Assembly (NCBI GenBank): GCA_900321715.1
Contig: ONXC01000003.1
Span: 113,401 to 177,400, forward strand
Reading direction: 5' to 3'
Source of the DNA: an uncultured Bacteroidales bacterium
Lineage (GTDB): Bacteria; Bacteroidota; Bacteroidia; Bacteroidales; UBA932
Length of the DNA stretch: 64,000 nucleotides
Shown here: piece by piece, positions 1 through 64,000 of the stretch
Layout of the letters: every line of letters starts with the position of its first letter
Position numbering within the stretch: the first letter of the stretch is position 1
Position numbers and translations under genes: made by a program
The notes under the pieces: generated by a model
Database searches by the model: none
What the model was told of the DNA's origin: nothing
What the model saw: the letters and a program-made list of their open reading frames with translations, nothing else

Positions 1-1066
1 TTCCACCACGGGTTCCAACGGGATAGTTGGCTACCTCAGGGGCACTGCCGGAGGCCTGGCGAACCAGGAAGATGGACTCCACGTCCGATGTTGCGTTGTT
101 CTTGATGAAATAGTTGCCATAGTCCCTGTTTACGGGCATATGCCAGTCCGGATAGGTCCTGGCACCCTCACCAAAGCCGAAGCCCTTGGCAAATATGGCC
201 TGGCGCATCTTAATCACGTCATTTGCGGCCGATGCTGCCCTTTCCCATTTCTCCACGTCATCCATGGGGTTGTTGCGGGGGCTTGCGGCATAGAGGAGCA
301 CGCGGGCCTTGACGGCGAGGGCCGCCGTGCGGTCCCATCGGCCTGTCTCATCACGGAAATTCCAGTTTGTGACGTCTGCGATGGCGTTTTCAGGGGTCTC
401 GTCAAGAGCCACCCTCCAGTCCAGGTTGAGCTGGTCCAGGTGGTTGTCGATAAGCTTAACGATGTGCTCCACAACTTCGTCGTAGCTGGCCTGACGGGCA
501 AGTCCGGTCTCCGGGTCTATGATGGGAACGCCGCCGTACATCTTCAGAAGCTCTCCGTAGTAGTAAGCCTCTGCGATGTAGGCCTCGGCTCTCTGCCAGC
601 CAAGGTTGATGCAGTCACGCATGTAAGCCTTGGGCTGCTCAGTGCTGTAGATGCTGCCGTCCGGGTTATACACCGTGCTGGTGTCCCTGTTCAGGGCCAG
701 GAACTCTTCCCCGTCCTTGGCGTATTCCAGGAAGAAATGCGCCGCGCGGATGCCCTCATAGTAGTTGGTGTACTTATATGAGAGCGGGTTTAGATCGGCC
801 GATAGAAGGCCCCTGTTGAAGGTTTGGGCTTCAGATGTGGGGGCCGCCTGCTCTGCTTCGTCCGAAGCGCTGGCAAAGAGGTTACCGTCAATCACGTTGA
901 AGCCGTTTCCCATAGGGGTATAATAAGCATAGGCAAAGCTTGTCAGGGTGCTGGAACGGGTCTGGAGCCTGTCCATGGTGTCAAACACGTCTATGCGGGT
1001 GTCCAGGAATTTGGAGCAGGCGCATAATGAGAGCGCCGCTGCAAGTATGATGTAAATCCTCTTCAT
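1..1066 (-). CDS. SusD/RagB-family lipoprotein, 3' end outside window
   Basis: Open from an ATG at 1066 to the window edge, about 355 codons, so the C-terminus is not seen. The N-terminus is a lipoprotein signal with cysteines at residues 15 and 17 (SLCAC), followed by CSKFLDTRIDVFDTMDRLQT. SusD proteins are surface lipoproteins that close over the paired SusC barrel and bind glycan. The TPR-like text typical of the family is visible (WQRAEAYIAEAYYYGELLKMYGGVP, followed by RTAALAVKARVLLYAASP). It starts 3 bp after the stop of the upstream SusC at 1070 and is the last visible gene of a four-gene operon transcribed leftwards. The substrate cannot be told. The family call is firm. Confidence 0.9.
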   Translation of the reverse strand, partial: MKRIYIILAAALSLCACSKFLDTRIDVFDTMDRLQTRSSTLTSFAYAYYTPMGNGFNVIDGNLFASASDEAEQAAPTSEAQTFNRGLLSADLNPLSYKYTNYYEGIRAAHFFLEYAKDGEEFLALNRDTSTVYNPDGSIYSTEQPKAYMRDCINLGWQRAEAYIAEAYYYGELLKMYGGVPIIDPETGLARQASYDEVVEHIVKLIDNHLDQLNLDWRVALDETPENAIADVTNWNFRDETGRWDRTAALAVKARVLLYAASPRNNPMDDVEKWERAASAANDVIKMRQAIFAKGFGFGEGARTYPDWHMPVNRDYGNYFIKNNATSDVESIFLVRQASGSAPEVANYPVGTRGG

Positions 1067-1069
1067 ATC

Positions 1070-3808
1070 TTAGAAACTGATTTGAAGTCCCAGGTTAACC
1101 GCCTTTGAAGCGGGATATCCGTAATTGACCGTTTCAGGGTCCATCTTGTACTTGCTCAGAAGGCTGCTGAGTGTGAGGAGGTTATACCCCGTGAGGCATA
1201 CGCGGAAGTTTTTGATCACCTTGCTGTCCACGGGAATGGTGTAACCAAGTTCCACCTCCTGCAGGCGTACCCACGCGTTGTCCTTGATCCAGAAGGAACT
1301 TGAATGGTAGTTATTGTCATTCTGTCCGGTGGAGAGGCGGGGGTATGTGGCCGTGTTCCTGGTGTCCAGTTTGGCTTCCGGGTAGTGTACCCAGGCGCCC
1401 TGAGCCCATTCGAAGGCGGTTCCGTAATTGAGGAAAGGCTTCCATTCGTCGTAATCCAGCAGGTTTACCGTTGAGCCTGCGCTTCCAGTGATGAGAAGGG
1501 ACAGGTCAAAACCCATGAACCTGGCCTCTGCGCCAAGGCTGAATACAAGTGAGGGATAGGAAGGATTGCCGATTTTCACGATGTCTGTGTCGTCAATGTA
1601 TTCGTCACCGTCCTGGTTCTTATATTTAAGGTCACCGGGCTGGATTGCGCCGTAAAGCGGAACGGGCTGTCCCATGTTCAGCTCACCGTCCATGTCAAAG
1701 TCCTTTACCTGGTAGAAACCGATGCATTCAAGACCCATCCTGGTGCCGTAGGGAAGGCCCGTAGCGGCGTTGTAGGGGTACTTGGTTGCAACCTCTCCCA
1801 TATTGATGACCTTGTTCTTTGCGTAGAGCACGTTTCCAAAGACGCTCCAGTCAACGGGGCCGCTCTTTGTGGCATACACAAAGGAGGCGTCAACGCCGTG
1901 ATTGAACATCTTTCCAAGGTTGGTGTAGGCAACCTGGGCGCCATTATAGTCCATGAGGGTGTTGTCCCTTGTGAGGATGCCGGTGCGGTAATCCACAAAG
2001 TAATCGGCATTCACGGTAAGCGCGTTCCAGAGGGTTGTTTCCACGCCGATATTAGCCTTCAGGCTCTTCTCCGCGGTCACATCCGGGTGGCTCAGGAACA
2101 GCGGACGGATGCCGCTGGCGCCGCCGCCGAAGTTGGGACCCATGCCCTGGACGAAGCTTCCGGTCCAGGTGTAGTACTGCTGGTACAGATACCTGCCGCC
2201 GGTCTCGAAGCCTTCAATTCCCACGTAGGCCTCGTTGGCTCCGGTAAGGCCGGCCGATGCCCTGACGCGCAGTTTATTAACAACCTGGTTCCCCTTCAGG
2301 AAATCCTCGTTGGAGGCGTTCCAGCCAAAGGAGACGGTGGGATAGGGAACAAACTGCTTTCCGGGCGCGAAGGCGTCGGAGCCGAATACAGACAGGCCGA
2401 TTCCTGCGTCATATCGGTTGTCATAGGCCCAATCGGCCTTTGCGGTGAAGTTGGCGTAGCGGTATTTCCAGTTGTAGAAAGCGCTACCGGTACCGTTGAA
2501 GTCGGAGATATGGGCGCCAAGCTTTGCCGCTATCTTGTGAAGGCCGAATTCACCGTTCCATCCAAGGATTACGTTACCCTGCATCCAGCGCTCCTTGCCT
2601 GAACTCCAGTATCCGTTGGAACGGATGTAGGTGGAGACATCGGCCGTCTGGGGAACTCCGCCGTTGTAACGGGCGTAAGTATTTGTCTTGGCGGTGTTTC
2701 CGATGGTCCTTGAATAGAAGGAGAAACCCTCCTGGAGGTACAGGCCGGGGAGAAGGAAGCCAAAGTCTTCCCTGAACTTGAAGTTGGCCTGCATCAGTTT
2801 TGTGCGGCTTGTTGTCCAGCCCTGTCCGGCAAGCGAACCTACCGGGTTGTTGGGGTACACAGCCGTACCGGAGTAGTTGGAAATGGGATCTGTAGCGTCC
2901 TTGTCAAATACGGGGTAAATATTTGACGGATAGCTCATTACATCGTTAACCAGCTGGTAGACGCTGTAATTGGGGCGGTTGCGGTCTTCAAGGCGGCCGC
3001 CAAGGTCCACACTCACGGTAAAGATGTCATTGAGCTTCATGTCAAGGTTTGTGCGCACGCCGTATTTCACGAAGGAGACGTTCTTGGTGCGGTCCGTATT
3101 CCTGACGTTCAGGAAGCCCTGCTGGTTGGCGTAGTCAAGGACAACGCTGTACTTTGCGTTCTGGGAGCCGCCGCGGATGGAGAGGCTGCCATCGGCATAA
3201 CCGGTGACGGGCTTGAAAACTTCGTCGTACCAGTTCACATCTATCCCCTGCCCGGCCTTGTAGGCGTTCATGGCCTCAAAGTCGTAGTAGGGGTCCCATT
3301 CACGGCCGTGGTCGTTGCTCCAGGCCTGGTTGTACAGGCGGGCGTAGTCGTAGGAGCCAAGGGGCTTTGCTACGTTGATTGGCATCTGGGCGCCGCCGCG
3401 GGTCTTGAATGTGATCATCGGAGCGCCTTCAGAGCCCCTCTTGGTGGTGATTGCAAGCACGCCGTTGGCACCGTTCATGCCGTATTCGGCAAGATCGGCC
3501 GCATTCTTGCAAATTACCACGGACTCTATTTCCTCCGGGGAGAGGTAACTGATGAAGTCCTGCTGGACCTCGAAGCCGTCCACGAATATCTTGAGGGTGT
3601 TCACGTCGGTCCCCTGCGCGTAGGAGCCTATGCCGCGGATCATCATCCTGGCTGCTCCTGCACCTGGAGTACCGTCGTTACGGATAACGATGAGTCCCGG
3701 ATACTTGCCCTCAAGGGCGTCCGTAAAGTTGGCAAGGTCCTGCGAATACCCGCTGAAGGATGCAAGGAGGAGTCCTGCCAGAGCTGCTATTATGGAGTGT
3801 CTTTTCAT
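1070..3808 (-). CDS. SusC/RagA-family TonB-dependent outer-membrane protein, short form
   Basis: A 912-residue TonB-linked outer-membrane transporter. A signal peptide of about 22 residues is followed almost at once by the plug domain (roughly 30-135: MIRGIGSYAQGTD, IFVDGFEV, then NGANGVLAITTKRG), and the rest is beta-barrel ending in the aromatic F typical of outer-membrane proteins (LQISF). Known SusC proteins usually carry an N-terminal CarboxypepD_reg-like domain and a TonB-box segment before the plug. Both are missing here, while the neighbouring SusC at 5688-9032 has them. It lies 19 bp downstream of a SusD and 3 bp upstream of another, so the operon reads SusC-SusD-SusC-SusD. A diverged second transporter for the same glycan is the natural reading, but that is inferred. 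Confidence 0.92.
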   Translation of the reverse strand: MKRHSIIAALAGLLLASFSGYSQDLANFTDALEGKYPGLIVIRNDGTPGAGAARMMIRGIGSYAQGTDVNTLKIFVDGFEVQQDFISYLSPEEIESVVICKNAADLAEYGMNGANGVLAITTKRGSEGAPMITFKTRGGAQMPINVAKPLGSYDYARLYNQAWSNDHGREWDPYYDFEAMNAYKAGQGIDVNWYDEVFKPVTGYADGSLSIRGGSQNAKYSVVLDYANQQGFLNVRNTDRTKNVSFVKYGVRTNLDMKLNDIFTVSVDLGGRLEDRNRPNYSVYQLVNDVMSYPSNIYPVFDKDATDPISNYSGTAVYPNNPVGSLAGQGWTTSRTKLMQANFKFREDFGFLLPGLYLQEGFSFYSRTIGNTAKTNTYARYNGGVPQTADVSTYIRSNGYWSSGKERWMQGNVILGWNGEFGLHKIAAKLGAHISDFNGTGSAFYNWKYRYANFTAKADWAYDNRYDAGIGLSVFGSDAFAPGKQFVPYPTVSFGWNASNEDFLKGNQVVNKLRVRASAGLTGANEAYVGIEGFETGGRYLYQQYYTWTGSFVQGMGPNFGGGASGIRPLFLSHPDVTAEKSLKANIGVETTLWNALTVNADYFVDYRTGILTRDNTLMDYNGAQVAYTNLGKMFNHGVDASFVYATKSGPVDWSVFGNVLYAKNKVINMGEVATKYPYNAATGLPYGTRMGLECIGFYQVKDFDMDGELNMGQPVPLYGAIQPGDLKYKNQDGDEYIDDTDIVKIGNPSYPSLVFSLGAEARFMGFDLSLLITGSAGSTVNLLDYDEWKPFLNYGTAFEWAQGAWVHYPEAKLDTRNTATYPRLSTGQNDNNYHSSSFWIKDNAWVRLQEVELGYTIPVDSKVIKNFRVCLTGYNLLTLSSLLSKYKMDPETVNYGYPASKAVNLGLQISF

Positions 3809-3827
3809 TGCTTCACGGATTTATCTG

Positions 3828-5675
3828 TTAATAACCGGGGTTCTGGGCAATGATGCCTTTGTTCACCTCATCCTGGCGGAAAGGCTCAAGGAACCACTTG
3901 GGGTGCCAGTAGCCTGTGTAAGAGTAGGCATCCCAGTAGGAAATGAGGGCTGCCATGGTGTTGGCTCCATCTGTTGTGAGGAAGGAGATCTCCGTCATGG
4001 GGCCGCCAAGGATCTTGGTGCCGATATCCGGATGTTTCCAGTGCTTTACGTCATAGTAACGCTGGTTTTCCTCAAAGAACTCCAGGGCCCTTTCACGCAC
4101 AATGAGCTCACGGAGCTTGGCCTGGTCTGTCTCCGTAACGGACGGGAGGCCGGCCCTGTTGCGGATTATGTTGAGGTACTTCTGGGCGTTGGTTGCATCT
4201 CCAAGTTCGTTGTAGCATTCGGCCAGGGACATGTAGTTTTCGGCCAGGCGGAACAACGGGAACTCCAGCCAGCGGCGGGCGCCGGCCTTGTAGTAGAACT
4301 TGGTGGGAACGCCAATTGATCGGCCTTCCGTGGCGCGGGCCATGGATGCAGCGATGCCGGCGTCGGAAGTGAGACTTCCCATGTACCAGATGCCCTCGTT
4401 CCATTTGGCGTCGCCGTCATTTGAGCGGCCGAATTTGCCGGGGACGCAGATATCCACCCTGAAGCGGGGCTCGATCTTGTCTATGTTGGCGGCGAAGTCG
4501 GCGATGGGGCGCGGGGCCGCCTCTCCAACTACGGGCCAGTCTATGTCGTTACCCTCCGTATCCCTGTACAGGCGTACGAAGTTTGTAAGGACACCGCGGA
4601 GGGAACGCTCACCGGCGTCCACATAGGCGCTCCAGTTGTAACCCTCCGTCATGTTGTTGTAAACCTGCTGGTCACTTTCCACCTTGAAGGCAAGGAGTGT
4701 CTCCGGGCCGTTGAGCTGGGAAACACCACGGCCGTAGTCGTCAATTGCCTGCTCAAAGCTGTTGCGATTACCTTCTCCGGCGGTGAAAATGAGATGTTTA
4801 CCATTGGCTTTAGCCCAGTTAATCACTGCCAGGTGGGCGTCTATTGCCGTCTGGTAACGGTTGATGTCCTTTCCGCCCAGCCAGATGAGGGAATCGGCGC
4901 TGTAGGCCATTCCAAACTCCTTGGCGTAGGACTGGTCCGCGTTGAAAAGCGGGCGGGCGGCGAAGGTAAGGAGGCGGGCCTTCATTGCAAGGACTGCACC
5001 CTTGGTGATTCGGCCTTCCCACTTGTCTCCGCAGCCGGGCTCAATGTCCGTCCAGGTGTCGGGGAGGCGGTTTTCGGCCTCCTGGAGCATCTCAAGGGCA
5101 AATTCCAGAGTCTTCTGGGCCGATGCACGGGGGAAGTTTATGTCGTCCGTCATCTCGTTGGCCTGACGCACGATGGGAACGCCGCCCCAGCGTTGGAACA
5201 TTCCAACGTAACGGTAGGCGATAAGTGCATAGGCCTCGCCCTTCATGTACTCCTTCATTTCCGGGGAGATTTCGGGGCAGCTGTCTATGTTTGAGATGAT
5301 GATCCAGCAGGAGCGGATCACCTCCCAGTTTTCGTTGAAGTTGGCCGGTGCGCCCTGGAACTGCCCGGAGGCGTCCAGAACGGTGGTGGGGCCGTTCACA
5401 ACCAGGTTATAGCCGGCGTGCCAGCTGTAACCGCGGGTGATTTCTCCGGAGAGGGAGGCAAGTGTGCCGTGGTTGATGGCCCAGCCTTCCGGCAGGCCTT
5501 CGCGAAGGCCGCGGTGATAGGCCCTCCAGAGCATTCCTTCCGTATCTTTCCGGTTGGAGAAGACGTCTTCGCGGTAAACGCTTCCGGTTACCTCCGGCAT
5601 CTCCAGGAACAGGTTGCAGCCGGTTGTGCTCATAAGGGCTGCGGTCATGATTGCTACAATACGTATCTTTTTCAT
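3828..5675 (-). CDS. SusD/RagB-family nutrient-binding lipoprotein
   Basis: A 615-residue SusD-like surface lipoprotein, at the long end for the family. The signal peptide ends in a lipobox (STTGC, Cys at about residue 20). The N-terminal RagB/SusD helices are visible (ISNIDSCPEIS, AYALIAYRYVGMFQRWGGVPIV), as is the C-terminal block (FRLAENYMSLAECYNELGDATNAQKYL, then ERALEFFEENQRYYDVKHW). It starts 12 bp after the stop of the SusC at 5688 and is presumably the lid for that barrel. The start is the only sensible Met before the signal peptide. The glycan is unknown: no glycoside hydrolase of this operon lies inside the window. Confidence 0.93.
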   Translation of the reverse strand: MKKIRIVAIMTAALMSTTGCNLFLEMPEVTGSVYREDVFSNRKDTEGMLWRAYHRGLREGLPEGWAINHGTLASLSGEITRGYSWHAGYNLVVNGPTTVLDASGQFQGAPANFNENWEVIRSCWIIISNIDSCPEISPEMKEYMKGEAYALIAYRYVGMFQRWGGVPIVRQANEMTDDINFPRASAQKTLEFALEMLQEAENRLPDTWTDIEPGCGDKWEGRITKGAVLAMKARLLTFAARPLFNADQSYAKEFGMAYSADSLIWLGGKDINRYQTAIDAHLAVINWAKANGKHLIFTAGEGNRNSFEQAIDDYGRGVSQLNGPETLLAFKVESDQQVYNNMTEGYNWSAYVDAGERSLRGVLTNFVRLYRDTEGNDIDWPVVGEAAPRPIADFAANIDKIEPRFRVDICVPGKFGRSNDGDAKWNEGIWYMGSLTSDAGIAASMARATEGRSIGVPTKFYYKAGARRWLEFPLFRLAENYMSLAECYNELGDATNAQKYLNIIRNRAGLPSVTETDQAKLRELIVRERALEFFEENQRYYDVKHWKHPDIGTKILGGPMTEISFLTTDGANTMAALISYWDAYSYTGYWHPKWFLEPFRQDEVNKGIIAQNPGY

Positions 5676-5687
5676 ATCCCTGTCCGT

Positions 5688-8600
5688 TTAGAAGTTAATG
5701 TTAACGCCAACGTTGGTGGTGCGGGTGAGAGGGAACACATATGAGATGTTACCTTCGCTGCCGCCAAGGTTATCCTTGGTTTCGGGGTCAATTCCGTAAC
5801 GGCTCATCTGGTCAAAGAGGGTGAGCACGTTGTTGGCGTTGATGTATAACCTGAGCATGGAGATCTTGGCTTTCCTCAGGAACGGAGAATTAGAGGGGAA
5901 AGTATAGCCAAGTTCTATATTCTTGATTCTCAGGTGGTCTGAGGCAAGTGCCCAGAGCTGACTCTTGGGACCGAAATCGTAGTGGTCCTGGCTGGCGTCA
6001 TACACGGCGCGGGGGTAGGTGATGGGGGTGCCGGCGGCCACCTTTTCGGGAGTCCATCGGCCCTCATACTGCCACAGGAAGGCGTTACCGGCTCTCTTGA
6101 AGAACGGGCTTGTGATACGGGCGATGTAGTATGATCCCATTGCCGTACCGGAGAGCACAACCTTAAGGTCAAAGCCCTTGTAGCTTACGCCTATCTTGCC
6201 GCCGAAGTTCATCATGGGCCTGTTGGGATAGCCGATGGGGCCCTGGTCCTTTGAGTCAATCACGCCGTCACCGTTGAGGTCTACGTACTTGATATCGCCA
6301 AGGGTCACCGCGCCGGCGCTCTGTGCAAAGTACGGGCGGTTGTTCAGCTCTTCAAGTGTGTCATAGAAGCCGTCGGTCTTGTATCCGTAATACTGGCCGA
6401 TAGAGTGCCCTGTCTGGTTCATCCAGTCGTAGGGGTTGGGGGCTTCGGCCATATATTCTATGGTGTTTTTGGCGTAAGTGACGTTGCCTTCAATGTAGTA
6501 GCGCCAGTCTCCGCGTTTTTCATTCCAGCCAAGCACCAGTTCATAACCGCGGTTGGTGACGCGTCCAACGTTGACTGCTGCGGTGTCCCAGGAGGGAACG
6601 CCGAAGGTTACGGGGATTACGCCAAGCGTTGTGAGGATGTCACGGCGGTTCTCATAGAAGAAATCGGCATTGAAATAGAGCCTGTCGCTGAAGAACTTGG
6701 TCTCAAGGCCGGCGCTTATCTTCTCCGATTTCTCCCAGGTTACCTGGGGGTTACCCAGGGCGCCTTCTGCGGAACCGGTGTAGATTGTGTTGTAAGCGCC
6801 CGTGCTGGTTCCAAACTGGTAGTAGTTACTCTGCAGGGAGCCGGAGGAAGTGGTACTTGTGAGGCTTCCCGGGCCCATATTGATCTGGTATGTGCCGGGG
6901 AGATAGAGGTAGCGCTTACCACCGATTTGGTCGTTACCCACAAGGCCGTAGCTTGCCCTTATCTTGAAGAAGGTGAGCCAAGGGTTCTCCGGGAACCAGG
7001 GCTCGTTGGTGAGGACGTATCCGGCCGATGCCGCAGGGAAGAAACCGAACCGGCGGTCTGCGGCGAAGTTCTCCGTGCCGTTGAGCGCGAAATTCAGCTC
7101 CAGCAGATAGCGGGTGTCGTAGTCGTAGGTTATACGGGCCGATGTTCCGATAAGGCCGCTGGGGGTATTGAAACTGTCGGAGGGCATGGTGTACTTGGTG
7201 GCACGGCCAAGGAGGAGGCCGCCCACGTTATGCTTCCCGAAGTTGCCCTGATAGTTGAGGACTATATCGGCATAGAAGTCACGCATGCCGCCCCAGGAGC
7301 CGGAGGAATAGCCGTCTGCGCCAACCGTGCCCCCGAAGAACTCTAGTTCATTGGGGTTGGTGAGGCTGCGGCGCACGCGGTACTGTGGAATTGCGAATGA
7401 CTGGACGGCAACCTTGCTGTAGTTCTCCTGATAGCGGACACTGGCCTGCAGGTCAAGGCCCTTTAGGAGCCAGGAGAAGTCGTGGCGGAGGCGCATGGTC
7501 ACGTCCACGCGCGTATTTGAAGTGGTACCCACGGAACGGCTCAGGAGAGCAGGAAGCCAGCCGCCGGTCATCTCGTTGTCCGTGCGCTTGTGGAGGCCTT
7601 CCTGGACGGAATTCTGGGGGTAATCAAAGTCCACAATCAGTTTGTCGTCAAGAATCATGCTCCTGTTGGTGAAGGGGTTACCTTCATAGATGATCTGCAT
7701 GATTCCGCTGTAGCGGCTGTATAGGGAACCAGTGCCGGGACCCGTTGTGGAACCGAACTGACCGCTTGTGTTCACGCTAAGGGTGGTGTTCTTGAAAAGG
7801 TCTACGTCTATGTTGGCCCTCACGTTGTACCTCTGATAGCGGGAGCCGGTCTGGACGCCAAAGTAATTGGCGTTCTGCATGATGGACTGCTGGTCGAAGT
7901 AATTGAGGGAGACGTAGTATTTCACCCTTTCTGTGCCGCCGGAAACGTTCACGTTGGCGCTCCACTGCGGGGCTATGCGGCTGTAAAGCTCCGCGTAGGC
8001 GTCCGATGTGCCGTAGTAGAGGGCAGGACTGTCCTTAAGCTGCTGTTTCTGTGCTGCAGTAAGCCAGGTCATGGCGTCCACCTCTTCCGGGGTGAAGTCC
8101 CTGTTGTTCTGGAATTTCCAGAGGTCCTCATCCGTAAACAGGTAGTTCTGCAGCGGGGTGCTGCCGTAACCTGCAACCTCATTCCGGATGGCCTCGTTCC
8201 TGAACAGGGCATATTCATATGAGGAAAGGCCGCGCTGCACGTTGGTTGCTCCCGTGAGGCCGAAGTTTCCGGAGAAACTCACCTTGGGGCGTCCCTGCTG
8301 GCCGCGGCGGGTGGTGACTATGATAACGCCGTTAGCTGCCCTGATACCGTAGACAGCTGTTGACGAGGCGTCCTTCAGAACGCTTATACCCAGGATGTCG
8401 TTGGGATTCATTCCGTTGAGGATGCTCATGGCCTGCCTTGTGGGCTGCTCGATGCCGTCAATTACAATTAGGGGAGAGGTGTTTCCGGAGTAGGAGGAGA
8501 TACCGCGGATGGCTATATCGGCCGCATCCTGACCGGGTTCACCGGAGACTGTCACGGCGCTGAGGCCGGGCGTTATACCCACAAGGGCCGATGAGACGTT

Positions 8601-9032
8601 GGCTACCGGCGCCTGGATAACATCATCTCCCGTGACGGCGGTGATTGCGCCCGTCACGTTCACCTTTTTCTGCGTGGCGAAAGCTGTCACGACGGTTTCT
8701 TGAAGCAGAAGCGCTTCCTCTTCCAGCGTGATTCGCACAGGGGCTCCGGCGCGGGCCTGGAAGGTGTAGTCTGCGTATCCGATCCAGGATACTACCAGCG
8801 TGGTTCCGGGGGTGGTCTGAATCTCAAAATTGCCGTCAAGGTCTGTGATCACTCCGTTGGTTGTCCCAACCTCCAGGATGCTGGCCCCGATGGCCGGCTC
8901 TCCGGTTTTATCTGTGACCGTACCCTTAACCACAATTTTACGCCCTCCGGTGTCATTTCCGCCCTGGGCCAGAAGGGCCTGAGGGACAAGAAATGCCGCG
9001 CCTAAAAGGACACAAACTAACAGTTTTTTCAT
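5688..9032 (-). CDS. SusC/RagA-family TonB-linked outer-membrane transporter, full length
   Basis: An 1114-residue SusC, the first gene of the leftward PUL operon. The start is taken at 9032 (MKKLLVCVLLG) because this gives a clean signal peptide ending LLAQ; an upstream in-frame Met at 9131 would add 33 residues with no signal character. The order is: carboxypeptidase-regulatory-like domain (about 30-105, KGTVTDKTGEPAIGASI), a TonB-box-like strand (LQETVVTAF), the plug (about 125-240, ending RAANGVIIVTTRRG), then the barrel ending VGVNINF. It is paired with the SusD at 3828-5675, 12 bp downstream. The 114-bp gap to the divergent regulator at 9147 must hold its promoter and operator. Confidence 0.95.
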   Translation of the reverse strand: MKKLLVCVLLGAAFLVPQALLAQGGNDTGGRKIVVKGTVTDKTGEPAIGASILEVGTTNGVITDLDGNFEIQTTPGTTLVVSWIGYADYTFQARAGAPVRITLEEEALLLQETVVTAFATQKKVNVTGAITAVTGDDVIQAPVANVSSALVGITPGLSAVTVSGEPGQDAADIAIRGISSYSGNTSPLIVIDGIEQPTRQAMSILNGMNPNDILGISVLKDASSTAVYGIRAANGVIIVTTRRGQQGRPKVSFSGNFGLTGATNVQRGLSSYEYALFRNEAIRNEVAGYGSTPLQNYLFTDEDLWKFQNNRDFTPEEVDAMTWLTAAQKQQLKDSPALYYGTSDAYAELYSRIAPQWSANVNVSGGTERVKYYVSLNYFDQQSIMQNANYFGVQTGSRYQRYNVRANIDVDLFKNTTLSVNTSGQFGSTTGPGTGSLYSRYSGIMQIIYEGNPFTNRSMILDDKLIVDFDYPQNSVQEGLHKRTDNEMTGGWLPALLSRSVGTTSNTRVDVTMRLRHDFSWLLKGLDLQASVRYQENYSKVAVQSFAIPQYRVRRSLTNPNELEFFGGTVGADGYSSGSWGGMRDFYADIVLNYQGNFGKHNVGGLLLGRATKYTMPSDSFNTPSGLIGTSARITYDYDTRYLLELNFALNGTENFAADRRFGFFPAASAGYVLTNEPWFPENPWLTFFKIRASYGLVGNDQIGGKRYLYLPGTYQINMGPGSLTSTTSSGSLQSNYYQFGTSTGAYNTIYTGSAEGALGNPQVTWEKSEKISAGLETKFFSDRLYFNADFFYENRRDILTTLGVIPVTFGVPSWDTAAVNVGRVTNRGYELVLGWNEKRGDWRYYIEGNVTYAKNTIEYMAEAPNPYDWMNQTGHSIGQYYGYKTDGFYDTLEELNNRPYFAQSAGAVTLGDIKYVDLNGDGVIDSKDQGPIGYPNRPMMNFGGKIGVSYKGFDLKVVLSGTAMGSYYIARITSPFFKRAGNAFLWQYEGRWTPEKVAAGTPITYPRAVYDASQDHYDFGPKSQLWALASDHLRIKNIELGYTFPSNSPFLRKAKISMLRLYINANNVLTLFDQMSRYGIDPETKDNLGGSEGNISYVFPLTRTTNVGVNINF

Positions 9033-9118
9033 ACTGGCTTGATTATTAGTTGGTTCGGTTAATGCAAATTTGGCGAAACCTTTTATCAAACTAGTGACCA
9101 TTATTTCCAAAAAAAGTC

Positions 9119-9126
9119 TAACTTTG
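9119..9126 (+). promoter_or_regulatory. -7 box (TAACTTTG) of the sensor-propeller regulator
   Basis: TAACTTTG matches the Bacteroidota TAnnTTTG -7 element and ends 20 nt before the ATG at 9147. No clear -33 TTTG is visible at the usual 19-21 nt spacing. Confidence 0.55.
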
Positions 9127-9146
9127 TCCAAACATTTATATACGCA

Positions 9147-11741
9147 ATGAAAAAGTGTCTGTTTTTATTCATCCTTCTACTGCAAAATTGGAGTTTGTTT
9201 GCAGATGGCTTCTATTGCAAGCAGATAGGCATTGAAAACGGACTGTCCCAGTCTTCCGTCACCACCGTCGCTTATGACGACAGAGGGGCCCTATGGATAG
9301 GCACCAGGTTCGGGCTCAACGAGTACAGGAACGGGGAACTTCGCACGGTGATCGGCAGGCAGGACAATTACGGGCAGGGAACTTATGTCTATATGCTCCA
9401 CTGTGACAGCCGCGGAACGCTCTGGACTTCTACTGACAAGGGCCTTTTCAGGTATGATCCGGCGGGGGATCAGTTCATTCAGGAGAGCGAGAGCATGGTT
9501 ACATGCGCGGTGGATACGCCGGACGGCGTGTGGTTCGGGGCGCACTTCGGCCTTAAATACTATTCTTATGATACCGGCGCCCTTTCCGGAGATGACGGTG
9601 ACGTTTACACTGATTACCTTTCTCTGTTCTGCTATAACGGGGCTCTCTATTCCCTTGACAGGAGGGAGGGCCTTTCCGTCCATACGCCTCAGGGGACTAG
9701 GAAAATAGAAATCCCTCACCTTGCCGGAAACCTTGTGATGGCATCGGCCATAGATGGAGATACGCTGTACCTTTCCGTCCTCAATTACGGGCTTGTGGGA
9801 TTCTCCTTAACGGAGATGAATGAGGTCTATACTCTCCAGAGAGGGGAAGGCGGCCTTTCCTCAGAGCCGCTTCTTGCCCTTATGGTGTTTGACGGTGCCC
9901 TGTGGATGGGTTTTGACGGAGACAGCGTATGGATTATGGACCTTCAGACTCACAGGATAGTTCCTCTTGACAGGCAACTGGCGCAGTCCGGGGCCAGGAT
10001 TCCCCTTTCCGTGACCACCCTGTACCCTGACCGCCACGGAAATATCTGGGTGGGCAGCGTCCGTTCCGGTCTGGTTGGCCTGAAACTCTCCCCAATAAAG
10101 GTGTTGTCGCTTACGGGTAAGGATCCGGAGGCGGAAAACGTCATCATTTCCCTCCTTGCATCTGAGGACGGCAATGTCTATCTTGGAACGGATGGAAGCG
10201 GCATATGGCGTTACAATCAGTCGGAGGGGCTCACCTGCCTTGCCGGAAAGGACGGTCTCAAGGTAACCGCTTTGGCCGATTTCGATTCCCGAAGCCTCTG
10301 TCTAGGCACTTACAACAGGGGATATTTCCTGATGGACAGGCAGTCGTTCCGGCTTACACCTTTTATAATTAAGGACAGGGAGACCAATGCGGAGGAATGC
10401 TATAACAGCAACTCTCCGTCCATCTATACGCTCCCTGACGGCCGGATGCTGTTTCTGGCAGTCAATACTTATCTGTACGATCCCCGCACAAGGCGTTTCC
10501 ACCAGTTCAAGGATACAACTGAGGGAGAAGGCCTGGAACTTCTTGTGATAGGGGTTTCAGGAAGCGGAACCATATATGCGTATTCTTCTCCCGGCATTTT
10601 CACCATAGACCTTGAGTCAATGGAACTTAACCTGATTCACAGGGTTGACGCCGGAACCGGGAGCATCAACACGGCCGTCTATCACGGAGGGATGGTGTGG
10701 TTCGGCACCAATTACGGGCTTTATTCTTTCGACCCCCGAAGTTCTCAGGTACAGAAGGTTAACACCGGCCTTTTCTCACGCGTGAGCCGCCTTGAGAGCA
10801 ACGGCGCGGACAACCTCTGGATATCGGCCGACAATACCCTTTTCCTCAGCCGCAACGGCGTCATAGAAGTGACGGGGGAAAACCGCGGCGTCCCGGCCAA
10901 CGAGATTGTTTCCGGAACCTGCGCGCAGGATGGGGCAATATACCTCGGGGGTAACGCCGGCCTTGTGGAGATAGGGTCGGACTGTTATTTCGGAGACCCT
11001 GAAGAGCGAAGGATTGAACTAAAGGACCAGTCCCTTTCTTCAATCAGCCTTCCGTATAACTATCAGTCCCTGTCCCTTTCCGTAAACCTTGACGGAGCAG
11101 ACCCTTTTGAACGCGTGCTGTACCGGTATCAGTTGAATGGTTCGTCGGAGGTGAGCACGGATTCTTTCGACCAGTCCATATCTCTTCCGGCCCTGAAACC
11201 GGGGCACTACAGGCTGCAGGTGTCGTATCTTAAGTCGGACGGCACGTGGAGCAGGTCCCAGACTGTTTCAAGGATTCATATCAGAAGGCCGTGGTATATT
11301 TCCGTGCCGATGCTCCTTCTCTATGCGGTGCTGTTTGTTGCGGCCGCCCAGTTTGGAATAGACAGGCTCAGCCGGAGGCGTGTCCGCGCGATTGAGCGGG
11401 AACTGAAGGCCAGGGACAGCGTTTTCACCGCAAAAGTGGAGGAGTTCATAGAGCAGCATATCACGGAGCCCGGACTCAGCGTGTCGGACCTTGCGGGACA
11501 TATGGCCATGAGCCGCGCTACATTATATTATAAGATGAATGCATCGTTCGGGAAGGGAGTTGCAGAAGTCATTGAGGAAAAGCGTATGGCCATGGCGGAG
11601 GATCTTCTTTCCTCCACATCTTTCTCAATATTAGATATTTCTGAGAAAGTGGGGTACTCTTCACCGCGCTATTTCGCCACCCGTTTCAAACTCCTCCATG
11701 ACGGCCAGACGCCTCTCAAATACCGTAAAGCGCACCAATAA
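9147..11741 (+). CDS. Membrane-spanning sensor-propeller regulator with AraC-type HTH (no kinase)
   Basis: An 864-residue regulator transcribed away from the PUL operon. A signal peptide (about 1-19) leads into a periplasmic two-component-regulator propeller (about 20-610, repeated blocks such as GALWIGTRFGLNEY, NIWVGSVRSGLVGL, MVWFGTNYGLYSFD), then a Y_Y_Y domain (about 620-705), one membrane helix (about 710-733, SVPMLLLYAVLFVAAAQFGI) and a cytoplasmic AraC-family helix-turn-helix (about 755-862, LSVSDLAGHMAMSRATLYYK, ILDISEKVGYSSPRYFATRF). Bacteroidota hybrid two-component systems have a histidine kinase and receiver between membrane and HTH; only about 25 residues separate them here, so signalling must be direct. 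The position suggests it senses the glycan imported by the 1-9032 operon. Confidence 0.9.
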   Translation: MKKCLFLFILLLQNWSLFADGFYCKQIGIENGLSQSSVTTVAYDDRGALWIGTRFGLNEYRNGELRTVIGRQDNYGQGTYVYMLHCDSRGTLWTSTDKGLFRYDPAGDQFIQESESMVTCAVDTPDGVWFGAHFGLKYYSYDTGALSGDDGDVYTDYLSLFCYNGALYSLDRREGLSVHTPQGTRKIEIPHLAGNLVMASAIDGDTLYLSVLNYGLVGFSLTEMNEVYTLQRGEGGLSSEPLLALMVFDGALWMGFDGDSVWIMDLQTHRIVPLDRQLAQSGARIPLSVTTLYPDRHGNIWVGSVRSGLVGLKLSPIKVLSLTGKDPEAENVIISLLASEDGNVYLGTDGSGIWRYNQSEGLTCLAGKDGLKVTALADFDSRSLCLGTYNRGYFLMDRQSFRLTPFIIKDRETNAEECYNSNSPSIYTLPDGRMLFLAVNTYLYDPRTRRFHQFKDTTEGEGLELLVIGVSGSGTIYAYSSPGIFTIDLESMELNLIHRVDAGTGSINTAVYHGGMVWFGTNYGLYSFDPRSSQVQKVNTGLFSRVSRLESNGADNLWISADNTLFLSRNGVIEVTGENRGVPANEIVSGTCAQDGAIYLGGNAGLVEIGSDCYFGDPEERRIELKDQSLSSISLPYNYQSLSLSVNLDGADPFERVLYRYQLNGSSEVSTDSFDQSISLPALKPGHYRLQVSYLKSDGTWSRSQTVSRIHIRRPWYISVPMLLLYAVLFVAAAQFGIDRLSRRRVRAIERELKARDSVFTAKVEEFIEQHITEPGLSVSDLAGHMAMSRATLYYKMNASFGKGVAEVIEEKRMAMAEDLLSSTSFSILDISEKVGYSSPRYFATRFKLLHDGQTPLKYRKAHQ

Positions 11742-11755
11742 TCCGTAAAAAGGGC

Positions 11756-11763
11756 TAACTTTG
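11756..11763 (+). promoter_or_regulatory. -7 box (TAACTTTG) of prsW, 5 nt from ATG
   Basis: TAACTTTG ends only 5 nt before the ATG at 11769, so transcription should begin at or next to the start codon (leaderless mRNA). It lies just after the stop of the regulator gene at 11741. Confidence 0.6.
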
Positions 11764-11768
11764 CACAT

Positions 11769-12491
11769 ATGTTACACGTGATAGCTCTGGCGGTTCTGCC
11801 CGCCATCATTCTGATTTATTATACATACCAGCAGGACAAACTCCAGAGGGAGCCTGTGGGGAACATTGTGAAGGCGTTTTTCTATGGCTGGGGTTCTGTT
11901 TTTGCGTCCCTTCTCATCTCCATGCCTCTGTTAAGGATGGGAGCGTTTCCGCAGGAGATCACGTCTTTCTGGGGAGCGGTACGCACAGCTTTCCTTGGAG
12001 CTGCAATCCCGGAGGAAACGGCAAAACTCTTCTGCCTGTGGCTGTTTCTCAGAAAATGCCGTGACTTTGACGAGCGTATGGACGGCATTGTCTATGCCGT
12101 TTGCGTGGGTATGGGCTTTGCGGCCTTTGAGAATATCGAGTATCTCTTTGCGTCGGGCTCCGACTGGATCACAACGGGTATAGGCAGGTCCCTTACGGCT
12201 ATTCCCGGCCACTTTGGTTTTGCCGTGATCATGGGTTACTACTATTCACTCAACTGGTTCGACAGGTACCGCGCTCCGGGTGCCGGCATCAAGATGTGGC
12301 TGTATCCCGTTCTGGCTCACGGCATCTATGACACCATTGCAATGCAGTCTGCTGTAACGCCTGAAATGAGCGGAATAATTTCCATCGTAATTCTTCTCTT
12401 CTGCTTCTGGGGAATGAAACTTGCCCGCCGCAAGATGTCCTCCCACCTTCTGGCCGATTCCTATTCGGCCACGGGCATCGATGACCAGTAA
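11769..12491 (+). CDS. prsW: PrsW-family intramembrane metalloprotease
   Basis: A 240-residue polytopic membrane protein with the conserved PrsW signatures: PEETAK (Glu82-Glu83), GFAAFENIEY (116-125), an HFGFAVIMGYYYS helix with His148, and HGIYDT with His184. These Glu and His residues are the putative metal and catalytic site inside the membrane. In Bacillus subtilis PrsW cleaves the anti-sigma factor RsiW. Whether this one acts on an anti-sigma factor is unknown; the window does hold one at 45079-46212, but far away. It is a single gene between the PUL regulator and tRNA-Leu, with a -7 box 5 nt before its ATG. Confidence 0.9.
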   Translation: MLHVIALAVLPAIILIYYTYQQDKLQREPVGNIVKAFFYGWGSVFASLLISMPLLRMGAFPQEITSFWGAVRTAFLGAAIPEETAKLFCLWLFLRKCRDFDERMDGIVYAVCVGMGFAAFENIEYLFASGSDWITTGIGRSLTAIPGHFGFAVIMGYYYSLNWFDRYRAPGAGIKMWLYPVLAHGIYDTIAMQSAVTPEMSGIISIVILLFCFWGMKLARRKMSSHLLADSYSATGIDDQ

Positions 12492-12493
12492 TT

Positions 12494-12524
12494 TTTGCAA
12501 ATTCAGGATTTTGCAATAACTTTG
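12494..12524 (+). promoter_or_regulatory. Promoter of tRNA-Leu (TTTG, 19 nt, TAACTTTG)
   Basis: A textbook Bacteroidota promoter: -33 TTTG at 12494-12497, a 19-nt spacer and -7 TAACTTTG at 12517-12524, ending 15 nt before the tRNA 5' end. Confidence 0.8.
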
Positions 12525-12539
12525 CAGTCCAACTCCAGG

Positions 12540-12622
12540 GCCCGAGTGGCGGAATGGTAGACGCGCTGGACTCAAAATCCTGTGGTAGTAATACCGTGTG
12601 GGTTCGATTCCCACCTCGGGCA
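12540..12622 (+). tRNA. tRNA-Leu (anticodon CAA)
   Basis: An 83-nt class II tRNA. The acceptor stem GCCCGAG pairs with CTCGGGC at 12615-12621. The anticodon loop CTCAAAA carries CAA, and a variable arm follows (gtggtagtaataccgtg). The T arm is GTGGG-TTCGATT-CCCAC. The CCA end is not encoded. The anticodon stem has one T-T mismatch. Its 3' end is the apparent integration site of the island that follows. Confidence 0.95.
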
Positions 12623-12696
12623 CAAAAAAGAGACCGGTCCGGTCTCTTTTTTTTGTATAGGCGTCGCAGGTCAGGGAGCAAAGTGTCGCAGGTCTG
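12611..12696 (+). repeat. Direct repeat, left copy (tRNA 3' end, terminator, spacer)
   Basis: 86 bp nearly identical to 20506-20589. It covers the tRNA-Leu 3' end, its terminator and the first units of the GTCGCAGGT repeat family (GGCGTCGCAGGTCAGGGAGC and onwards). Identity stops at 12696, where the lipoprotein side of the island begins. Confidence 0.85.
12624..12654 (+). terminator. Rho-independent terminator after tRNA-Leu (bidirectional)
   Basis: Stem AGAGACCG / CGGTCTCT (12629-12636 and 12640-12647) with loop GTC, flanked by A and T runs on both sides. It can also stop leftward transcription from the lipoprotein gene at 12711. A near copy lies at 20519-20546. Confidence 0.85.
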
Positions 12697-12710
12697 GGCA
12701 CAAAAAGCAC

Positions 12711-13427
12711 TTAGTCTTTGACCGGACGGATGGGAAGTCCGTTCTCACGGTAAAGACCGTAACAGTCGGTATGTCCAAATCGCATGGCATCACCCTGTTT
12801 ACGCTCATGCCATTCAATAGCATTTTCGCTACCTGAAGGCGTACCGGCAGCAAGCGCCATAGAAGCCGTCCAGCACCAGGGATAGCCTGTTTCCTGAAGA
12901 TTATCCCCCACATAGTATCCTGTTTTCGGGAAATCTATGGTATTGCCATTTGGGCCGGTGACGGTCACAAGGCCCTGCTTGTTATAACTGAATGTGCATT
13001 TTGTGAATAGTTCCATGGCTTCTTCACGGGTGGGCATACGCCATCCATTGCCAAGGGTGGTCATTGCAGCATCATCTTCCGGCTGCAGGACAATCAGTTT
13101 GTCGGCAGTGCCTGAACTGGCGTGACTGTCATCCGTTGAGTACTTCTTAACCTTGTAGCCATCCTTGAACTTGTACGAGTCGCCGTTGTAAACCTTTTTG
13201 GTCTCAGTCTCACCCCAGGCGTAATAATTACCTGGATCAGAAGCGTCCTTTGCGCCCAGGTTGGTCTTTGCCCACTTGACGCTCAGGCCCAGATCAACGG
13301 CGTCGGATGCTGCTACGGAAGTCTTTGTCTCTGAAGCCTTGACGCCAGTTTTCTTGTTGGAATTGCCGCCACATGAGACCATCGCAATAGCGGCAACGCA
13401 CATGAGGAGGAGTGCAATCTTTTTCAT
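12711..13427 (-). CDS. Lipoprotein with Fib_succ_major/DUF1566-like domain
   Basis: A 238-residue lipoprotein (signal and lipobox AMVSC, Cys at about 19). After a short Asn/Lys/Ser linker comes a domain seen in many Bacteroidota surface proteins: DLGLSVKWAKTNLGA, YYAWGETE, GNGWRMPTREEAMEL, a WCWTAS block and the closing GLPIRPVKD. This matches the Fibrobacter-succinogenes-major-paralogue type of domain, whose role is unknown (extracellular, possibly adhesive). It is the second gene behind the lipoprotein at 13440 (12-bp gap), so the two probably form one operon. It is the first gene of the island next to tRNA-Leu. Confidence 0.75.
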   Translation of the reverse strand: MKKIALLLMCVAAIAMVSCGGNSNKKTGVKASETKTSVAASDAVDLGLSVKWAKTNLGAKDASDPGNYYAWGETETKKVYNGDSYKFKDGYKVKKYSTDDSHASSGTADKLIVLQPEDDAAMTTLGNGWRMPTREEAMELFTKCTFSYNKQGLVTVTGPNGNTIDFPKTGYYVGDNLQETGYPWCWTASMALAAGTPSGSENAIEWHERKQGDAMRFGHTDCYGLYRENGLPIRPVKD

Positions 13428-13439
13428 GATATTTTTTTA

Positions 13440-14165
13440 TTATTCGGGTTTATCCCATTCAAATGCCTTTACAGAAGTATCCCAGCTCTTGATTTCGAAT
13501 GTGGCGTTCTTGGACTCCTTATCCTTGTCCAGATAGTTGACGAACTTGTACACTATCTTTGTAGCATCATCAACCCAATAATCGGCCTTGACTACAAAAT
13601 CATAATCGTAGCGGGTACATTCAACGCCCAGGATTGTTTCTTTGTCGGATGTCGCCTCACCGTATTTTTTGCAGTTGCCAGCCGGGACACCGGCATCAAA
13701 CAGGACATGACATTCGGAGTTCTTGGCAAATCCGGCGAAGTTCAGGTAACTCTCATCACCGCTGGTAAGAAGATTGGTCCACTTAACCGTGCTGTCTTCC
13801 TGCAAGGCCCCGCCAAAGGCTTTCAATGTTTTGCCGTCTTTGGCAAATTGGCAATAGAGATATAATACATAACGATAGCCCCTGTTCTCGTAGAACCATT
13901 CATTCCCCAATTTAATGAGGGTAATGTCTTCTTCCGCAGTGTTATACGAAGGCTGATTCTTCATTACAATCTTCACATTGAGGGGGAATGTTGCCTCCAG
14001 GACCTTGGAATCCATCGTCTGGTCGGTCTGGTCGGTCTGTTCGTTACCGTTGCCATTTCCATTTTCATTCCCGTTCACTTTGTCATCGGGAACTAATGTT
14101 TTAACGCAGGCTGCGAGCATTGAAGCACCAGCCAGGAGCATGATTGCCGTAAAAAACTTCTTCAT
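13440..14165 (-). CDS. Lipoprotein of unknown function
   Basis: A 241-residue lipoprotein (MLAACVK lipobox, Cys at about 20) with an unusual low-complexity linker of Asn-Gly and Asp-Gln-Thr repeats (about 30-50). The folded part is rich in Tyr and beta-strand text, and I do not recognise its family. It precedes the DUF1566-like lipoprotein by 12 bp. A purine-rich AAGGA stretch lies just before the ATG. Because both genes sit in the island and are lipid-anchored, they are probably surface accessory proteins; any specific role would be a guess. Confidence 0.7.
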   Translation of the reverse strand: MKKFFTAIMLLAGASMLAACVKTLVPDDKVNGNENGNGNGNEQTDQTDQTMDSKVLEATFPLNVKIVMKNQPSYNTAEEDITLIKLGNEWFYENRGYRYVLYLYCQFAKDGKTLKAFGGALQEDSTVKWTNLLTSGDESYLNFAGFAKNSECHVLFDAGVPAGNCKKYGEATSDKETILGVECTRYDYDFVVKADYWVDDATKIVYKFVNYLDKDKESKNATFEIKSWDTSVKAFEWDKPE

Positions 14166-14190
14166 TTCCTTAGTGTTTTGTTTAAATATG

Positions 14191-14322
14191 CTATAAGAGT
14201 TTTTGCGCCACCGCTTTCATCAACATTTCCCCGGTGGTGGCCGCATTGAATTTTGACTTGAGTCGCTGCCGGTACCATTTGATAGTTAGTTTCCGCCTAC
14301 AAAGTACGTAAATCACAAGCAT
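14191..14322 (-). pseudogene. Remnant of a LuxR-type HTH regulator C-terminus
   Basis: Reading leftwards, the frame gives LTIKWYRQRLKSKFN, then AATTGEMLMKAVAQKLL and a stop at 14191. This lines up with the C-terminal HTH of the intact TPR-LuxR regulator next door (QTIKWRRQRLLAKFD, then ARNTAEMLSKAREIGLL). The part before the recognition helix is not HTH-like, so only the last 35 or so codons survive. It points to a lost second copy of the regulator, in opposite orientation, in cassette 1. Confidence 0.6.
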
Positions 14323-14404
14323 ATGAGACTTATACAAAAGTATAAAAATGAGCCGTGTCTGTGGTTTTTTTACCCTTGGAACTCTAAAAATGTGTCGCTT
14401 TTAC

Positions 14405-14412
14405 TAACTTTG
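14405..14412 (+). promoter_or_regulatory. -7 box (TAACTTTG) of the TPR-LuxR regulator
   Basis: TAACTTTG ends 7 nt before the ATG at 14420, leaving almost no 5' leader. No good -33 element is at the normal spacing. Confidence 0.55.
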
Positions 14413-14419
14413 CCCTACC

Positions 14420-15661
14420 ATGAAGCGTCTTTTAATCATACTTTGTTTGATACAGATCTACGCCACTCCGGCAAATGCGCAGTACAACGACCACAGGGAT
14501 AGGAAACTAGATTCCCTGGAGAATGTGGTGACCGGATGGACACCAGAGCGCCTTGCAAATGCCCCTTTTGAAACCAGGGCCGATGTATGCATTGCTTTTT
14601 CGCAATTGATGTATGGATATGAGCGCATCAACCCGGACCGTTCCATGTATTCTGCCAGAAGAGCCTACGACCTGGGCAATGAACTTAAATCCCTCTACCA
14701 GCCCTATCTTGCCTCCAAGTTCATCGGCCAGCTTTTCTATAATAAGGAACAGTATGACAGCACCATCTTCTACTATCGCGTAGCTTTGGGTTATCTGGAC
14801 CGGATGGCAGCAGGAGAGGCAGGTCCGGATACTCCGGATGGCTATCCTCAGGAAAAGATTGACGATGCCGCTTCCAGCCTCTATGGTAACATCGGCAACC
14901 TTTACTATGAAATCGACTCCCTGCCGCAGGCCATGTCTTACTACGCCAAAGCAGGCGAAATCTTCAAGAAATACGACTGGAAAATCAGCAGTTCCATCCT
15001 GGAACACAATATGGGCGATATCTGGGCCCACGAGGGGAATGACGCCAAGGCTGTCGAGTGCTATAACACAGCCATCAGCTATGCACAGGAGGCCGATGAT
15101 TCCTTATGGATGGCATCACCTAAGTTGGGACTCGGTGCTCTCTTTATGCGACAGGGCAAAGTCACAAAGGCTTTAAAGTATCTTCATGAGGCCGATGAAT
15201 ACTACTCTAAGCATCAAGATCAGGAGTACTACGACCGAATCGCTACGTTGGACATTATGGGGCAGGCCTACCAGACACAGAAACGGCAGCGATCCATGTT
15301 GGCAACAGCTTTTGCCGTTCTGGCCCTGGTCCTGCTGTCACTCCTGATCATAACCCGTCGGGCGCTGCGCCTGAAAAGAGAGAACGTCGCGGCAGACGAA
15401 GCCATCGGAGAGGCCCTGACCCAGCTGGAAATGACAGACTCGCTGTTCCGGCTAAAGATGGACCAGAATGTGCAGCTGAGCAGAGGAGAACAGGAAATCC
15501 TTCCCATGATTGCCGAAGGACTCACCAGCAAGGACATCGCAAAACGCCTTTTTGTCACGGAACAGACAATCAAATGGCGCCGCCAGCGTCTTCTCGCAAA
15601 GTTCGACGCCAGAAACACGGCAGAAATGCTTTCAAAAGCACGCGAGATAGGATTGCTATAA
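14420..15661 (+). CDS. TPR transmembrane regulator with LuxR/GerE HTH
   Basis: A 413-residue protein: signal peptide (about 1-20), a periplasmic TPR array (about 25-285, for example SSLYGNIGNLYYEIDSLPQA and LKYLHEADEYYSKH), one membrane helix (about 292-312, ATAFAVLALVLLSLLI), a short coiled segment, and a C-terminal LuxR-type HTH (about 345-410, LSRGEQEILPMIAEGLTSKD, KRLFVTEQTIKWRRQRLLAKF). Such one-component TPR-LuxR membrane regulators are common in Bacteroidota. The divergent lipoprotein pair at 12711-14165 is the likely target. A -7 box lies 7 nt before the ATG. A degraded second copy of the same HTH lies at 14191-14322. Confidence 0.82.
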   Translation: MKRLLIILCLIQIYATPANAQYNDHRDRKLDSLENVVTGWTPERLANAPFETRADVCIAFSQLMYGYERINPDRSMYSARRAYDLGNELKSLYQPYLASKFIGQLFYNKEQYDSTIFYYRVALGYLDRMAAGEAGPDTPDGYPQEKIDDAASSLYGNIGNLYYEIDSLPQAMSYYAKAGEIFKKYDWKISSSILEHNMGDIWAHEGNDAKAVECYNTAISYAQEADDSLWMASPKLGLGALFMRQGKVTKALKYLHEADEYYSKHQDQEYYDRIATLDIMGQAYQTQKRQRSMLATAFAVLALVLLSLLIITRRALRLKRENVAADEAIGEALTQLEMTDSLFRLKMDQNVQLSRGEQEILPMIAEGLTSKDIAKRLFVTEQTIKWRRQRLLAKFDARNTAEMLSKAREIGLL

Positions 15662-15671
15662 CCTTTTTAGT

Positions 15672-15726
15672 TGTCCGATTTTTTCGGACACTTCACTTCC
15701 TTCCGCTATAAGTTTCCGCTTTAGGT
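15672..15726 (+). repeat. 55-bp exact copy of a piece of the BRO-N gene
   Basis: Identical over 55 bp to 20172-20226, which lies inside the BRO-N coding sequence at 19529-20377, in the same orientation and exactly 4500 bp apart. It includes the inverted repeat TGTCCGA-N5-TCGGACA. Here it lies just after the TPR-LuxR gene and has no open frame of its own, so it reads as what is left of a lost BRO-N gene. Confidence 0.85.
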
Positions 15727-15732
15727 ATTAGT

Positions 15733-15820
15733 GCGGGAGATGTGACATTTTTTGGCACATCTCCTGCAAAAAACGCCCATTTTTGCGGGTAGTGTGACTT
15801 TATTGGGCTCATCACCCGCA
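15733..15820. repeat. Two adjacent long hairpins in an intergenic gap
   Basis: Hairpin 1: GCGGGAGATGTG (15733-15744) with CACATCTCCTGC (15756-15767), 12 bp with one G-T pair. Hairpin 2: TGCGGGT (15784-15790) with ACCCGCA (15814-15820), extendable through the less perfect inner bases. The arms of the two hairpins are related to each other (GCGGG cores), as in REP/BIME-type intergenic elements. Nothing here codes. Confidence 0.6.
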
Positions 15821-15824
15821 CTTT

Positions 15825-15843
15825 CACCTCGGGGACAAAAAAG
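15825..15843 (+). repeat. Third copy of the tRNA-Leu 3'-end repeat (internal att-like site)
   Basis: CACCTCGGGGACAAAAAAG differs from the tRNA-Leu 3' end and its downstream bases by one base. As at the other two copies, it runs straight into a terminator hairpin, but here of different sequence. It divides the island into two cassettes. Confidence 0.65.
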
Positions 15844-15874
15844 GCCTCGCTACTTGCGAAGCCTTTTCTTTTTT
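15837..15874 (+). terminator. Terminator hairpin at the cassette junction
   Basis: AAAGGCCTCGC and GCGAAGCCTTT pair around loop TACTT and are followed by a T-rich run. A and T tracts on both sides make it work in either direction. It closes the TPR-LuxR unit. Confidence 0.75.
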
Positions 15875-16014
15875 AGTTGTCCGTTTTCATCGGATAACTG
15901 TTGAATCAAACGGAATAGCGGACCGGGTCTAAAACCGCTTTTGCCGTGAATCCAAACAATTTCAATCAATCGCATCTTGGAGGGATTGGTGGCTAAAGCA
16001 TTAAGAAACATATA
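15850..16014 (-). pseudogene. Possible gene remnant, unrecognised
   Basis: A minus-strand frame ends here with NALATNPSKMRLIEIVWIHG, then KSGFRPGPLFRLIQQLSDENGQLKKKRLRK. The text is protein-like, with a hydrophobic strand, a charged loop and an end that could form a coil. Upstream the frame runs back into the helicase start region at 16103-16227 and looks random there. Its last codons overlap a terminator hairpin. It may be the tail of a lost island gene. I cannot name a family and it may be non-coding. Confidence 0.3.
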
Positions 16015-16079
16015 GGCTTGCATGTGATCCAAGATGTGGTCAGAATCAGTGTTAACAATGAGGGTTCGAAAAAAATAAG

Positions 16080-16087
16080 TAACTTTG
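16080..16087 (+). promoter_or_regulatory. -7 box (TAACTTTG) of the helicase gene
   Basis: TAACTTTG ends 15 nt before the ATG at 16103. An in-frame TTG at 16085 lies inside this box and so cannot be the start; this fixes the start at 16103. Confidence 0.6.
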
Positions 16088-16102
16088 CGTTCGCAAAGAT
16101 TA

Positions 16103-18982
16103 ATGTCCATTTTTGATGCCATATTCTCCCGGCGAGGCAAGCTGAACGTGACTCCCCAGAAAACGGAGCCAACCATCGTTATGCCGGATGCGCCCACACA
16201 AGAGTATGCGTCACTCCTGCACTTCACACAGAGTTTTAATTCACTCTTGCAGGCCGATAAATACTTGGCCCGTAGCGACTATCGACAGATGATTGATGAT
16301 TATGCAGAGATCAACACCTTCTTTGCAAATCTCAAGACAGCTAAGACGCTTGGGTATTACTGCTCGGCTAACGGCATTCAGGAAGACGCCATCGAATCCT
16401 TCCTCCACAACTATTCTGATCTTGCCAATTTGAAAGAAGGCTCCATCGGCATCCAACAGCACAATCATTCCTTCCTACAGAGGCACCTGGAAACCGATAA
16501 GCACTATCTGGACACGGTCTTATCCAAAGTCGATCCTGCCATCTCCCTGGATGAAGAGCAGCGCAAGGTGGTTCTCACAGACGAAGATTATATGCTGGTA
16601 GTGGCTGGCGCAGGAGCAGGAAAGACCACCACGGTGGCCGCCAAAGTGAAGTACCTGGTCGAGAAAAAGGGCGTCAAACCAGAGCAGATTCTTGTTATCT
16701 CCTTCACAAATAAAGCCGTTGGAGAACTTCAAGACAAAATTAACAAGGCGCTGAAAATCAATTGCCCAGTCACTACATTCCATAAGACCGGTTACGCGAT
16801 CCTCCGAAAGCAGGATGCAGATAAGAAGAATGTGGTGGACAGCGGCTATATGTTTGATGTCATCAATAACTATCTGAAGAACGATGTCCTCCGGGAGTCG
16901 GATATGGTAAATAAACTGATTCTGTTCTTCGGCAGTTATTTCGATGCGCCATACGAGGGCGATGACCTTAACGCCTTTTTCAACTACATTTCGAAGGCCG
17001 ATTTCACCACGATGCGTTCCAATATGAACGAGTACGTGGAGACCATCACCAACAAGCGTACAGGCAAATCCATCACAATCAACTACGAATCCCTCCGCTC
17101 TTCGCAGGAGGTGATGATTGCCAACTTCCTGTACCTACACAAGATTGACTATGAATATGAGCGGCCCTACCCTTACGGATTCCGCCACTCACACAAGCCA
17201 TACACCCCTGACTTTGTCATCATACAAGGAGATCGTACCATATACATCGAGCATTTCGGTATCACCGAAGACGGAAAGAACAATCGTTACTCCAAAGCTG
17301 AACAGAATCGATACAAGAAGGAAGTCAACGATAAGATTCTCTTCCATCGTGAACACGGCACCGAGTTGATATATACCTTCTCTGCCTACAATGATGGGCG
17401 CCCGTTCCTTGAGCATCTGGAGGAACAGTTGAAGGAGAAAGGCATTGTTCTGGACCGCCGCTCCGATATGGAGGTCTATCAGAAGATTGTTTCTACGGAG
17501 GAGAACAAATACATCTTCAAACTCACGCGCCTCATTTGCGCCTTCATCCAGAACTTCAAGACCAACGGTTATGATACCGACAAATTCCGTGAGATGCAGC
17601 GGATGACCGATAATGTCCGCACAAAACTCTTCCTGGATGTTTGTCACCAGAGTTATCTGGAGTACTCCAAGAAGTTGAAGGAACGTGGTGCCGTGGACTT
17701 CGAGGACATGATAAATGACTCCGCCAAGATACTGCAGGAGCAGGAGGAAATCGGCGAGAAACTCAATTTTAAGTACGTTATCATCGATGAATATCAAGAC
17801 ATATCCCGACAGCGTTTCGATCTTGCACGGGCGCTTTCTAACGTCTGTGACGCCAAGATTATCGCTGTAGGAGACGACTGGCAGTCCATCTATGCTTACG
17901 CTGGCTCGGACATCACACTCTTCACCCACTTCTCCGACATTATGGGCTATGGAGAAGAATTGAAAATTTCCAAGACCTACCGTAATTCCCAGGAGGTAAT
18001 CGACATCGCCGGCAGTTTCATCCAGAAGAATTCTTCGCAAATTCAGAAGTCCCTCGTCAGCCCGAAGCATATTCAGCGGCCGATAATCATTGAGGCATAC
18101 TCGGAGGAAGCCGACAAGGTGCTGACGGAAGGCAAAGGTGGCAAGTTCTACCTGCGTGCCCAGGCTGTCGAGCGCTGCATCGGACAGATTCTCGAATCCA
18201 ATAAGAATGAAGGAAAACCGGAAAACTCGTCCATCCTGCTCATTGGTCGATACAACTTCGACGGATTCCACCTTGCCAAGACCGGCCTCTTCTTCCTCAA
18301 TGACAAGACTGGCGAGGTCAAGTCCAAGGCTTACCCGAAGGCGAAGATTACCTTCCTGACCGCGCACCGTGCGAAGGGTCTCGGCTACGACAACGTCATC
18401 ATCATTAATGCTGCTAATGCCGTCTACGGCTTCCCGTCCAAGATAGAAGATGATCCGGTGATGAAACTGGTCATCAAGGAAGACCGCACAATTGAATACG
18501 CAGAGGAACGTCGTCTTTTCTATGTGGCGATGACCCGTACAAAGAATCGTGTTTATATTGTGGTACCCCAGCAGCGCCCGTCCCGATTCGTGGCAGAACT
18601 GATTCAGGACTATTCGGCAGTCCACGTTAACGGTGACCTGGACATCTCCAAGACTGACTCGCCGGACATCTCAATGATTAAACGCTGCCCGATATGTGGC
18701 TACCCACTACGCGTCCGTCAGAAGAAAGACTTCGGCCTGCGTCTCTGGCTCTGCACAAATGAGCCGGAAATCTGTGACTTTATGACCAACGACCTCTCCG
18801 GCGGCATACTACCCATCCTCAAATGTGACTGCTGCAAGGATGGCTATCTGATTGTCCGGAAGAAAGATTACCAGCCGTTCCTTGGCTGTACGAACTATAA
18901 AGATGACAAGAGCGGCTGCAACCGTAGAATCAACCTTACATACTATGAGAATATGCTAAAGCGAGGCGAAATCGAGCTATAG
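16103..18982 (+). CDS. UvrD/Rep-like (helicase IV-type) SF1 helicase with C-terminal zinc fingers
   Basis: A 959-residue DNA helicase. SF1 motifs are complete: Walker A AGAGAGKTTT (about 168-177), VISFTNKAVGEL, Walker B IIDEYQD (about 559-565), GDDWQSIYAYAG (about 590), FLTAHRAKGLGYDNVI (about 750) and RRLFYVAMTRTKNRVYIVV (about 801). Between motifs I and II is a nuclease-like stretch (about 345-385: LHKIDYEYERPYP, KPYTPDFVIIQGDRTIYIEH) that resembles a PD-(D/E)xK core. The C-terminus has Cys pairs of the topoisomerase zinc-ribbon type (CPIC at about 860, CDCC at about 908, CTNYKDDKSGC at about 929). It is the main gene of cassette 2. Helicase IV-like repair is the safe reading; a phage-defence role is possible given its mobile setting. 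Its stop touches the convergent gene at 18977. Confidence 0.88.
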   Translation: MSIFDAIFSRRGKLNVTPQKTEPTIVMPDAPTQEYASLLHFTQSFNSLLQADKYLARSDYRQMIDDYAEINTFFANLKTAKTLGYYCSANGIQEDAIESFLHNYSDLANLKEGSIGIQQHNHSFLQRHLETDKHYLDTVLSKVDPAISLDEEQRKVVLTDEDYMLVVAGAGAGKTTTVAAKVKYLVEKKGVKPEQILVISFTNKAVGELQDKINKALKINCPVTTFHKTGYAILRKQDADKKNVVDSGYMFDVINNYLKNDVLRESDMVNKLILFFGSYFDAPYEGDDLNAFFNYISKADFTTMRSNMNEYVETITNKRTGKSITINYESLRSSQEVMIANFLYLHKIDYEYERPYPYGFRHSHKPYTPDFVIIQGDRTIYIEHFGITEDGKNNRYSKAEQNRYKKEVNDKILFHREHGTELIYTFSAYNDGRPFLEHLEEQLKEKGIVLDRRSDMEVYQKIVSTEENKYIFKLTRLICAFIQNFKTNGYDTDKFREMQRMTDNVRTKLFLDVCHQSYLEYSKKLKERGAVDFEDMINDSAKILQEQEEIGEKLNFKYVIIDEYQDISRQRFDLARALSNVCDAKIIAVGDDWQSIYAYAGSDITLFTHFSDIMGYGEELKISKTYRNSQEVIDIAGSFIQKNSSQIQKSLVSPKHIQRPIIIEAYSEEADKVLTEGKGGKFYLRAQAVERCIGQILESNKNEGKPENSSILLIGRYNFDGFHLAKTGLFFLNDKTGEVKSKAYPKAKITFLTAHRAKGLGYDNVIIINAANAVYGFPSKIEDDPVMKLVIKEDRTIEYAEERRLFYVAMTRTKNRVYIVVPQQRPSRFVAELIQDYSAVHVNGDLDISKTDSPDISMIKRCPICGYPLRVRQKKDFGLRLWLCTNEPEICDFMTNDLSGGILPILKCDCCKDGYLIVRKKDYQPFLGCTNYKDDKSGCNRRINLTYYENMLKRGEIEL

Positions 18983-19513
18983 CTTGAAAAGATTCTCAAG
19001 GATAAAGTGCTGCGCGTTGGCATCGTAGGAGATAGCAAGGTATTGTCCATGAGTGCCATCTCTCCATGTGGATGTTATTCCAATGGATGTCCCGAGTTCT
19101 GTCGGAGCCTTATATTTGTGACCATCGCTTCCTTCTCGCTCTTCAAGATACCCTACCGAAACTAACCATTGTGTTACCTTTGCTGCTACCAACGGCTTCA
19201 TGTTTTCAGGAATAACCCGATTGATTTCCTTGACGAACATTGCAATTCCTGTCTTATCGGTAATAGATACGTTCGCAGCGATTTCCGGAGTGAGTTGGAA
19301 TTCCCTCTCATATTGCTTTTGAGGTATAGACTTCTTATTCGCCACGTCTTCAAGCAGATTGGAAACGAAAAACAAGCAGCGAGAAATGTGAACGTTATTC
19401 ACGATGTCGCTATCAGGAACGATACTGCCGTCAATAGGATTGATTCCGTTAGCAAGTTTGTTTATCCAGTCAATTGCGACCTTAATTTTGTTAAGTTCAT
19501 CCACAGTAACCAT
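18977..19513 (-). CDS. Hypothetical protein, convergent with the helicase
   Basis: A 178-residue soluble protein with no signal peptide. The N-terminal half is helical (VDELNKIKVAIDWINKLANG, ISRCLFFVSNLLEDVA). The C-terminal half (KVTQWLVSVGYLEEREGSDG, followed by KYKAPTELGTSIGITSTWRD) reads like a winged helix with a beta wing. I do not recognise the family. It overlaps the helicase stop by 6 bp in convergent orientation and follows the BRO-N gene by 15 bp on the same strand, so BRO-N and this gene probably form an operon. Confidence 0.65.
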   Translation of the reverse strand: MVTVDELNKIKVAIDWINKLANGINPIDGSIVPDSDIVNNVHISRCLFFVSNLLEDVANKKSIPQKQYEREFQLTPEIAANVSITDKTGIAMFVKEINRVIPENMKPLVAAKVTQWLVSVGYLEEREGSDGHKYKAPTELGTSIGITSTWRDGTHGQYLAISYDANAQHFILENLFKL

Positions 19514-19528
19514 ATAATTATTATTAAC

Positions 19529-20377
19529 TTATTGTTCATCTATTTCTTTTGTTGTTTCCGGTGAATCCAATGACTTCGCATTCTCCGATGAAATGACACT
19601 TCTGCCCAGTTGGTCCTCTAAAGCCTCGCGGGCCACTTTAGCAATACCGCCTCCTCTGCGTGCGATACTGATGCTATGGGCAATTGTCTCCGGATCTTCA
19701 TTCTGCGAAATCTCTCTGGTTGCCACCTCGGCCAGTGTAGTAAGTGCACTTTCCGTATCCGTCATATTGTCCCGGAGGTTCTCTTTTTTCAGGCCCTTGA
19801 GATGCTTATACTCTTTTGCCGTCATGCCGGACCAGACCTCATAAATAGCATTGGTAAGGATTGCATATTGCTTTTCTTTCACGCCCACACGTTTCCACTC
19901 GTCTGTAAGTTTCTTTCTCTCCTTCTTGCCCTGCAATCGTTGATTGATCCACTCATCTGAATACCCTTTGCGGCGATACATATCAATGGCCCGATCGATT
20001 GATATCTCCGGATCGATCATTTCGTCAATCCTTTCGCTGGCAACTCTGGCAATCCATAATTTAATTGGCTCAACTTTTGGTGATGGTATCGATTGAACAA
20101 GGCGGAAAAGTTGTTCTTGGTCGGCGACATCCGTGTCACGCATTTTGCCATCCGGGGCCTTCATTTTCAAGTGTCCGATTTTTTCGGACACTTCACTTCC
20201 TTCCGCTATAAGTTTCCGCTTTAGGTCAGACCAATACTTTCTGGGACGATCTGTCTCCACAAGTGCAGCAATGATATCGATAACGGAGAAATACCACTTC
20301 TCCTCTGCATCGTTCCAAGCAGTTCTTATTTGCTTCTCTCCAAATAGTTGTATTTGTTCCAAGTTCGACATAACCAT
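19529..20377 (-). CDS. BRO-N domain protein (phage antirepressor-like)
   Basis: A 282-residue protein. An N-terminal BRO-N DNA-binding domain (about 5-110: KQIRTAWNDAEEKWYFSVID, ETDRPRKYWSDLKRKL, then DTDVADQEQLFRLVQSIPSP) is followed by the charged helical region typical of Bacteroidota BRO proteins (KGYSDEWINQRLQGKKERKK, AIYEVWSGMTAKEYKHLKGL) and a tail with GGGIAKVAREALEDQLG. BRO-N proteins come from phages and mobile elements and act as antirepressor-like DNA binders. The start is at 20377 (ATGGTTATG, with 20371 as alternative) because a promoter lies directly upstream; codons further out show no conservation. A 55-bp piece is duplicated at 15672-15726. It is the last gene before the right end of the island. 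Confidence 0.82.
   Translation of the reverse strand: MVMSNLEQIQLFGEKQIRTAWNDAEEKWYFSVIDIIAALVETDRPRKYWSDLKRKLIAEGSEVSEKIGHLKMKAPDGKMRDTDVADQEQLFRLVQSIPSPKVEPIKLWIARVASERIDEMIDPEISIDRAIDMYRRKGYSDEWINQRLQGKKERKKLTDEWKRVGVKEKQYAILTNAIYEVWSGMTAKEYKHLKGLKKENLRDNMTDTESALTTLAEVATREISQNEDPETIAHSISIARRGGGIAKVAREALEDQLGRSVISSENAKSLDSPETTKEIDEQ
20172..20226 (+). repeat. 55-bp segment shared with 15672-15726
   Basis: Lies inside the BRO-N gene (codons for KRKLIAEGSEVSEKIG and neighbours). The other copy is non-coding and in the same orientation. Confidence 0.85.
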
Positions 20378-20391
20378 TTTTGTTAGTTCTA

Positions 20392-20423
20392 CAAATCTAC
20401 AAACAACTATTATCAGTTGCAAG
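20392..20423 (-). promoter_or_regulatory. Promoter of the BRO-N gene (CTTG, 20 nt, TAGATTTG)
   Basis: On the minus strand CTTG (20423-20420), a 20-nt spacer and TAGATTTG (20399-20392). The box ends 14 nt before the ATG at 20377. Confidence 0.65.
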
Positions 20424-20505
20424 AGAAAAGACTTTGGTTTCGGCAAAACGACATGCACCGCCCTAAATTTTAGTCGGCTTTCGGCCCCCGAATCTCACGC
20501 ATCGG

Positions 20506-20589
20506 CCACCTCGGGCACAAAAAAGAGACCGGCCGGTCTCTTTTTTCGTATAGGCGTCGCAGGTCAGGGAGCAAAGTGTCACAGGTCTG
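20506..20589 (+). repeat. Direct repeat, right copy (tRNA 3' end duplicate, attR-like)
   Basis: 84 bp matching 12611-12696 with only a few differences. It starts with the tRNA-Leu 3' end (no tRNA body is present), then a terminator and GTCGCAGGT units. After 20589 the sequence continues into the full GTCGCAGGT repeat, which the left copy lacks. Confidence 0.85.
20519..20546. terminator. 28-bp perfect palindromic terminator, duplicate of the tRNA-Leu terminator
   Basis: AAAAAAGAGACCGG (20519-20532) is followed directly by its reverse complement (20533-20546). It has no tRNA in front of it, so here it can only insulate the island end from the terB-like gene. Confidence 0.75.
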
Positions 20590-20718
20590 CATTTTTGCTG
20601 TCACCTGCGACGCAAATCGGCGTTAGAGGGAAAAAAGTGTCGCAAGTCCGGCGTTTTTTGCAGACCTGCGACATTTCGTCACCCTACCTGCGACGTTTCA
20701 GCACCCTACCTGCGACGC
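20553..20718. repeat. GTCGCAGGT/ACCTGCGAC intergenic repeat, copy 2
   Basis: Contains two to three GTCGCAGGT-like units pointing right, then ACCTGCGAC units pointing left, with T-tracts and conserved spacers (for example ACCTGCGACGCAAATCGGC). The order of units matches the copy at 44871-45075. Inverted units can form several alternative hairpins. There is no open reading frame of note. Confidence 0.8.
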
Positions 20719-20882
20719 AGAAAGCATAGATAATCCTAATCGCTGAGCCAATCGGCCTAAAATAAGCCGTTAGTTCTTCTCATCTTAGCCTCCTGCAGGT
20801 TTATCAAGCCACAGATTCCTTAGATATTAATTATCAATTATTCCGTTTCGGAGAGAAATTGGACATATAATTGCAAATAGTA

Positions 20883-20911
20883 TTGCAATATGAGAAGAAA
20901 TGTTATCTTTG
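20883..20911 (+). promoter_or_regulatory. Promoter of the TerB-like gene (TTG, 18 nt, TATCTTTG)
   Basis: TTG at 20883-20885 and TATCTTTG at 20904-20911; the box ends 26 nt before the ATG at 20938. Confidence 0.6.
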
Positions 20912-20937
20912 CATAAAACAATTGATACTAACACATT

Positions 20938-21849
20938 ATGGCAACACTAAATTTATCTTACGAAGACCTTGCGTCCGTGATCTGCCTGGCAGTTCACCTT
21001 GCAAACGCCGACGGAAACGTCTCCGACGACGAAATGGAGGCTATTGTGAAAGCAATCACAGACCAGTATAACTTTGAGGGCAGGCAGGATCTCCTGAAGC
21101 AGTATATCAACGACGGGATGGCAATGGCCCCCCAGGTTGCCCTTCAGCACATAGCCGCTTTCGGCCCAGTGGAAAAGCAGTGGACTTCCAATTTCTTTGT
21201 GAAGACCATCGTGGCCGATGGAAATCTTGAAGAGAACGAGAAAAGCCTCTACTGGGATATCCAGGAAAAGTGTGGTCTTCCGGACCACAACCTTGAGGGC
21301 GGCTCATCCTCTTCAAATTCCGCACAGAAGGAAAGCGACATTAAGCTTGACCAGCAAACCTGCGTGACAATCAGTTACAAGCGCGTCAATGAAACAATCT
21401 GCGACGGCTACGTTGGTTTTGTCCAGTACGACAGACAGGCTAAAGTGAGGGATAAGGTCTTTGAGTGGTTCCAGGATGCCGAAACCCTCCGCTTCCACAG
21501 GACATCAAAGAATCTTGACTACCTAAACTCCAAACTTGGCCTCAGCGGCGGATGGAGTCTCATTATGATCTACGCAAATAAAGATTACTGGTCAGATCCC
21601 AAGCTCAACCGCGCCGGCACCCTGATTGTGGGCGAGGAAGTTTACGGTCCCGTGTTCTTTGTCCTTGAAAACGATGACAAGACCCTGATGGGCTTTAATT
21701 ACAAGAGCTTCATAGAGAAACTGCTTGGAGAACTCTACGCCCTTGACAACGGCATTCTGGTCACCGGAGAAGAAGAGCCCGCGCTTACCCGCCGCTACCT
21801 TGTAACGGCGCTTACCGCACTTGGCGCCCTTTCCGGCACTAAATGCTAA
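20938..21849 (+). CDS. TerB-like domain protein with an uncharacterised C-terminal domain
   Basis: A 303-residue soluble protein. The N-terminal domain (about 1-115) looks like TerB/DjlA-type tellurite-resistance domains: two acidic repeats, LANADGNVSDDEMEAI and VADGNLEENEKSLYWDIQEK, each with the metal-binding-like D-G-x-[LV]-x-x-x-E pattern. A Ser-rich linker (about 122-132) leads to a C-terminal domain (about 140-300) with many aromatic beta strands (TISYKRVNETICDGYVGFVQ, LIMIYANKDYWSDPK) that I do not recognise. No other ter genes are near. It lies directly beyond the island end and overlaps the convergent esterase gene by 11 bp. The role is unknown, perhaps stress or envelope related. 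Confidence 0.65.
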   Translation: MATLNLSYEDLASVICLAVHLANADGNVSDDEMEAIVKAITDQYNFEGRQDLLKQYINDGMAMAPQVALQHIAAFGPVEKQWTSNFFVKTIVADGNLEENEKSLYWDIQEKCGLPDHNLEGGSSSSNSAQKESDIKLDQQTCVTISYKRVNETICDGYVGFVQYDRQAKVRDKVFEWFQDAETLRFHRTSKNLDYLNSKLGLSGGWSLIMIYANKDYWSDPKLNRAGTLIVGEEVYGPVFFVLENDDKTLMGFNYKSFIEKLLGELYALDNGILVTGEEEPALTRRYLVTALTALGALSGTKC

Positions 21850-22690
21850 AGTTCCTGGACGCAAAGGGCAGGGCCCAGCGGAGGCTGAGGTGCCAGTATT
21901 CCCAGTTGTGCACACCGTCACGCACGCGTAGCTGTGCCGGAACGCCGGCATCACGCATGGTGCGGTAGAAGTCCAGGCTAAGGTACAGGATAAAGTCGTC
22001 GTCTCCGCAGTCCACGAACCATTTTACTGTTTTAAGCTGCTCCAGGGTTTCTGGAGAGGCTTTTTTTACGTATTTGATGGCCGAATTGTCCGCCACGGAG
22101 TTGGACGTTGCGGGGAATTTGCTGCCTTCCGGGATATCGGCCCAAACTTCCCTTTTCTCATTGTCCAGCCAGCCGCTCATAGCATAGCAGCTGGAGAACA
22201 TATCCGTGTGATGCTGGGCATACACCACGGAACCGCCGCCGCCCATGGAAAGGCCCATAATAGCCCTCTGGCCCTTGCTGCCGCCGCAGTTGAACTTAGC
22301 CTCCACGGCAGGGAGGAGCTCCTTGAAGAAGAAATCCTCATAGGACCATCCGGGAACGTTGAAATAGCCGTTCTGGTAGGCGTGGATGTTGGCATTTCCG
22401 GCGTTTGGCATAAGAATCACAAACGGGACGCACTCTCCGGAAGTGATGAGCTCATTTGCCACCCAGTCCACGCGGCCGCGGTCCTGCCAGGCGGTGTAGT
22501 CGTCGGAGAGGCCATGAAGGAGCACAATCAGGGGATAGTGATTGGCGGGGTTATACCCAGCAGGGAGGTACACGTTGTAATTCTGGTCTGTGTCCAGAAT
22601 GTTGCTGTGGAGGGTATGAGTCTCTATTTTCTGGCCGAAAGCCGTAAGCGCCACGCTAACGGCGGCAAGGATGGTTAATAGTTTTTTCAT
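21839..22690 (-). CDS. Secreted esterase (alpha/beta hydrolase, esterase D / Fes-like family)
   Basis: A 283-residue protein with a signal peptide (cut near AFGQ, residue 20). It has the putative-esterase fold: the LIVLLHGLSDDYTAW oxyanion region (about 54-68), nucleophile GLSMGG with Ser148, a DCGDDDF acid region (about 228-234) and a late His in DGVHNWEYW (about 263). The family includes feruloyl and acetylxylan esterases and S-formylglutathione hydrolases. A signal peptide and the PUL-rich surroundings favour removal of acyl groups from plant glycans. It is a single gene; its start lies 37 bp from the divergent permease gene at 22728. Confidence 0.85.
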   Translation of the reverse strand: MKKLLTILAAVSVALTAFGQKIETHTLHSNILDTDQNYNVYLPAGYNPANHYPLIVLLHGLSDDYTAWQDRGRVDWVANELITSGECVPFVILMPNAGNANIHAYQNGYFNVPGWSYEDFFFKELLPAVEAKFNCGGSKGQRAIMGLSMGGGGSVVYAQHHTDMFSSCYAMSGWLDNEKREVWADIPEGSKFPATSNSVADNSAIKYVKKASPETLEQLKTVKWFVDCGDDDFILYLSLDFYRTMRDAGVPAQLRVRDGVHNWEYWHLSLRWALPFASRNFSI

Positions 22691-22715
22691 ACCGCTAAGT
22701 TAATCATTTTTCGTG

Positions 22716-22723
22716 TATCTTTG
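22716..22723 (+). promoter_or_regulatory. -7 box (TATCTTTG) of the FecCD-like gene, 4 nt from ATG
   Basis: TATCTTTG ends 4 nt before the ATG at 22728. This rules out an upstream in-frame start at 22713, which overlaps the box. Confidence 0.6.
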
Positions 22724-22727
22724 CATT

Positions 22728-23522
22728 ATGTTATTAAGTCTTCTGTACGTACTTATTTCCGGAATAGCCCTGCCTGTTGGCGGAATCCAGATGCAATACC
22801 TCTGGCGCAACCAACTTGGGGACGTGTATTCGCTGGGCCTTGGGTCTGCGGCCTGCCTTGGCGCCGCCGCGGCAACAATGTCTGGCTGGTGCTCGCTCAC
22901 CGTGGGAAGTTTTATCTGCACGCTCATCTGCACACTGGTGTGCTACTTTGTTACACTTAAGGTGAACACCCAGCAGCTAATCACATTTGGTATTCTCTTT
23001 GGTACTTTCATCGGCTCCCTTGGAACCATTGTGGTCACAAATGCACCCACGGGAGACCTCCTGAAGCAGTATTACCTCTGGGGTGCCGCCAATTTCCGCC
23101 TGGAGGGAGTCACCACCGGAGACATAATTTTCTCACTGGCTCTGTTTGCCATAGGCCTTGGCGTAGCCCTGTGGCAGGCCGGCAGGCTTACCCGTCATTT
23201 CAAGGAAGAAATAGAGATTCCAAACCGTGACAAGGCCTGGCTCCTTCTTGCCATAATGTGCCTTGTGACAAGCGCCGTGAGTATCTGCGGCCCCATCGGC
23301 TTCATTTCCCTTGGCGTTCCAAACCTTAGCCGCCTCATCTGCAAGAGTACGGATATCCGCAGGCACTACATCATCAGCAGCGCTATGGGTATCGGCCTTC
23401 TTCTGATTACATATCTGGTGGTGCAGTACGTCAATTTTGGAATCTACCTCCCCATCAGCGCCACTATGGCAATCCTTGCCCTGCCCCTGATGGCCATGAT
23501 TTTTGTGAAAGGGAAAGAATAA
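22728..23522 (+). CDS. FecCD/BtuC-type ABC permease, shortened at the N-terminus
   Basis: 264 residues, nearly all membrane helices. The text follows FecCD (iron-siderophore/B12) permeases: [19 protein letters not shown] corresponds to the usual G-x-x-Q-x-x-x-RNPLAdP motif, GSAACLGAA to GissGA, and [17 protein letters not shown] to the hallmark GPIGFIGLIVPHLaRll. Family members have 320-350 residues; this one starts at what is normally helix 2, so about 55 residues including helix 1 are absent. No ATPase or binding-protein gene is next to it. It lies 20 bp upstream of sufB, which has its own promoter. It may be an iron or haem-related permease of the Suf neighbourhood, or a decaying gene. Confidence 0.7.
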
Positions 23523-23528
23523 AGTGTT

Positions 23529-23536
23529 ATCTTTGT
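23529..23536 (+). promoter_or_regulatory. -7 box (TATCTTTG) of the suf operon, 6 nt from ATG
   Basis: TATCTTTG directly after the FecCD-like stop (23522) and 6 nt before the sufB ATG at 23543. Confidence 0.6.
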
Positions 23537-23542
23537 ATTCCT

Positions 23543-24979
23543 ATGCCTAATGATATCATAAATGAGTTCACCAAGGCCGAATACAAGGAAGGCTTTGTGA
23601 CAGACGTGGAGCAGGAGTTCATCCCAAAGGGGTTGAACGAGGATATCGTGCGTATGATATCGGCCCGGAAGGAGGAGCCTGAGTGGCTCCTTGAATTCCG
23701 CCTTGATGCCCTTCATAAGTGGGAAAAGATGCCCCAGCCGGACTGGGCACATCTTGATATGCCGGGAATCAACTACCAGGACATCATCTACTTTGCCGCT
23801 CCCAAAAAGGACAAGGACCGCCCCAAGGAGATAGACCCCAAGCTTGCCGAAACCTTTGACAAACTTGGCATTCCCCTCAAGGAGCGCGATGTCCTTGCTG
23901 GCGTTGTGGCCGTGGACGCGGTGTTCGATTCCGTCTCCGTCACCACTACTTTCCGGAAAACCCTGGCGGAAAAAGGCATCATATTCTGCAGCTTCTCAGA
24001 GGCCGTGAAGGATCACCCGGACCTTGTCCGTAAGTACCTTGCAAGCGTTGTACCAGCCTCAGACAACTACTTTGCGGCACTTAACAGCGCGGTTTTCTCC
24101 GACGGCTCCTTCTGCTACATCCCCAAGGGCGTCCGCTGCCCCATGGAGCTCTCCAGCTATTTCCGCATAAACGCGCGCGGCACCGGCCAGTTTGAGCGCA
24201 CGCTCATTGTGGCCGATGAAGACTCCTACGTCTCCTACATGGAAGGCTGCACCGCCCCAATGAGAGACGAGCAGCAGCTTCACGCCGCCGTGGTGGAGAT
24301 AATAGTTGAGAAAGGGGCCGATGTAAAGTACTCCACGGTCCAGAACTGGTACCCCGGAGACGCAGACGGCAAGGGCGGCATCCTCAATCTTGTCACCAAG
24401 CGCGGAATCTGCAAGGGTGAAGGCTCCCACCTTTCCTGGACGCAGGTTGAAACCGGCAGCGCCATCACCTGGAAATACCCTTCCACCATACTGAAAGGGG
24501 ATTTTTCATCATCTGAATTCTACTCCGTGGCCGTCACCAACAATCATCAGCAGGCCGATACCGGCACCAAGATGATCCACCTTGGCCGAGGCACAAAGAG
24601 CCGCATCGTGAGCAAGGGAATATCGGCCGGAGTAAGCCAGAACAGTTACCGCGGCCTTGTGAGGATGGGTGCAGGCGCTCAGAACGCCCGCAACTACTCC
24701 CAGTGCGACAGCCTCCTGATTGGTTCCAAATGCGGCGCGCACACGTTCCCGGATATCCGCAGCGCCAATCCATCGGCCACGGTGGAGCACGAGGCCACAA
24801 CCTCAAAGATTTCAGAAGACCAGCTCTTCTACTGCAACCAGAGGGGCCTTGACCCCGAAGAAGCCGTGGGCCTCATTGTGAACGGCTATGCCCGTGAGGT
24901 CCTTTCCCGTCTCCCCATGGAGTTTGCCGTCGAGGCCCAGAAACTCCTCCAGGTATCACTTGAAGGCTCCGTTGGATAA
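23543..24979 (+). CDS. sufB: Fe-S cluster assembly scaffold SufB
   Basis: 478 residues, normal length for SufB. Recognisable family text: [20 protein letters not shown] near the N-terminus, [36 protein letters not shown], the beta-helix core ([20 protein letters not shown], then [16 protein letters not shown]), [19 protein letters not shown] and the C-terminal [20 protein letters not shown]. SufB, SufC and SufD form the SufBC2D complex that builds Fe-S clusters in the cytoplasm. It is the first gene of a compact operon; its TAA overlaps the ATG of the PnuC-like gene. Its own -7 box lies 6 nt upstream. sufS, sufE and sufU are not in the window. Confidence 0.97.
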
Positions 24980-25596
24980 TGTTTGATACCGTCATATTCT
25001 CACTTGCCGGCAGGCCGGTCCTGCTGATAGACCTAGTATCAAGCATACTTGGCCTTACCTGTGTTGTGCTGGCCGGCCGCAATTCCAAGTACAATTTCTG
25101 GGTGGGCTACCTTTACACGGCGGCGCTCTTCTTCCTTTTCTGGAACAGGAATCTCTACGCCAGCCTTCTTCTGCAGCCCATTTCCCTTGCAATAAACATC
25201 CTTGGCCACTGGCGCTGGACTCATCCAAAGAAGGAAGAGGCTACGGCAAAGGGAGAGCTCAGGGTGAGTATGCTCAGCTGGCCATGGCGCATAATGAGCG
25301 TAAGCGCGGTGCTTCTTGTGGCGGGGCTCTGGGGCTGGATCCTTGACAGCCTTTTTCCCTCGGATCCTCATCCCTACCTTGACTGCACGGTAACGGTGCT
25401 CATCCTTATGGCGCAGTTACTGTCGGCCCTAAAGAAATGGGACTGCTGGATTGCCTGGCTGCTTGTCAATATAAGTCAGCTCATCCTTCACATCAGCGTT
25501 GGCAACGTGTTCATGCCCATTGTGAGCGGCCTGTACCTTGTAAACGGCATCTGGTCACTGATAACATGGAGGAAACTCTATGCCCGTAATCGCTAA
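24979..25596 (+). CDS. PnuC-like membrane transporter inside the suf operon
   Basis: 205 residues with about seven membrane helices. The pattern of the PnuC family (nicotinamide riboside and related vitamin transporters) is visible: the Tyr/Trp-rich first half (NFWVGYLYTAALFFLFWNRN, LQPISLAINILGHWRWTHP) and the closing WLLVNISQLILHISVGNVFM, LYLVNGIWSLITWRK. The start ATG overlaps the sufB stop (ATGA-type arrangement), so the two are translationally coupled. A vitamin transporter inside suf is unusual; the substrate could be nicotinamide riboside, riboflavin or thiamine and cannot be told here. A 98-bp gap follows before sufC. Confidence 0.75.
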   Translation: MFDTVIFSLAGRPVLLIDLVSSILGLTCVVLAGRNSKYNFWVGYLYTAALFFLFWNRNLYASLLLQPISLAINILGHWRWTHPKKEEATAKGELRVSMLSWPWRIMSVSAVLLVAGLWGWILDSLFPSDPHPYLDCTVTVLILMAQLLSALKKWDCWIAWLLVNISQLILHISVGNVFMPIVSGLYLVNGIWSLITWRKLYARNR

Positions 25597-25622
25597 AGGG
25601 TTGATTATATGGCGTTTACGCA

Positions 25623-25654
25623 TTTTACTCCAGTCAAAATAGATAGGAGTAAAA
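25623..25654. promoter_or_regulatory. Inverted repeat TTTTACTCC-N14-GGAGTAAAA before sufC
   Basis: A perfect 9-bp inverted repeat in the 98-bp gap between the PnuC-like gene and sufC, 40 bp before the sufC ATG. It is not followed by a T run, so it is more likely an operator or mRNA hairpin (with GGAG near the arm) than a terminator. Confidence 0.45.
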
Positions 25655-25694
25655 GTTATAAAAGACTGATAATAAAGAAGTTAACAAAAACGCA

Positions 25695-26429
25695 ATGCTT
25701 GAGATAAAGAACCTTCACGCCTCCGTAGAGGACAAGGAAATCCTGAAAGGGGTGGACCTCACAATAGGCCCCGGTGAAATCCACGCCGTTATGGGCCCCA
25801 ATGGTGCCGGTAAAAGCACCCTGGCGGCCGTCCTTACCGGCCGTCCCGGCTACACGGTCACTGGGGGAAGTGTCACTTTCTGCGGGAAGGACCTCCTTGC
25901 AATGGCCCCCGAAGAACGCGCCTGGGCAGGCCTTTTCCTCAGTTTCCAGTACCCCATAGAAATTCCCGGCGTCACTATCACCGCTTTCATGAAGGCGGCG
26001 GTAAACGCCAAACGCCGCGCTAACGGTCTGGAAGAGCTCAAGGCCGGGGAATTCCTAAAGCTCCAGAAAGAGAAGATGGCCTTCCTCAAGATGAAGCCGG
26101 AATTTGCAAAGCGTGAGGTTAACGTAGGCTTCTCCGGAGGAGAGAAAAAGCGCAATGAGATATTCCAGATGGCTATGCTGGACCCCTCCCTCAGCATCCT
26201 TGACGAGACCGATTCCGGCCTTGACGTAGATGCGCTCAAGATTGTGGCCGATGGCGTGAACGCTCTCCGAAGCCCCCAGAAATCCGCCATCATAGTGACT
26301 CACTACCATAAGCTCCTGGAGTATGTCCAGCCGGATTTTGTACATGTCCTCAAGGATGGCCGCATAGTGAAAACAGGCGGAAGGGAACTCATAGATGCAA
26401 TTGAGTCTGAAGGATTTGATCAGTTCTAG
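25695..26429 (+). CDS. sufC: Fe-S assembly ATPase SufC
   Basis: 244 residues, typical SufC. ABC ATPase motifs: Walker A GPNGAGKSTL (34-43), Q-loop SFQYPIEIPGV, signature FSGGEKKRNE (about 149-158), Walker B and D-loop with the SufC-specific SILDETDSGLDVDALKIV, and the switch His in IIVTHYHKLLEY. It drives the conformational change of SufB/SufD during cluster assembly. It starts 98 bp after the PnuC-like gene, and its stop is 1 nt before the sufD start. Confidence 0.97.
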   Translation: MLEIKNLHASVEDKEILKGVDLTIGPGEIHAVMGPNGAGKSTLAAVLTGRPGYTVTGGSVTFCGKDLLAMAPEERAWAGLFLSFQYPIEIPGVTITAFMKAAVNAKRRANGLEELKAGEFLKLQKEKMAFLKMKPEFAKREVNVGFSGGEKKRNEIFQMAMLDPSLSILDETDSGLDVDALKIVADGVNALRSPQKSAIIVTHYHKLLEYVQPDFVHVLKDGRIVKTGGRELIDAIESEGFDQF

Positions 26430-26430
26430 C

Positions 26431-27015
26431 ATGGGACACGGAAAGTACATAGCGCCGCCTGAGGGGCGGTACCAGGTTCCGGCCGGAGAAAAGCTGGAAC
26501 TGGAGTACGTGGTGCTTCCCGGGGAATCCAGGGACATTGACGTGAGCGTGGATCTCATGGGCCCCGGCGCGGAGCTTTCCCTCAAGGCCCTCTACCTTTG
26601 CAAGGCCGATGAAAAGGTGAATTTCCGCATCCTGGTGCATCACAGGGCCCCCGGCTGCCGCAGCACCCAGCTTGTGAACGGCATCGCGGGAGGCACTTCA
26701 AACGTCACCTTCCACGGCACCATAGTGGTGGCCCCGGACGCCCAGAAGACGGAAGCCTTCCAGGAAAACCACAACATCCTTTTCTCTGAATCCGCCAAGG
26801 TGGAAACACGTCCCCAGCTTGAAATTTATGCCGATGACGTGAAGTGTTCACACGGTGCAACTGTGGGCCGCCTCAATGAGGACGAACTCTTCTATATGCG
26901 CTCCCGCGGCATTCCCCGTAAGGAAGCAGAGTCTCTCCAGATGATTTCCTTCCTCACGCCTGTAATTCCTGAAGGAAGGCGCGAAGAGATAGAAAACGCC
27001 ATCAGAAACCTGTGA
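26431..27015 (+). CDS. sufD: Minimal SufD (C-terminal core only)
   Basis: 194 residues, less than half of a usual SufD (about 420-450). The start is ATG 26431, one nt after the sufC stop; an in-frame ATG at 26395 would lie inside sufC. What remains is the beta-helix core and C-terminal helical part: VVAPDAQKTEAFQENHNILF, SAKVETRPQLEIYADDVKCS, HGATVGRLNEDELFYMRSRG, IPRKEAESLQMISFLTPVI. The conserved Cys/His (KCSHG) that pairs with SufB is kept, and the N-terminal helical domain is absent. Ends with TGA overlapping the GTG of the next gene. Confidence 0.88.
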   Translation: MGHGKYIAPPEGRYQVPAGEKLELEYVVLPGESRDIDVSVDLMGPGAELSLKALYLCKADEKVNFRILVHHRAPGCRSTQLVNGIAGGTSNVTFHGTIVVAPDAQKTEAFQENHNILFSESAKVETRPQLEIYADDVKCSHGATVGRLNEDELFYMRSRGIPRKEAESLQMISFLTPVIPEGRREEIENAIRNL

Positions 27016-28412
27016 AACGCCTCTTACTCATACTTGCAGCACTAGCCGGCCTCACCGCCTGCGAGGGCGGCTCTTCCCTAGACCACGCAACACGCAGCAA
27101 GCTTGAGGAACTTGACCGCTACATTGCTTCCAGGGAAATCTACTACGCCCGTAAAAACGGCCGCCTGGAGTCGCTGCGCTCTATTATCGGCACAACAAAA
27201 AGCCCTGATGCCCTCTATGAGCTCCAGATGAATATGGCCCGGGAGTACTTCTCCTACAGCCTTGACTCTACGCAGCATTACCTGAAATCCTGCCAGGCCA
27301 TAGCCAGGGATCAGCTAAAGGATAAAGACCGCTACAACGCCGCCACAATAATGCTGGGGCATCTTTACGGAAAGGGCGGGAACTATCTTGAAGCCTCCCA
27401 GATCCTCTACGGTCAGATAGATTCGGCATCACTTTCACCCTCTCTCAAGGCCGAATACTACTGGGTGCTCTACGATTTCTGCGGAGACATTGCGGGGAAC
27501 TCCGGCATAGTGGAAAGCCTGAGCATTCCTCCGGCATCGGCCTATCTTCCCACCCTTTTCCGTCTCCTTCCAAAAGACAGCCCCCGCTGGAGAATGGCAC
27601 TCCGCAATAAATATATAGAGGAGGGAAATCTCCAGAGCGCCGACAGCGTGAGTGCCCTCCTTCTTGCCGGAGTGAAGCCGGAAGATCGTGATTACGCCAT
27701 CCACGCATATTTCCAGAGCGAGATAGAGTATCGGCGCGGAAATCAGCAGGAGCGTATGAACTGGCTCATACAGTCCGCCGAATGCGACCTTGTGAATGCC
27801 GTCCGTGACTACGCCTCGCTTACGATGGTTGCCCAGATCATCCTCCCCAGTGACGTGGACCGCTCTTTCCGCTACCTAAGGATGGCCCAGGAAGACGCCC
27901 TTGCGTACAACGCCCGCCTCCGTCCCTGGCAGATCTCCCGCTCCCTGATGGAGGTTGAGGATGCCTACGCCGTAAGGCAGGCCGATGCCCGCAGCAGCGC
28001 AATAGTGGGCCTGGTGATTCTGACGGTGCTGGTAGTTGTGCTTCTTATGGCCTTCTGGATGCTTGTAGCCCGTTCCCGCAAACTAACCCGCACCAAGGCT
28101 GCCCTTGAAAGCAGCAACCGCAAACTCGCCCAGGCCGATAAAGTGAAGGGAGACTACATTGTGAACTTCCTTGAGGGCCTCAGTTCCCAGATTTCCGTCA
28201 TCCGCACGGAAGACAATCATTTCCGTAACCTCCTCAAGCACGGCAAGGCCGACCAACTCCTGAAGGAACTCTCCATCTCCGGCCGCTCTGAAAAAGCCAG
28301 GGAGGAATTCTACGATTCAACGCACTCCTTAAAGAGGAAGGCCGCATCTATCCGCCCGCCGGAAGGCTCACCACGGAACTCAGGATATTTGCCCTTATAT
28401 GCCTTGGCGTAG
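27012..28412 (+). CDS. TPR membrane regulator (DUF6377-like), frameshifted near its end
   Basis: A 466-codon frame with GTG start overlapping the sufD stop. Lipoprotein signal (LTACEG, Cys17), a helical TPR-like sensor region (about 25-330), a membrane helix (about 336-357, [20 protein letters not shown]) and a coiled region ([20 protein letters not shown], then [15 protein letters not shown]). This matches Bacteroidota regulators annotated DUF6377, which end in a DNA-binding helix-turn-helix. Here the frame goes astray after REEFYDS (28314) and ends in a random tail ([18 protein letters not shown]), while the expected HTH continues in another frame to 28552. About a dozen expected residues are missing at the junction, so a small deletion probably broke it. 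Confidence 0.75.
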
Positions 28413-28552
28413 ACGATTCCAAAAAGATTGCGGCCATGCTGGACTACTCCGTAAGCACCATCTACAACTACAAGGTGAGCGTTAAAAACAGTGCCCTTCA
28501 GGACCGCGACGGCTTTGAAAAAAGGGTAAAAGAGCTTGCGGATAAGCTTTAA
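28316..28552 (+). pseudogene. Out-of-frame C-terminal HTH of the DUF6377-like regulator
   Basis: 79 codons from TTC at 28316: [60 protein letters not shown], ending in [10 protein letters not shown] and a stop at 28550-28552. The last part is a clear helix-turn-helix ([18 protein letters not shown]). It is shifted relative to the 27012 frame and has no start of its own, so the regulator is split unless a frameshift restores it. Confidence 0.75.
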
Positions 28553-28586
28553 CTTCACTACTTTTTCACATACTTTGAAAAAACTT

Positions 28587-28615
28587 AAGCGCCTGATATA
28601 AAGCGCTTTAATTTT
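28587..28615 (+). terminator. Weak terminator hairpin before the beta-glucan locus
   Basis: AAGCGC (28587-28592) pairs with GCGCTT (28603-28608), 10-nt loop, followed by TAATTTT. The stem is only 6 bp, so this is a weak candidate for the end of the suf/regulator unit. Confidence 0.35.
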
Positions 28616-28667
28616 CCATAACCACTACTTTAAAACTACAAGTGAAATCTTGATGTTTCATTTCCGG

Positions 28668-28675
28668 TAAATTTG
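28668..28675 (+). promoter_or_regulatory. -7 box (TAAATTTG) of the beta-glucan locus
   Basis: TAAATTTG ends 30 nt before the GH3 ATG at 28706. No good -33 element is at the normal distance. Confidence 0.5.
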
Positions 28676-28705
28676 CCATGAAAGCTTTAATTAATAACGC
28701 GCGGA

Positions 28706-30922
28706 ATGAAAACCTCAAGACCTGTTTTACTTATCGCAATCATCGCAGCTGCCGTTTCATGCGGTCAGCGTGGAAACGATGTGGATTCAAGAGTTGAAAA
28801 TATCCTCAGGCAGATGACTCTCTCAGAGAAAATCGGCCAGATGAATCAGATTTCCGTTGGCGGAGAGGTAAGTAATTATGCCGGAGCAATCCGTGACGGT
28901 CAGGTTGGTTCCATCCTTAACGAGGTTGATCCCGTGAAGGTTAATGAGTACCAGAGGCTTGCAGTTGAGGAGTCCAGGCTTGGAATTCCGCTTCTTGTTG
29001 CCCGCGACGTAATCCATGGCTTTCACACTATTTTCCCCATCCCGCTTGGTCTTGCAGCAACCTTCGACCCTCAGTTAGTAGAGGAAGGCGCGCGCGTAGC
29101 AGCCATTGAGGCAACCGCCCAGGGTGTTCGCTGGACATTCTCCCCCATGCTTGACATTGCCCGTGATCCCCGCTGGGGCCGTATTGCCGAAGGAAGCGGT
29201 GAGGACCCTTACCTTGACGCCCGTATGGCAGAGGCCATGGTTTACGGTTATCAGGGACGCAGCGCAGACTCCACTTCAATGGCAGCCTGCATAAAGCATT
29301 TTGTAGGTTACGGCGCTGCCGAAGGCGGCCGTGATTACAACAGCACCCTTATCTCGGAGCATCTTCTCCGTAACGTCTACCTCCCTCCGTTTGAGGCTGC
29401 CGTAAAGGCCGGTGCAATGACTCTCATGACTTCCTTCAATGACAATGACGGCATCCCTTCCACCGGCAACAAGTATGTTGTAAAGGATATCCTCCGCGGA
29501 GAATGGGGTTTTGACGGCCTTGTTGTCACGGACTGGAACTCCATGGGAGAGATGATTAACCACGGCTTTGCCGCAGACCGCCCGGAAGCTGTGAAGAAAG
29601 CTCTCGCCGCAGGCGTTGACATGGATATGATGACCTACGGTTTTATCGGCCATCTTGAAGAAATGGTGCGCCGCGGGGAAGTCAAGGAATCCCAGATTGA
29701 CGCTGCCGTAAGAAATATCCTCAGGATAAAGGTAAAGCTTGGCCTTTTTGAGCATCCTTATATTAATATAGAGGAGGGTGCCGCCGTTCAGTATGCCCCC
29801 GAGCATCTTGCAGCGGCCCGGAAGAGCGCCGAGGAAAGTGCAATCCTCCTTAAGAACGACGGAGTCCTGCCTCTTAAGGACGGCCTTCGCATCCTTGTCA
29901 CCGGTCCTATGGCCGATGCCCCTCATGACCAGCTTGGCACCTGGACCTTTGACGGTGAGAAATCCCACACGGTAACCCCTCTGAAGGCTCTTGAAGAGCG
30001 TTTCCCGGGTAAAGTCACCTATGTCCCCGGCCTTTCTTACAGCCGTGAGGAACGCGACAATTTCTCCGATGTCGTTGCCGCCGCACGAAGGGCCGATGTA
30101 GTCCTTGCCTTCCTCGGAGAGGAAGCCATCCTTTCCGGAGAGGCCCATTCCCTTGCCGACCTCAATCTTATCGGCTCCCAGAGCGATCTCCTGAAAGCCC
30201 TGAAGGCTGCCGGAAAGCCGGTTGTTGCAACCGTCATGGCCGGACGTCCCCTCACAATTGAGCGTGACCTTGAAAACTGCAGCGCAATGCTCTACAGTTT
30301 CCACCCCGGCACCATGGGCGGCCCTGCAATCGCTTCCCTCCTTGCCGGAGACGTTAACCCTTCCGGAAAGGCTCCAGTCACGTTCCTCCGCACCGTGGGA
30401 CAGGCTCCTATGTATTACAACCACAACATGACCGGGCGTCCCTACAGCGGAGAACTCCTTATGAAGGACATTCCCCTGGAGGCTGGCCAGACATCCCTTG
30501 GCAACACGTCATATTATCTTGACTACGGCGCCTACCCTCTCTTCCCCTTCGGATTCGGCCTCAGCTACACCAGCTTCGAGTATTCGAATATCGGCCTTGA
30601 TAAAGAGGAATATAAGGCCGATGATACCATTTCCGTAACGTTTACCCTTGCCAACACCGGCAGCCGCGAAGGCACGGAGGTAGCCCAGGTGTATGTCCGC
30701 GACCTTGTGGGCTCAATCGCCCGTCCCGTGAAGGAGCTGAAGGCTTTTGAAAGGGTGAGCCTTGCCGCAGGGGAGAGCCGCACCATCACCATCGGCATCC
30801 CCGTCAGCAGCCTCGCGTTCTACGGCCTTGACGGCAAGTACTGCGTAGAGCCCGGCAGCTTCCAGCTGTGGGTTGCCGGCGACAGCGCCTCCGGAGAACC
30901 GGTGGGGTTTGAAGTACTTTAG
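28706..30922 (+). CDS. bglX: GH3 beta-glucosidase lipoprotein (BglX-like)
   Basis: 738 residues, lipoprotein signal with Cys19 (AAVSCGQ). Glycoside hydrolase family 3: the N-terminal barrel with LLVARDVIHGFHTIFPIPLG and GRIAEGSGEDPYLDARMAEA, the catalytic nucleophile Asp276 in VVTDWNSMGEM, a second domain (ILLKNDGVLPLKDGLRILVT, GEEAILSGEAHSLADLNL) and a C-terminal Fn3-like domain (FPFGFGLSYTSFEYSN, then ARPVKELKAFERVSL). BglX-type enzymes release glucose from beta-glucan oligosaccharides, usually in the periplasm. It is the first gene of the locus GH3-SusC-SusD-SGBP-GH16. The next gene starts 38 bp later behind its own -7 box. Confidence 0.93.
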   Translation: MKTSRPVLLIAIIAAAVSCGQRGNDVDSRVENILRQMTLSEKIGQMNQISVGGEVSNYAGAIRDGQVGSILNEVDPVKVNEYQRLAVEESRLGIPLLVARDVIHGFHTIFPIPLGLAATFDPQLVEEGARVAAIEATAQGVRWTFSPMLDIARDPRWGRIAEGSGEDPYLDARMAEAMVYGYQGRSADSTSMAACIKHFVGYGAAEGGRDYNSTLISEHLLRNVYLPPFEAAVKAGAMTLMTSFNDNDGIPSTGNKYVVKDILRGEWGFDGLVVTDWNSMGEMINHGFAADRPEAVKKALAAGVDMDMMTYGFIGHLEEMVRRGEVKESQIDAAVRNILRIKVKLGLFEHPYINIEEGAAVQYAPEHLAAARKSAEESAILLKNDGVLPLKDGLRILVTGPMADAPHDQLGTWTFDGEKSHTVTPLKALEERFPGKVTYVPGLSYSREERDNFSDVVAAARRADVVLAFLGEEAILSGEAHSLADLNLIGSQSDLLKALKAAGKPVVATVMAGRPLTIERDLENCSAMLYSFHPGTMGGPAIASLLAGDVNPSGKAPVTFLRTVGQAPMYYNHNMTGRPYSGELLMKDIPLEAGQTSLGNTSYYLDYGAYPLFPFGFGLSYTSFEYSNIGLDKEEYKADDTISVTFTLANTGSREGTEVAQVYVRDLVGSIARPVKELKAFERVSLAAGESRTITIGIPVSSLAFYGLDGKYCVEPGSFQLWVAGDSASGEPVGFEVL

Positions 30923-30931
30923 GAAAAATGT

Positions 30932-30939
30932 TAATTTTG
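30932..30939 (+). promoter_or_regulatory. -7 box (TAATTTTG) before the susC of the beta-glucan locus
   Basis: TAATTTTG ends 21 nt before the ATG at 30961 and lies 9 nt after the GH3 stop, which suggests a separate transcript for susCD and the downstream genes. Confidence 0.5.
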
Positions 30940-30960
30940 TAAATAATAACCAATAATCTA

Positions 30961-33900
30961 TGAGAAAAGCACTACTTGTTGTTATGGCTTTTGCCATTTC
31001 CGTTTGCGTCTTCGCGCAGAGCCGTATAAGCGGCTTGGTGCAGGACAATTCCGGCTATCCCGTGATAGGTGCGGCTGTAGTTGTTCAGGGCACCACAAAC
31101 GGTGCGGTAACAGATGCAGATGGCGCCTGGACGCTTTCGAATGTTCCTTCCGGAGCAACCCTTGAGGTGTCATCCATCGGATATGTTACCAAGTCAGTAT
31201 CGGCTTCAGATGCAGCTGTCATTGTTCTTGAGGAAGATACAATCATGCTTGATGATGTTGTTGTGATTGGATACGGTGTTCAGAAAAAGAGCGTTGTAAC
31301 CGCTTCAATTGCAAAAGTGTCTTCCGATGAACTGGGCAAGACTGCTCCCGTGCGCGTGGATAATGCTCTAAAGGGTCTTGCAGCCGGTGTTAACGTAACA
31401 TCATCTTCAGGCCAGCCCGGTGCAGCCGCAAGAATCCGTGTCCGCGGTACTGGTACCATCAATAATTCCGATCCTCTCTATATTGTAGACGGGATGCCCA
31501 TAGAAGGCGGTATCGATTATCTGAACCCATCTGATATCGAATCCATCGAAGTGCTCAAGGACGCAGCTTCCGGTGCCGTTTACGGTGCACGTGCTGCAAA
31601 CGGTGTCATTCTTGTGACAACAAAGAAAGGAACCAAGGGACAGGCCAGGATCAACTACGAATTCTCATATGGTCTTTCCAGTCCCTGGAAACAGCTGAGT
31701 GTCCTCAATGCTTCCCAGTACGCAATGATGGTCAATGAGGGTATGATGAATTCCGGACAGGCCCCCAAATATGCAGACCCTTCAAGCTATGGCATGGGAA
31801 CAGACTGGCAGAAGGAAATCTTCTACTACAATGCCCCTCAGAGCCAGCATGAACTCAGCGTCAGCGGAGCTTCAGACAAGGTCAATTACTATCTTTCACT
31901 TGGCTATATAAGCCAGAAAGGTATAATCGGCGGTAATGTCGGAAGGTCAAATTACGACCGTCTTACCCTCAGGAGCAACACCACATACGATGTCTTTGAC
32001 AAAACTTCCGAGCGCAGTTTCCTCAATAAACTCACCCTTGGCAGCAATCTCTCTTATGCTTATATAACATCAACGGGAATCACAACCAACTCCACCTGGG
32101 GTTCTCCGTTGGGTTCTGCTGTTGCGCTTTCCCCTATTTTGAACGTTTATGCTTCAGAAACAGAAGCGGCAGACCAGATTGCCACTTATGGAGAAGCATC
32201 CATGCTTTATGGTGCCGAGGGAAAGATGTTTACCGTTCCCGGCGGCAGCTACAATGAGATGGTGAACCCTGTGGCCGCTCTGTCTCTTCCCGGTACAAAG
32301 GGCTGGAGCCACAAATTCGTGGGCGGTTTCAGCGGAGAACTCCAGATCATCGAAGGCCTCAAATTCAGAAGCGCCCTCGGCCTTGACCTGTCATTCTGGG
32401 GTGATGACGGATATACCGACGTGTTCTATCTCAGCAGCAGCCAGCAGGCAACAGAATCTTCAGCCACGTCAAATGCCTGCCATTCACTGGTGTGGCAGGT
32501 GGAGAACACCCTTACTTACACCAAGGAGTTCGGCAAGCATAGCATCACCGCTCTCCTCGGCCAGTCTGCCAAAGCTTCAAACGGAGCTTACCTTGGAGCT
32601 TCATCCAAGTTCCTCAAAGACATTAATAAGCCTTATATTGATTATACCAACGGCATTCAGGCCGATGGAGACCGTAACGGTTGGGGCGCCCCTTATGCCC
32701 AGTCCAAACTGGCATCATACTTTGCAAGGGTAAGCTACAACTACGGAGAGCGTTATATGGCTGAAGCAACTGTACGTCACGATGGTTCAAGTCGATTCGG
32801 CTCAAATAACCACTGGGCCACATTCCCTTCATTTTCTCTTGGCTGGAACCTCTGGAAAGAGGAGTTCATGCAGGGCCTTCTCCCCGTCCTGAGCAACGCC
32901 AAGCTTCGCGCCTCATGGGGCCAGAACGGTAACGAGAATATCGGTAATTTCGGTTACACGGTACTCACCGAAGGCAACAATAACTATTTCTATGGAAAAG
33001 ACCAGTCCGAAGCTATCGGCGTAAAAGCCAGCGGCCTTGCCAATAAGAGCCTCCGCTGGGAAACATCCACCCAGACCGACATCGGTCTTGACCTTGGCTT
33101 CTTTGCAAACAAACTCACCTTCACGGTGGATTATTATTACAAGCGCACAGAAGGCATGCTGATGACTATGCCTATTCCTTCATATGTCGGCGAGAGCAAG
33201 CCTATCGGCAATGTCGGTATAATGGGAAACAGCGGCGTCGAGTTCGAATTGGGATACAAATACAGTGTTGGAGATTGGAATTTCAGGGCAAATGCAAATG
33301 CCACTTATCTGAAAAACCGTCTTGTCAAGCTTGGTAACGACACCGGTTGGGCCAACTATGATTCGTTCCAGGGTGTCGGGACTATTTCACGTGCAGAAAA
33401 CGGCTATCCTTTCCCGTTCTTCTATGGTTACCAGACGGATGGCCTGTTCCAGAACGCAGCAGAAATCGCCGCTTATACCTGGACAAATCCCGAGACCGGC
33501 GACATCAAGGTTATACAGCCTAAGGCCGCCCCCGGTGATGTTCGCTTCAAAGATTTGAACAACGACGGTGTAATTGACGACAACGACCGTACATACATTG
33601 GAAAGGGAACTCCCGACTGGACATTCGGACTCAACCTCCAGGCAAGTTGGAAGGGCTTTGACTTCTCCATGCTTATCCAGGGCGTTGCCGGAGTACAGGT
33701 GTATGACTGCACCCGCCGCACCGATATCCGTTCGGTCAACCTTCCTTCATATATGCTTGATCGATGGACCGGAGAAGGTTCTTCGAACAGGATTCCCCGC
33801 TTTGTCATAGGCGACAAGTTCAACTGGGTGTCTTCCGACCTTTATGTTCACGACGGCTCTTACGCACGTATCAAGAACATCCAGCTGGGTTATACAATCC

Positions 33901-34091
33901 CCGAGTCACTTACCCGCAAGATCCTCATTTCCAATGTTCGCGTCTACGTTGCCGCAGAGAATCTTCTCACTCTAACCGGCTATCATGGATTTGACCCTGA
34001 AATCGCTTCCGGCGGAACGTCCCTCGGTATCGACTACGGTGTTTATCCCCAGGCCCGCACCTTTACCGCAGGCATTAGCGTAGCATTCTAA
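30961..34091 (+). CDS. SusC/RagA-family TonB-linked transporter (beta-glucan locus)
   Basis: 1043 residues. Signal peptide (about 1-20, ending VFAQ), carboxypeptidase-regulatory-like domain (about 21-95, ISGLVQDNSGYPVIGAAVVV), TonB-box-like strand LDDVVVIGYGVQKK (about 101), plug (about 115-230: IRVRGTGTINNSDPLYIVDG, then RAANGVILVTTKKG) and a barrel ending FTAGISVAF. It imports oligosaccharides across the outer membrane with the SusD encoded 18 bp downstream. Codon use differs from the rest of the window: the GGCCGAT heptamer appears only once in this gene and not at all in the next 5 kb. Confidence 0.96.
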
Positions 34092-34109
34092 TCAATGGAG
34101 GGAAAAGTT

Positions 34110-35627
34110 ATGAAAATCAACAATATACTTTCTGCATTCGTATTTGTTTCCACTCTCTTTGCCGCATCTTCCTGCGGGGACAAGTTCCTTACCGTGGAGA
34201 ATCCTACCGCACAGCCTATCGAGGAGTACTTCACTACAGAAGCCCATCTTCAGGAAGCCCTGGTTGCGGCTTATGCACCGCTTCACTGGACAGACTGGGC
34301 AAACGGTCAGTACAATCCGTTCATGATTATGAGCGACATAATGGCAGATCAGATCTGGGTAGGCGGAGAAAGCAAGACAGACAACCAGTACTGGCACCTC
34401 ATGATGAATTTTGAGGCGCTTCCCACTAACTGTATGACTTCACTCTGGACCTGTGGCTACTCAGGAGTCAAGAGGTGCAACGACCTTATCCAGTATACCG
34501 GATGGACCAAGGATGCCGGCGAGATTGATTCAGAAGAGGAAAAACTTATCCTTGAACAGGCCCGCCTTCTGAGGGTTTACTACTACAGTTGGCTTTGGAA
34601 ATTCTGGGGCAACATAGTATACTATGAGACAAACCTTGAGGATCCGTACCTTGGCACACAGTATACTGCCGACGAAGTTTATGGCAAGATGATTGCCGAC
34701 CTTGAAGGTGCAATCGCACTTGACGCCCTGCCTATGAGGCAGCCCGATACAAAGGCCGGCTACCTTACCAAGGCTTTTGCCTATATGCTTTATGCGGAGA
34801 TTGTCATGTATCAGAAGGACGAGAGTCGTTACTCCAAGGCCCTTGATTATATGAAGGAGATAATCACTTCTACGGAATATGACCTTGTGGCGGATTACCG
34901 CACCATCTTCAAGCCCGAAGGCGAGTGGAGCCAGGAATCAATCTTTGAGATTGCCTACAGGGCCGACGGTCAGGTACGCTCCTACGACAACGTTCTTGGT
35001 GCCGGAGGCACAATCCTTCCACAGCTTATTGGCCCCTATAATCTGTCTGAAGATGCCGATGACCATAAAGGCGGCTGGGGCTTTACTCCCGTTCGCAAGG
35101 AGACCTACGATATGTACAACGCCGCAGATACGCGCCGTAGTGCAACTTGCTATGACGTTTCCGGTAAAACATATGAGAAACGTTACCAGGACACGGGCTA
35201 CTTCCTTGAAAAATACCAAGGACTTCAGTCCGAATACAATACCGGTGACGGTGCCCCTGACATGCGTTTTGGCAATAATTACCGTATCTACCGTTTCTCT
35301 GAGACGCTTCTCAATGCAGCAGAACTTGCGTTGGCAAGCGATCCTACAAACGCAAAGATATGGCTCAACAGGGTTCATAGCCGCGCAGGGCTCACGGACA
35401 CCGTAGATGCAACCCTTGCCAATATCAAGCAGGAGCGTCGCCTTGAATTCGTTGGCGAAGGAAAACGTTACTGGGACCTTGTCCGCTGGGGTGACGCTTC
35501 CTCCGTGCTTGTACCCGACAGTTACGGATATCGTACAAACACCTGGTCTGAGAGCAAGAAGTATCTTCCTATACCCCAGAGCGAGATTGATGCAGCTCTC
35601 GGTACGCTCAATCAGAATAACTATTAA
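34110..35627 (+). CDS. SusD/RagB-family lipoprotein (beta-glucan locus)
   Basis: 505 residues with lipobox AASSC (Cys18). The start is taken at ATG 34110 (MKINNILSAF) rather than the in-frame ATG at 34095, because only the former gives a normal signal peptide. SusD features: LEQARLLRVYYYSWLWKFWG, KAFAYMLYAEIVMYQKDESR and the closing YRFSETLLNAAELALASDPT, NAKIWLNRVHSRAGL, RRLEFVGEGKRYWDLVRWGD. It pairs with the SusC just upstream and is followed 25 bp later by the glycan-binding lipoprotein. Confidence 0.95.
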   Translation: MKINNILSAFVFVSTLFAASSCGDKFLTVENPTAQPIEEYFTTEAHLQEALVAAYAPLHWTDWANGQYNPFMIMSDIMADQIWVGGESKTDNQYWHLMMNFEALPTNCMTSLWTCGYSGVKRCNDLIQYTGWTKDAGEIDSEEEKLILEQARLLRVYYYSWLWKFWGNIVYYETNLEDPYLGTQYTADEVYGKMIADLEGAIALDALPMRQPDTKAGYLTKAFAYMLYAEIVMYQKDESRYSKALDYMKEIITSTEYDLVADYRTIFKPEGEWSQESIFEIAYRADGQVRSYDNVLGAGGTILPQLIGPYNLSEDADDHKGGWGFTPVRKETYDMYNAADTRRSATCYDVSGKTYEKRYQDTGYFLEKYQGLQSEYNTGDGAPDMRFGNNYRIYRFSETLLNAAELALASDPTNAKIWLNRVHSRAGLTDTVDATLANIKQERRLEFVGEGKRYWDLVRWGDASSVLVPDSYGYRTNTWSESKKYLPIPQSEIDAALGTLNQNNY

Positions 35628-35652
35628 CAACCATTAATCAATAACAACCACA

Positions 35653-37116
35653 ATGAAAAAGTTTTTTGCATTCTTGAGCATCGCTGCGCTTGTCATTGCA
35701 ACAGCAGCATGCAGTAAGCCGTCCAATGGTAACAATGATACACCTGGTGGCTCAAATCTTCCTTCAGCGGCCGGAATTAACCCCGTAGTGGCCGTTGATG
35801 GCAACGTCGTTACCTTCTCCCTCCCTGAGGGTGTAACAGGACTCATTCCTATCTGGCAGACCAACGAGACCGGCGAATTTGTATTTGCAGGTACCGGTAA
35901 CGGTTTCCAGAAGACTTTCTTCGAAGGTGGCACCTTCAAGGTACGTATGTATGTGAGCAGTTCCGCAGGTCAGTCAGCAGACTATACTGAGGCCGAGTTT
36001 ACCGTTGAAGGCCAGGAAGGCTGGAACGGCTATAACTACAATTCCCAGTATAACATCTGGAAGGTCGGCGAAGATGCTGGTATGGACAAGAGCTACACCT
36101 GGTGCAGCCCGGGTTGGACAGGCGAGGTAAATCTTCCCTTCACCATCAATCCTTACACACTTACAATTCCCGCTACCTGCAGTGACCGTTGGCAGGCCCA
36201 GCTCCATCTTGTTCCCGGTGCTGACGTGGCGCTCTCTTCTGAAAAACACTATGACTTCTCCTGTGTCATTGAACTGAGCAAGCCCGCAGGCGTCACCGTC
36301 AAGGTTACGGATGTTACAAGCGACGACAACTTCCTTTTCGTAGAACTGGAAGATATGGCGGAGGGCATCAACGTTTTCTGGATGAAGGACGTGCCCGGTG
36401 TAGATGCCGCATCAATCAAGGTGGTCTTTGACTTCGGTTATAGCGAGGAGGGTACTGAAATCTCTGTTTCACGCATTACACTTAAAGATCATGCCAATGA
36501 TGATGGTACCAATGCTCCCGACAAGGAAGAGAAGCCTGATGATCCTACTCCCACTCCGGATCCCGGTACCGAAGTTGATCCTTCATTCGTATTTGATGTA
36601 AATGGATCTGCAAATCTCTGGAAGGCTGTTGCTGATGCAAACGGCGAGTCCTACTACTACTACAACTGCATAGGCGGCGATTGGAATGGTACCGATACTA
36701 TCTCAGACGAAGTCCCGTTCCTGACAAAGAGCGGCAATAGCTATGTCCTTACCTATGCAAACGGAACAGGCTCGCAGTGGCAGAATCAGTTCTTTATTTT
36801 CCCCAAGGAAGGTAATTTTGTAGCTCTTGACGGCTCAAAGAAGTACGCTCTCCAGATTAAATTCACAACAACAGCAACAACACCTGCATTCTTCAAGATT
36901 GAGCAGTACGATGGTGCGCACGCAAAACGCGAAGGTGCTACAATATGGGAGAAAGGTGCATTTACAATCACCGCCGGCGAGGAAACAGTCCTCACCTCTC
37001 CTGTTATTTCCGATGTCACTTGCGAGAACGTGAATCTTGTATTTGACTTTGGCGGCAACCCCGACAACGCAGCTATAACCATCAAGGATATCTGCCTCCA
37101 GGAGTACAACAAATAA
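35653..37116 (+). CDS. Surface glycan-binding lipoprotein (SusE/F position) with two CBM-like repeats
   Basis: 487 residues, lipoprotein (ATAACS lipobox, Cys20). After a low-complexity linker comes an Ig/PKD-like domain (about 40-118). Two related beta-sandwich domains follow (about 120-285 and 310-485); each begins with N-[IL]-W-K and repeats the sequence motif W-x-x-Q plus F-x-F-x-F/F-D-F-G. They are joined by a Thr/Pro/Asp linker (DDPTPTPDPGTEVD). This is the layout of surface glycan-binding proteins of beta-1,3-glucan loci. It probably captures glucan for the SusCD pair and for the GH16 encoded next. Confidence 0.82.
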   Translation: MKKFFAFLSIAALVIATAACSKPSNGNNDTPGGSNLPSAAGINPVVAVDGNVVTFSLPEGVTGLIPIWQTNETGEFVFAGTGNGFQKTFFEGGTFKVRMYVSSSAGQSADYTEAEFTVEGQEGWNGYNYNSQYNIWKVGEDAGMDKSYTWCSPGWTGEVNLPFTINPYTLTIPATCSDRWQAQLHLVPGADVALSSEKHYDFSCVIELSKPAGVTVKVTDVTSDDNFLFVELEDMAEGINVFWMKDVPGVDAASIKVVFDFGYSEEGTEISVSRITLKDHANDDGTNAPDKEEKPDDPTPTPDPGTEVDPSFVFDVNGSANLWKAVADANGESYYYYNCIGGDWNGTDTISDEVPFLTKSGNSYVLTYANGTGSQWQNQFFIFPKEGNFVALDGSKKYALQIKFTTTATTPAFFKIEQYDGAHAKREGATIWEKGAFTITAGEETVLTSPVISDVTCENVNLVFDFGGNPDNAAITIKDICLQEYNK

Positions 37117-37123
37117 TTGACTT

Positions 37124-38221
37124 ATGAAATCCATCCACGCTTTGACTATCCTTCCTTTCATTCTTTTGGCAGTTTGCTGTTCCCAGCAGCCTGTTGCGGT
37201 CCCGGAAAACAGTATCGCTTTTTCTCCTGAAAAGCTTGAATTTGAGCAGCAGGGAGGTGAGCTGAAGTTCTACGTAACCTCTTCGGCCGCCGGAATACAG
37301 GTTTTCAGTGACGACGATTGGGTGTCCAGCATAGAGCCTCCTTACTCAGTTGACAAGGATGCAACTTTCACAGTCAAGGTAAAACCAAACAGCCTTACTA
37401 AGACACGTGAAGGGAAAGTGGTAATCAAAGTCGGACAGACAAGGGCATATCTGCCCGTCGTACAGCCCGGTCTCGATCCCGTTGAATCCGGGATCGAGAC
37501 TCCCGAGGGCTATACGCTCGTATGGCACGATGAATTCGACGACTACGAGGGTCTGCCTGCATCGGCCGACTGGAAATACCAGACCGGAGATGGTGGTTGG
37601 GGTAACAATGAGCTTCAAGACTATGTAGCCGGGGAATACAATGGCGTCAAAATAGCCGAAGTATCCAACGGTACACTAAAAGTTCATGCAAAGAAAATAG
37701 ACGGAAAGGTACGGTCCGTGCGTCTTAACACCCGCAAGAGTTGGACGTATGGCTGGATTGAAGCCTCAATCAAGCTTCCTTCCGGAAAAGGCACATGGCC
37801 CGCATTCTGGATGATGCCCTCCCAGTTCACCGGCTGGCCCAAGGACGGTGAAATTGATATTATGGAAGAGGTTGGCTATAATCCCAACTACTGCAGTGCC
37901 TCTATCCATTGCAATCGCTACAACAATGGTGGTACCGCTACGGAACATGCCGAAAGATACATCGCTGGGTCGCAGACATCATTCCACGTATACGGAATGG
38001 AATGGACAGAGGACTATATGACCTTCTATCAGGACGGAAAAGCCATCCTCACCTACAAGAATAACGGCAAAGGTCACGACTATTGGCCGTTCTACAAACC
38101 TTTCTACATTATCCTGAACCTGGCTTGGGGTGGAAGTTGGGGTGGCGCTCAAGGCGTAGACGAGTCCTGCCTGCCCACCGCAATGGAAGTGGATTGGGTC
38201 AGGGTGTTCCAAATGCTTTAA
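37124..38221 (+). CDS. BACON-GH16 endo-beta-glucanase lipoprotein (laminarinase-like)
   Basis: 365 residues, lipoprotein (LAVCC). A BACON domain (about 30-115, SPEKLEFEQQGGELKFYVTS, WVSSIEPPYSVDKD) is followed by a GH16 catalytic domain (about 120-363: YTLVWHDEFDDYEGLPASAD, GWIEASIKLPSGKGTWPAFW). The catalytic signature GEIDIMEEV puts the nucleophile at Glu243, helper Asp245 and acid/base Glu248. FYIILNLAWGGSWGG is typical for bacterial laminarinases and lichenases. Surface endo-cleavage of beta-1,3 or mixed-linkage glucan is the likely job. It is the last gene of the locus, 7 bp after the binding protein. Confidence 0.93.
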   Translation: MKSIHALTILPFILLAVCCSQQPVAVPENSIAFSPEKLEFEQQGGELKFYVTSSAAGIQVFSDDDWVSSIEPPYSVDKDATFTVKVKPNSLTKTREGKVVIKVGQTRAYLPVVQPGLDPVESGIETPEGYTLVWHDEFDDYEGLPASADWKYQTGDGGWGNNELQDYVAGEYNGVKIAEVSNGTLKVHAKKIDGKVRSVRLNTRKSWTYGWIEASIKLPSGKGTWPAFWMMPSQFTGWPKDGEIDIMEEVGYNPNYCSASIHCNRYNNGGTATEHAERYIAGSQTSFHVYGMEWTEDYMTFYQDGKAILTYKNNGKGHDYWPFYKPFYIILNLAWGGSWGGAQGVDESCLPTAMEVDWVRVFQML

Positions 38222-38269
38222 CCTCCCCATGGAGCTAACGGCTTGATTGTTAGCGAGTTAATAGATTGA

Positions 38270-38291
38270 CGGTGCGCCGAAAGGTGCACCG
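38270..38291 (+). terminator. Hairpin after the beta-glucan locus
   Basis: CGGTGCGCC and GGTGCACCG pair (one G-T) around a GAAA tetraloop, 49 nt after the GH16 stop. No T run follows, so termination is likely but not certain. Confidence 0.5.
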
Positions 38292-38344
38292 CCAATTGTG
38301 TATCAGCCTCAATACCAGCCACTTACCTCCACGCTGGTGGCTGC

Positions 38345-38743
38345 CTACAAGGTGACGCTTAGAAGTTCGTGGGCAATTTCGTGAATTCCGGATTCAATCT
38401 TCCTGGCCTGAGAGTCTGAGATATAGGTGTCGCCAAGTTTGTAATGCCTCATCAGCGATGGATTGATCCCGATTCGTTTTGCCAGTTTAGATACGTTGAG
38501 AAACTCGAACAAATCAAAGAATGCGGAAACGTCGTATTTGTATTCAAACTCCGGATTAAGCAGTTCCGCAGGAATATCCGAAGGGGAATCATACGACTCC
38601 AATACCTCCTGAAAGGAATTCAGAAAGTCTTGTTTGGCCTCAGCGGCAGTGGCGCCCTCGCCAATAATGACCGACTTGGTGTTTTTTGTGAAAGCGCCGA
38701 ATCCGTTTTCGTCCTTTTCTATCACAACGGTAATCTTGCCCAT
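38345..38743 (-). CDS. hicB: HicB-family antitoxin
   Basis: 132 residues. The N-terminal partial RNase-H-like HicB fold (KITVVIEKDENGFGAFTKNT, EGATAAEAKQDFLNSFQEVL) and a C-terminal helix-turn-helix (NVSKLAKRIGINPSLMRHYK) for binding its own operator. It starts 1 nt after the hicA stop, same strand, so it is the second gene of the toxin-antitoxin operon. The HicB/HicA pair controls mRNA cleavage in the cytoplasm. Confidence 0.9.
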   Translation of the reverse strand: MGKITVVIEKDENGFGAFTKNTKSVIIGEGATAAEAKQDFLNSFQEVLESYDSPSDIPAELLNPEFEYKYDVSAFFDLFEFLNVSKLAKRIGINPSLMRHYKLGDTYISDSQARKIESGIHEIAHELLSVTL

Positions 38744-38744
38744 A

Positions 38745-38930
38745 TCAGTTCTCTGTTATTGTTTTTATCAACCTTTTCATTAATCCTGGTCTGACTTCTT
38801 GACTTAGATGTCTCTCCAACTGGATTGTTTCATTCTTGTCTGGATGCTTGTAAATATCGTGCTTGGCTCCAGATCTCTGTTTGTACCAACCATATTGTTT
38901 GGCCAGCCTTATCATCTCACTCCATTTCAT
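38745..38930 (-). CDS. hicA: HicA-family mRNA interferase toxin
   Basis: 61 residues, a dsRBD-like HicA: MKWSEMIRLAKQYGWYKQRS, GAKHDIYKHPDKNETIQLER, HLSQEVRPGLMKRLIK. The catalytic His of the GSHxxY/F-type motif is seen as KHDIYKH. It is the first gene of the pair. The -7 box (TATATTTG) ends only 2 nt before the ATG. Confidence 0.88.
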   Translation of the reverse strand: MKWSEMIRLAKQYGWYKQRSGAKHDIYKHPDKNETIQLERHLSQEVRPGLMKRLIKTITEN

Positions 38931-38932
38931 TG

Positions 38933-38940
38933 CAAATATA
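38933..38940 (-). promoter_or_regulatory. -7 box (TATATTTG) of hicAB
   Basis: CAAATATA on the plus strand, so TATATTTG read leftwards, ending 2 nt before the hicA ATG at 38930. Implies a leaderless hicA message. Confidence 0.5.
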
Positions 38941-39004
38941 ACACATTTTTGTGATACAACAAATAATTATTTACAGGTGGAAGATCGGCAGCCTTTTGCA
39001 GAAT

Positions 39005-39073
39005 AGCAAGAATCACAAAAAAAGTTTTTACGTTTCAACGTATTAGGGACGAAAAGACGTATATAGGGACGAA
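39005..39073 (+). repeat. 69-bp dispersed repeat, copy A (upstream of the CotH gene)
   Basis: Matches 43534-43602 with about three mismatches. It contains an A7-T5 stretch, the interrupted palindrome TACGTT-TC-AACGTA and two direct AGGGACGAA units 21-22 nt apart. Here it lies 59-127 bp before the CotH ATG, just upstream of the promoter. Confidence 0.85.
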
Positions 39074-39092
39074 TGGCCGTTGTTGTATTACC

Positions 39093-39123
39093 TTGTTAAT
39101 TACAATAGAATTGAGTAACTTAG
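39093..39123 (+). promoter_or_regulatory. Promoter of the CotH gene (TTG, 20 nt, TAACTTAG)
   Basis: TTG at 39093-39095, 20-nt spacer, TAACTTAG at 39116-39123, 8 nt before the ATG at 39132. The promoter overlaps an upstream in-frame start candidate (39093), which supports the later start. Confidence 0.6.
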
Positions 39124-39131
39124 CAAACTGT

Positions 39132-40712
39132 ATGAAACGTTTTCTCACATATGTGACCGCTCTGGCGCTGGCATTTGCCTGCACCAAGGCTCCTGAGTCA
39201 ATCATTCCTCATGAGGAAGAGATTCCGTCTACTCCTCAGGAGGGGCCAAGGCTAACGGCCATATATGTCACTGACAGTTCCATTTCACTGGAGCCGGGCG
39301 GTAATGCAACGCTGCATTTCAGGGTTGAGGATCCGGATTGCCAGTTCGGTGAGCTTCTCCTGATGGGAACGGACGGGAAGGCTCCGGAGCTGTTTCATCT
39401 TGAATCTTTTGAAAAAAGCTCTGAATCAGGCCACTACGTTGCGGATATAGTGAATGATTCCTCCGACGCATATACCCGTACGGCAAAGCTCCGTGTAATG
39501 ACCGGGGAAGAGTCATACATAGACTCTCAGATTTTTGTGGTTAAGGGCAATGCCGCCAGGCCAGGAATGGTCCATACCGGGCTTCCGGTAGTGTTTGTGG
39601 ACACTCAGGGCGGAGCAGCAATTACGTCCAAGGAACAGTATGTATCGGCCAAATTCTCAATAGTGAGTGAAGACGCCCCGCAGGACTATTTCCCGGAAGT
39701 TGCCTGCAGTATCCGCGGCCGTGGAAACACCACATGGGAGTGGCCCAAGAAGCCGTATCTTGTGAAACTGGAGGAAAAGGCATCCGTTTTTGGATTCCCG
39801 GAGCATAAGCGCTGGGTGCTGCTTGCAAACTTCATGGACCGCACCATGATGCGTAACATGGTGGCAATGAAGGTGTCATCCATGACGCGCCTTGCCTGGA
39901 CGCCACGTTGCCGGCCTGTGGAGCTTGTCCTTAACGGTAAGCATGTGGGGAACTACCTCCTCATTGAGCAGGTGAGGGTGGACGGAGACCGCGTGAACAT
40001 TGACAAGAAAGACGGCTATCTACTTGAACTTGATTTCCACTATGACAATGTTTTCCAGTGGAAAGACCACAACATTCCGTTTGCCGTGAAGCATCCGGAC
40101 CCTGAAGAGCCCACGGAACTCACCCAGGAAAGGAAGGCTTATATCAAAAGCTATATCACCACCGTTTCCAACGCCCTCTATGGCAGTAACTTCAAGGATC
40201 CGGAAAACGGCTATGCAAAGTATCTGGATGTGGATTCCTTCATAGATTACTGGATAGTCTTTGAGGTGATGACTAACCATGAACTGGGTAACCCCGGCAG
40301 CGTTTTCATGCACAAAGATAAGAACGGAAAACTCACCGCCGGCCCCTGCTGGGACTTTGACTGGGGAGTGCTTACGTTTGACACTACTGGTGGCGACAGG
40401 CGCCTAATAAACCGTCACGCCATCTGGTATGACCGCCTGTTCCAGGACCCGGCTTTCCTTCAAAAGACAAGGGATCGCATCAGGGAACTCCTGCCGCAGC
40501 TTCAGACCATCCCGGATTACATAGATGAGTGTGAGGCCCTCCTTTCAGAGAGCGCCAAACTCAATTTCAAGATGTGGAATCCTGCGCAGGATGCCTCCAT
40601 GAACGGTGGCCAGATAATCAACGGAGATGAGAGGATGTCCTTCCACGATGCCGTTGCCCGCATCAAGAAGAACTACAACATCCACCTCCAGTTTGTGCTG
40701 GACAATCTATAG
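39132..40712 (+). CDS. CotH-family lipoprotein
   Basis: 526 residues, lipoprotein (AFACTK, Cys17). An N-terminal beta-sandwich (about 35-145) precedes the CotH kinase-like domain: CSIRGRGNTTWEWPKKPYLV (about 195-215), VFGFPEHKRWVLLANFMDRT, HVGNYLLIEQVRVDGDRVNI, a Glu-rich loop, NHELGNPGSVFMHKDKNGKL and the metal/catalytic AGPCWDFDWGV (about 410). CotH proteins in spore coats are atypical protein kinases; Bacteroidota secreted versions are widespread and of unknown substrate. A single gene downstream of the 69-bp repeat. Convergent with comM, 4 bp apart. Confidence 0.88.
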   Translation: MKRFLTYVTALALAFACTKAPESIIPHEEEIPSTPQEGPRLTAIYVTDSSISLEPGGNATLHFRVEDPDCQFGELLLMGTDGKAPELFHLESFEKSSESGHYVADIVNDSSDAYTRTAKLRVMTGEESYIDSQIFVVKGNAARPGMVHTGLPVVFVDTQGGAAITSKEQYVSAKFSIVSEDAPQDYFPEVACSIRGRGNTTWEWPKKPYLVKLEEKASVFGFPEHKRWVLLANFMDRTMMRNMVAMKVSSMTRLAWTPRCRPVELVLNGKHVGNYLLIEQVRVDGDRVNIDKKDGYLLELDFHYDNVFQWKDHNIPFAVKHPDPEEPTELTQERKAYIKSYITTVSNALYGSNFKDPENGYAKYLDVDSFIDYWIVFEVMTNHELGNPGSVFMHKDKNGKLTAGPCWDFDWGVLTFDTTGGDRRLINRHAIWYDRLFQDPAFLQKTRDRIRELLPQLQTIPDYIDECEALLSESAKLNFKMWNPAQDASMNGGQIINGDERMSFHDAVARIKKNYNIHLQFVLDNL

Positions 40713-40716
40713 ACCA

Positions 40717-42273
40717 CTACAGTCCCATTATATGCCGCCGGTCAAGGAAACGGTAACTGGCGGCTTCGGCAAGGTGCTCCGGGAGGATGTCCGGAACGCC
40801 GGCAAGGTCTGCAATTGTGCGGGCAATCTTGATGATACGGGTGTATGCGCGGGCGCTGAGTCCCTGGCGGTCAATGATTTTCTCCAGAAGGTCCTTACAT
40901 TGGGCCGATAAAGGGCAGAACTCCTCCAGCTGCGCCCCGCTCATCTCTGCATTGGCGTAGATTCCCAGCCCCTCAAAGCGCTTGAGCTGGATTTCCCTGG
41001 CGCGTACAACCCTAGCCGCCACCGCTTCCGACGACTCCGCCTTCTTTCCCGCGATAAGTGCCTGGGTATCAACCGGATGCATCCAAAGTTGAATGTCTAT
41101 TCTATCCATGATCGGCCCACTGAGCTTAGAGAGATAGGCGTTACGGACCGTTGGCGTGCATGTGCAGCGGTCTCCCTCCCCGTAATAGCCGCAGGGGCAG
41201 GGGTTGGAAGCCGCCACAAGCATAAACGACGCCGGGTACTCAATCTTTGCCTTGAGGCGGGAAATGCACACTTTGCGGTCTTCCAGCGGCCCGCGCAGGG
41301 CCTCCAGGATGGATTTTGGGGCCTCGCAAAATTCATCAAGAAAGAGGATGCCCCCCGTGGCCAGAGACACCTCCCCGGGGAGGATGTTGTCTCCGCTGCC
41401 GCCGCCAAGGAGCGCTGCCTTTGAGGCCGATATATGAGGTGCCCTGAACGGCCTTGTCCTGAGGAGCCCGAGGCCACCGGAAGATGTTCCCGCCACGGAG
41501 TAGATCTTTGACGTGACGGCGCTCTCTTCAAGTGTCATAGGCGGCAGAATCCCCGCCAGGGCCTTGGCAAGAGATGTTTTTCCACTTCCAGGGGCACCAA
41601 CTAGAAGTACATTGTGTTGACCAGCAGCAGCCACTTCAACACCCCGTCGCGCCGCATCCTGACCAATTATCTCCGAGAAATCCATATACCTCCGGGCCGG
41701 ATTCATAGCCATCTCCCGGGCCTCCCGGTAGGCTTCCGTATTCCAAATGAGAAGGTCCTGTGCCAGACCGCCCTCCAGTATCCTCAGCACATCCTCCAGC
41801 GTTTTCACCCCGTAAATCTCAGTTCCGGTGTAGTCCACCGCCTCCAGGGCAGCCGCTTCAGGCAGGATACATCCCCGGAACCCCATTTCCATGGCAAGTT
41901 CCACCATGGGGAGAGACCCGCTCACGTAACGCACGCTTCCGTCAAGGCCCAACTCTCCCATAATGAGGTATTTCCCAAGAAGAGGCATGTCCCTCTGACC
42001 GGACGCCGCCACTATCCCCAGCGCTATGGGGATGTCGTAGCCGCTGCCCTGCTTGTGCATATCGGCCGGTGCCAGATTGATGACTATTTTCTTTCCAGGC
42101 ACGTGGTAGCCCAGCGCCTGGAGGGCCGTCACGGTGCGGAGGAGGCTCTCTTTGACGGCGGCATCGGCAAGGCCCACAAGGTGTATCCCAACGCCAAGGG
42201 TGATATTGATCTCAACGTTAACGAGCACGGCCTTTATGCCGATAATCTTTGCGGAATAGATATTTACAAGCAT
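40717..42273 (-). CDS. comM: ComM/YifB-family Mg-chelatase-like AAA+ ATPase
   Basis: 518 residues, normal length. An N-terminal Lon-protease-like ChlI domain (about 20-140, GVGIHLVGLADAAVKESLLR, NLAPADMHKQGSGYDIPIAL), an AAA+ core with Walker A GAPGSGKTSL (226-235), Walker B GGILFLDEFCEAP, LVAASNPCPCGYYGEGDRCT (zinc-like Cys cluster) and the C-terminal Mg_chelatase_C (GLSARAYTRIIKIARTIADL). ComM is a branch-migration helicase that helps integrate incoming DNA during natural transformation. Its ATG overlaps the stop of the upstream lipoprotein gene. Confidence 0.93.
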   Translation of the reverse strand: MLVNIYSAKIIGIKAVLVNVEINITLGVGIHLVGLADAAVKESLLRTVTALQALGYHVPGKKIVINLAPADMHKQGSGYDIPIALGIVAASGQRDMPLLGKYLIMGELGLDGSVRYVSGSLPMVELAMEMGFRGCILPEAAALEAVDYTGTEIYGVKTLEDVLRILEGGLAQDLLIWNTEAYREAREMAMNPARRYMDFSEIIGQDAARRGVEVAAAGQHNVLLVGAPGSGKTSLAKALAGILPPMTLEESAVTSKIYSVAGTSSGGLGLLRTRPFRAPHISASKAALLGGGSGDNILPGEVSLATGGILFLDEFCEAPKSILEALRGPLEDRKVCISRLKAKIEYPASFMLVAASNPCPCGYYGEGDRCTCTPTVRNAYLSKLSGPIMDRIDIQLWMHPVDTQALIAGKKAESSEAVAARVVRAREIQLKRFEGLGIYANAEMSGAQLEEFCPLSAQCKDLLEKIIDRQGLSARAYTRIIKIARTIADLAGVPDILPEHLAEAASYRFLDRRHIMGL

Positions 42274-43487
42274 TACTGAATTATCTTTAGGGAGGTGAAA
42301 TAACCGTTGAATTCAAGTGGCACCAGGCGGCCGTTCAGAAGCAGCCTGTGCTTCCTGCCGGAGGTGTCGGAAAGGGCGGCGGCAAAGGTGCCGCCCCGGA
42401 AATCGGCACAGGAGGAGCTCCGGATCCTGAGGTACAGGCTATCTTCCTGGGCCGATATAGTCTCCTCTCCTATGGCGGCCATCATCACCCTGCCGTCCCG
42501 GTTGGTGATAAGATGTGCCAGCTTTCCGGCGTCGGCATATATGTCCGGGACACCCTGGGTGCTTATCACCTGATGCCGTATTCCGCCCTTGTAGCGTATC
42601 CAGTGCCGGAGAAGGGTTCCAAACATGGAAGAGCCCTTCATCATTGTCTCTCCCTCGTAGTCGATAAGCCTGCACAGGAGGATATCCTCCCCGTCGCTCA
42701 CATCCATTGAATGATAGCTGTCTCCGATGACCAGACAAAGGCTGGACGGGCTTTCCCCGCGGCGCTCGCTTCGGTATACGGTGCCGTCACGCACGCAGAT
42801 GTCATAGATGACGCCGCCTTTGTTTGGCGTTATGGTGGCAATTTCATCGGCCCCGTTCATTATATGGTATTCAGTTGTGACGGCGTCTCCCTTGCGGATG
42901 GAGATGCCGTATGAGAAGTGGGTGCCGCTGGTGTCCCTCTCAAAATGGCCGAAGACAGTCCCTGCGCCGGAAGAGAACACCTCCCGCCCGTTCACCCTGT
43001 AGCACAGTCCTCTGCCACCGGGACGCTGCCCCAGAGTAAGTATGGTGTCGTTTTTTATGAGAAAGCCCTTCAGAAGTTCCTCGTCTGGGATTGTGAGCCG
43101 ATGCTTCCCGTCACAGAACACCTGCGTCTGCCCTTCTCCGGCCACATCCGTCCACAGATGGCCGTCAATTATATGGATACGGTCCGGGTCTGGGCGCGCC
43201 CCCATGGCGCAGTGGGCAATCTCCACGCTGTCCCTGAAAAGCACGGCCTCAGCACCGCGGAAGTCCCCGTCCCTCCAGGAAGCCCATTCCGGAAAACGCA
43301 GGGCGGCAATGTACACGCCTTTTCCGGCAGGCGTATTCCGGGCCGATGAATCCCTACCCGCCGCATAGCCGCCCCCACGAGACCGCGGCCCCGGGCTGTA
43401 CCACCGGGGCATAGTGTCTATAAGAGGTATTTTAGCGCAGGACAGAAAGGCGGCTGCGGCCGCCAGCAAAAAGACGATTCTCCTCAT
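42273..43487 (-). CDS. Lipoprotein of unknown function, upstream of comM
   Basis: 404 residues with a lipoprotein signal (AFLSCAK, Cys17). The mature part is all beta-like, with repeating stretches such as KNDTILTLGQRPGGRGLCYR, VNGREVFSSGAGTVFGHFER and GDAVTTEYHIMNGADEIATI that suggest a propeller or stacked-sandwich fold; a Gly/Arg/Ser-rich segment (about 30-50) follows the signal. I do not recognise the family. It is translationally coupled to comM (overlapping stop/start), so both are on one message. Copy B of the 69-bp repeat lies 47-115 bp upstream of its ATG. Confidence 0.65.
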   Translation of the reverse strand: MRRIVFLLAAAAAFLSCAKIPLIDTMPRWYSPGPRSRGGGYAAGRDSSARNTPAGKGVYIAALRFPEWASWRDGDFRGAEAVLFRDSVEIAHCAMGARPDPDRIHIIDGHLWTDVAGEGQTQVFCDGKHRLTIPDEELLKGFLIKNDTILTLGQRPGGRGLCYRVNGREVFSSGAGTVFGHFERDTSGTHFSYGISIRKGDAVTTEYHIMNGADEIATITPNKGGVIYDICVRDGTVYRSERRGESPSSLCLVIGDSYHSMDVSDGEDILLCRLIDYEGETMMKGSSMFGTLLRHWIRYKGGIRHQVISTQGVPDIYADAGKLAHLITNRDGRVMMAAIGEETISAQEDSLYLRIRSSSCADFRGGTFAAALSDTSGRKHRLLLNGRLVPLEFNGYFTSLKIIQ

Positions 43488-43533
43488 GGCTCACAACTTT
43501 TTGGCGTACAATGTCGCCAGTTGTGGGCTTAAA

Positions 43534-43602
43534 AGCAAGAATCACAAAAAAAGTTTTTACGTTTCAACGGATTAGGGACGAAAAAGCGTATATAGGGACG
43601 AA
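43534..43602 (+). repeat. 69-bp dispersed repeat, copy B (overlaps ispE 3' end)
   Basis: Near-identical to 39005-39073. Its right part codes for the last residues and the stop of ispE (SSLYTLFRP), read leftwards. The left part lies upstream of the lipoprotein gene at 42273-43487. Confidence 0.85.
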
Positions 43603-44405
43603 CCGCTGCCGCTCATTGCGCAATACAACGCCCCTTTTTCATAGAGTTCCGCCTTGATCGCTGCAAGTTTGGGGTATTTTGCAAACACGGTTTCCTCAAA
43701 ATCGTTCCTGAGCTCATCCTTCCATGTGGAGGGGTCCTGGCGCAGGACTTCCGCCAGCGGCTTTGCCGGAATGCGGGGGACAATCCCGCGGTAGGCATCG
43801 GCCGTGGAGACCGAAATCCCTTCCGGAATCACCACCTCCAGCCTGAGGTCCCCAAGGTCCAGCGGGAACGGCTCCAGGATTTCACCACGGCCGGAGCCCA
43901 TCATGGGTTTGTTATAGATGAAGAAGGCGCAGTCGCTGCCAAGGCGCGCGGCATAAGCTGCCAGAGCATCGTCCGTAAGGCCCAGTTCCGCAAGTTCCGA
44001 TATCATCCTGAGGGCAAATGCGGCATCGGCCGATCCCCCTCCAAGGCCCGCACCCACCGGGTTTGTCTTCTCAAGGAAGATTTTCATGGGCGGAAGCTTG
44101 TGATCATCGGAGAGCATCATATATGCCTTTGCGGTAAGGTCCTTCAGGGGATCCCAGTCCACGCCTTCTTTCCGTGCGATGGTTATCATGAGCTTCCCGT
44201 CCGGGGAAATGGCCTGGGCAAGATTGCCGTACTGTGCCTGCAGCCCGGCTATTGTGCGGCTGTAGTCGTCTCCGGTAATGATTTCAAGGGTGTCCGTGAG
44301 CCCAAAGTAGGGGACAAACAGCGTCTCAAGGTCATGGTAGCCGTCCGGGCGCTTTCTGAGGACGTTCAGTCCCAGGTTGATTTTGACGTTGGGATGGGTA
44401 ATCAT
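43572..44405 (-). CDS. ispE: 4-diphosphocytidyl-2-C-methyl-D-erythritol kinase IspE
   Basis: 277 residues, normal for IspE. GHMP kinase text: THPNVKINLGLNVLRKRPDG at the N-terminus, the ATP loop NPVGAGLGGGSADAA (about 115-128), LGSDCAFFIYNKPMMGSGRG and the C-terminal MSGSGSSLY. It phosphorylates CDP-methylerythritol in the MEP isoprenoid pathway. The start is the ATG at 44405: longer readings run into the tsaE region, and a TATCTTTG box sits 4 nt before this ATG. Its last nine codons and stop lie in the 69-bp repeat. Confidence 0.93.
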   Translation of the reverse strand: MITHPNVKINLGLNVLRKRPDGYHDLETLFVPYFGLTDTLEIITGDDYSRTIAGLQAQYGNLAQAISPDGKLMITIARKEGVDWDPLKDLTAKAYMMLSDDHKLPPMKIFLEKTNPVGAGLGGGSADAAFALRMISELAELGLTDDALAAYAARLGSDCAFFIYNKPMMGSGRGEILEPFPLDLGDLRLEVVIPEGISVSTADAYRGIVPRIPAKPLAEVLRQDPSTWKDELRNDFEETVFAKYPKLAAIKAELYEKGALYCAMSGSGSSLYTLFRP

Positions 44406-44409
44406 AAGG

Positions 44410-44417
44410 CAAAGATA
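44410..44417 (-). promoter_or_regulatory. -7 box (TATCTTTG) of ispE, 4 nt from ATG
   Basis: CAAAGATA on the plus strand. It ends 4 nt before the ispE ATG (44405). It faces the tsaE box 12 bp away. Confidence 0.6.
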
Positions 44418-44429
44418 CGTAAAATGTTG

Positions 44430-44437
44430 TATCTTTG
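44430..44437 (+). promoter_or_regulatory. -7 box (TATCTTTG) of tsaE, 4 nt from ATG
   Basis: TATCTTTG ends 4 nt before the ATG at 44442, which decides that start over upstream in-frame codons that lie inside ispE. Confidence 0.6.
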
Positions 44438-44441
44438 CGCT

Positions 44442-44867
44442 ATGAAAAATGAAATCATACTCCGTGGTCTGGAAGATCTGCCTTCTGCGGCAAAAACTTT
44501 CCTTGAAGCCATCGGCAGTCATCGTCTGGTAGCATTTTATGCCCCGATGGGTGCAGGAAAAACCACATTCACCACGGCGCTCTGCCGCGCTCTTGGCGTA
44601 CGTGAAGATGCAGTCAGTTCCCCCACCTTCGCTATATTGAACGAGTATCGCGCGGCCTCCGGAGAGCCCATCTATCATTTTGATTTCTATCGTATCAACC
44701 GTTTGTCGGAGGCCCTTGACCTCGGCCTGTATGATTATCTTGATTCCGGGTATCTGTGCCTGATGGAATGGCCGGAAAACATTGAAGAATTACTGCCCGA
44801 AGAAACGCTCCGGGTATTCATCTCAGTAGAGGCCGATAATTCCAGAAAAATAACTTGGGACGCCTGA
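44442..44867 (+). CDS. tsaE: tRNA threonylcarbamoyladenosine ATPase TsaE
   Basis: 141 residues. P-loop APMGAGKTTFTTALCRALGV (about 34-53), SSPTFAILNEYRA, the TsaE signature YHFDFYRINRLSEALDLGLY and LCLMEWPENIEELLPEETLR. TsaE works with TsaB and TsaD in making t6A37 on ANN-decoding tRNAs. It is divergent from ispE with 36 bp between the start codons. The final codons (ITWDA, TGGGACGCC) match the end unit of the repeat that follows, so the repeat may have supplied the stop region. Confidence 0.93.
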   Translation: MKNEIILRGLEDLPSAAKTFLEAIGSHRLVAFYAPMGAGKTTFTTALCRALGVREDAVSSPTFAILNEYRAASGEPIYHFDFYRINRLSEALDLGLYDYLDSGYLCLMEWPENIEELLPEETLRVFISVEADNSRKITWDA

Positions 44868-44870
44868 CAC

Positions 44871-45075
44871 TGTCGCAGGTAGTAGCGCAGAATGTCGCAG
44901 GTCCTGGTGCTAACCGTCGCAGGTCTGCGTTTTTGCCGTCACCTGCGACGCAAATCGGCCACAGGAGAAAAAAAGCGTCGCAGGTCCGACTGTTTTTGCA
45001 GACCTGCGACGTTTCCTTCTGTCACCTGCGACGTTTCCTTCCGTCACCTGCGACGTTTCCTTCCGTCACCTGGGA
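44871..45075. repeat. GTCGCAGGT/ACCTGCGAC intergenic repeat, copy 3
   Basis: Fills the whole gap between the convergent genes tsaE and the anti-sigma gene. Units in order: three GTCGCAGGT, then ACCTGCGACGCAAATCGGC, an A-tract, one more GTCGCAGGT, then three evenly spaced ACCTGCGACGTTTCCTTC units (22-bp period) and a final ACCTGGGACGCC. Same architecture as the copy at 20553-20718. Confidence 0.85.
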
Positions 45076-45078
45076 CGC

Positions 45079-46212
45079 CTAATAGCTACCGATAGAGAAT
45101 CTGAGGCCACCTTCCATCATGAAGCGGACGGGATGGACGGGAAGACCGTTTATATCGGCCCCGCTCACGAGTGTGAAATAATAGCGCACCGTGGGGTTCA
45201 GATAAATGCCCAGCCGGGGAGTAATCATATATTCCGCACCGGCGCCTACGCCTGCCGACCACTGGAATGAGGTGTCCTTCTTCTGCCAGAGAATGGGTTT
45301 GTTGCCGTGAACCGTGAAATTGTTGGCAAGGAGGTAATCCATTTCTCCGCCGGCCAGCACGTGCACCCTCCAGCGGGGGCTTCTTAAAATGTCAAAGTAG
45401 AAGTTGACGGGAACGCCAATCCAGTGCTGCATATTGTCTACGGGCACCTGGGTGAGCACAAATCCGTCATCGGCGTAATCTGCGGCGAATGAGCGGCTGA
45501 TATTGGTGTAGTTAACGCCAGTTCCAACTCCCCACCTTGGGGCAAAGTTCCATTTTACGCCAAGGCCCACGGAGAACGGGAAACCGGGCTTGTCTGATTC
45601 CGGAACAGGGTTATACACTCCTTCCTGGGGTGCAACTGCAGCAGCAGCGGCACCGCGACGGCTCAGGAACGGAGCCTTGGAGCTGGCCTGGAAATTACCG
45701 GCGGCGGTAAGGGAGATATCCCTGCCGGGAAGCGGTTTCTCCTCCCATGCCAGTTCATTGAGGAGGTTGTTGTCGTCTACCTGGGCAACATAAGAACTGT
45801 GAGGCGGCATTGCCAGGCGGGAAGAAAGCTTCTGAAGGGGCACCGGGTTAATGGTTGCGGTTGGTACGGCCTCCAGTGTAGCTTCCTCCCGTAAAGCAAT
45901 GGGTGCGGCGGCTTTCCTTACCGGGGCCGATGATACCTCTGTGGGCATCACGATGCCTCCGGGAAGGGAATTCTGTAATTGTGCCGCCAGCGGCGAAGCA
46001 GGAGAATATTCTTCTAACCTTATATCATTTGGACGCCACAGGAAAACGCCCACCGCTACCGCGGCTGCCGCAGCAAATGCCATGGCTCCCCACATCCATG
46101 CGGGTACAATGCGTTTCTTTGCGTCCAATCCTGCCGCTACCGCACTCCAAACGCCAGGGGAAACGGGTTCCTCTGCGTTATAGAGTATATCTCTTATGTC
46201 TTGATCTCTCAT
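45079..46212 (-). CDS. Anti-sigma factor fused to an outer-membrane beta-barrel (Dma-type)
   Basis: 377 residues in one chain: a cytoplasmic helical part (about 1-33, MRDQDIRDILYNAEEPVSPG, VWSAVAAGLD), one inner-membrane helix (about 36-58), a Pro/Ala-rich periplasmic stretch (about 60-205), and a C-terminal eight-strand-like barrel (about 210-377, FPFSVGLGVKWNFAPRWGVG, HWIGVPVNFYFDIL, VHVLAGGEMDYLLANNFTV, LGIYLNPTVRYYFTL) ending FSIGSY. This is the layout described for dual-membrane-spanning anti-sigma factors of Bacteroides (Dma). It overlaps the ECF sigma gene by 4 bp (ATGA). Function by family: holds the sigma factor and signals outer-membrane state. Confidence 0.82.
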   Translation of the reverse strand: MRDQDIRDILYNAEEPVSPGVWSAVAAGLDAKKRIVPAWMWGAMAFAAAAAVAVGVFLWRPNDIRLEEYSPASPLAAQLQNSLPGGIVMPTEVSSAPVRKAAAPIALREEATLEAVPTATINPVPLQKLSSRLAMPPHSSYVAQVDDNNLLNELAWEEKPLPGRDISLTAAGNFQASSKAPFLSRRGAAAAAVAPQEGVYNPVPESDKPGFPFSVGLGVKWNFAPRWGVGTGVNYTNISRSFAADYADDGFVLTQVPVDNMQHWIGVPVNFYFDILRSPRWRVHVLAGGEMDYLLANNFTVHGNKPILWQKKDTSFQWSAGVGAGAEYMITPRLGIYLNPTVRYYFTLVSGADINGLPVHPVRFMMEGGLRFSIGSY

Positions 46213-46805
46213 TTTCTCTTACTAATCATTTCCTGCAACTGAAGCCTTGCCCGCTGAAGTTTTGAGCGGGAAGTGGCTTCCGTGCATCCCAGGGTGGCGG
46301 CAATCTCCTTATGGGAGTATCCTTCCACCACATACATATTAAAGACGGTCCTGGCATCCGGGGGCAGGCTGGAAATAAGACCCATCAGCTCCTTGTAGCC
46401 CATTTTCTGAAGCGGGGTGGCCTCTTCCGTGAAGAGTGACCTGGCTTCTTCAATGTCATCAGACACTCCCAGGACGTCGTTTTTCCTAAGATGCATCAGT
46501 GCAGTGTTGACAAAGACCTTTCTGGCCCAGCCTTCGAAGGATCCGGAACCGTTGTAACTTTCAAGTTTTGTGAAAAGCGTTACAAAACCCTCCTGGAGCA
46601 CATCTTCGGCGTCTTCCCGGTTACCCATGTACCGGAGGCAGACGGCCATCATCTTTGGTGCCAGGGAGTCAAAGAGACGTTTCTGGGCATCCCTTTTTCC
46701 CTTGGCGCAGGCGGCCGCAAGCTCCTCAAGGGAGCATCGGCCTCCAGGGGATTCTTCGTCCCTTGCCCAAGTAATAAGATGCAGTTTTATGTAGAAACGT
46801 TTCAA
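46209..46805 (-). CDS. ECF-type RNA polymerase sigma factor
   Basis: 198 residues. Sigma region 2 (about 42-105, LFDSLAPKMMAVCLRYMGNR, EDAEDVLQEGFVTLFTKLES, GWARKVFVNTALMHLRK) and region 4 (about 140-192, LISSLPPDARTVFNMYVVEG, YSHKEIAATLGCTEATSRSK). No ATG is available upstream of region 2: the reading frame begins with a TTG at 46805 after an in-frame stop, so a TTG start is likely. It is followed by its anti-sigma gene with a 4-bp overlap, so the pair is coupled. No clear TAnnTTTG box precedes it, in line with possible autoregulation by its own promoter type. Confidence 0.92.
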   Translation of the reverse strand: MKRFYIKLHLITWARDEESPGGRCSLEELAAACAKGKRDAQKRLFDSLAPKMMAVCLRYMGNREDAEDVLQEGFVTLFTKLESYNGSGSFEGWARKVFVNTALMHLRKNDVLGVSDDIEEARSLFTEEATPLQKMGYKELMGLISSLPPDARTVFNMYVVEGYSHKEIAATLGCTEATSRSKLQRARLQLQEMISKRK

Positions 46806-46845
46806 AAGGTGCGGATTTTGTTACACAAAAATGAGAAAAATGCAG

Positions 46846-46853
46846 TAATTTTG
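46846..46853 (+). promoter_or_regulatory. -7 box (TAATTTTG) of the TPR/EnvC operon, 5 nt from ATG
   Basis: TAATTTTG ends 5 nt before the ATG at 46859, in the 53-bp gap to the divergent sigma gene. Confidence 0.5.
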
Positions 46854-46858
46854 CAAGG

Positions 46859-48484
46859 ATGAAAAAAGTATTCGTTCTGGCCCTAGCCATTTTGGCCCTT
46901 CTGCTCCCCCTTGGGGCGCAAACCGTGGAGTCCAATCTGGTAGACGCCGTTTCCCTATATTCCAACGGTCAGTATGCAAAGGCGCAGCGCATTTTGCAAA
47001 CCCTCAGCGTGGCATCTCCTGATAGCGACGCAGTATGGTATTACCTGGCCCAGACGCAGCTGATGCAAAACGACATGCCCGGCGCAGAGGCCTCCCTTGA
47101 AAAGGCCGTGGGGCTGGACAGCACCAACTTCTGGTACAGGCGCACCCTTGCCCGCCTTTACCTTGCGCAGGGGAAAAAGGCCGATGGAAAGTCCCTCTAT
47201 GAGTCCCTGGTGAGGGATTTCCCGGACAATCAGTCCCTTCCCTATGAACTCCTTAACGTATATCTCACGGAAAAGGACTTTGACAAGGCGCTTGGCGCCC
47301 TTGAGGAGATAGAGCACCAGAGGGGGATGTCGGAGGAAGTTGCCACCACCCGCCACGACATCTATCAGGCCATGGGCCGCCCGGACCTTGCCGTAGAGGC
47401 CCTGGAGGCCTTCAACAAGGATTATTCGTCACCCCAGATCCTCTCCATGCTGGGGGATGCATATCTGGCCGATTTCAAGGACTCCCTTGCCCGCGCCCGC
47501 TTCACTGAGGCCCTGGAGCTTGACAGCTCCTACATCCCCGCCACCATGGGCATGAGCGAGGTATACAGGCACCAGAGGCAGTATCCGGAGTATTTCCGGA
47601 CCCTGAGGCCCTTCTTCACGTCTCCGGACATTCCCGCGCAGTCCAAGAGCATGTATATCGGCAATATCACCCGCAGCATAGACCCCAAGGTGCTCCAGGC
47701 CCACAGGGCCAGCTTTGACTCCCTGGCGGTCCTTGCCGTAGAGCATTCCCAGGCCGATTCCACCCTCTACACCACGGTTGGCTCATACTTCTTCTCCACC
47801 GGAAGGAGGGATCAGGGAGAGAATTACTTCCGCCTTGCCGCCGTGGCATTCCCGGAGAGCGTCCCCATTACGGCTACGTACATCCAGGTCCTGTCCCTGC
47901 AGCAGAAATGGGAGGCCATGAGGGATGTTTCCCTTGATGCCTTCAACCGCCTCAGTGAGCTTGGTTTCATGGACTACGCCAATATGGCAAACTACCAGCT
48001 GAAGGATTACGACGCTATAATAGGCAACTGCCGATACCTTATAAAGAATTATCCCAAGGACTCCAAGGTCCTTCTTGCTTCCTGGTCCCAGCTTGGGGAC
48101 GCCTACCACTCAAAGGGCAATTCCAAGGAGGCCTACAAGGCCTATGACAAGGCTCTGAAGATAGATCCCGGTTATGCTCCGGTGCTCAACAACTACGCCT
48201 ATTACCTCTCAGAGGAAGGCCGAAAACTGAAGAAGGCCTACACCATGTCCAAGAAGACTATTGAGGCAGAGCCGGATAACGCCACCTATCTGGACACCTT
48301 TGCCTGGATCCTCCACCTTCAGGGGAAGGACCTTGAGGCAAAACCCTTCTTCAAGCACGCAATGCTCTACGGCGGCAAGGACAGCCCCGTGATCCTGAGG
48401 CATTACGCCACGGTGCTTCAGGCCCTTGGAGAGAATGACTCGGCCCAGGTATACCTTAACATGGCAAAACGTCTGGAACAATGA
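46859..48484 (+). CDS. Secreted/periplasmic TPR protein
   Basis: 541 residues, signal peptide (about 1-20, LPLGAQ) and then TPR repeats over almost the whole length: AVSLYSNGQYAKAQRILQTL, WYYLAQTQLMQNDMPGAEAS, FDKALGALEEIEHQRGMSEE, SYFFSTGRRDQGENYFRLAA, DAYHSKGNSKEAYKAYDKAL, PVLNNYAYYLSEEGRKLKKA. No lipobox Cys. Coupled to the LytM gene by an ATGA overlap at 48481-48484. In Bacteroidota such pairs may organise septal or envelope hydrolases; here that is inferred from position only. Confidence 0.85.
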   Translation: MKKVFVLALAILALLLPLGAQTVESNLVDAVSLYSNGQYAKAQRILQTLSVASPDSDAVWYYLAQTQLMQNDMPGAEASLEKAVGLDSTNFWYRRTLARLYLAQGKKADGKSLYESLVRDFPDNQSLPYELLNVYLTEKDFDKALGALEEIEHQRGMSEEVATTRHDIYQAMGRPDLAVEALEAFNKDYSSPQILSMLGDAYLADFKDSLARARFTEALELDSSYIPATMGMSEVYRHQRQYPEYFRTLRPFFTSPDIPAQSKSMYIGNITRSIDPKVLQAHRASFDSLAVLAVEHSQADSTLYTTVGSYFFSTGRRDQGENYFRLAAVAFPESVPITATYIQVLSLQQKWEAMRDVSLDAFNRLSELGFMDYANMANYQLKDYDAIIGNCRYLIKNYPKDSKVLLASWSQLGDAYHSKGNSKEAYKAYDKALKIDPGYAPVLNNYAYYLSEEGRKLKKAYTMSKKTIEAEPDNATYLDTFAWILHLQGKDLEAKPFFKHAMLYGGKDSPVILRHYATVLQALGENDSAQVYLNMAKRLEQ

Positions 48485-49683
48485 GAAGGCTCCTTATATT
48501 ATTAATGGCGTGTGTCCTGGCCTTGCCGGTCCAGGCCCAGAAATCCAGCTCCATGAAGAAGCTGGAAAGCCAGAGGGCGCAGCTGGAGAAGGAGATCGCC
48601 ATCCTTAACCGTCAGCTTAAGGAGAATTCATCGGCCCGGGAAAAGGAACTCACAAACCTGACGCTGGTGCGCAGCAAGATCCAGGCTCGGGAAAAACTCA
48701 TTGCGGCATCGGACCAGACCCTCCGTATCCTGGACGACTCCATCCGCACATGCCGGAAGGACATTGAAAAGCTCCAGGCCCGTCACGACACCCTTTCAAA
48801 GTACTATTCCCGTCTTGTAAGGAGCACCTACAAGAACCGCGACAGCCGTATGTGGTATATGTACGTGCTGGCCAGTGAGTCCATCGGCCAGGGGTTCAGG
48901 CGCTTCGGATACCTTCGCTCCCTTGCATCGGAGATGGGCGCGCAGGCTACGCGTATACGCGAGACATCGGCCGCCCTGGAGGTGGAAAAGGAGCGTCTGG
49001 AAGGCCTCAGGGCTGCAGAAGCCGCTACCCGGAAGCAGATCGCATCTGAGCGTACAAAGCTTCGCGGGGAGGAGGATGAGAGTAACCGCCTTGTCCAGAA
49101 ACTGGGCTCCGACCGCAAGAAGTACCAGCAGCAGCTCCAGTCTAAAAACAGGCAGAAAGAGGACCTTAACCGTAAGATCGCAGACCTTATCCGGAAGGAA
49201 AGCCAGAAGCAGAAGGGCGGTGGCTCAGGGAAGGCCGGCAGCAAGAAGACATCCACGGCTATCGACACCAAGCTTTCCAACGAATTCGCCTCCAATAAGG
49301 GCCGATTACCATGGCCGGTTGAAGGCGCAATCGTGGAGCGTTTTGGAAAGCACAAGCACCCCGTGTACCAGAACGTGGACCTCCCGCAGAATAACGGCGT
49401 AACCCTTGCCGTCAAGCGTGGTACCCAGGCCAAGGCAGTATTCAACGGCACCGTCACCCAGATAGTGGTGCTGCCCGGTTACAACCAGTGCGTGCTGGTG
49501 AATCACGGCGCGTATTACACCCTCTATTCCAAACTTGCAACCGTAGCCGTAAAGCCCGGAGACAAGGTCAAGACCGGCCAGGTTGTGGGCATTGTAGACA
49601 CCATCGGCGGAGAGGACCTTTTCCACTTCGAACTCTGGCAGGAAACCACCCCCCAGAACCCTGAAAACTGGCTCCGGGACTAG
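48481..49683 (+). CDS. EnvC-like murein hydrolase activator (coiled coil plus LytM)
   Basis: 400 residues: signal peptide (about 1-20), long coiled coil (about 22-250, KKLESQRAQLEKEIAILNRQ and similar), Lys/Gly/Ser linker and a C-terminal LytM/M23 domain (about 278-398, LPWPVEGAIVERFGKHKHPV, VLVNHGAYYTLYSKLATVAV, PGDKVKTGQVVGIVDTIGGE). The zinc ligands of active M23 peptidases are not intact: the first HxxxD is replaced around QNVDLPQNNGV, and the final HxH reads HFE. EnvC/NlpD-type proteins have lost catalysis and activate amidases for cell separation, so the same is likely here. A good terminator follows at 49761. Confidence 0.87.
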   Translation: MRRLLILLMACVLALPVQAQKSSSMKKLESQRAQLEKEIAILNRQLKENSSAREKELTNLTLVRSKIQAREKLIAASDQTLRILDDSIRTCRKDIEKLQARHDTLSKYYSRLVRSTYKNRDSRMWYMYVLASESIGQGFRRFGYLRSLASEMGAQATRIRETSAALEVEKERLEGLRAAEAATRKQIASERTKLRGEEDESNRLVQKLGSDRKKYQQQLQSKNRQKEDLNRKIADLIRKESQKQKGGGSGKAGSKKTSTAIDTKLSNEFASNKGRLPWPVEGAIVERFGKHKHPVYQNVDLPQNNGVTLAVKRGTQAKAVFNGTVTQIVVLPGYNQCVLVNHGAYYTLYSKLATVAVKPGDKVKTGQVVGIVDTIGGEDLFHFELWQETTPQNPENWLRD

Positions 49684-49760
49684 GGTGTTGATAACTTTAA
49701 ACAAAAAGAAACACAAAAGTTATTGTTTAGAATAGTTCTAAATTAGAAACTTTTATAAGC

Positions 49761-49793
49761 GCCTGTTAATCAACAAATTAACAGGCTTTTTTA
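49761..49793 (+). terminator. Rho-independent terminator after the TPR/EnvC operon
   Basis: GCCTGTTAAT (49761-49770) pairs perfectly with ATTAACAGGC (49777-49786), loop CAACAA, followed by six T. Confidence 0.9.
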
Positions 49794-49825
49794 TATACTG
49801 TTGATAACTTTTTTCAGAAAAATCG

Positions 49826-49856
49826 TTGTAAATAAAAAAACCTTGATATAACTTTG
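49826..49856 (+). promoter_or_regulatory. Promoter of nrdDG (TTG, 20 nt, TAACTTTG)
   Basis: TTG at 49826-49828, 20-nt spacer, TAACTTTG at 49849-49856; the ATG at 49903 leaves a leader of about 40 nt. Two TGTTGATAA (DnaA-box-like TTATCAACA) sites lie upstream at 49686-49694 and 49799-49807. Confidence 0.75.
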
Positions 49857-49902
49857 TCTCCAGTCCGACCTAACCAACAGATCACAGAAATATAAACGCA
49901 AT

Positions 49903-52113
49903 ATGGTAAAACGTGTACTCAAACGCGATGGACGTCGCGTCGAATTTAACAACCAGAAGATTGTTGCCGCCATCCTCAAGGCAATGGATGTAACGGAGAA
50001 CGGTGAAGATATTGTGCTGGCTGCCCAGATCGCCCACGATATCTCCCTTCTGCCCAAGGAGGAGATGACCGTTGAGGAAATCCAGGACGTAGTTGAGAGC
50101 CACCTCATGAACAGCCCCCGCCAGGAGGTTGCCCAGGAGTATATCCGCTACCGCAACAAGCGTAACCTTGCCCGTAAGGCCAAGACCAATGAGATCTTCC
50201 AGACCATCATTGACGCCCAGGTGAACGATATAACCCGTGAGAACGCCAACATGAATGCCGATACCCCGGCAGGCATGATGATGAAGTTCGCCTCCGAGGC
50301 CACCAAGAGCTACGTGGATGAGTGCCTTCTCTCAGACCCCGTCCGTGAGGCCGTTGCAGGTAACTACATCCACATCCACGATAAAGATTACTATCCCACC
50401 AAGTCCCTCACCTGCATCCAGCACCCCCTGGATGTGATCCTGGAGCACGGTCTCAAGGCCGGTCACGGTGAGTCCCGTCCCGCAAAGCGCATTGAAACCG
50501 CTTCGGTGCTTGCATGTATCTCCATGGAAACCGTCCAGAACGAGATGCACGGAGGTCAGGCAATCCCCGCCTTCGACTTCTATCTTGCCCCTTACGTCCG
50601 CAAGACCTATGAGGAAGAGATTGACAAGATCTCCGATATGGAGAATAAGGATTACAGTGAGCTCAAGCCCGCCAGGATTGACGACTACCTCAAGAGGGAT
50701 CTCGTTGGCCTTCAGGGCAAGGAGAGGGCTATGCAGCACGCCATCAACCAGACCGTTGGCCGCGTACACCAGGCAATGGAGGCATTCGTTCACAATATGA
50801 ACACCATCCACAGCCGCGGTGGTAACCAGGTTGTGTTCTCCTCCATCAACTACGGCACGGATACATCGGCAGAAGGCCGCTGCATCATCCGTGAGATCCT
50901 CAACACCACCTATGAGGGTGTAGGTAACGGCAGCACCGCCATCTTCCCCATCCAGATCTGGAAGAAGAAGAAGGGCGTGAGCTACCTCCCGGAAGATCCC
51001 AACTATGACCTCTACAAGTTCGCCTGCAAGGTATCGGCCCGCCGTTTCTTCCCCAACTTCCTCAACCTTGACGCCACCTACAATCAGGACGACGCCTGGA
51101 AGGCCGATGACCCCCGCCGCTTCGAGCACGAGGTAGCAACCATGGGCTGCCGCACCCGCGTGTACGGCAACAAGTTCGGCCCCAAGACTTCTATCGGCCG
51201 CGGTAACCTTTCCTTCACCACCATCAATATCGTAAAGCTTGGTATTGAGGCAATGAGGGAAGAGCCAGAGAAAGAGGCCCGCATCCAGAAGTTCTTCCAG
51301 AAGCTTGACTGGGCCCTTGAAATTGCAGCCCGCCAGCTCAATGAGCGCTTCGACTTCCAGAAGACCGCCCTCAAGAAGCAGTTCCCTCTGCTTATGAACG
51401 GCCTGTGGCTGGGTTCTGAGAAGCTTGACAGTGAGGACACCATTGAGAAGGTCATCAACCAGGGTACCCTTTCAATCGGCTTTATCGGCCTTGCAGAGTG
51501 CCTCATTGCACTTATCGGCAAGCATCACGGAGAAAGCGACGAAGCACAGGAGCTGGGCCTCAGGATTGTCTCCCACATGGCAGAGAAGATCAACGGCTTC
51601 GCAGAGATCTACCAGCACAACTTCACTTTCCTGGCCACTCCCGCAGAAGGCCTTTCCGGAAAGTTCACCAAGAGGGACAAGAAGACCTTCGGTATTATCC
51701 CTGGTATCACCGATAAGGACTACTACACCAACTCCAGCCACGTTCCCGTGTACTATCACTGCACGCCTGAGCACAAGGCAAAGATCGAGGGCCCTTACCA
51801 CAAGTATGAGAACGCAGGCCACATCTTCTACGTGGAGATTGACGGTGACGCCACTCACAACCCGGAGGCAATTATGCAGATCGTGGACCTCATGGACAAG
51901 TACGACATCGGCTACGGCTCCGTGAACCACAACCGCAACCGCTGCCTTGACTGCGGCTATGAGAACGCAGAGAAGGACCTCCATGAGTGCCCCCACTGCC
52001 ACGGTCACCACATTGACACCCTCCAGCGCATCACCGGTTACCTTGTAGGTACCACAGACCGCTGGAACGCCGGCAAACTGGCCGAGCTTCACGACAGGGT
52101 GATCCACGAATAA
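49903..52113 (+). CDS. nrdD: Anaerobic ribonucleoside-triphosphate reductase NrdD (class III)
   Basis: 736 residues. ATP-cone at the N-terminus (about 3-95, VLKRDGRRVEFNNQKIVAAI), glycyl-radical-enzyme barrel (HIHDKDYYPTKSLTCIQHPL, NTIHSRGGNQVVFSSINYGT, SIGFIGLAECLIALIGKHHG), a four-Cys zinc site (CLDC at about 680 and CPHC) and the glycyl radical loop RITGYLVGTTDRWNAGK with Gly712. It reduces NTPs to dNTPs without oxygen, which marks an anaerobic lifestyle. Activated by NrdG, encoded 114 bp downstream. Preceded by a strong promoter with a leader of about 40 nt. Confidence 0.98.
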   Translation: MVKRVLKRDGRRVEFNNQKIVAAILKAMDVTENGEDIVLAAQIAHDISLLPKEEMTVEEIQDVVESHLMNSPRQEVAQEYIRYRNKRNLARKAKTNEIFQTIIDAQVNDITRENANMNADTPAGMMMKFASEATKSYVDECLLSDPVREAVAGNYIHIHDKDYYPTKSLTCIQHPLDVILEHGLKAGHGESRPAKRIETASVLACISMETVQNEMHGGQAIPAFDFYLAPYVRKTYEEEIDKISDMENKDYSELKPARIDDYLKRDLVGLQGKERAMQHAINQTVGRVHQAMEAFVHNMNTIHSRGGNQVVFSSINYGTDTSAEGRCIIREILNTTYEGVGNGSTAIFPIQIWKKKKGVSYLPEDPNYDLYKFACKVSARRFFPNFLNLDATYNQDDAWKADDPRRFEHEVATMGCRTRVYGNKFGPKTSIGRGNLSFTTINIVKLGIEAMREEPEKEARIQKFFQKLDWALEIAARQLNERFDFQKTALKKQFPLLMNGLWLGSEKLDSEDTIEKVINQGTLSIGFIGLAECLIALIGKHHGESDEAQELGLRIVSHMAEKINGFAEIYQHNFTFLATPAEGLSGKFTKRDKKTFGIIPGITDKDYYTNSSHVPVYYHCTPEHKAKIEGPYHKYENAGHIFYVEIDGDATHNPEAIMQIVDLMDKYDIGYGSVNHNRNRCLDCGYENAEKDLHECPHCHGHHIDTLQRITGYLVGTTDRWNAGKLAELHDRVIHE

Positions 52114-52158
52114 GGTGCCCGTTTTACTTAAACTATTGAAATACAGGCAATTATGAAT

Positions 52159-52188
52159 TTTGCTCCGGGCGTTTTTGCCTGGAGCAAA
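52159..52188 (+). promoter_or_regulatory. Strong hairpin between nrdD and nrdG
   Basis: TTTGCTCCGGGC pairs with GCCTGGAGCAAA (one G-T pair) around loop GTTTTT. Only ATTTGCC follows, so no T-run. Likely tunes nrdG relative to nrdD by attenuation or RNA stability. Confidence 0.6.
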
Positions 52189-52227
52189 TTTGCCAAAAGG
52201 CTATAAATCAATCATTTAGCAATTACG

Positions 52228-52734
52228 GTGAAAATCAGGGTACTTGATATATTGCATCAGACAATGGCCGACGGACCCGGGTTCCGGACGGCCATTTACT
52301 GCGCCGGGTGTAAGCACGGCTGCAAGGGGTGCCACAACCCCCAGAGCTGGGACTTCAAAGCGGGGAAGTGGATGGACGTGGAGGAGCTTTTGGAAATTGT
52401 GAAGGCCGATTCAATGTCCAACGTAACCTTCTCCGGCGGGGATCCCATGTACCAGGCGCCGGCGTTCACGGAACTAGCCCGCCGCATCAAGGAGGAAACG
52501 GGAAAGACCATCTGGTGCTGGACCGGGTTCACGCTGGAGGAAGTGAAGGCCGATCCCACGATGGCCGCAATGCTCCCTTACTTGGACGTCCTTGTGGACG
52601 GCCCGTTCATCCTGGAGCAGAGAGACACGGACCTCCTTTTCCGTGGCAGCCCCAATCAGCGTATCATCTACCTTCACGGAAAACCGCCCCAGGATGATAT
52701 TCCCGGGACGGTTCCTCTAGAGCCTTTAAGGTAA
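52228..52734 (+). CDS. nrdG: Anaerobic ribonucleotide reductase activating protein NrdG
   Basis: 168 residues with a GTG start (MKIRVLDILHQTMADGPGFR). Radical SAM activase: the cysteine cluster CAGCKHGCKGCHNPQSWDF, then NVTFSGGDPMYQAPAFTELA and LPYLDVLVDGPFILEQRD, LLFRGSPNQRII as in other NrdG proteins. It puts the glycyl radical on NrdD using SAM and a 4Fe-4S cluster, whose supply depends on the Suf system encoded at 23543-27015. The convergent phosphopantetheinyl transferase ends directly next to it. Confidence 0.95.
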   Translation: MKIRVLDILHQTMADGPGFRTAIYCAGCKHGCKGCHNPQSWDFKAGKWMDVEELLEIVKADSMSNVTFSGGDPMYQAPAFTELARRIKEETGKTIWCWTGFTLEEVKADPTMAAMLPYLDVLVDGPFILEQRDTDLLFRGSPNQRIIYLHGKPPQDDIPGTVPLEPLR

Positions 52735-53373
52735 TTAGTCTCCCACCACCCACACAAGGACGTGGCGGTCGAAGGTCATGTATTCAAGGTTGAATTCCTG
52801 CTCGTCGTCGTCTTTGTCCACGAAGGTGGCTTCAAGCTCACCTTCACCGCGGTAGCGGAAGCGGTCCACCTCTATCTGCTCTGCGAAGTCTACGCTGTAC
52901 AGGCTCAGGAGCTTGAAGATGGCTTCCTTGGCGCACCAGTAGATGGCAAGCTGCTCATTGCGTTTCTCGTCCGGGAGGTCATCGATCTCATCCTCGCTGA
53001 GGGCCTTTTTCTCCACGGCGGAGAAATCACGGTCCAGGGACTCTACGTCTATGCCGCAGTCCTGGTCTTCATGGAGGATTACCGCCACATACTTCTCAGT
53101 ATGGGTTATGGAGATGTTTGTGGGGTTGTTCTCAAGGTAGGGCTTGCCATTATCATGATGGCTCAGGTATACCTTTTCGTCAAACAGGGTGTTGAGGAGG
53201 GCCCTCACCGCAAGGCGCTGCTTGCGGAGGGATTCGCTCTTTATGAACGAGATTTCTTCCATCTCGTCCGTGGGGGTGGCTGCAAGTTTTACCAGCTCAT
53301 CCTCAGTTTCTGTGATCTGCCACACGCCTATTGTGGCTTCGTTTTCAAGTTCCTTCTTTAAATAAAGTGCCAT
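52735..53373 (-). CDS. 4'-phosphopantetheinyl transferase (Sfp-type)
   Basis: 212 residues. Sfp/AcpT family motifs: ISITHTEKYVAVILHEDQ (about 88-105), the Mg-binding GIDVES (107-112) and WCAKEAIFKLLSLY (146-159). It transfers phosphopantetheine from CoA to carrier proteins. The N-terminal part (1-60) is diverged. A minus-strand -7 box at 53553-53560 implies a long leader (about 180 nt) with two hairpins. Confidence 0.88.
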   Translation of the reverse strand: MALYLKKELENEATIGVWQITETEDELVKLAATPTDEMEEISFIKSESLRKQRLAVRALLNTLFDEKVYLSHHDNGKPYLENNPTNISITHTEKYVAVILHEDQDCGIDVESLDRDFSAVEKKALSEDEIDDLPDEKRNEQLAIYWCAKEAIFKLLSLYSVDFAEQIEVDRFRYRGEGELEATFVDKDDDEQEFNLEYMTFDRHVLVWVVGD

Positions 53374-53600
53374 TACAAAATGTTCTGAACAACAATACGG
53401 CAGCGCCCGATACTCTTTTTGGGGAGGGTATCAGGTTTCTCAGTTAAAAGTGGTGGACAATCGTGGGGAAGGATCGTCTGAACCGACGACCTTCAACTGG
53501 TTGGATGTGACCGGACTGGGAGGCTCCATACTAATTGTTACAAATTCATCCGCAAAGATAATCATTTTTATGAATTCAAACACTTTTTGCGCGGAAATTA
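53374..53600. other. Intergenic gap with two hairpins and a leftward promoter box
   Basis: No gene seen. Hairpin 1: GATACTC with GGGTATC (about 53410-53432). Hairpin 2: GAAGGATCGTC (53468-53478) with GACGACCTTC (53485-53494), one bulged base, loop TGAACC. Both lie between the minus-strand -7 box at 53553-53560 and the transferase ATG at 53373, so they would be in its 5' leader. Confidence 0.5.
53553..53560 (-). promoter_or_regulatory. -7 box (TATCTTTG), leftward, for the phosphopantetheinyl transferase
   Basis: CAAAGATA on the plus strand. Transcription would start about 175-180 nt before the ATG at 53373. A TTTG lies upstream but at 16 nt, closer than usual. Confidence 0.45.
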
Positions 53601-53601
53601 G

Positions 53602-53609
53602 TATCTTTG
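53602..53609 (+). promoter_or_regulatory. -7 box (TATCTTTG) of mdh
   Basis: TATCTTTG ends 35 nt before the mdh ATG at 53645. Divergent from the box at 53553-53560. Confidence 0.55.
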
Positions 53610-53644
53610 TGGCTGCAATTGAAACAACGTAAATAGATATTATC

Positions 53645-54631
53645 ATGAAATTTCTCACTGACGAAAAACTCCTTATTGTTGGCGCAGCAGGTATGATCGG
53701 CTCAAATATGGCCCAGACCGCCGCCTGCCTTGGACTTTCTTCAAACATCTGCCTCTACGATATCTTTGAGCCCGGTCTCAAGGGTGTCCTGGCAGAAATG
53801 GACCACTGCGCATTTGAGGGCGTGAATTTCACCGCCACCATCGATCCCGCAGAGGCCTTCAAGGATGCAAAATACATCATCTCCAGCGGCGGCGCACCCC
53901 GTAAGGAAGGCATGACCCGTGAGGACCTCCTCAAGGGCAACTGCCAGATTGCCGCAGAGTTCGGCGACAACATCAAGAAGTACTGCCCTGACGCCAAGTT
54001 TGTAGTTGTTATCTTCAATCCGGCCGATGTTACCGCTCTCACAGCCCTCATCCACTCCGGCCTTAAGCCCTCACAGCTCACTTCCCTCGCAGCCCTTGAC
54101 AGCACCCGTCTGCAGGAGGCCCTTGCACAGGAATTCGGCGTACCTCAGTACAAGGTTACCGGCGCCCACACCTATGGTGGTCACGGAGAGGCTATGGCAG
54201 TATTTGCAAGCCAGGTGAAGATTGACGGAAAGCCCCTCTCAGAGCTTCCTCTTTCTGCAGAGCGCTTTGCAGAAATCAAGCACAACACCATCCAGGGTGG
54301 TTCCAATATCATCAAGCTCCGTGGCCGCAGCTCCTTCCAGAGCCCTGCATACCAGGCCGTGAAGATGATCGAGGCTGCAATGGGCGGAGACAAGTTCTAC
54401 TGGCCCGCCGGCACCTATGTGAACGAAGGCAAGTACAAGAACGTCATGATGGCAATGCCCACCGTAATTGACGCTACCGGCTGCCACTTCACCGCTCCCC
54501 AGGGTACCGCAGAGGAAATGGCCGCACTTGACGCCTCCTATGAGCACCTTGTGAAGATGAGGGATGAGATTGTCTCCCTCGGCATAGTTCCCGCCGTAAA
54601 GGACTGGAAGAAAGACAACGCTAATCTTTAA
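53645..54631 (+). CDS. mdh: Malate dehydrogenase
   Basis: 328 residues. Rossmann NAD-binding loop GAAGMIG (13-19), the substrate-site SSGGAPRKEGMTREDLLKGN, VIFNPADVTALTALIHSGL, SLAALDSTRLQEALAQEFGV and the catalytic His180 in HTYGGHGEAM. It interconverts malate and oxaloacetate; in anaerobic Bacteroidales it serves the reductive branch from oxaloacetate to fumarate and succinate/propionate. Followed 5 bp later by a small secreted protein, which may share its message. Confidence 0.95.
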   Translation: MKFLTDEKLLIVGAAGMIGSNMAQTAACLGLSSNICLYDIFEPGLKGVLAEMDHCAFEGVNFTATIDPAEAFKDAKYIISSGGAPRKEGMTREDLLKGNCQIAAEFGDNIKKYCPDAKFVVVIFNPADVTALTALIHSGLKPSQLTSLAALDSTRLQEALAQEFGVPQYKVTGAHTYGGHGEAMAVFASQVKIDGKPLSELPLSAERFAEIKHNTIQGGSNIIKLRGRSSFQSPAYQAVKMIEAAMGGDKFYWPAGTYVNEGKYKNVMMAMPTVIDATGCHFTAPQGTAEEMAALDASYEHLVKMRDEIVSLGIVPAVKDWKKDNANL

Positions 54632-54636
54632 TCAGG

Positions 54637-55212
54637 ATGAAAAAGATCATTGTTCTGGTTATTGCTGCCGTAGCATTCATCGCTTCAAGCGTAGTTGCAA
54701 ACGCACAGTATCGGCCCAGTGCCCTCAGCCAGCACCGCGCAGGCTTTGAGGATGAGAATGGCCACACCCTTACAGACCAGGAAGTATTTGAGCTCATCGG
54801 TGAGGACGTCTACAACCAGACTTACGTAGGCGCCACCAAGCAGTACAAGACCGGTAAGATCCTCACAATCGTGGGTGCCGCAACAACGGGCGTTGGCCTG
54901 GTTGGCACCATCGCAGGTTCTGTCGCTACTGCTTATGCCATCGAGAACGGCCACGTCACATATGAGACAAAGAACGGCAAGCGGGTTGTGAAAGACTTTG
55001 ACAACAAAGCTGCTCTTGCCGCTGTGGGTTTTGCCGGCGGAGTCGCTCTCCTTGCAGCCGGTGACATCTGCCTCAGCGTGGGTATTCCGCTGCAGATCAT
55101 CGGCAAAAAGCGCCTGAACTGGATTGCCACTGAGTACAATCACAGCAACTACAGCGCAAACATCCGCTTTGGCGCCGGCCAGTACGGCACCGGCGTGGTT
55201 CTGAGCTTCTAG
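54637..55212 (+). CDS. Small exported protein with glycine-zipper-like helices
   Basis: 191 residues with a signal peptide (about 1-23, cut near ANAQ). Two Gly/Ala-rich hydrophobic stretches (about 69-92, TIVGAATTGVGLVGTIAGSV; about 128-150, LAAVGFAGGVALLAAGDICL) flank a charged loop, and the C-terminus is aromatic (NIRFGAGQYGTGVVLSF), as in small outer-membrane proteins. I do not recognise the family. It begins 5 bp after mdh. Confidence 0.65.
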   Translation: MKKIIVLVIAAVAFIASSVVANAQYRPSALSQHRAGFEDENGHTLTDQEVFELIGEDVYNQTYVGATKQYKTGKILTIVGAATTGVGLVGTIAGSVATAYAIENGHVTYETKNGKRVVKDFDNKAALAAVGFAGGVALLAAGDICLSVGIPLQIIGKKRLNWIATEYNHSNYSANIRFGAGQYGTGVVLSF

Positions 55213-55245
55213 GCCGCCCGGTTCCCCCATCCCCATTTATTGGGA

Positions 55246-55276
55246 TTGACCATGCCGTCGCAAAGCACTAACTTTG
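55246..55276 (+). promoter_or_regulatory. Promoter of feoAB (TTG, 20 nt, TAACTTTG)
   Basis: TTG at 55246-55248, 20-nt spacer and TAACTTTG at 55269-55276, 18 nt before the ATG. No clear Fur box is visible. Confidence 0.7.
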
Positions 55277-55294
55277 CGGCGGTAATTATTATAT

Positions 55295-57691
55295 ATGATA
55301 CTTTCAGACCTTAAGACCGGAGAAAAGGCGGTGATTGTGCGTGTGCACGGTCACGGCAGTTTCCGTAAACGTCTTATAGAGATGGGTTTCATCAAGGGGA
55401 AGGAAGTGAGGGTTGTCCTCAACGCCCCCCTGAAGGACCCTATCGAATATGAAATAATCGGCTATAAAGTCTCTCTCCGGAGAGAGGAAGCACGTCTTAT
55501 AGAAGTGGTAACGGAGGAGGAAGCCAGGGAGGCGCTGGTAAGCGATGAGCACCTTCAGGGACTTCCGGCCGATATGGAAGAGCCCCGGCGCCTGGGAGAA
55601 GCCATGGCCCATGTTGCCGAGGAACGTCACCACTCCATCCGTGTTGCGCTTGTCGGCAATCCCAACTGCGGAAAAACTTCACTCTTCAACATTGCCTCCG
55701 GAAGCCACGAGCACGTAGGCAATTACTCAGGTGTGACGGTGGACGCCAAGGAAGGCCATTTCAAGTTTCGGGATTATGAAATAACCTTGGTGGACCTGCC
55801 CGGCACCTACTCCCTCAGCGCCTACTCTCCGGAAGAGCTTTATGTCCGTAAAAACCTGCTGGAAACCACCCCCGACGTTGTCGTGAACGTGGTTGACGCC
55901 TCAAACATTGAGCGTAACCTCTATCTCACAACCCAGCTCATAGACATGAACCTGAGGGTTGTGATGGCCCTCAACATGTACGACGAACTTGAGCATAAGG
56001 GGGATAAACTGGACACCACGCAGCTGGGCTACCTCCTTGGCATGCCCGTATGCCCCACTGTTTCCCGTGACGGCCGCGGCATCCCGGAGCTCTTTGACAC
56101 CGTCATAAAGATATATGAAGGGGCCGATGACCGCCTTGCCCGCCACATTCACATCAACCACGGCGCAGAGATAGAAAAGAGCATAAAGAGAGTCCAGAGG
56201 CACATAGCATACAACGAGGAACTGAAGGCCACCTACTCCACCAGATACCTCACCATAAAATACCTGGAAGGGGATAAGGAGGTGGAGCGTCTTCTGTCCG
56301 GAAAGCCAAACATCGGGGATATCTCAGACGCCCGGGCCGATGAAATGGAGCGCGTGGAAGGCATCGTGGGCACCAATATGGAAAGCGCCATTGTGGATGC
56401 AAAGTACGCCTTCATCCAGGGCGCCCTTGCCGAGACCTACCACAAATATCAGGAAGAAAGGCCTCGCCGCACCATAACGGACAGGATAGACGCAATTGTC
56501 ACCAACCAGTGGGCTGCCTTCCCCATTTTCCTGGTGCTTCTGTGGTTCGTTTTCTGGGCAACGTTCACTATCGGCCAGTATCCTATGGACTGGATTGAGG
56601 CGGGGGTGAACTGGCTTGGGAACGCAGTTGGCTCCCTTATGGCCGATGGCTGGCTCAAGGATCTTGTTGTTGACGGCTGTATCGCGGGCGTAGGAAGCGT
56701 CCTTGTGTTCCTTCCCAACATCATGATCCTGTACTTTTTCATTTCCATAATGGAGGACAGCGGCTATATGGCCCGCGCGGCGTTCATCGTGGATAAACTG
56801 ATGCACAGGATCGGCCTTCACGGAAAGAGTTTCATCCCTATGGTGATGGGCTTCGGGTGCAACGTGCCGGCAATTATGGCCACCCGTTCCATCGAGAGCC
56901 GAAAGTCCCGCCTTGTCACCATGGCCATAATTCCGTTTATGTCCTGCGCGGGAAGGCTGCCCATATTCGTGCTCTTCGCAGGCGCTTTCTTCCCCGGAAG
57001 TCCCGCTACGGCGCTGCTTGGAATATACCTTCTGGGCATAGTTCTGGCCATATTATCGGCCCTTGTCATAGGGAAATTTGTCAAGGACGACGACCTCCCG
57101 TTTGTGATGGAACTGCCGCCGTACCGTATGCCCACCTGGAAAGCCACCTGGCGCCACACCTGGGAAAAGGGCAAGCAGTACCTTGAGAAGATGGCCACCA
57201 CCATCCTCATCTTTTCCGTTGCTATCTGGTTCCTGGGTTACTTCCCGCGTCACGCGGACCACACAGCTGCATATCAGCAGGAGCACTCGTACATCGGCAT
57301 GGTAGGTAAGGCCATTGAGCCCGCCATGGAGCCGCTTGGCTTCAACTGGAAGATGGATGTTGGCCTTCTTGCCGGCGTTGGCGCCAAGGAACTTGTCATA
57401 AGCACCCTCGGCGTTATGTATGCCCAGGACGGAGAGGAATACGAAGGTATGGGCGATGAGGACGATACCGCCCTCCAGGCTGCCCTCAAAGCCACGGTTC
57501 CCACCGCCGCCGCCCTTGCCTTCATGGTGTTTGTGCTGCTGTACTTCCCGTGCATCGCCACCTTCGTGGCCCTGAAGAACGAAACCGGCTCCTGGCGCTG
57601 GGCCATCCTCCTTTGCCTCTACACCATCCTCGTGGCCTGGATCTGCGCCTTCGCCGCCTTCCGTATCGGCCTTCTCATCTGGCCGGTGTAA
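55295..57691 (+). CDS. feoB: FeoA-FeoB fusion ferrous iron transporter
   Basis: 798 residues. A FeoA SH3-like domain (about 1-75, LIEMGFIKGKEVRVVLNAPL) is joined by an acidic linker to the FeoB G domain (G1 GNPNCGKTSL 121-130, G3 DLPGTYSLSAYSPEE 167-181, G4 NMYD) and the membrane part with two Gate repeats (about 400-795, GCNVPAIMATRSIESRKSRL, FMSCAGRLPIFVLFAG, GVGAKELVISTLGVM). FeoAB fusions are typical for Bacteroidota. It takes up Fe2+ under anaerobic conditions. The downstream gap holds several TGTAAAG half-sites. Confidence 0.97.
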   Translation: MILSDLKTGEKAVIVRVHGHGSFRKRLIEMGFIKGKEVRVVLNAPLKDPIEYEIIGYKVSLRREEARLIEVVTEEEAREALVSDEHLQGLPADMEEPRRLGEAMAHVAEERHHSIRVALVGNPNCGKTSLFNIASGSHEHVGNYSGVTVDAKEGHFKFRDYEITLVDLPGTYSLSAYSPEELYVRKNLLETTPDVVVNVVDASNIERNLYLTTQLIDMNLRVVMALNMYDELEHKGDKLDTTQLGYLLGMPVCPTVSRDGRGIPELFDTVIKIYEGADDRLARHIHINHGAEIEKSIKRVQRHIAYNEELKATYSTRYLTIKYLEGDKEVERLLSGKPNIGDISDARADEMERVEGIVGTNMESAIVDAKYAFIQGALAETYHKYQEERPRRTITDRIDAIVTNQWAAFPIFLVLLWFVFWATFTIGQYPMDWIEAGVNWLGNAVGSLMADGWLKDLVVDGCIAGVGSVLVFLPNIMILYFFISIMEDSGYMARAAFIVDKLMHRIGLHGKSFIPMVMGFGCNVPAIMATRSIESRKSRLVTMAIIPFMSCAGRLPIFVLFAGAFFPGSPATALLGIYLLGIVLAILSALVIGKFVKDDDLPFVMELPPYRMPTWKATWRHTWEKGKQYLEKMATTILIFSVAIWFLGYFPRHADHTAAYQQEHSYIGMVGKAIEPAMEPLGFNWKMDVGLLAGVGAKELVISTLGVMYAQDGEEYEGMGDEDDTALQAALKATVPTAAALAFMVFVLLYFPCIATFVALKNETGSWRWAILLCLYTILVAWICAFAAFRIGLLIWPV

Positions 57692-57732
57692 AGAACCTTT
57701 ACAGCTACGGCGGGTTTCTTTACACTTTTACA
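57687..57732. promoter_or_regulatory. Cluster of TGTAAAG half-sites upstream of the sigma-54 regulator gene
   Basis: TGTAAAG at 57687-57693, CTTTACA at 57697-57703 and 57718-57724, and TTTACA at 57727-57732. The same half-site is clustered before the efflux operon at 60097-60172, so these are probably binding sites of the NtrC-family regulator encoded downstream (autoregulation). Confidence 0.5.
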
Positions 57733-57738
57733 TTTCTG

Positions 57739-57762
57739 ATTCCAGGCGTAACTGCCTGGAAT
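57739..57762 (+). terminator. Hairpin after feoB
   Basis: ATTCCAGGC and GCCTGGAAT pair around loop GTAACT. No T-run follows, so a weak terminator or RNA-end stabiliser. Confidence 0.4.
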
Positions 57763-57796
57763 TCAGTTATATGCGCCTTAAGGCACGGGAGTTGCG

Positions 57797-57828
57797 TTTG
57801 CGTGTGCGGGAATAATTGTGTAAATTCG
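57797..57828 (+). promoter_or_regulatory. Promoter of the response regulator gene (TTTG, 20 nt, TAAATTCG)
   Basis: TTTG at 57797-57800, 20-nt spacer, TAAATTCG at 57821-57828 (one base off TAnnTTTG), 9 nt before the ATG. Confidence 0.55.
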
Positions 57829-57837
57829 TAAACACTT

Positions 57838-59211
57838 ATGGCTTCAAAGAAGGGCAAAATACTTATTGTGGACGACAACGCCGGTATCCGCCAGGCGCTG
57901 AAGATACTTCTTCCCGTGCATTTTACCGAGGTGGAAACGCTGCCGTCGCCGGTGACGCTTGTAAGCACGCTGGAGCGATTCCGTCCTGATGTTGTGCTTC
58001 TGGATATGAATTTCAACACGTCCATCAACACCGGCAACGAAGGCCTCTACTGGGCCGGGGAAATCAAGAAAATGATGCCGGAGGTGGAAGTTGTGCTGTT
58101 TACCGCTTATGCCGATATAGCCTTGGCGGTGGAAGGAATGAAGAGAGGTGCCTTTGACTTCATTGTGAAGCCGTGGGACAATGAGAAACTGATTGAAGTG
58201 CTCACCGCCGCCCGGGACAAGGCCCGTAAGGCGATGGGAAGAGATGCCCGGTCGGAGCCGGGCATGACGGGAGCCGTCACCCCCGACCTGATCGGGGGTC
58301 TAATGTTCTGGGGTACGTCCAAGCCTATGGCCGCTATCCGGAAGACGGTGGATAAGATTGCCCCAACGGACGCCACTGTGCTCATCACCGGAGAGAACGG
58401 AACCGGAAAGGATGTTCTGGCCCGTGAAATCCACGCCAGGAGCCTCCGGAGCGGGAAACCGATGGTGGCAGTGGACGCCGGAGCAATCACTGAAACCCTC
58501 TTCGAAAGCGAACTTTTCGGCCATGTCAAGGGCGCCTTCACGGACGCTCATACGGACCACGTGGGTAAGTTCGAGCAGGCCGATGGAGGCACACTGTTCC
58601 TGGATGAAATAGGCAATATTCCCCTGCATCTTCAGGCAAAACTCCTGCGTGCCATCCAGAACCGGAGTATAGTGCGGGTAGGCGGGTCCGAGTCCAGGCC
58701 CATCAACATCAGGCTCATCTGTGCCACAAATATGGATTTGGAGCAGCTAGTCCGCGAGGGCCGGTTCCGTGAGGACCTTTATTACCGCATCAATACCGTT
58801 CACATTGCCCTCCCTGCACTCAGGGAGCGGAAGGAGGACATAGTTCCGCTGGCGCAGATGTTCCTGGAAAGGTTCGCGGAGAAATACCATCGGCCTTTGA
58901 AGGGGCTTGATGAATCGGCAAAAGCCGTACTTGAAAACGCCCGCTGGAGCGGGAATATCCGCGAACTGCAGAATGTGATTGAGAAGGCGGTCATCCTCTC
59001 TGAAGGCAGCGAGTTGACGGTGAAAGATATCCAGTTGGAGCAGGCGGCCAAGGCGGCCGAAACTACCATCAAGGCGGTGAGTGAGGCCGAGGAAGAGCGG
59101 CTGGTCCGTGATGCAATGGAGCGCACGGACGGCAATATCTCTGCCGCAGCAAAGATGCTGGGCGTGAGCCGGCCCACGCTATATGCCAAACTTAAGAAAT
59201 ACGGCCTGTGA
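57838..59211 (+). CDS. Sigma-54-dependent response regulator (NtrC family)
   Basis: 457 residues. Receiver domain (about 5-125; phospho-acceptor Asp56 in VVLLDMNFN), AAA+ activator domain (about 155-395: Walker A GENGTGKD at about 185-192, ESELFGHVKGAFTDA with the sigma-54-contacting loop at 232-237, GGTLFLDEIGN, RFREDLYYRINTVHI) and a C-terminal Fis-type HTH (about 415-457, NISAAAKMLGVSRPTLYAKL). The loop reads GAFTDA, a variant of GAFTGA that is common in Bacteroidota. It works with the kinase encoded by the next gene (4-bp overlap). A -24/-12 promoter lies at 60191, before the efflux operon. Confidence 0.95.
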   Translation: MASKKGKILIVDDNAGIRQALKILLPVHFTEVETLPSPVTLVSTLERFRPDVVLLDMNFNTSINTGNEGLYWAGEIKKMMPEVEVVLFTAYADIALAVEGMKRGAFDFIVKPWDNEKLIEVLTAARDKARKAMGRDARSEPGMTGAVTPDLIGGLMFWGTSKPMAAIRKTVDKIAPTDATVLITGENGTGKDVLAREIHARSLRSGKPMVAVDAGAITETLFESELFGHVKGAFTDAHTDHVGKFEQADGGTLFLDEIGNIPLHLQAKLLRAIQNRSIVRVGGSESRPINIRLICATNMDLEQLVREGRFREDLYYRINTVHIALPALRERKEDIVPLAQMFLERFAEKYHRPLKGLDESAKAVLENARWSGNIRELQNVIEKAVILSEGSELTVKDIQLEQAAKAAETTIKAVSEAEEERLVRDAMERTDGNISAAAKMLGVSRPTLYAKLKKYGL

Positions 59212-60089
59212 CTTTTACCGTCTGGCATATCGTAGGGGTAGCCGTCATTGCCGCAATCATTGCGGCGGTGATTGCCACAATCCGCACCAGACGGAAGGAC
59301 ATAAAGAAGGTAGCCTATATGATGGATGCCCTGGAGGACGGGGAACTGAATTTTCGTTTCCAGGAGAAAAACCAGTTCAACCGTACTCTCAACCGTATCA
59401 GGACCATTTTTGAGAAGCAGCGCCAGGCCCACGAGCAGGATTCCTGGACCAAACTCATCCGCGTTCTCACGCATGAGATTATGAATACGGTGTCGCCAAT
59501 CGCATCGCTGTCCGACGCCCTCTCCAAGTCGATGGACCAGAACGGGCACAGCGAACTGGATGTAAGGGCAGGCCTTGACACCATCAGCGATTCATCAAAG
59601 AACCTCATCAAGTTTGTGGAAACGTACCGGCAACTCTCCGGAGTGGCAAAACCTGTCCGCAAGGCCCTTGATCTGCGGGAACTGATAGATAATGTAATCG
59701 GCCTCAACAGCGAGTTCGCCGCCAGTTGCGGTGCCGCCTGCGTCTATCGGCCGGAGGAGGATGACCTTATGATTTATGCCGATGAAGGCCAAATCTCCCA
59801 GATTCTCATTAACCTCATCAAGAATGCCCTTCAGGCGGGCGCGAAGCACATCGACATAACCGCAAAGATGGGCCGCGAAGACGATGTGATTGTGGAGGTG
59901 GCTAACGACGGCGAACCCATTCCACCGGCAGCCCAGGAGCAGATTTTCATCCCGTTCTACACCACCAAGAAGGAAGGCTCCGGAATCGGCCTTTCCCTGG
60001 CCCGCCAGATTATGCGGAATCACAACGGTACCATTGAACTACTCCGCAGCGACGCCTCCGGCACCGTCTTCCAACTCCGGTTCCGGTAG
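59208..60089 (+). CDS. Sensor histidine kinase (partner of the sigma-54 regulator)
   Basis: 293 residues with a GTG start overlapping the regulator stop. One N-terminal membrane helix (about 7-25), a short HAMP/PAS-free linker, a HisKA-type dimerisation helix with His89 in RVLTHEIMNTVSPIASLSDA and a HATPase_c domain (N box LINLIKNALQAG, G box GSGIGLSLARQIMRNHNG). There is almost no periplasmic sensor part, so the signal probably comes from membrane or cytoplasm. Same operon as the regulator. Confidence 0.92.
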   Translation: MTFTVWHIVGVAVIAAIIAAVIATIRTRRKDIKKVAYMMDALEDGELNFRFQEKNQFNRTLNRIRTIFEKQRQAHEQDSWTKLIRVLTHEIMNTVSPIASLSDALSKSMDQNGHSELDVRAGLDTISDSSKNLIKFVETYRQLSGVAKPVRKALDLRELIDNVIGLNSEFAASCGAACVYRPEEDDLMIYADEGQISQILINLIKNALQAGAKHIDITAKMGREDDVIVEVANDGEPIPPAAQEQIFIPFYTTKKEGSGIGLSLARQIMRNHNGTIELLRSDASGTVFQLRFR

Positions 60090-60096
60090 TATCCAC

Positions 60097-60172
60097 TGTA
60101 AAGAAAAGTGTAAAGGGAGTGTAAAGTTTTACAGACTTTACACTCCCTGCATTTTTGTGTGTTTGCTGTAAA
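60097..60172. promoter_or_regulatory. TGTAAAG enhancer cluster and 14-bp palindrome before the efflux operon
   Basis: TGTAAAG at 60097, 60109 and 60120 (11-12 bp steps, one helical turn), TGTAAA at 60167. The third site is the left arm of a perfect palindrome AGGGAGTGTAAAGT (60114-60127) with ACTTTACACTCCCT (60135-60148). The cluster lies 20-95 bp upstream of the sigma-54 core, as expected for an enhancer-binding protein. The palindrome could also terminate the kinase transcript. Confidence 0.6.
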
Positions 60173-60190
60173 TCAATTAGTTAATGCTTT

Positions 60191-60206
60191 TGGCACGGCG
60201 GGTGCT
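60191..60206 (+). promoter_or_regulatory. Sigma-54 (-24/-12) promoter of the efflux operon
   Basis: TTGGCACGGCGGGTGCTT: GG at 60192-60193 and GC at 60204-60205 with the exact 10-nt spacing of the TGGCAC-N5-TTGC consensus. Start of transcription is expected near 60217, upstream of the ATG at 60239 and downstream of the GTG at 60212. Confidence 0.8.
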
Positions 60207-60238
60207 TATGTTTGGTACGGTTAAACATAAGTATTGAT

Positions 60239-61570
60239 ATGAAAAACCTTTTCATTAAGTGTGTAGTTACAGCCCTGGCGCTTGCTGAGACAGTCAGCGC
60301 CAGCGGCCAGACTACTATGAACCTCAACGATTGCATGCGTTACGCCATCTCCAATTCCACCAAGGTGCGGATCCAGGAGGCGGCTATCGGTGACGCCCGG
60401 ATTGCCCGGCGGGATGCGGCGCTCACGCTTTTCACTCCGCAGATTACGGCGCAGACCTATGCGTACTACAATTTCGGCCGTAGCATCGACCCCCAGACCA
60501 ATACGTATTTCAATACCACGTCGTTCCACAATAACTACGGCGTGAGTGCCGGCTACGACCTTTTCGACGGCTTTAAAGCGGTGAACAATTATAAGATTTC
60601 CAAGACCGGAATGCTCATTGCCGACTCCCAGGAGAAGCAGGTTGAGGCCGATATCTGCCTTGCCGTGATGGAGGCGTACTACAACGTAGTCTATTACAAA
60701 CGCCTCTGTGACGTGTATGAGGAGCAGGTTGCCGCTGCGGAGCAGGCCCTGGCCAAAGCCAAGAGGCAGGAAGAACTGGGCCAGAAAGGCCACGCAGACG
60801 TCATCCAGATGGAGGCCGACCTTGCCGACCGCCAGTATGACCTTACCAACACCTTCAATAAGTATCAGGACCAGAAGATGACGCTGTCAGACCTTATGTT
60901 CTGGCCGATGGATGAGGAACTGGTCATTGACACTTCTATGCCGGTGTGGCAGATTGAGCCGGTGGCCACAGAGTCAGTTGTTGACTTTGCCCTGGAGCAC
61001 AATCCAGGGGTCCAGATTGCATCCTGGAAGGAACTCAACGCCAAGCGTGAACTGAGCACAGCCAAATGGCAGGTGCTTCCTTCAATCGGCCTTTATGCAG
61101 GCTGGAATACCAGTTATTATACCTATCAGGGAGCGGCTACAAGCCCGTTCTGGAATCAGTTCAGAAACAATGGCGGCGAATATGTACAGCTCTCTCTCCA
61201 GATTCCTATCTGGAACCGCCTGGCCAAGGCTTCCGCCATTTCCAAGAAGCGGAATGCGCTTCAAAAGGCCACGGCCGAACTGGACCAGAAGCGCCGGGAT
61301 GTGGAATCAGAGGTGAGAAGGGCTGTCCAGGACCGCGACGGATCGGCTATCGCCTATCAGCAGGCGCAGCGAAAGGCAGAAGTGCAGGCCGAGGCCTACA
61401 CCCTGAACCTCAAGAAACTGGAGCAGGGCCTCATTTCTCCGCTGGAGTTCCAGACGGCAAACAACAACTACCTCAAGGCCCAGGCCGATGAAATGAACAG
61501 CCTGTTCAAGTACCTCATCAAGCAGGCGGTGGTCCGCTACTACAATGGAGTTGAATACGTAAATCAGTAA
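60239..61570 (+). CDS. TolC-family outer-membrane efflux protein
   Basis: 443 residues. Start taken at ATG 60239 (MKNLFIKCVVTALALAETVS); an in-frame GTG at 60212 lies before the predicted sigma-54 start site. Two OEP repeats with long coiled helices: LNDCMRYAISNSTKVRIQEA, YNFGRSIDPQTNTYFNTTSF, QAEEQALAKAKRQEELGQKG-like helices, and AYTLNLKKLEQGLISPLEFQ, TANNNYLKAQADEMNSLFKY at the end. It forms the outer-membrane duct for the adaptor and permease encoded next. First gene of the operon, 6 bp before the adaptor. Confidence 0.93.
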   Translation: MKNLFIKCVVTALALAETVSASGQTTMNLNDCMRYAISNSTKVRIQEAAIGDARIARRDAALTLFTPQITAQTYAYYNFGRSIDPQTNTYFNTTSFHNNYGVSAGYDLFDGFKAVNNYKISKTGMLIADSQEKQVEADICLAVMEAYYNVVYYKRLCDVYEEQVAAAEQALAKAKRQEELGQKGHADVIQMEADLADRQYDLTNTFNKYQDQKMTLSDLMFWPMDEELVIDTSMPVWQIEPVATESVVDFALEHNPGVQIASWKELNAKRELSTAKWQVLPSIGLYAGWNTSYYTYQGAATSPFWNQFRNNGGEYVQLSLQIPIWNRLAKASAISKKRNALQKATAELDQKRRDVESEVRRAVQDRDGSAIAYQQAQRKAEVQAEAYTLNLKKLEQGLISPLEFQTANNNYLKAQADEMNSLFKYLIKQAVVRYYNGVEYVNQ

Positions 61571-61576
61571 GAAACT

Positions 61577-62833
61577 ATGGATAAGATCATTGAGAAGAAA
61601 ACCGGATGGCGCGTGGCGTTCACGAAAAAGGCTCTGCCCTGGTGGCTTGGAGCGCTGCTGCTGGTGTTTGTGATTTACCTGATAGCAAGGCCGAACAACA
61701 AGACCCTGCGCGTGGATAAGGACACTGTGACAATTTCAACGGCGGTCAAGGGAGAGTTCAACGACTATATCCGCATCAGCGGCAGGGTGCAGCCCATGAC
61801 AACCATCCAGCTGAGCCCGCAGGAGGGCGGCATCGTGGAGAAGATTCTCATTGAGGAAGGCTCCCGGGTAAAGGCCGGAGACCCCATCCTGGTCCTTTCC
61901 AACGATAACCTGGACCTCCAGATCTTAAACTCCGAGGCCGAACTGGCCGAAAAGGAGAATATCCTCCGAAACACCCAGATCCAGATGGAACAGCAAAAGC
62001 TGGACGTGCGCCAGAACGTGCTGGAATACGGAATGCAGGTGGATCGCCTGCGCCGCGCCTACCTCCAGCAGAAGGCCCTCTATGAGGACAAACTCATTGC
62101 CAAGGAGGAATACCTCAAGGCCGAAGAAGACTACAAGCTGGCCCAGCAGAAGTACGACCTCATGGCCGAACGCTCCAAGCAGGACAGCCTGTACCGCGGC
62201 ACCCAGATCGACCGCATGGAAGAAAGCCTGGAGAATATGCAACTGAATATGTCAATGATTCGCCGGCGCAAGAGCAACTTGATTGTGAAGGCGCCCATCG
62301 ACGGCGAACTGGGCCTTCTGGACGTAGTGCTGGGCCAGAGCATCGCCAGCGGCACCAAAATCGGCCAAATCAACTCCGTGGGCACCTACAAGGTGGAGGC
62401 GCAGATTGACGAGCACTACATCGACCGCGTCGTGGCGGGCCTGGAAGCCACCTTCGAGCGCCAGGGTGAGACCTATTCCACAGTCATCCGCAAGGTCTAT
62501 CCAGAGGTTCGCGACGGCAAGTTCAAGGCCGATTTCAAGTTTGGCGGTGAGCAGCCGGATAACATCCGCGCCGGCCAAACCTACTACCTGAACCTCCAGC
62601 TGGGCCAGCCCGAAGAGGCCGTCATCATCCCGCGCGGAACCTTCTACCAGAAGACCGGCGGAAAGTGGATATACGTCGTTAACAAAGATGGCAACAAGGC
62701 CGTCAAAAGAGAGATACGCATCGGCCGTCAGAACCCGCAGTATTACGAGGTACTGGAAGGCCTTGAACCCGGCGAGAGGGTGATTACCTCCGGGTATGAT
62801 ACGTATGGTGATAGTGATGTATTGGTGTTCTAA
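61577..62833 (+). CDS. Periplasmic adaptor (HlyD/MacA-type membrane fusion protein)
   Basis: 418 residues: an N-terminal membrane helix (about 20-40, PWWLGALLLVFVIYLIA), a lipoyl half-motif (EGGIVEKILIEEGSRVKAGD), a long coiled hairpin (about 110-215), the second lipoyl half (RKSNLIVKAPIDGELGLLDV), a beta-barrel and a membrane-proximal domain (PEEAVIIPRGTFYQKTGGKW, IYVVNKDGNKAVKREIRIG). It bridges the TolC protein and the ABC permease. Same operon, 3 bp before the permease. Confidence 0.93.
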   Translation: MDKIIEKKTGWRVAFTKKALPWWLGALLLVFVIYLIARPNNKTLRVDKDTVTISTAVKGEFNDYIRISGRVQPMTTIQLSPQEGGIVEKILIEEGSRVKAGDPILVLSNDNLDLQILNSEAELAEKENILRNTQIQMEQQKLDVRQNVLEYGMQVDRLRRAYLQQKALYEDKLIAKEEYLKAEEDYKLAQQKYDLMAERSKQDSLYRGTQIDRMEESLENMQLNMSMIRRRKSNLIVKAPIDGELGLLDVVLGQSIASGTKIGQINSVGTYKVEAQIDEHYIDRVVAGLEATFERQGETYSTVIRKVYPEVRDGKFKADFKFGGEQPDNIRAGQTYYLNLQLGQPEEAVIIPRGTFYQKTGGKWIYVVNKDGNKAVKREIRIGRQNPQYYEVLEGLEPGERVITSGYDTYGDSDVLVF

Positions 62834-62836
62834 GTT

Positions 62837-64000
62837 ATGAAGAGTTTTTGGAACTTTCTGAAGAAGAACAAGTTATACGGGGTCATCAACCTCGTGGGCC
62901 TGACGGTGTCGATGGCCTTCGTGCTCCTGCTGGCGGTATATGTGCAGCGACAGCTATCCACGGATACTTTCCAGGAGAACGCCGACCGGATCTACGTGAT
63001 TGCCAATGAGGATAACGTTACGATGGGCTATTGGCTGGATAAGCACCTGAAAAACAATTTTCCTGAAATCGAGAAGGGTTGCTGCGTGGCCAATATGTCC
63101 TCCTCCGCCGCCTTTTCCATTGACGGGGAAAGGGTATATGGTAGCACCATGGCGGCAGACAGCACTTTTTTTGAGATATTCAGTTATGACCTGGTGAAGG
63201 GAAACAAGGCTGACTGGCGCGTTTCCTGGGACCGCTGTATGGTTAGCGAAGAGTTTGCTAACGCCAATTTCGGAGAAAAGGATCCCATCGGCCAGATTAT
63301 CCAATTCAATTATGAGGGTACTTTTCCCCTTACGGTCTGTGGCATCTACAAGGAATTCGGCAATTCCATCTTGAAGGCGCCCGACGTGTTGGTGCGCGGC
63401 GAGATGATGCCCAAGACCAATTCTTCCCACGATGAATATATGTCGAACGCCGGAGGCGGAATATGCTTTGTGATGGCATACCCGGGCGCCGACCTTCTGG
63501 CCCGGCAGGACGACATTCTGAGCTGGTGTGAAGAGCATTTCTGGGTCTACAAAAGCCAGTACGACAAGGTTCGGATTATTCCTCTCAGAGACATGTACTT
63601 TCTGAATGAAGGGATTAGATACGGGTCAGATACTATCCAGTTCGGCAACCGCAGCTTCGTAAACCTGCTTCTGGCTATGTGCCTGCTTCTGCTGGCCTTT
63701 GCTGTGTTGAACTATATCAATATGACCACGGCGCTGACCGGTTTCCGAGCCAAGGAAATGGCCACCCGGCGTCTGGTAGGAGCTGAGAAACGGAGCATTT
63801 TCCTCAAAGTTATCTCGGAAAGCACCATTATCTGTGCCATCTCGATGCTGCTGGCCATCCTGCTGGCCGAAGCGCTTGCGCCTACGGCCTCCCGGATTCT
63901 TGAGTACCAGGTATCCATTTTCAAGGCGATTACGCCTGTCAATGTGTTGCTTGTACTGGGCTTTATCGTGATACTCGGAATCCTGTCCGGCCTTGTGCCT
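62837..64000 (+). CDS. MacB/FtsX-type ABC permease, 3' end outside window
   Basis: Open from ATG 62837 to the window edge (about 388 codons). First membrane helix (about 17-37, VINLVGLTVSMAFVLLLAVY), a large periplasmic MacB_PCD domain (about 40-270, PIGQIIQFNYEGTFPLTVCG), then FtsX helices (SFVNLLLAMCLLLLAFAVLN, EMATRRLVGAEKRSIFLKVI with the typical R-x-L/V-G-A motif, VNVLLVLGFIVILGILSGLV). Its ATPase is not yet seen and is probably encoded downstream. It exports a small molecule, peptide or lipoprotein under sigma-54 control. Confidence 0.9.
   Translation, partial: MKSFWNFLKKNKLYGVINLVGLTVSMAFVLLLAVYVQRQLSTDTFQENADRIYVIANEDNVTMGYWLDKHLKNNFPEIEKGCCVANMSSSAAFSIDGERVYGSTMAADSTFFEIFSYDLVKGNKADWRVSWDRCMVSEEFANANFGEKDPIGQIIQFNYEGTFPLTVCGIYKEFGNSILKAPDVLVRGEMMPKTNSSHDEYMSNAGGGICFVMAYPGADLLARQDDILSWCEEHFWVYKSQYDKVRIIPLRDMYFLNEGIRYGSDTIQFGNRSFVNLLLAMCLLLLAFAVLNYINMTTALTGFRAKEMATRRLVGAEKRSIFLKVISESTIICAISMLLAILLAEALAPTASRILEYQVSIFKAITPVNVLLVLGFIVILGILSGLVP

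Follow-up and report, generated by a model that had tools for sequence, protein, structure and literature searches.

HIP1 (GCGATCGC) of cyanobacteria is a hyper-abundant short word whose sites are conserved and which occurs at low density in foreign DNA. To our knowledge, HIP1 is still without an agreed function; a sequence-directed repair bias has been proposed for it, and Vsr acts in a like manner. According to PMC4390886, other words replace HIP1 in some relatives, and HIP1 is accompanied by GATC and CGATCG methyltransferases. The palindromic form of HIP1 and these methyltransferases blur cause and effect. A second relevant class of words is the DNA uptake sequences (DUS) of the Neisseriaceae, which have a required trinucleotide core (CTG in Neisseria) and occur as dialects that differ between species (PMC3630211).

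The heptamer GGCCGAT (ATCGGCC in the opposite orientation) is a further hyper-abundant short word. The DNA analyzed is a stretch of 64 kb, referred to here as the window (G000:C10:113401-177400), from a draft genome (G000) of 2.04 Mb that is 80.6% complete. The window contains 105 copies of the motif (53 GGCCGAT and 52 ATCGGCC), or ~1.6 per kb, in agreement with the ~102 copies reported in the initial annotation. When the codons of 45 chosen ORFs were shuffled synonymously 300 times, with proteins and codon usage preserved, 15.2 +/- 3.6 coding copies were expected (maximum 25) and 101 were observed. The excess noted initially thus stands, while its size in window coding DNA is 6.6-fold rather than about tenfold. 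The whole genome possesses 3,279 copies (1,662 GGCCGAT and 1,617 ATCGGCC), versus 226 of the same pattern read backwards. Across 411,445 bases of this genome, 687 coding copies were found against the 87 predicted by the codon-preserving null (7.9-fold, z 64), and GGCCGAT ranks top of all 7-mers by extremeness under that null. Codon usage therefore does not explain the count, nor is the excess peculiar to the window.

The Markov backgrounds that the initial annotation had proposed gave differing outcomes. A first-order model predicts 3.4 copies outside called ORFs (31 kb of the genome), where 40 are observed. In contrast, the maximal-order test in the window yields 91 expected for 105 observed, because the sub-words of GGCCGAT are enriched too and mask the motif; it was dropped in favor of the codon-preserving null. 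The excess extends to each of the six frame/strand classes, as initially described; for instance, ATCGGCC in frame 2 occurs 210 times versus 4.9 expected. Strand counts are equal as well, at 522/537 over 621,649 bases (heterogeneity chi2 13.7, df 30, from counts per stretch, with origin and terminus unmapped), which speaks against a KOPS or typical Chi role, in keeping with the earlier argument. GGCCGAT differs from its own reverse complement, and its copies are spaced near-exponentially (close pairs being listed only up to 60 bases), with no excess of close pairs beyond 20 overlapping palindromes (ATCGGCCGAT) among the neighboring pairs of 1,059 copies. Extensions of the site give a consensus of about K-G-C-C-G-A-W, with GGCCGATA enriched 11.5-fold and GGGCCGAT 14.9-fold. 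Some intergenic copies lie in the loops of terminator-like hairpins, e.g., CCCGCAAAAAA-GGCCGAT-TTTTGCGGG.

Codon choice also follows the motif, as tallied in G000 plus three near relatives (L019-L021) and in 18 motif-poor loci. Ala between a G-ending codon and GAT is encoded by GCC in 332 of 354 cases (54/93 in motif-poor loci), whereas GCC serves for Ala in only 19 of 158 cases when C precedes and GAG follows (102/184). Similarly, for Ser of the TCN box, TCG is the codon used in 244 of 254 cases after an A-ending codon and before GCC, and in just 1 of 68 after C and before GGC (8/80 in motif-poor loci). In the former, site-forming context, motif-poor relatives use TCG in 8 of 23, so the override of codon preference claimed initially is borne out. 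One and the same base is thus favored next to some neighbors and disfavored next to others. Together with the codon nulls and the excess in all frames, this supports the earlier view that GGCCGAT is maintained at the DNA level and that codon usage is not its source.

A second genome-wide signal, absent from the initial annotation, is the depletion of CGA/TCG, which is the sole strongly depleted CG trinucleotide and from which GGCCGAT-like sites are exempt. In G000, CGA/TCG occurs at 0.46 of the codon null, compared with 0.90 for CGC, 1.14 for CGG, and 0.91 for CGT; among tetramers, TCGA is at 0.25, CGAG at 0.30, and GCGA at 0.36. Sense and antisense orientations alike show the depletion, as does DNA beyond the ORFs (0.69 of Markov expectation, with motif copies counted); therefore, it is no RNA or codon effect. 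In xCN codons before A, the share of G at the third base drops from 29% in motif-poor kin to 2.3%. Heptamers with a CGA core and zero to four mismatches to GGCCGAT occur at 7.88, 0.92, 0.36, 0.38, and 0.38 of the null, respectively, with the one-mismatch value carried by TGCCGAT (2.98) and GGCCGAA (2.05). One-off words that break the CGA core range from 0.86 to 1.48, the exception being GGCTGAT at 0.43. A decoy model with graded affinity was rejected, as depletion is flat across two to four mismatches. CpG deamination was likewise rejected as the cause of CGA loss, since T is not the main base to take the place of C or G in CGA at four-fold positions (Gly GGC before GA mostly becomes GGA). On the protein level, Ala-Glu dipeptides occur at 0.86 of expectation in bearer proteomes versus 1.09 in motif-poor kin, as if CGA avoidance extended to protein choice.

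Features of the window and one gene elsewhere in the genome are listed in Table 1. Both signals are weak in acquired-looking DNA. Three of the five genes in the first island have 0-1 motif copies, and the other two carry 4 and 3. Taken together, the ten genes of the two stretches show CGA ratios of 0.62-1.10 and mostly lower GC3, and eight of them have 0-1 copies. Of the other 35 window genes, 32 have CGA at 0.11-0.55, and the exceptions (0.62, 0.64, and 0.85) all lie past 59 kb. A comparison of the 182 genes that reach 900 bases or more in 411 kb gives a correlation of -0.32 between motif density and CGA ratio. Three motif-free gaps had been claimed initially. The one at 32.7-37.5 kb is indeed empty (32,660-37,561; the chance of a gap so long is ~0.03), whereas those at 12.46-14.58 and 17.0-20.5 kb contain copies at 13,581 and 18,078. 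The associated proposal that motif-poor stretches represent recently acquired DNA gains support from an independent signal, as CGA is nearer normal there. The first island also encodes a UvrD-family helicase of 965 aa (16085-18982), adjacent to ORFs that have no Pfam match. Intergenic ACCTGCGAC arrays, with units spaced by ~22 bp in both direct and inverted orientation, are located at 12650-12700, 20560-20730, and 44850-45070 of the window and elsewhere in the genome (L006). CGA persists in these arrays despite its rarity elsewhere, and ATCGGCC is embedded in some of them.

Table 1. Coordinates and properties of the features discussed (window positions unless a contig is given).
Feature	Coordinates	Strand	Properties	Basis
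GGCCGAT/ATCGGCC sites	1..64000	.	coding and non-coding, either strand	count and codon null
CGA/TCG depletion outside the site	1..64000	.	CGAG 0.33, TCGA 0.33, GCGA 0.45	codon null, window genes
Five-gene island	13443..20458	.	near-normal CGA, 0.73-1.10 of null; lower GC3, 0.45-0.63	
SufBD-core gene	23543..24979	+	6 motif copies (null 0.8); other CGA 0.30	
Second stretch, five genes	30960..38743	.	2 motif copies in ~7.8 kb; CGA 0.62-0.89; GC3 0.52-0.56	
FeoAB-type ferrous iron transporter gene	55295..57691	+	8 motif copies (own-codon null 1.8); other CGA 0.46	
MmeI-family (Type IIL-like) enzyme	L149 8810-11593 (G000:C20)		927 aa, full-length	

Conservation was scored in fifteen pairs as the number of window motif sites with conserved amino acids that are intact, relative to control heptamers. 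Of these sites, 11 of 14 were intact in L019 (9.0 for controls), 31/35 in L021 (20.4), 16/26 in L020 (10.1), 8/18 in L026 (5.3), 12/14 in L030 (4.0), and 12/17 in L033 (5.4). The flank-variant L052 retained 4/16 (5.5), and the motif-poor L036, L034, and L044 retained 2/10 (2.6), 4/15 (3.8), and 1/6 (1.5), respectively. Polarized changes were counted in 18 triples, whose counts are not independent because some branches recur among them. An ancestral C at a four-fold silent base was lost in 1 of 51 cases in the motif slot, in 23 of 97 at other C before GA, and in 69 of 457 at C before G and then C, G, or T. New bare CGA also arises less often: gain by C-to-G change occurred in 7/759 cases at CN before A versus 51/607 at CN before C or T, compared with 16/203 versus 22/180 in motif-poor relatives. 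Where an ancestral G at CN before A made CGA, it was lost in 6 of 6 cases in bearers versus 19 of 35 in motif-poor relatives. In 8 triples analyzed earlier there were 38/1,188 gains at CN before A versus 190/2,172 at CN before C, G, or T; gain is thus reduced ~9-fold in the larger set and 2.7-fold in the smaller, with the direction equal. The pattern tentatively favors fixation bias over CGA hypermutation.

The relatives that carry names are MAGs of Bacteroidales, chiefly of rumen and gut origin; the more distant ones include Candidatus Cryptobacteroides (L072, L073), and the genus is probably Cryptobacteroides. In an NrdD tree covering 66 of 81 sequences, one supported clade comprises 24 rows, of which 23 show the trait at least in part and L036 is without it (genome G109, GGCCGAT 1.3x, CGA 0.90). 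Over the 66 rows, motif and CGA values show a Spearman correlation of -0.61. As binary traits, they change only 4 and 6 times on the tree, leaving 4 independent pairs and no significance. The two signals go together among relatives, but mainly within one clade, so that the association is phylogenetically confounded, and it depends on few changes. By the cut-offs used here, 17 of the 66 loci show both signals, 41 neither, six the motif only (L061, L027, L032, L037, L040, L062), and two depletion only (L042, L043); L062 and L043 fall outside the clade.

Flank variants are specific to species. For example, in G088 (the genome of L052, CGA 0.58), GGCCGAA occurs 201 times versus 34 expected and exceeds GGCCGAT (90 versus 18), and in G108 (L043, CGA 0.71), TGCCGAT (58 versus 17) and GCCGATG (79 versus 20) are enriched. 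G096 (L037) and G107 (L062) have GGCCGAT at 5.0x and 4.2x with CGA at 0.87 and 0.90, respectively, and such motif enrichment with little CGA depletion means that the two signals may be separate. Both are present in G019 (5.1x/0.61), G028 (4.0x/0.78), and G005 (3.8x/0.62), which correspond to G094 (genome of L033), G105 (L027), and G106 (L042), given identical match coordinates. In a set of 36 further same-genus genomes, the rich ones are G019 (3,333 copies), G028 (2,598), G005 (1,795), and G003 (1,571), followed by G008 (715). The single 20-kb stretch of G003 that was read shows neither signal (motif 0.81; CGA 1.04). In a sample of 392 other genomes of the order, the densest by eye is G435, with ~0.41 per kb (910 copies in 2.2 Mb) versus 1.60 in G000. 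G053, a high-ratio genome of another family, was set aside, as GGCCGAT reaches just 2.6x and CGA loss is absent. The best heptamer in motif-poor kin (loci up to 22 kb) has a z of ~8 or less versus 9-16 in the strongest bearers. That the trait clusters in a single clade within a larger genus, and that the flanks vary by species, are, like the CGA depletion, additions to the initial annotation; the finding is confirmed as real and is larger than was stated there.

Several further observations were made during these surveys. A phage-like contig of the bearer G087 (L205, with a terminase match) has 4 motif copies versus 2.7, CGA at 0.71, and TCGA at 0.40; this is a single case, and contigs with neighboring numbers have the motif at 7.3x with CGA 0.44 (L207) and 2.8x with 0.77 (L206). 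In L067, from a Rikenellaceae MAG, GGCAAT is enriched (45 versus 16) and CATG depleted (17 versus 74), perhaps another such system. Four genomes of the order (G045, G143, G235, and G374) have 2, 0, 2, and 0 copies of GGCCGAT, compared with 37-507 of the reversed word, which may be read as avoidance of GGCC or of GGCCGAT itself. In G056, strands are unequal (GGCCGAT 383 versus 224). No CRISPR arrays that could link phages were found in 2.8 Mb, just five matches with periods of 51-74 bp (in L010, L037, L050, and L080), including a tandem array of 52-bp period at a contig end (L010 11554-11814). A search of the open-licence literature found no paper on GGCCGAT as a word or on Cryptobacteroides together with motif and methylation.

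The reading that we tentatively favor, at somewhat less than an even chance, is that GGCCGAT is a HIP1-type chromosome-wide signal kept by a putative factor that reads a CGA core and biases fixation. Such a factor would act on duplex DNA and would apparently not be a methyltransferase common to the clade. It would read the CGA core first and the flanks second; suitable flanks (K-G-C-CGA-W, with GGCCGAT as the optimum) would make a core favored, and bare CGA with other flanks would be disfavored. The outcome would be a weak fixation bias, via selection or biased conversion/repair, at thousands of mostly synonymous positions. One factor, probably a DNA-binding protein, may lie behind both signals, with the bias presumably in fixation and not in mutation. 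Against this reading, the causal gene was not found, the link between motif and CGA depletion comes down to the 4 independent pairs, and G107 and G096 have the motif with little depletion. In addition, G003 shows neither signal in its 20-kb stretch despite its 1,571 copies, suppression of CGA gain is weaker in the earlier 8 triples, hypermutable CGA could mimic part of the pattern, and much would be asked of selection if it had to act on tens of thousands of silent positions.

Next in order is a DNA uptake signal of the DUS/USS type, in which preferential uptake and recombination of fragments carrying GGCCGAT would spread the site, and fragments with bare cores would bind yet not be taken up. 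This is unlikely, although the density, strand balance, and all-frame presence fit, acquired-looking DNA is poor in the motif, and the CGA core with its GGCCGAT/GGCCGAA variants parallels the core and dialects of Neisseria DUS (PMC3630211). The ATPase of type IV pili and T2SS (PF00437) was over cut-off in 0 of 33 genomes, 29 of which had a weak sub-threshold match. Consequently, the uptake role that the initial annotation had suggested is weakened for machinery of the type IV pilus kind, and other uptake machinery may apply. Paired copies show no excess beyond the 20 palindromes, with near-exponential spacing, and we know of no description of bare-core depletion as a feature of DUS.

A mutation or repair ratchet, in which sequence-directed repair bias would make GGCCGAT and destroy other CGA without any function, is unlikely. 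It would account for the depletion of GGCTGAT, the C-to-T product (0.43 in G000 and 0.27 in the genome of L052), and for the complete loss of CGA-making ancestral G at CN before A. At four-fold sites, however, CGA is not replaced mainly through C-to-T change, and faster loss alone would poorly explain the reduced CGA gain (~9-fold and 2.7-fold), at least for the set with the ~9-fold reduction. Very-short-patch repair by a C5 methylase with Vsr was also rejected for the bearers searched: PF00145 had no match in G000, G019, G028, or G005 and one gene in G003, and Vsr (PF03852) had none in G000, G028, or G005 and one partial match in G019.

Quite unlikely, too, is a modification-free self mark, whereby one factor would penalize bare CGA and pass the full GGCCGAT. 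The factor might then be an uptake/recombination complex or a nuclease that scans the DNA, with the wording of the chromosome itself recognized as self, and incoming CGA-rich, site-poor DNA would be handled worse until rewritten.

That GGCCGAT is a methylation or restriction motif, i.e., the site of a methyltransferase such as a Type IIL enzyme, is improbable. Enzymes of the MmeI family recognize asymmetric sites of 6-7 bp, and G000 encodes such an enzyme (Table 1) with N-terminal, spacer, methylase, TRD, and C-terminal domains; an EamA transporter gene lies upstream and an ORF6N gene nearby. Among the 23 clade genomes that bear the motif, only 2 have the MmeI TRD, and the enzyme is missing from the close kin G085, G086, and G087, so this enzyme was rejected as the cause. 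Abundant HIP1 is accompanied by methyltransferases (PMC4390886), and Eco57I-family methylases (PF07669), the commonest of the families searched, exceed the cut-off in 11 of 23 bearers, with five strong and full-length. The motif-poor genomes G114, G118, and G126 have strong Eco57I matches as well. Matches over cut-off number 2 for PF01555, 6 for PF02384, 2 for PF20466, and 4 for PF02086 among the 23, and nine bearers have none in these four families or PF07669. The N6/N4, D12, and Eco57I-family methylases are thus scattered, and their lack in many bearers argues against a shared enzyme. In all, no methyltransferase from the six families searched is common to the motif-bearing genomes, in a non-exhaustive search that covered PF00145 in only 4 of 23 bearers and used incomplete MAGs in which a single absence means little; the methylation role suggested initially is accordingly not supported. 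Furthermore, non-orthodox R-M sites are mostly not avoided (PMC4687349), and enrichment would not follow from R-M.

A Chi-like signal of 5-8 bp for an AddAB/RecBCD nuclease is very improbable. The Chi sites of AddAB resemble GGCCGAT in length and density, but strand bias is absent here, one clade accounts for most of the bearers, and motif-poor kin have no replacement heptamer of similar strength (loci of up to 22 kb). Finally, codon usage or peptide composition has essentially no chance of yielding the excess: the commonest coding contexts are Ala-Asp, Ser-Ala, and Ile-Gly, yet these dipeptides reach only 1.07, 1.07, and 1.02 of expectation in bearers, and the synonymous-codon null and the copies outside ORFs refute it.

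GGCCGAT compares with known systems as follows. Like Chi, GGCCGAT is short, asymmetric, and genome-wide; unlike Chi, it has no strand bias and belongs mainly to one clade. As in restriction site avoidance, a short word (CGA) is depleted, although that word has only three bases, an enriched flank-dependent exception, and no common enzyme in the families searched. For the same reason it differs from an R-M or methylation motif with a cognate enzyme in all bearers, and it differs from very-short-patch repair in the four bearers G000, G028, G005, and G019. Like DUS, it has thousands of copies on both strands, a trinucleotide core, and dialects; it departs from DUS in that no pilus/T2SS ATPase exceeds the cut-off, its core is depleted outside the site, and paired copies show no excess beyond the 20 palindromes. 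The comparison with HIP1 drawn in the initial annotation is apt. GGCCGAT shares with HIP1 a genome-wide excess past codon and composition nulls and conservation at silent positions above control words, as well as low density in foreign-looking DNA and the replacement by other words in some relatives. It differs in being a non-palindromic, 7-bp word of Bacteroidales with no common methyltransferase in the families searched and with its own trinucleotide core depleted. In these genomes, GGCCGAT may help to mark DNA that was acquired recently. The clade offers a second, non-palindromic HIP1-like case. With sister species that are poor in the motif, variants in the flanks, and a core trinucleotide whose depletion is coupled to the site, it allows direct tests of what reads such a word.
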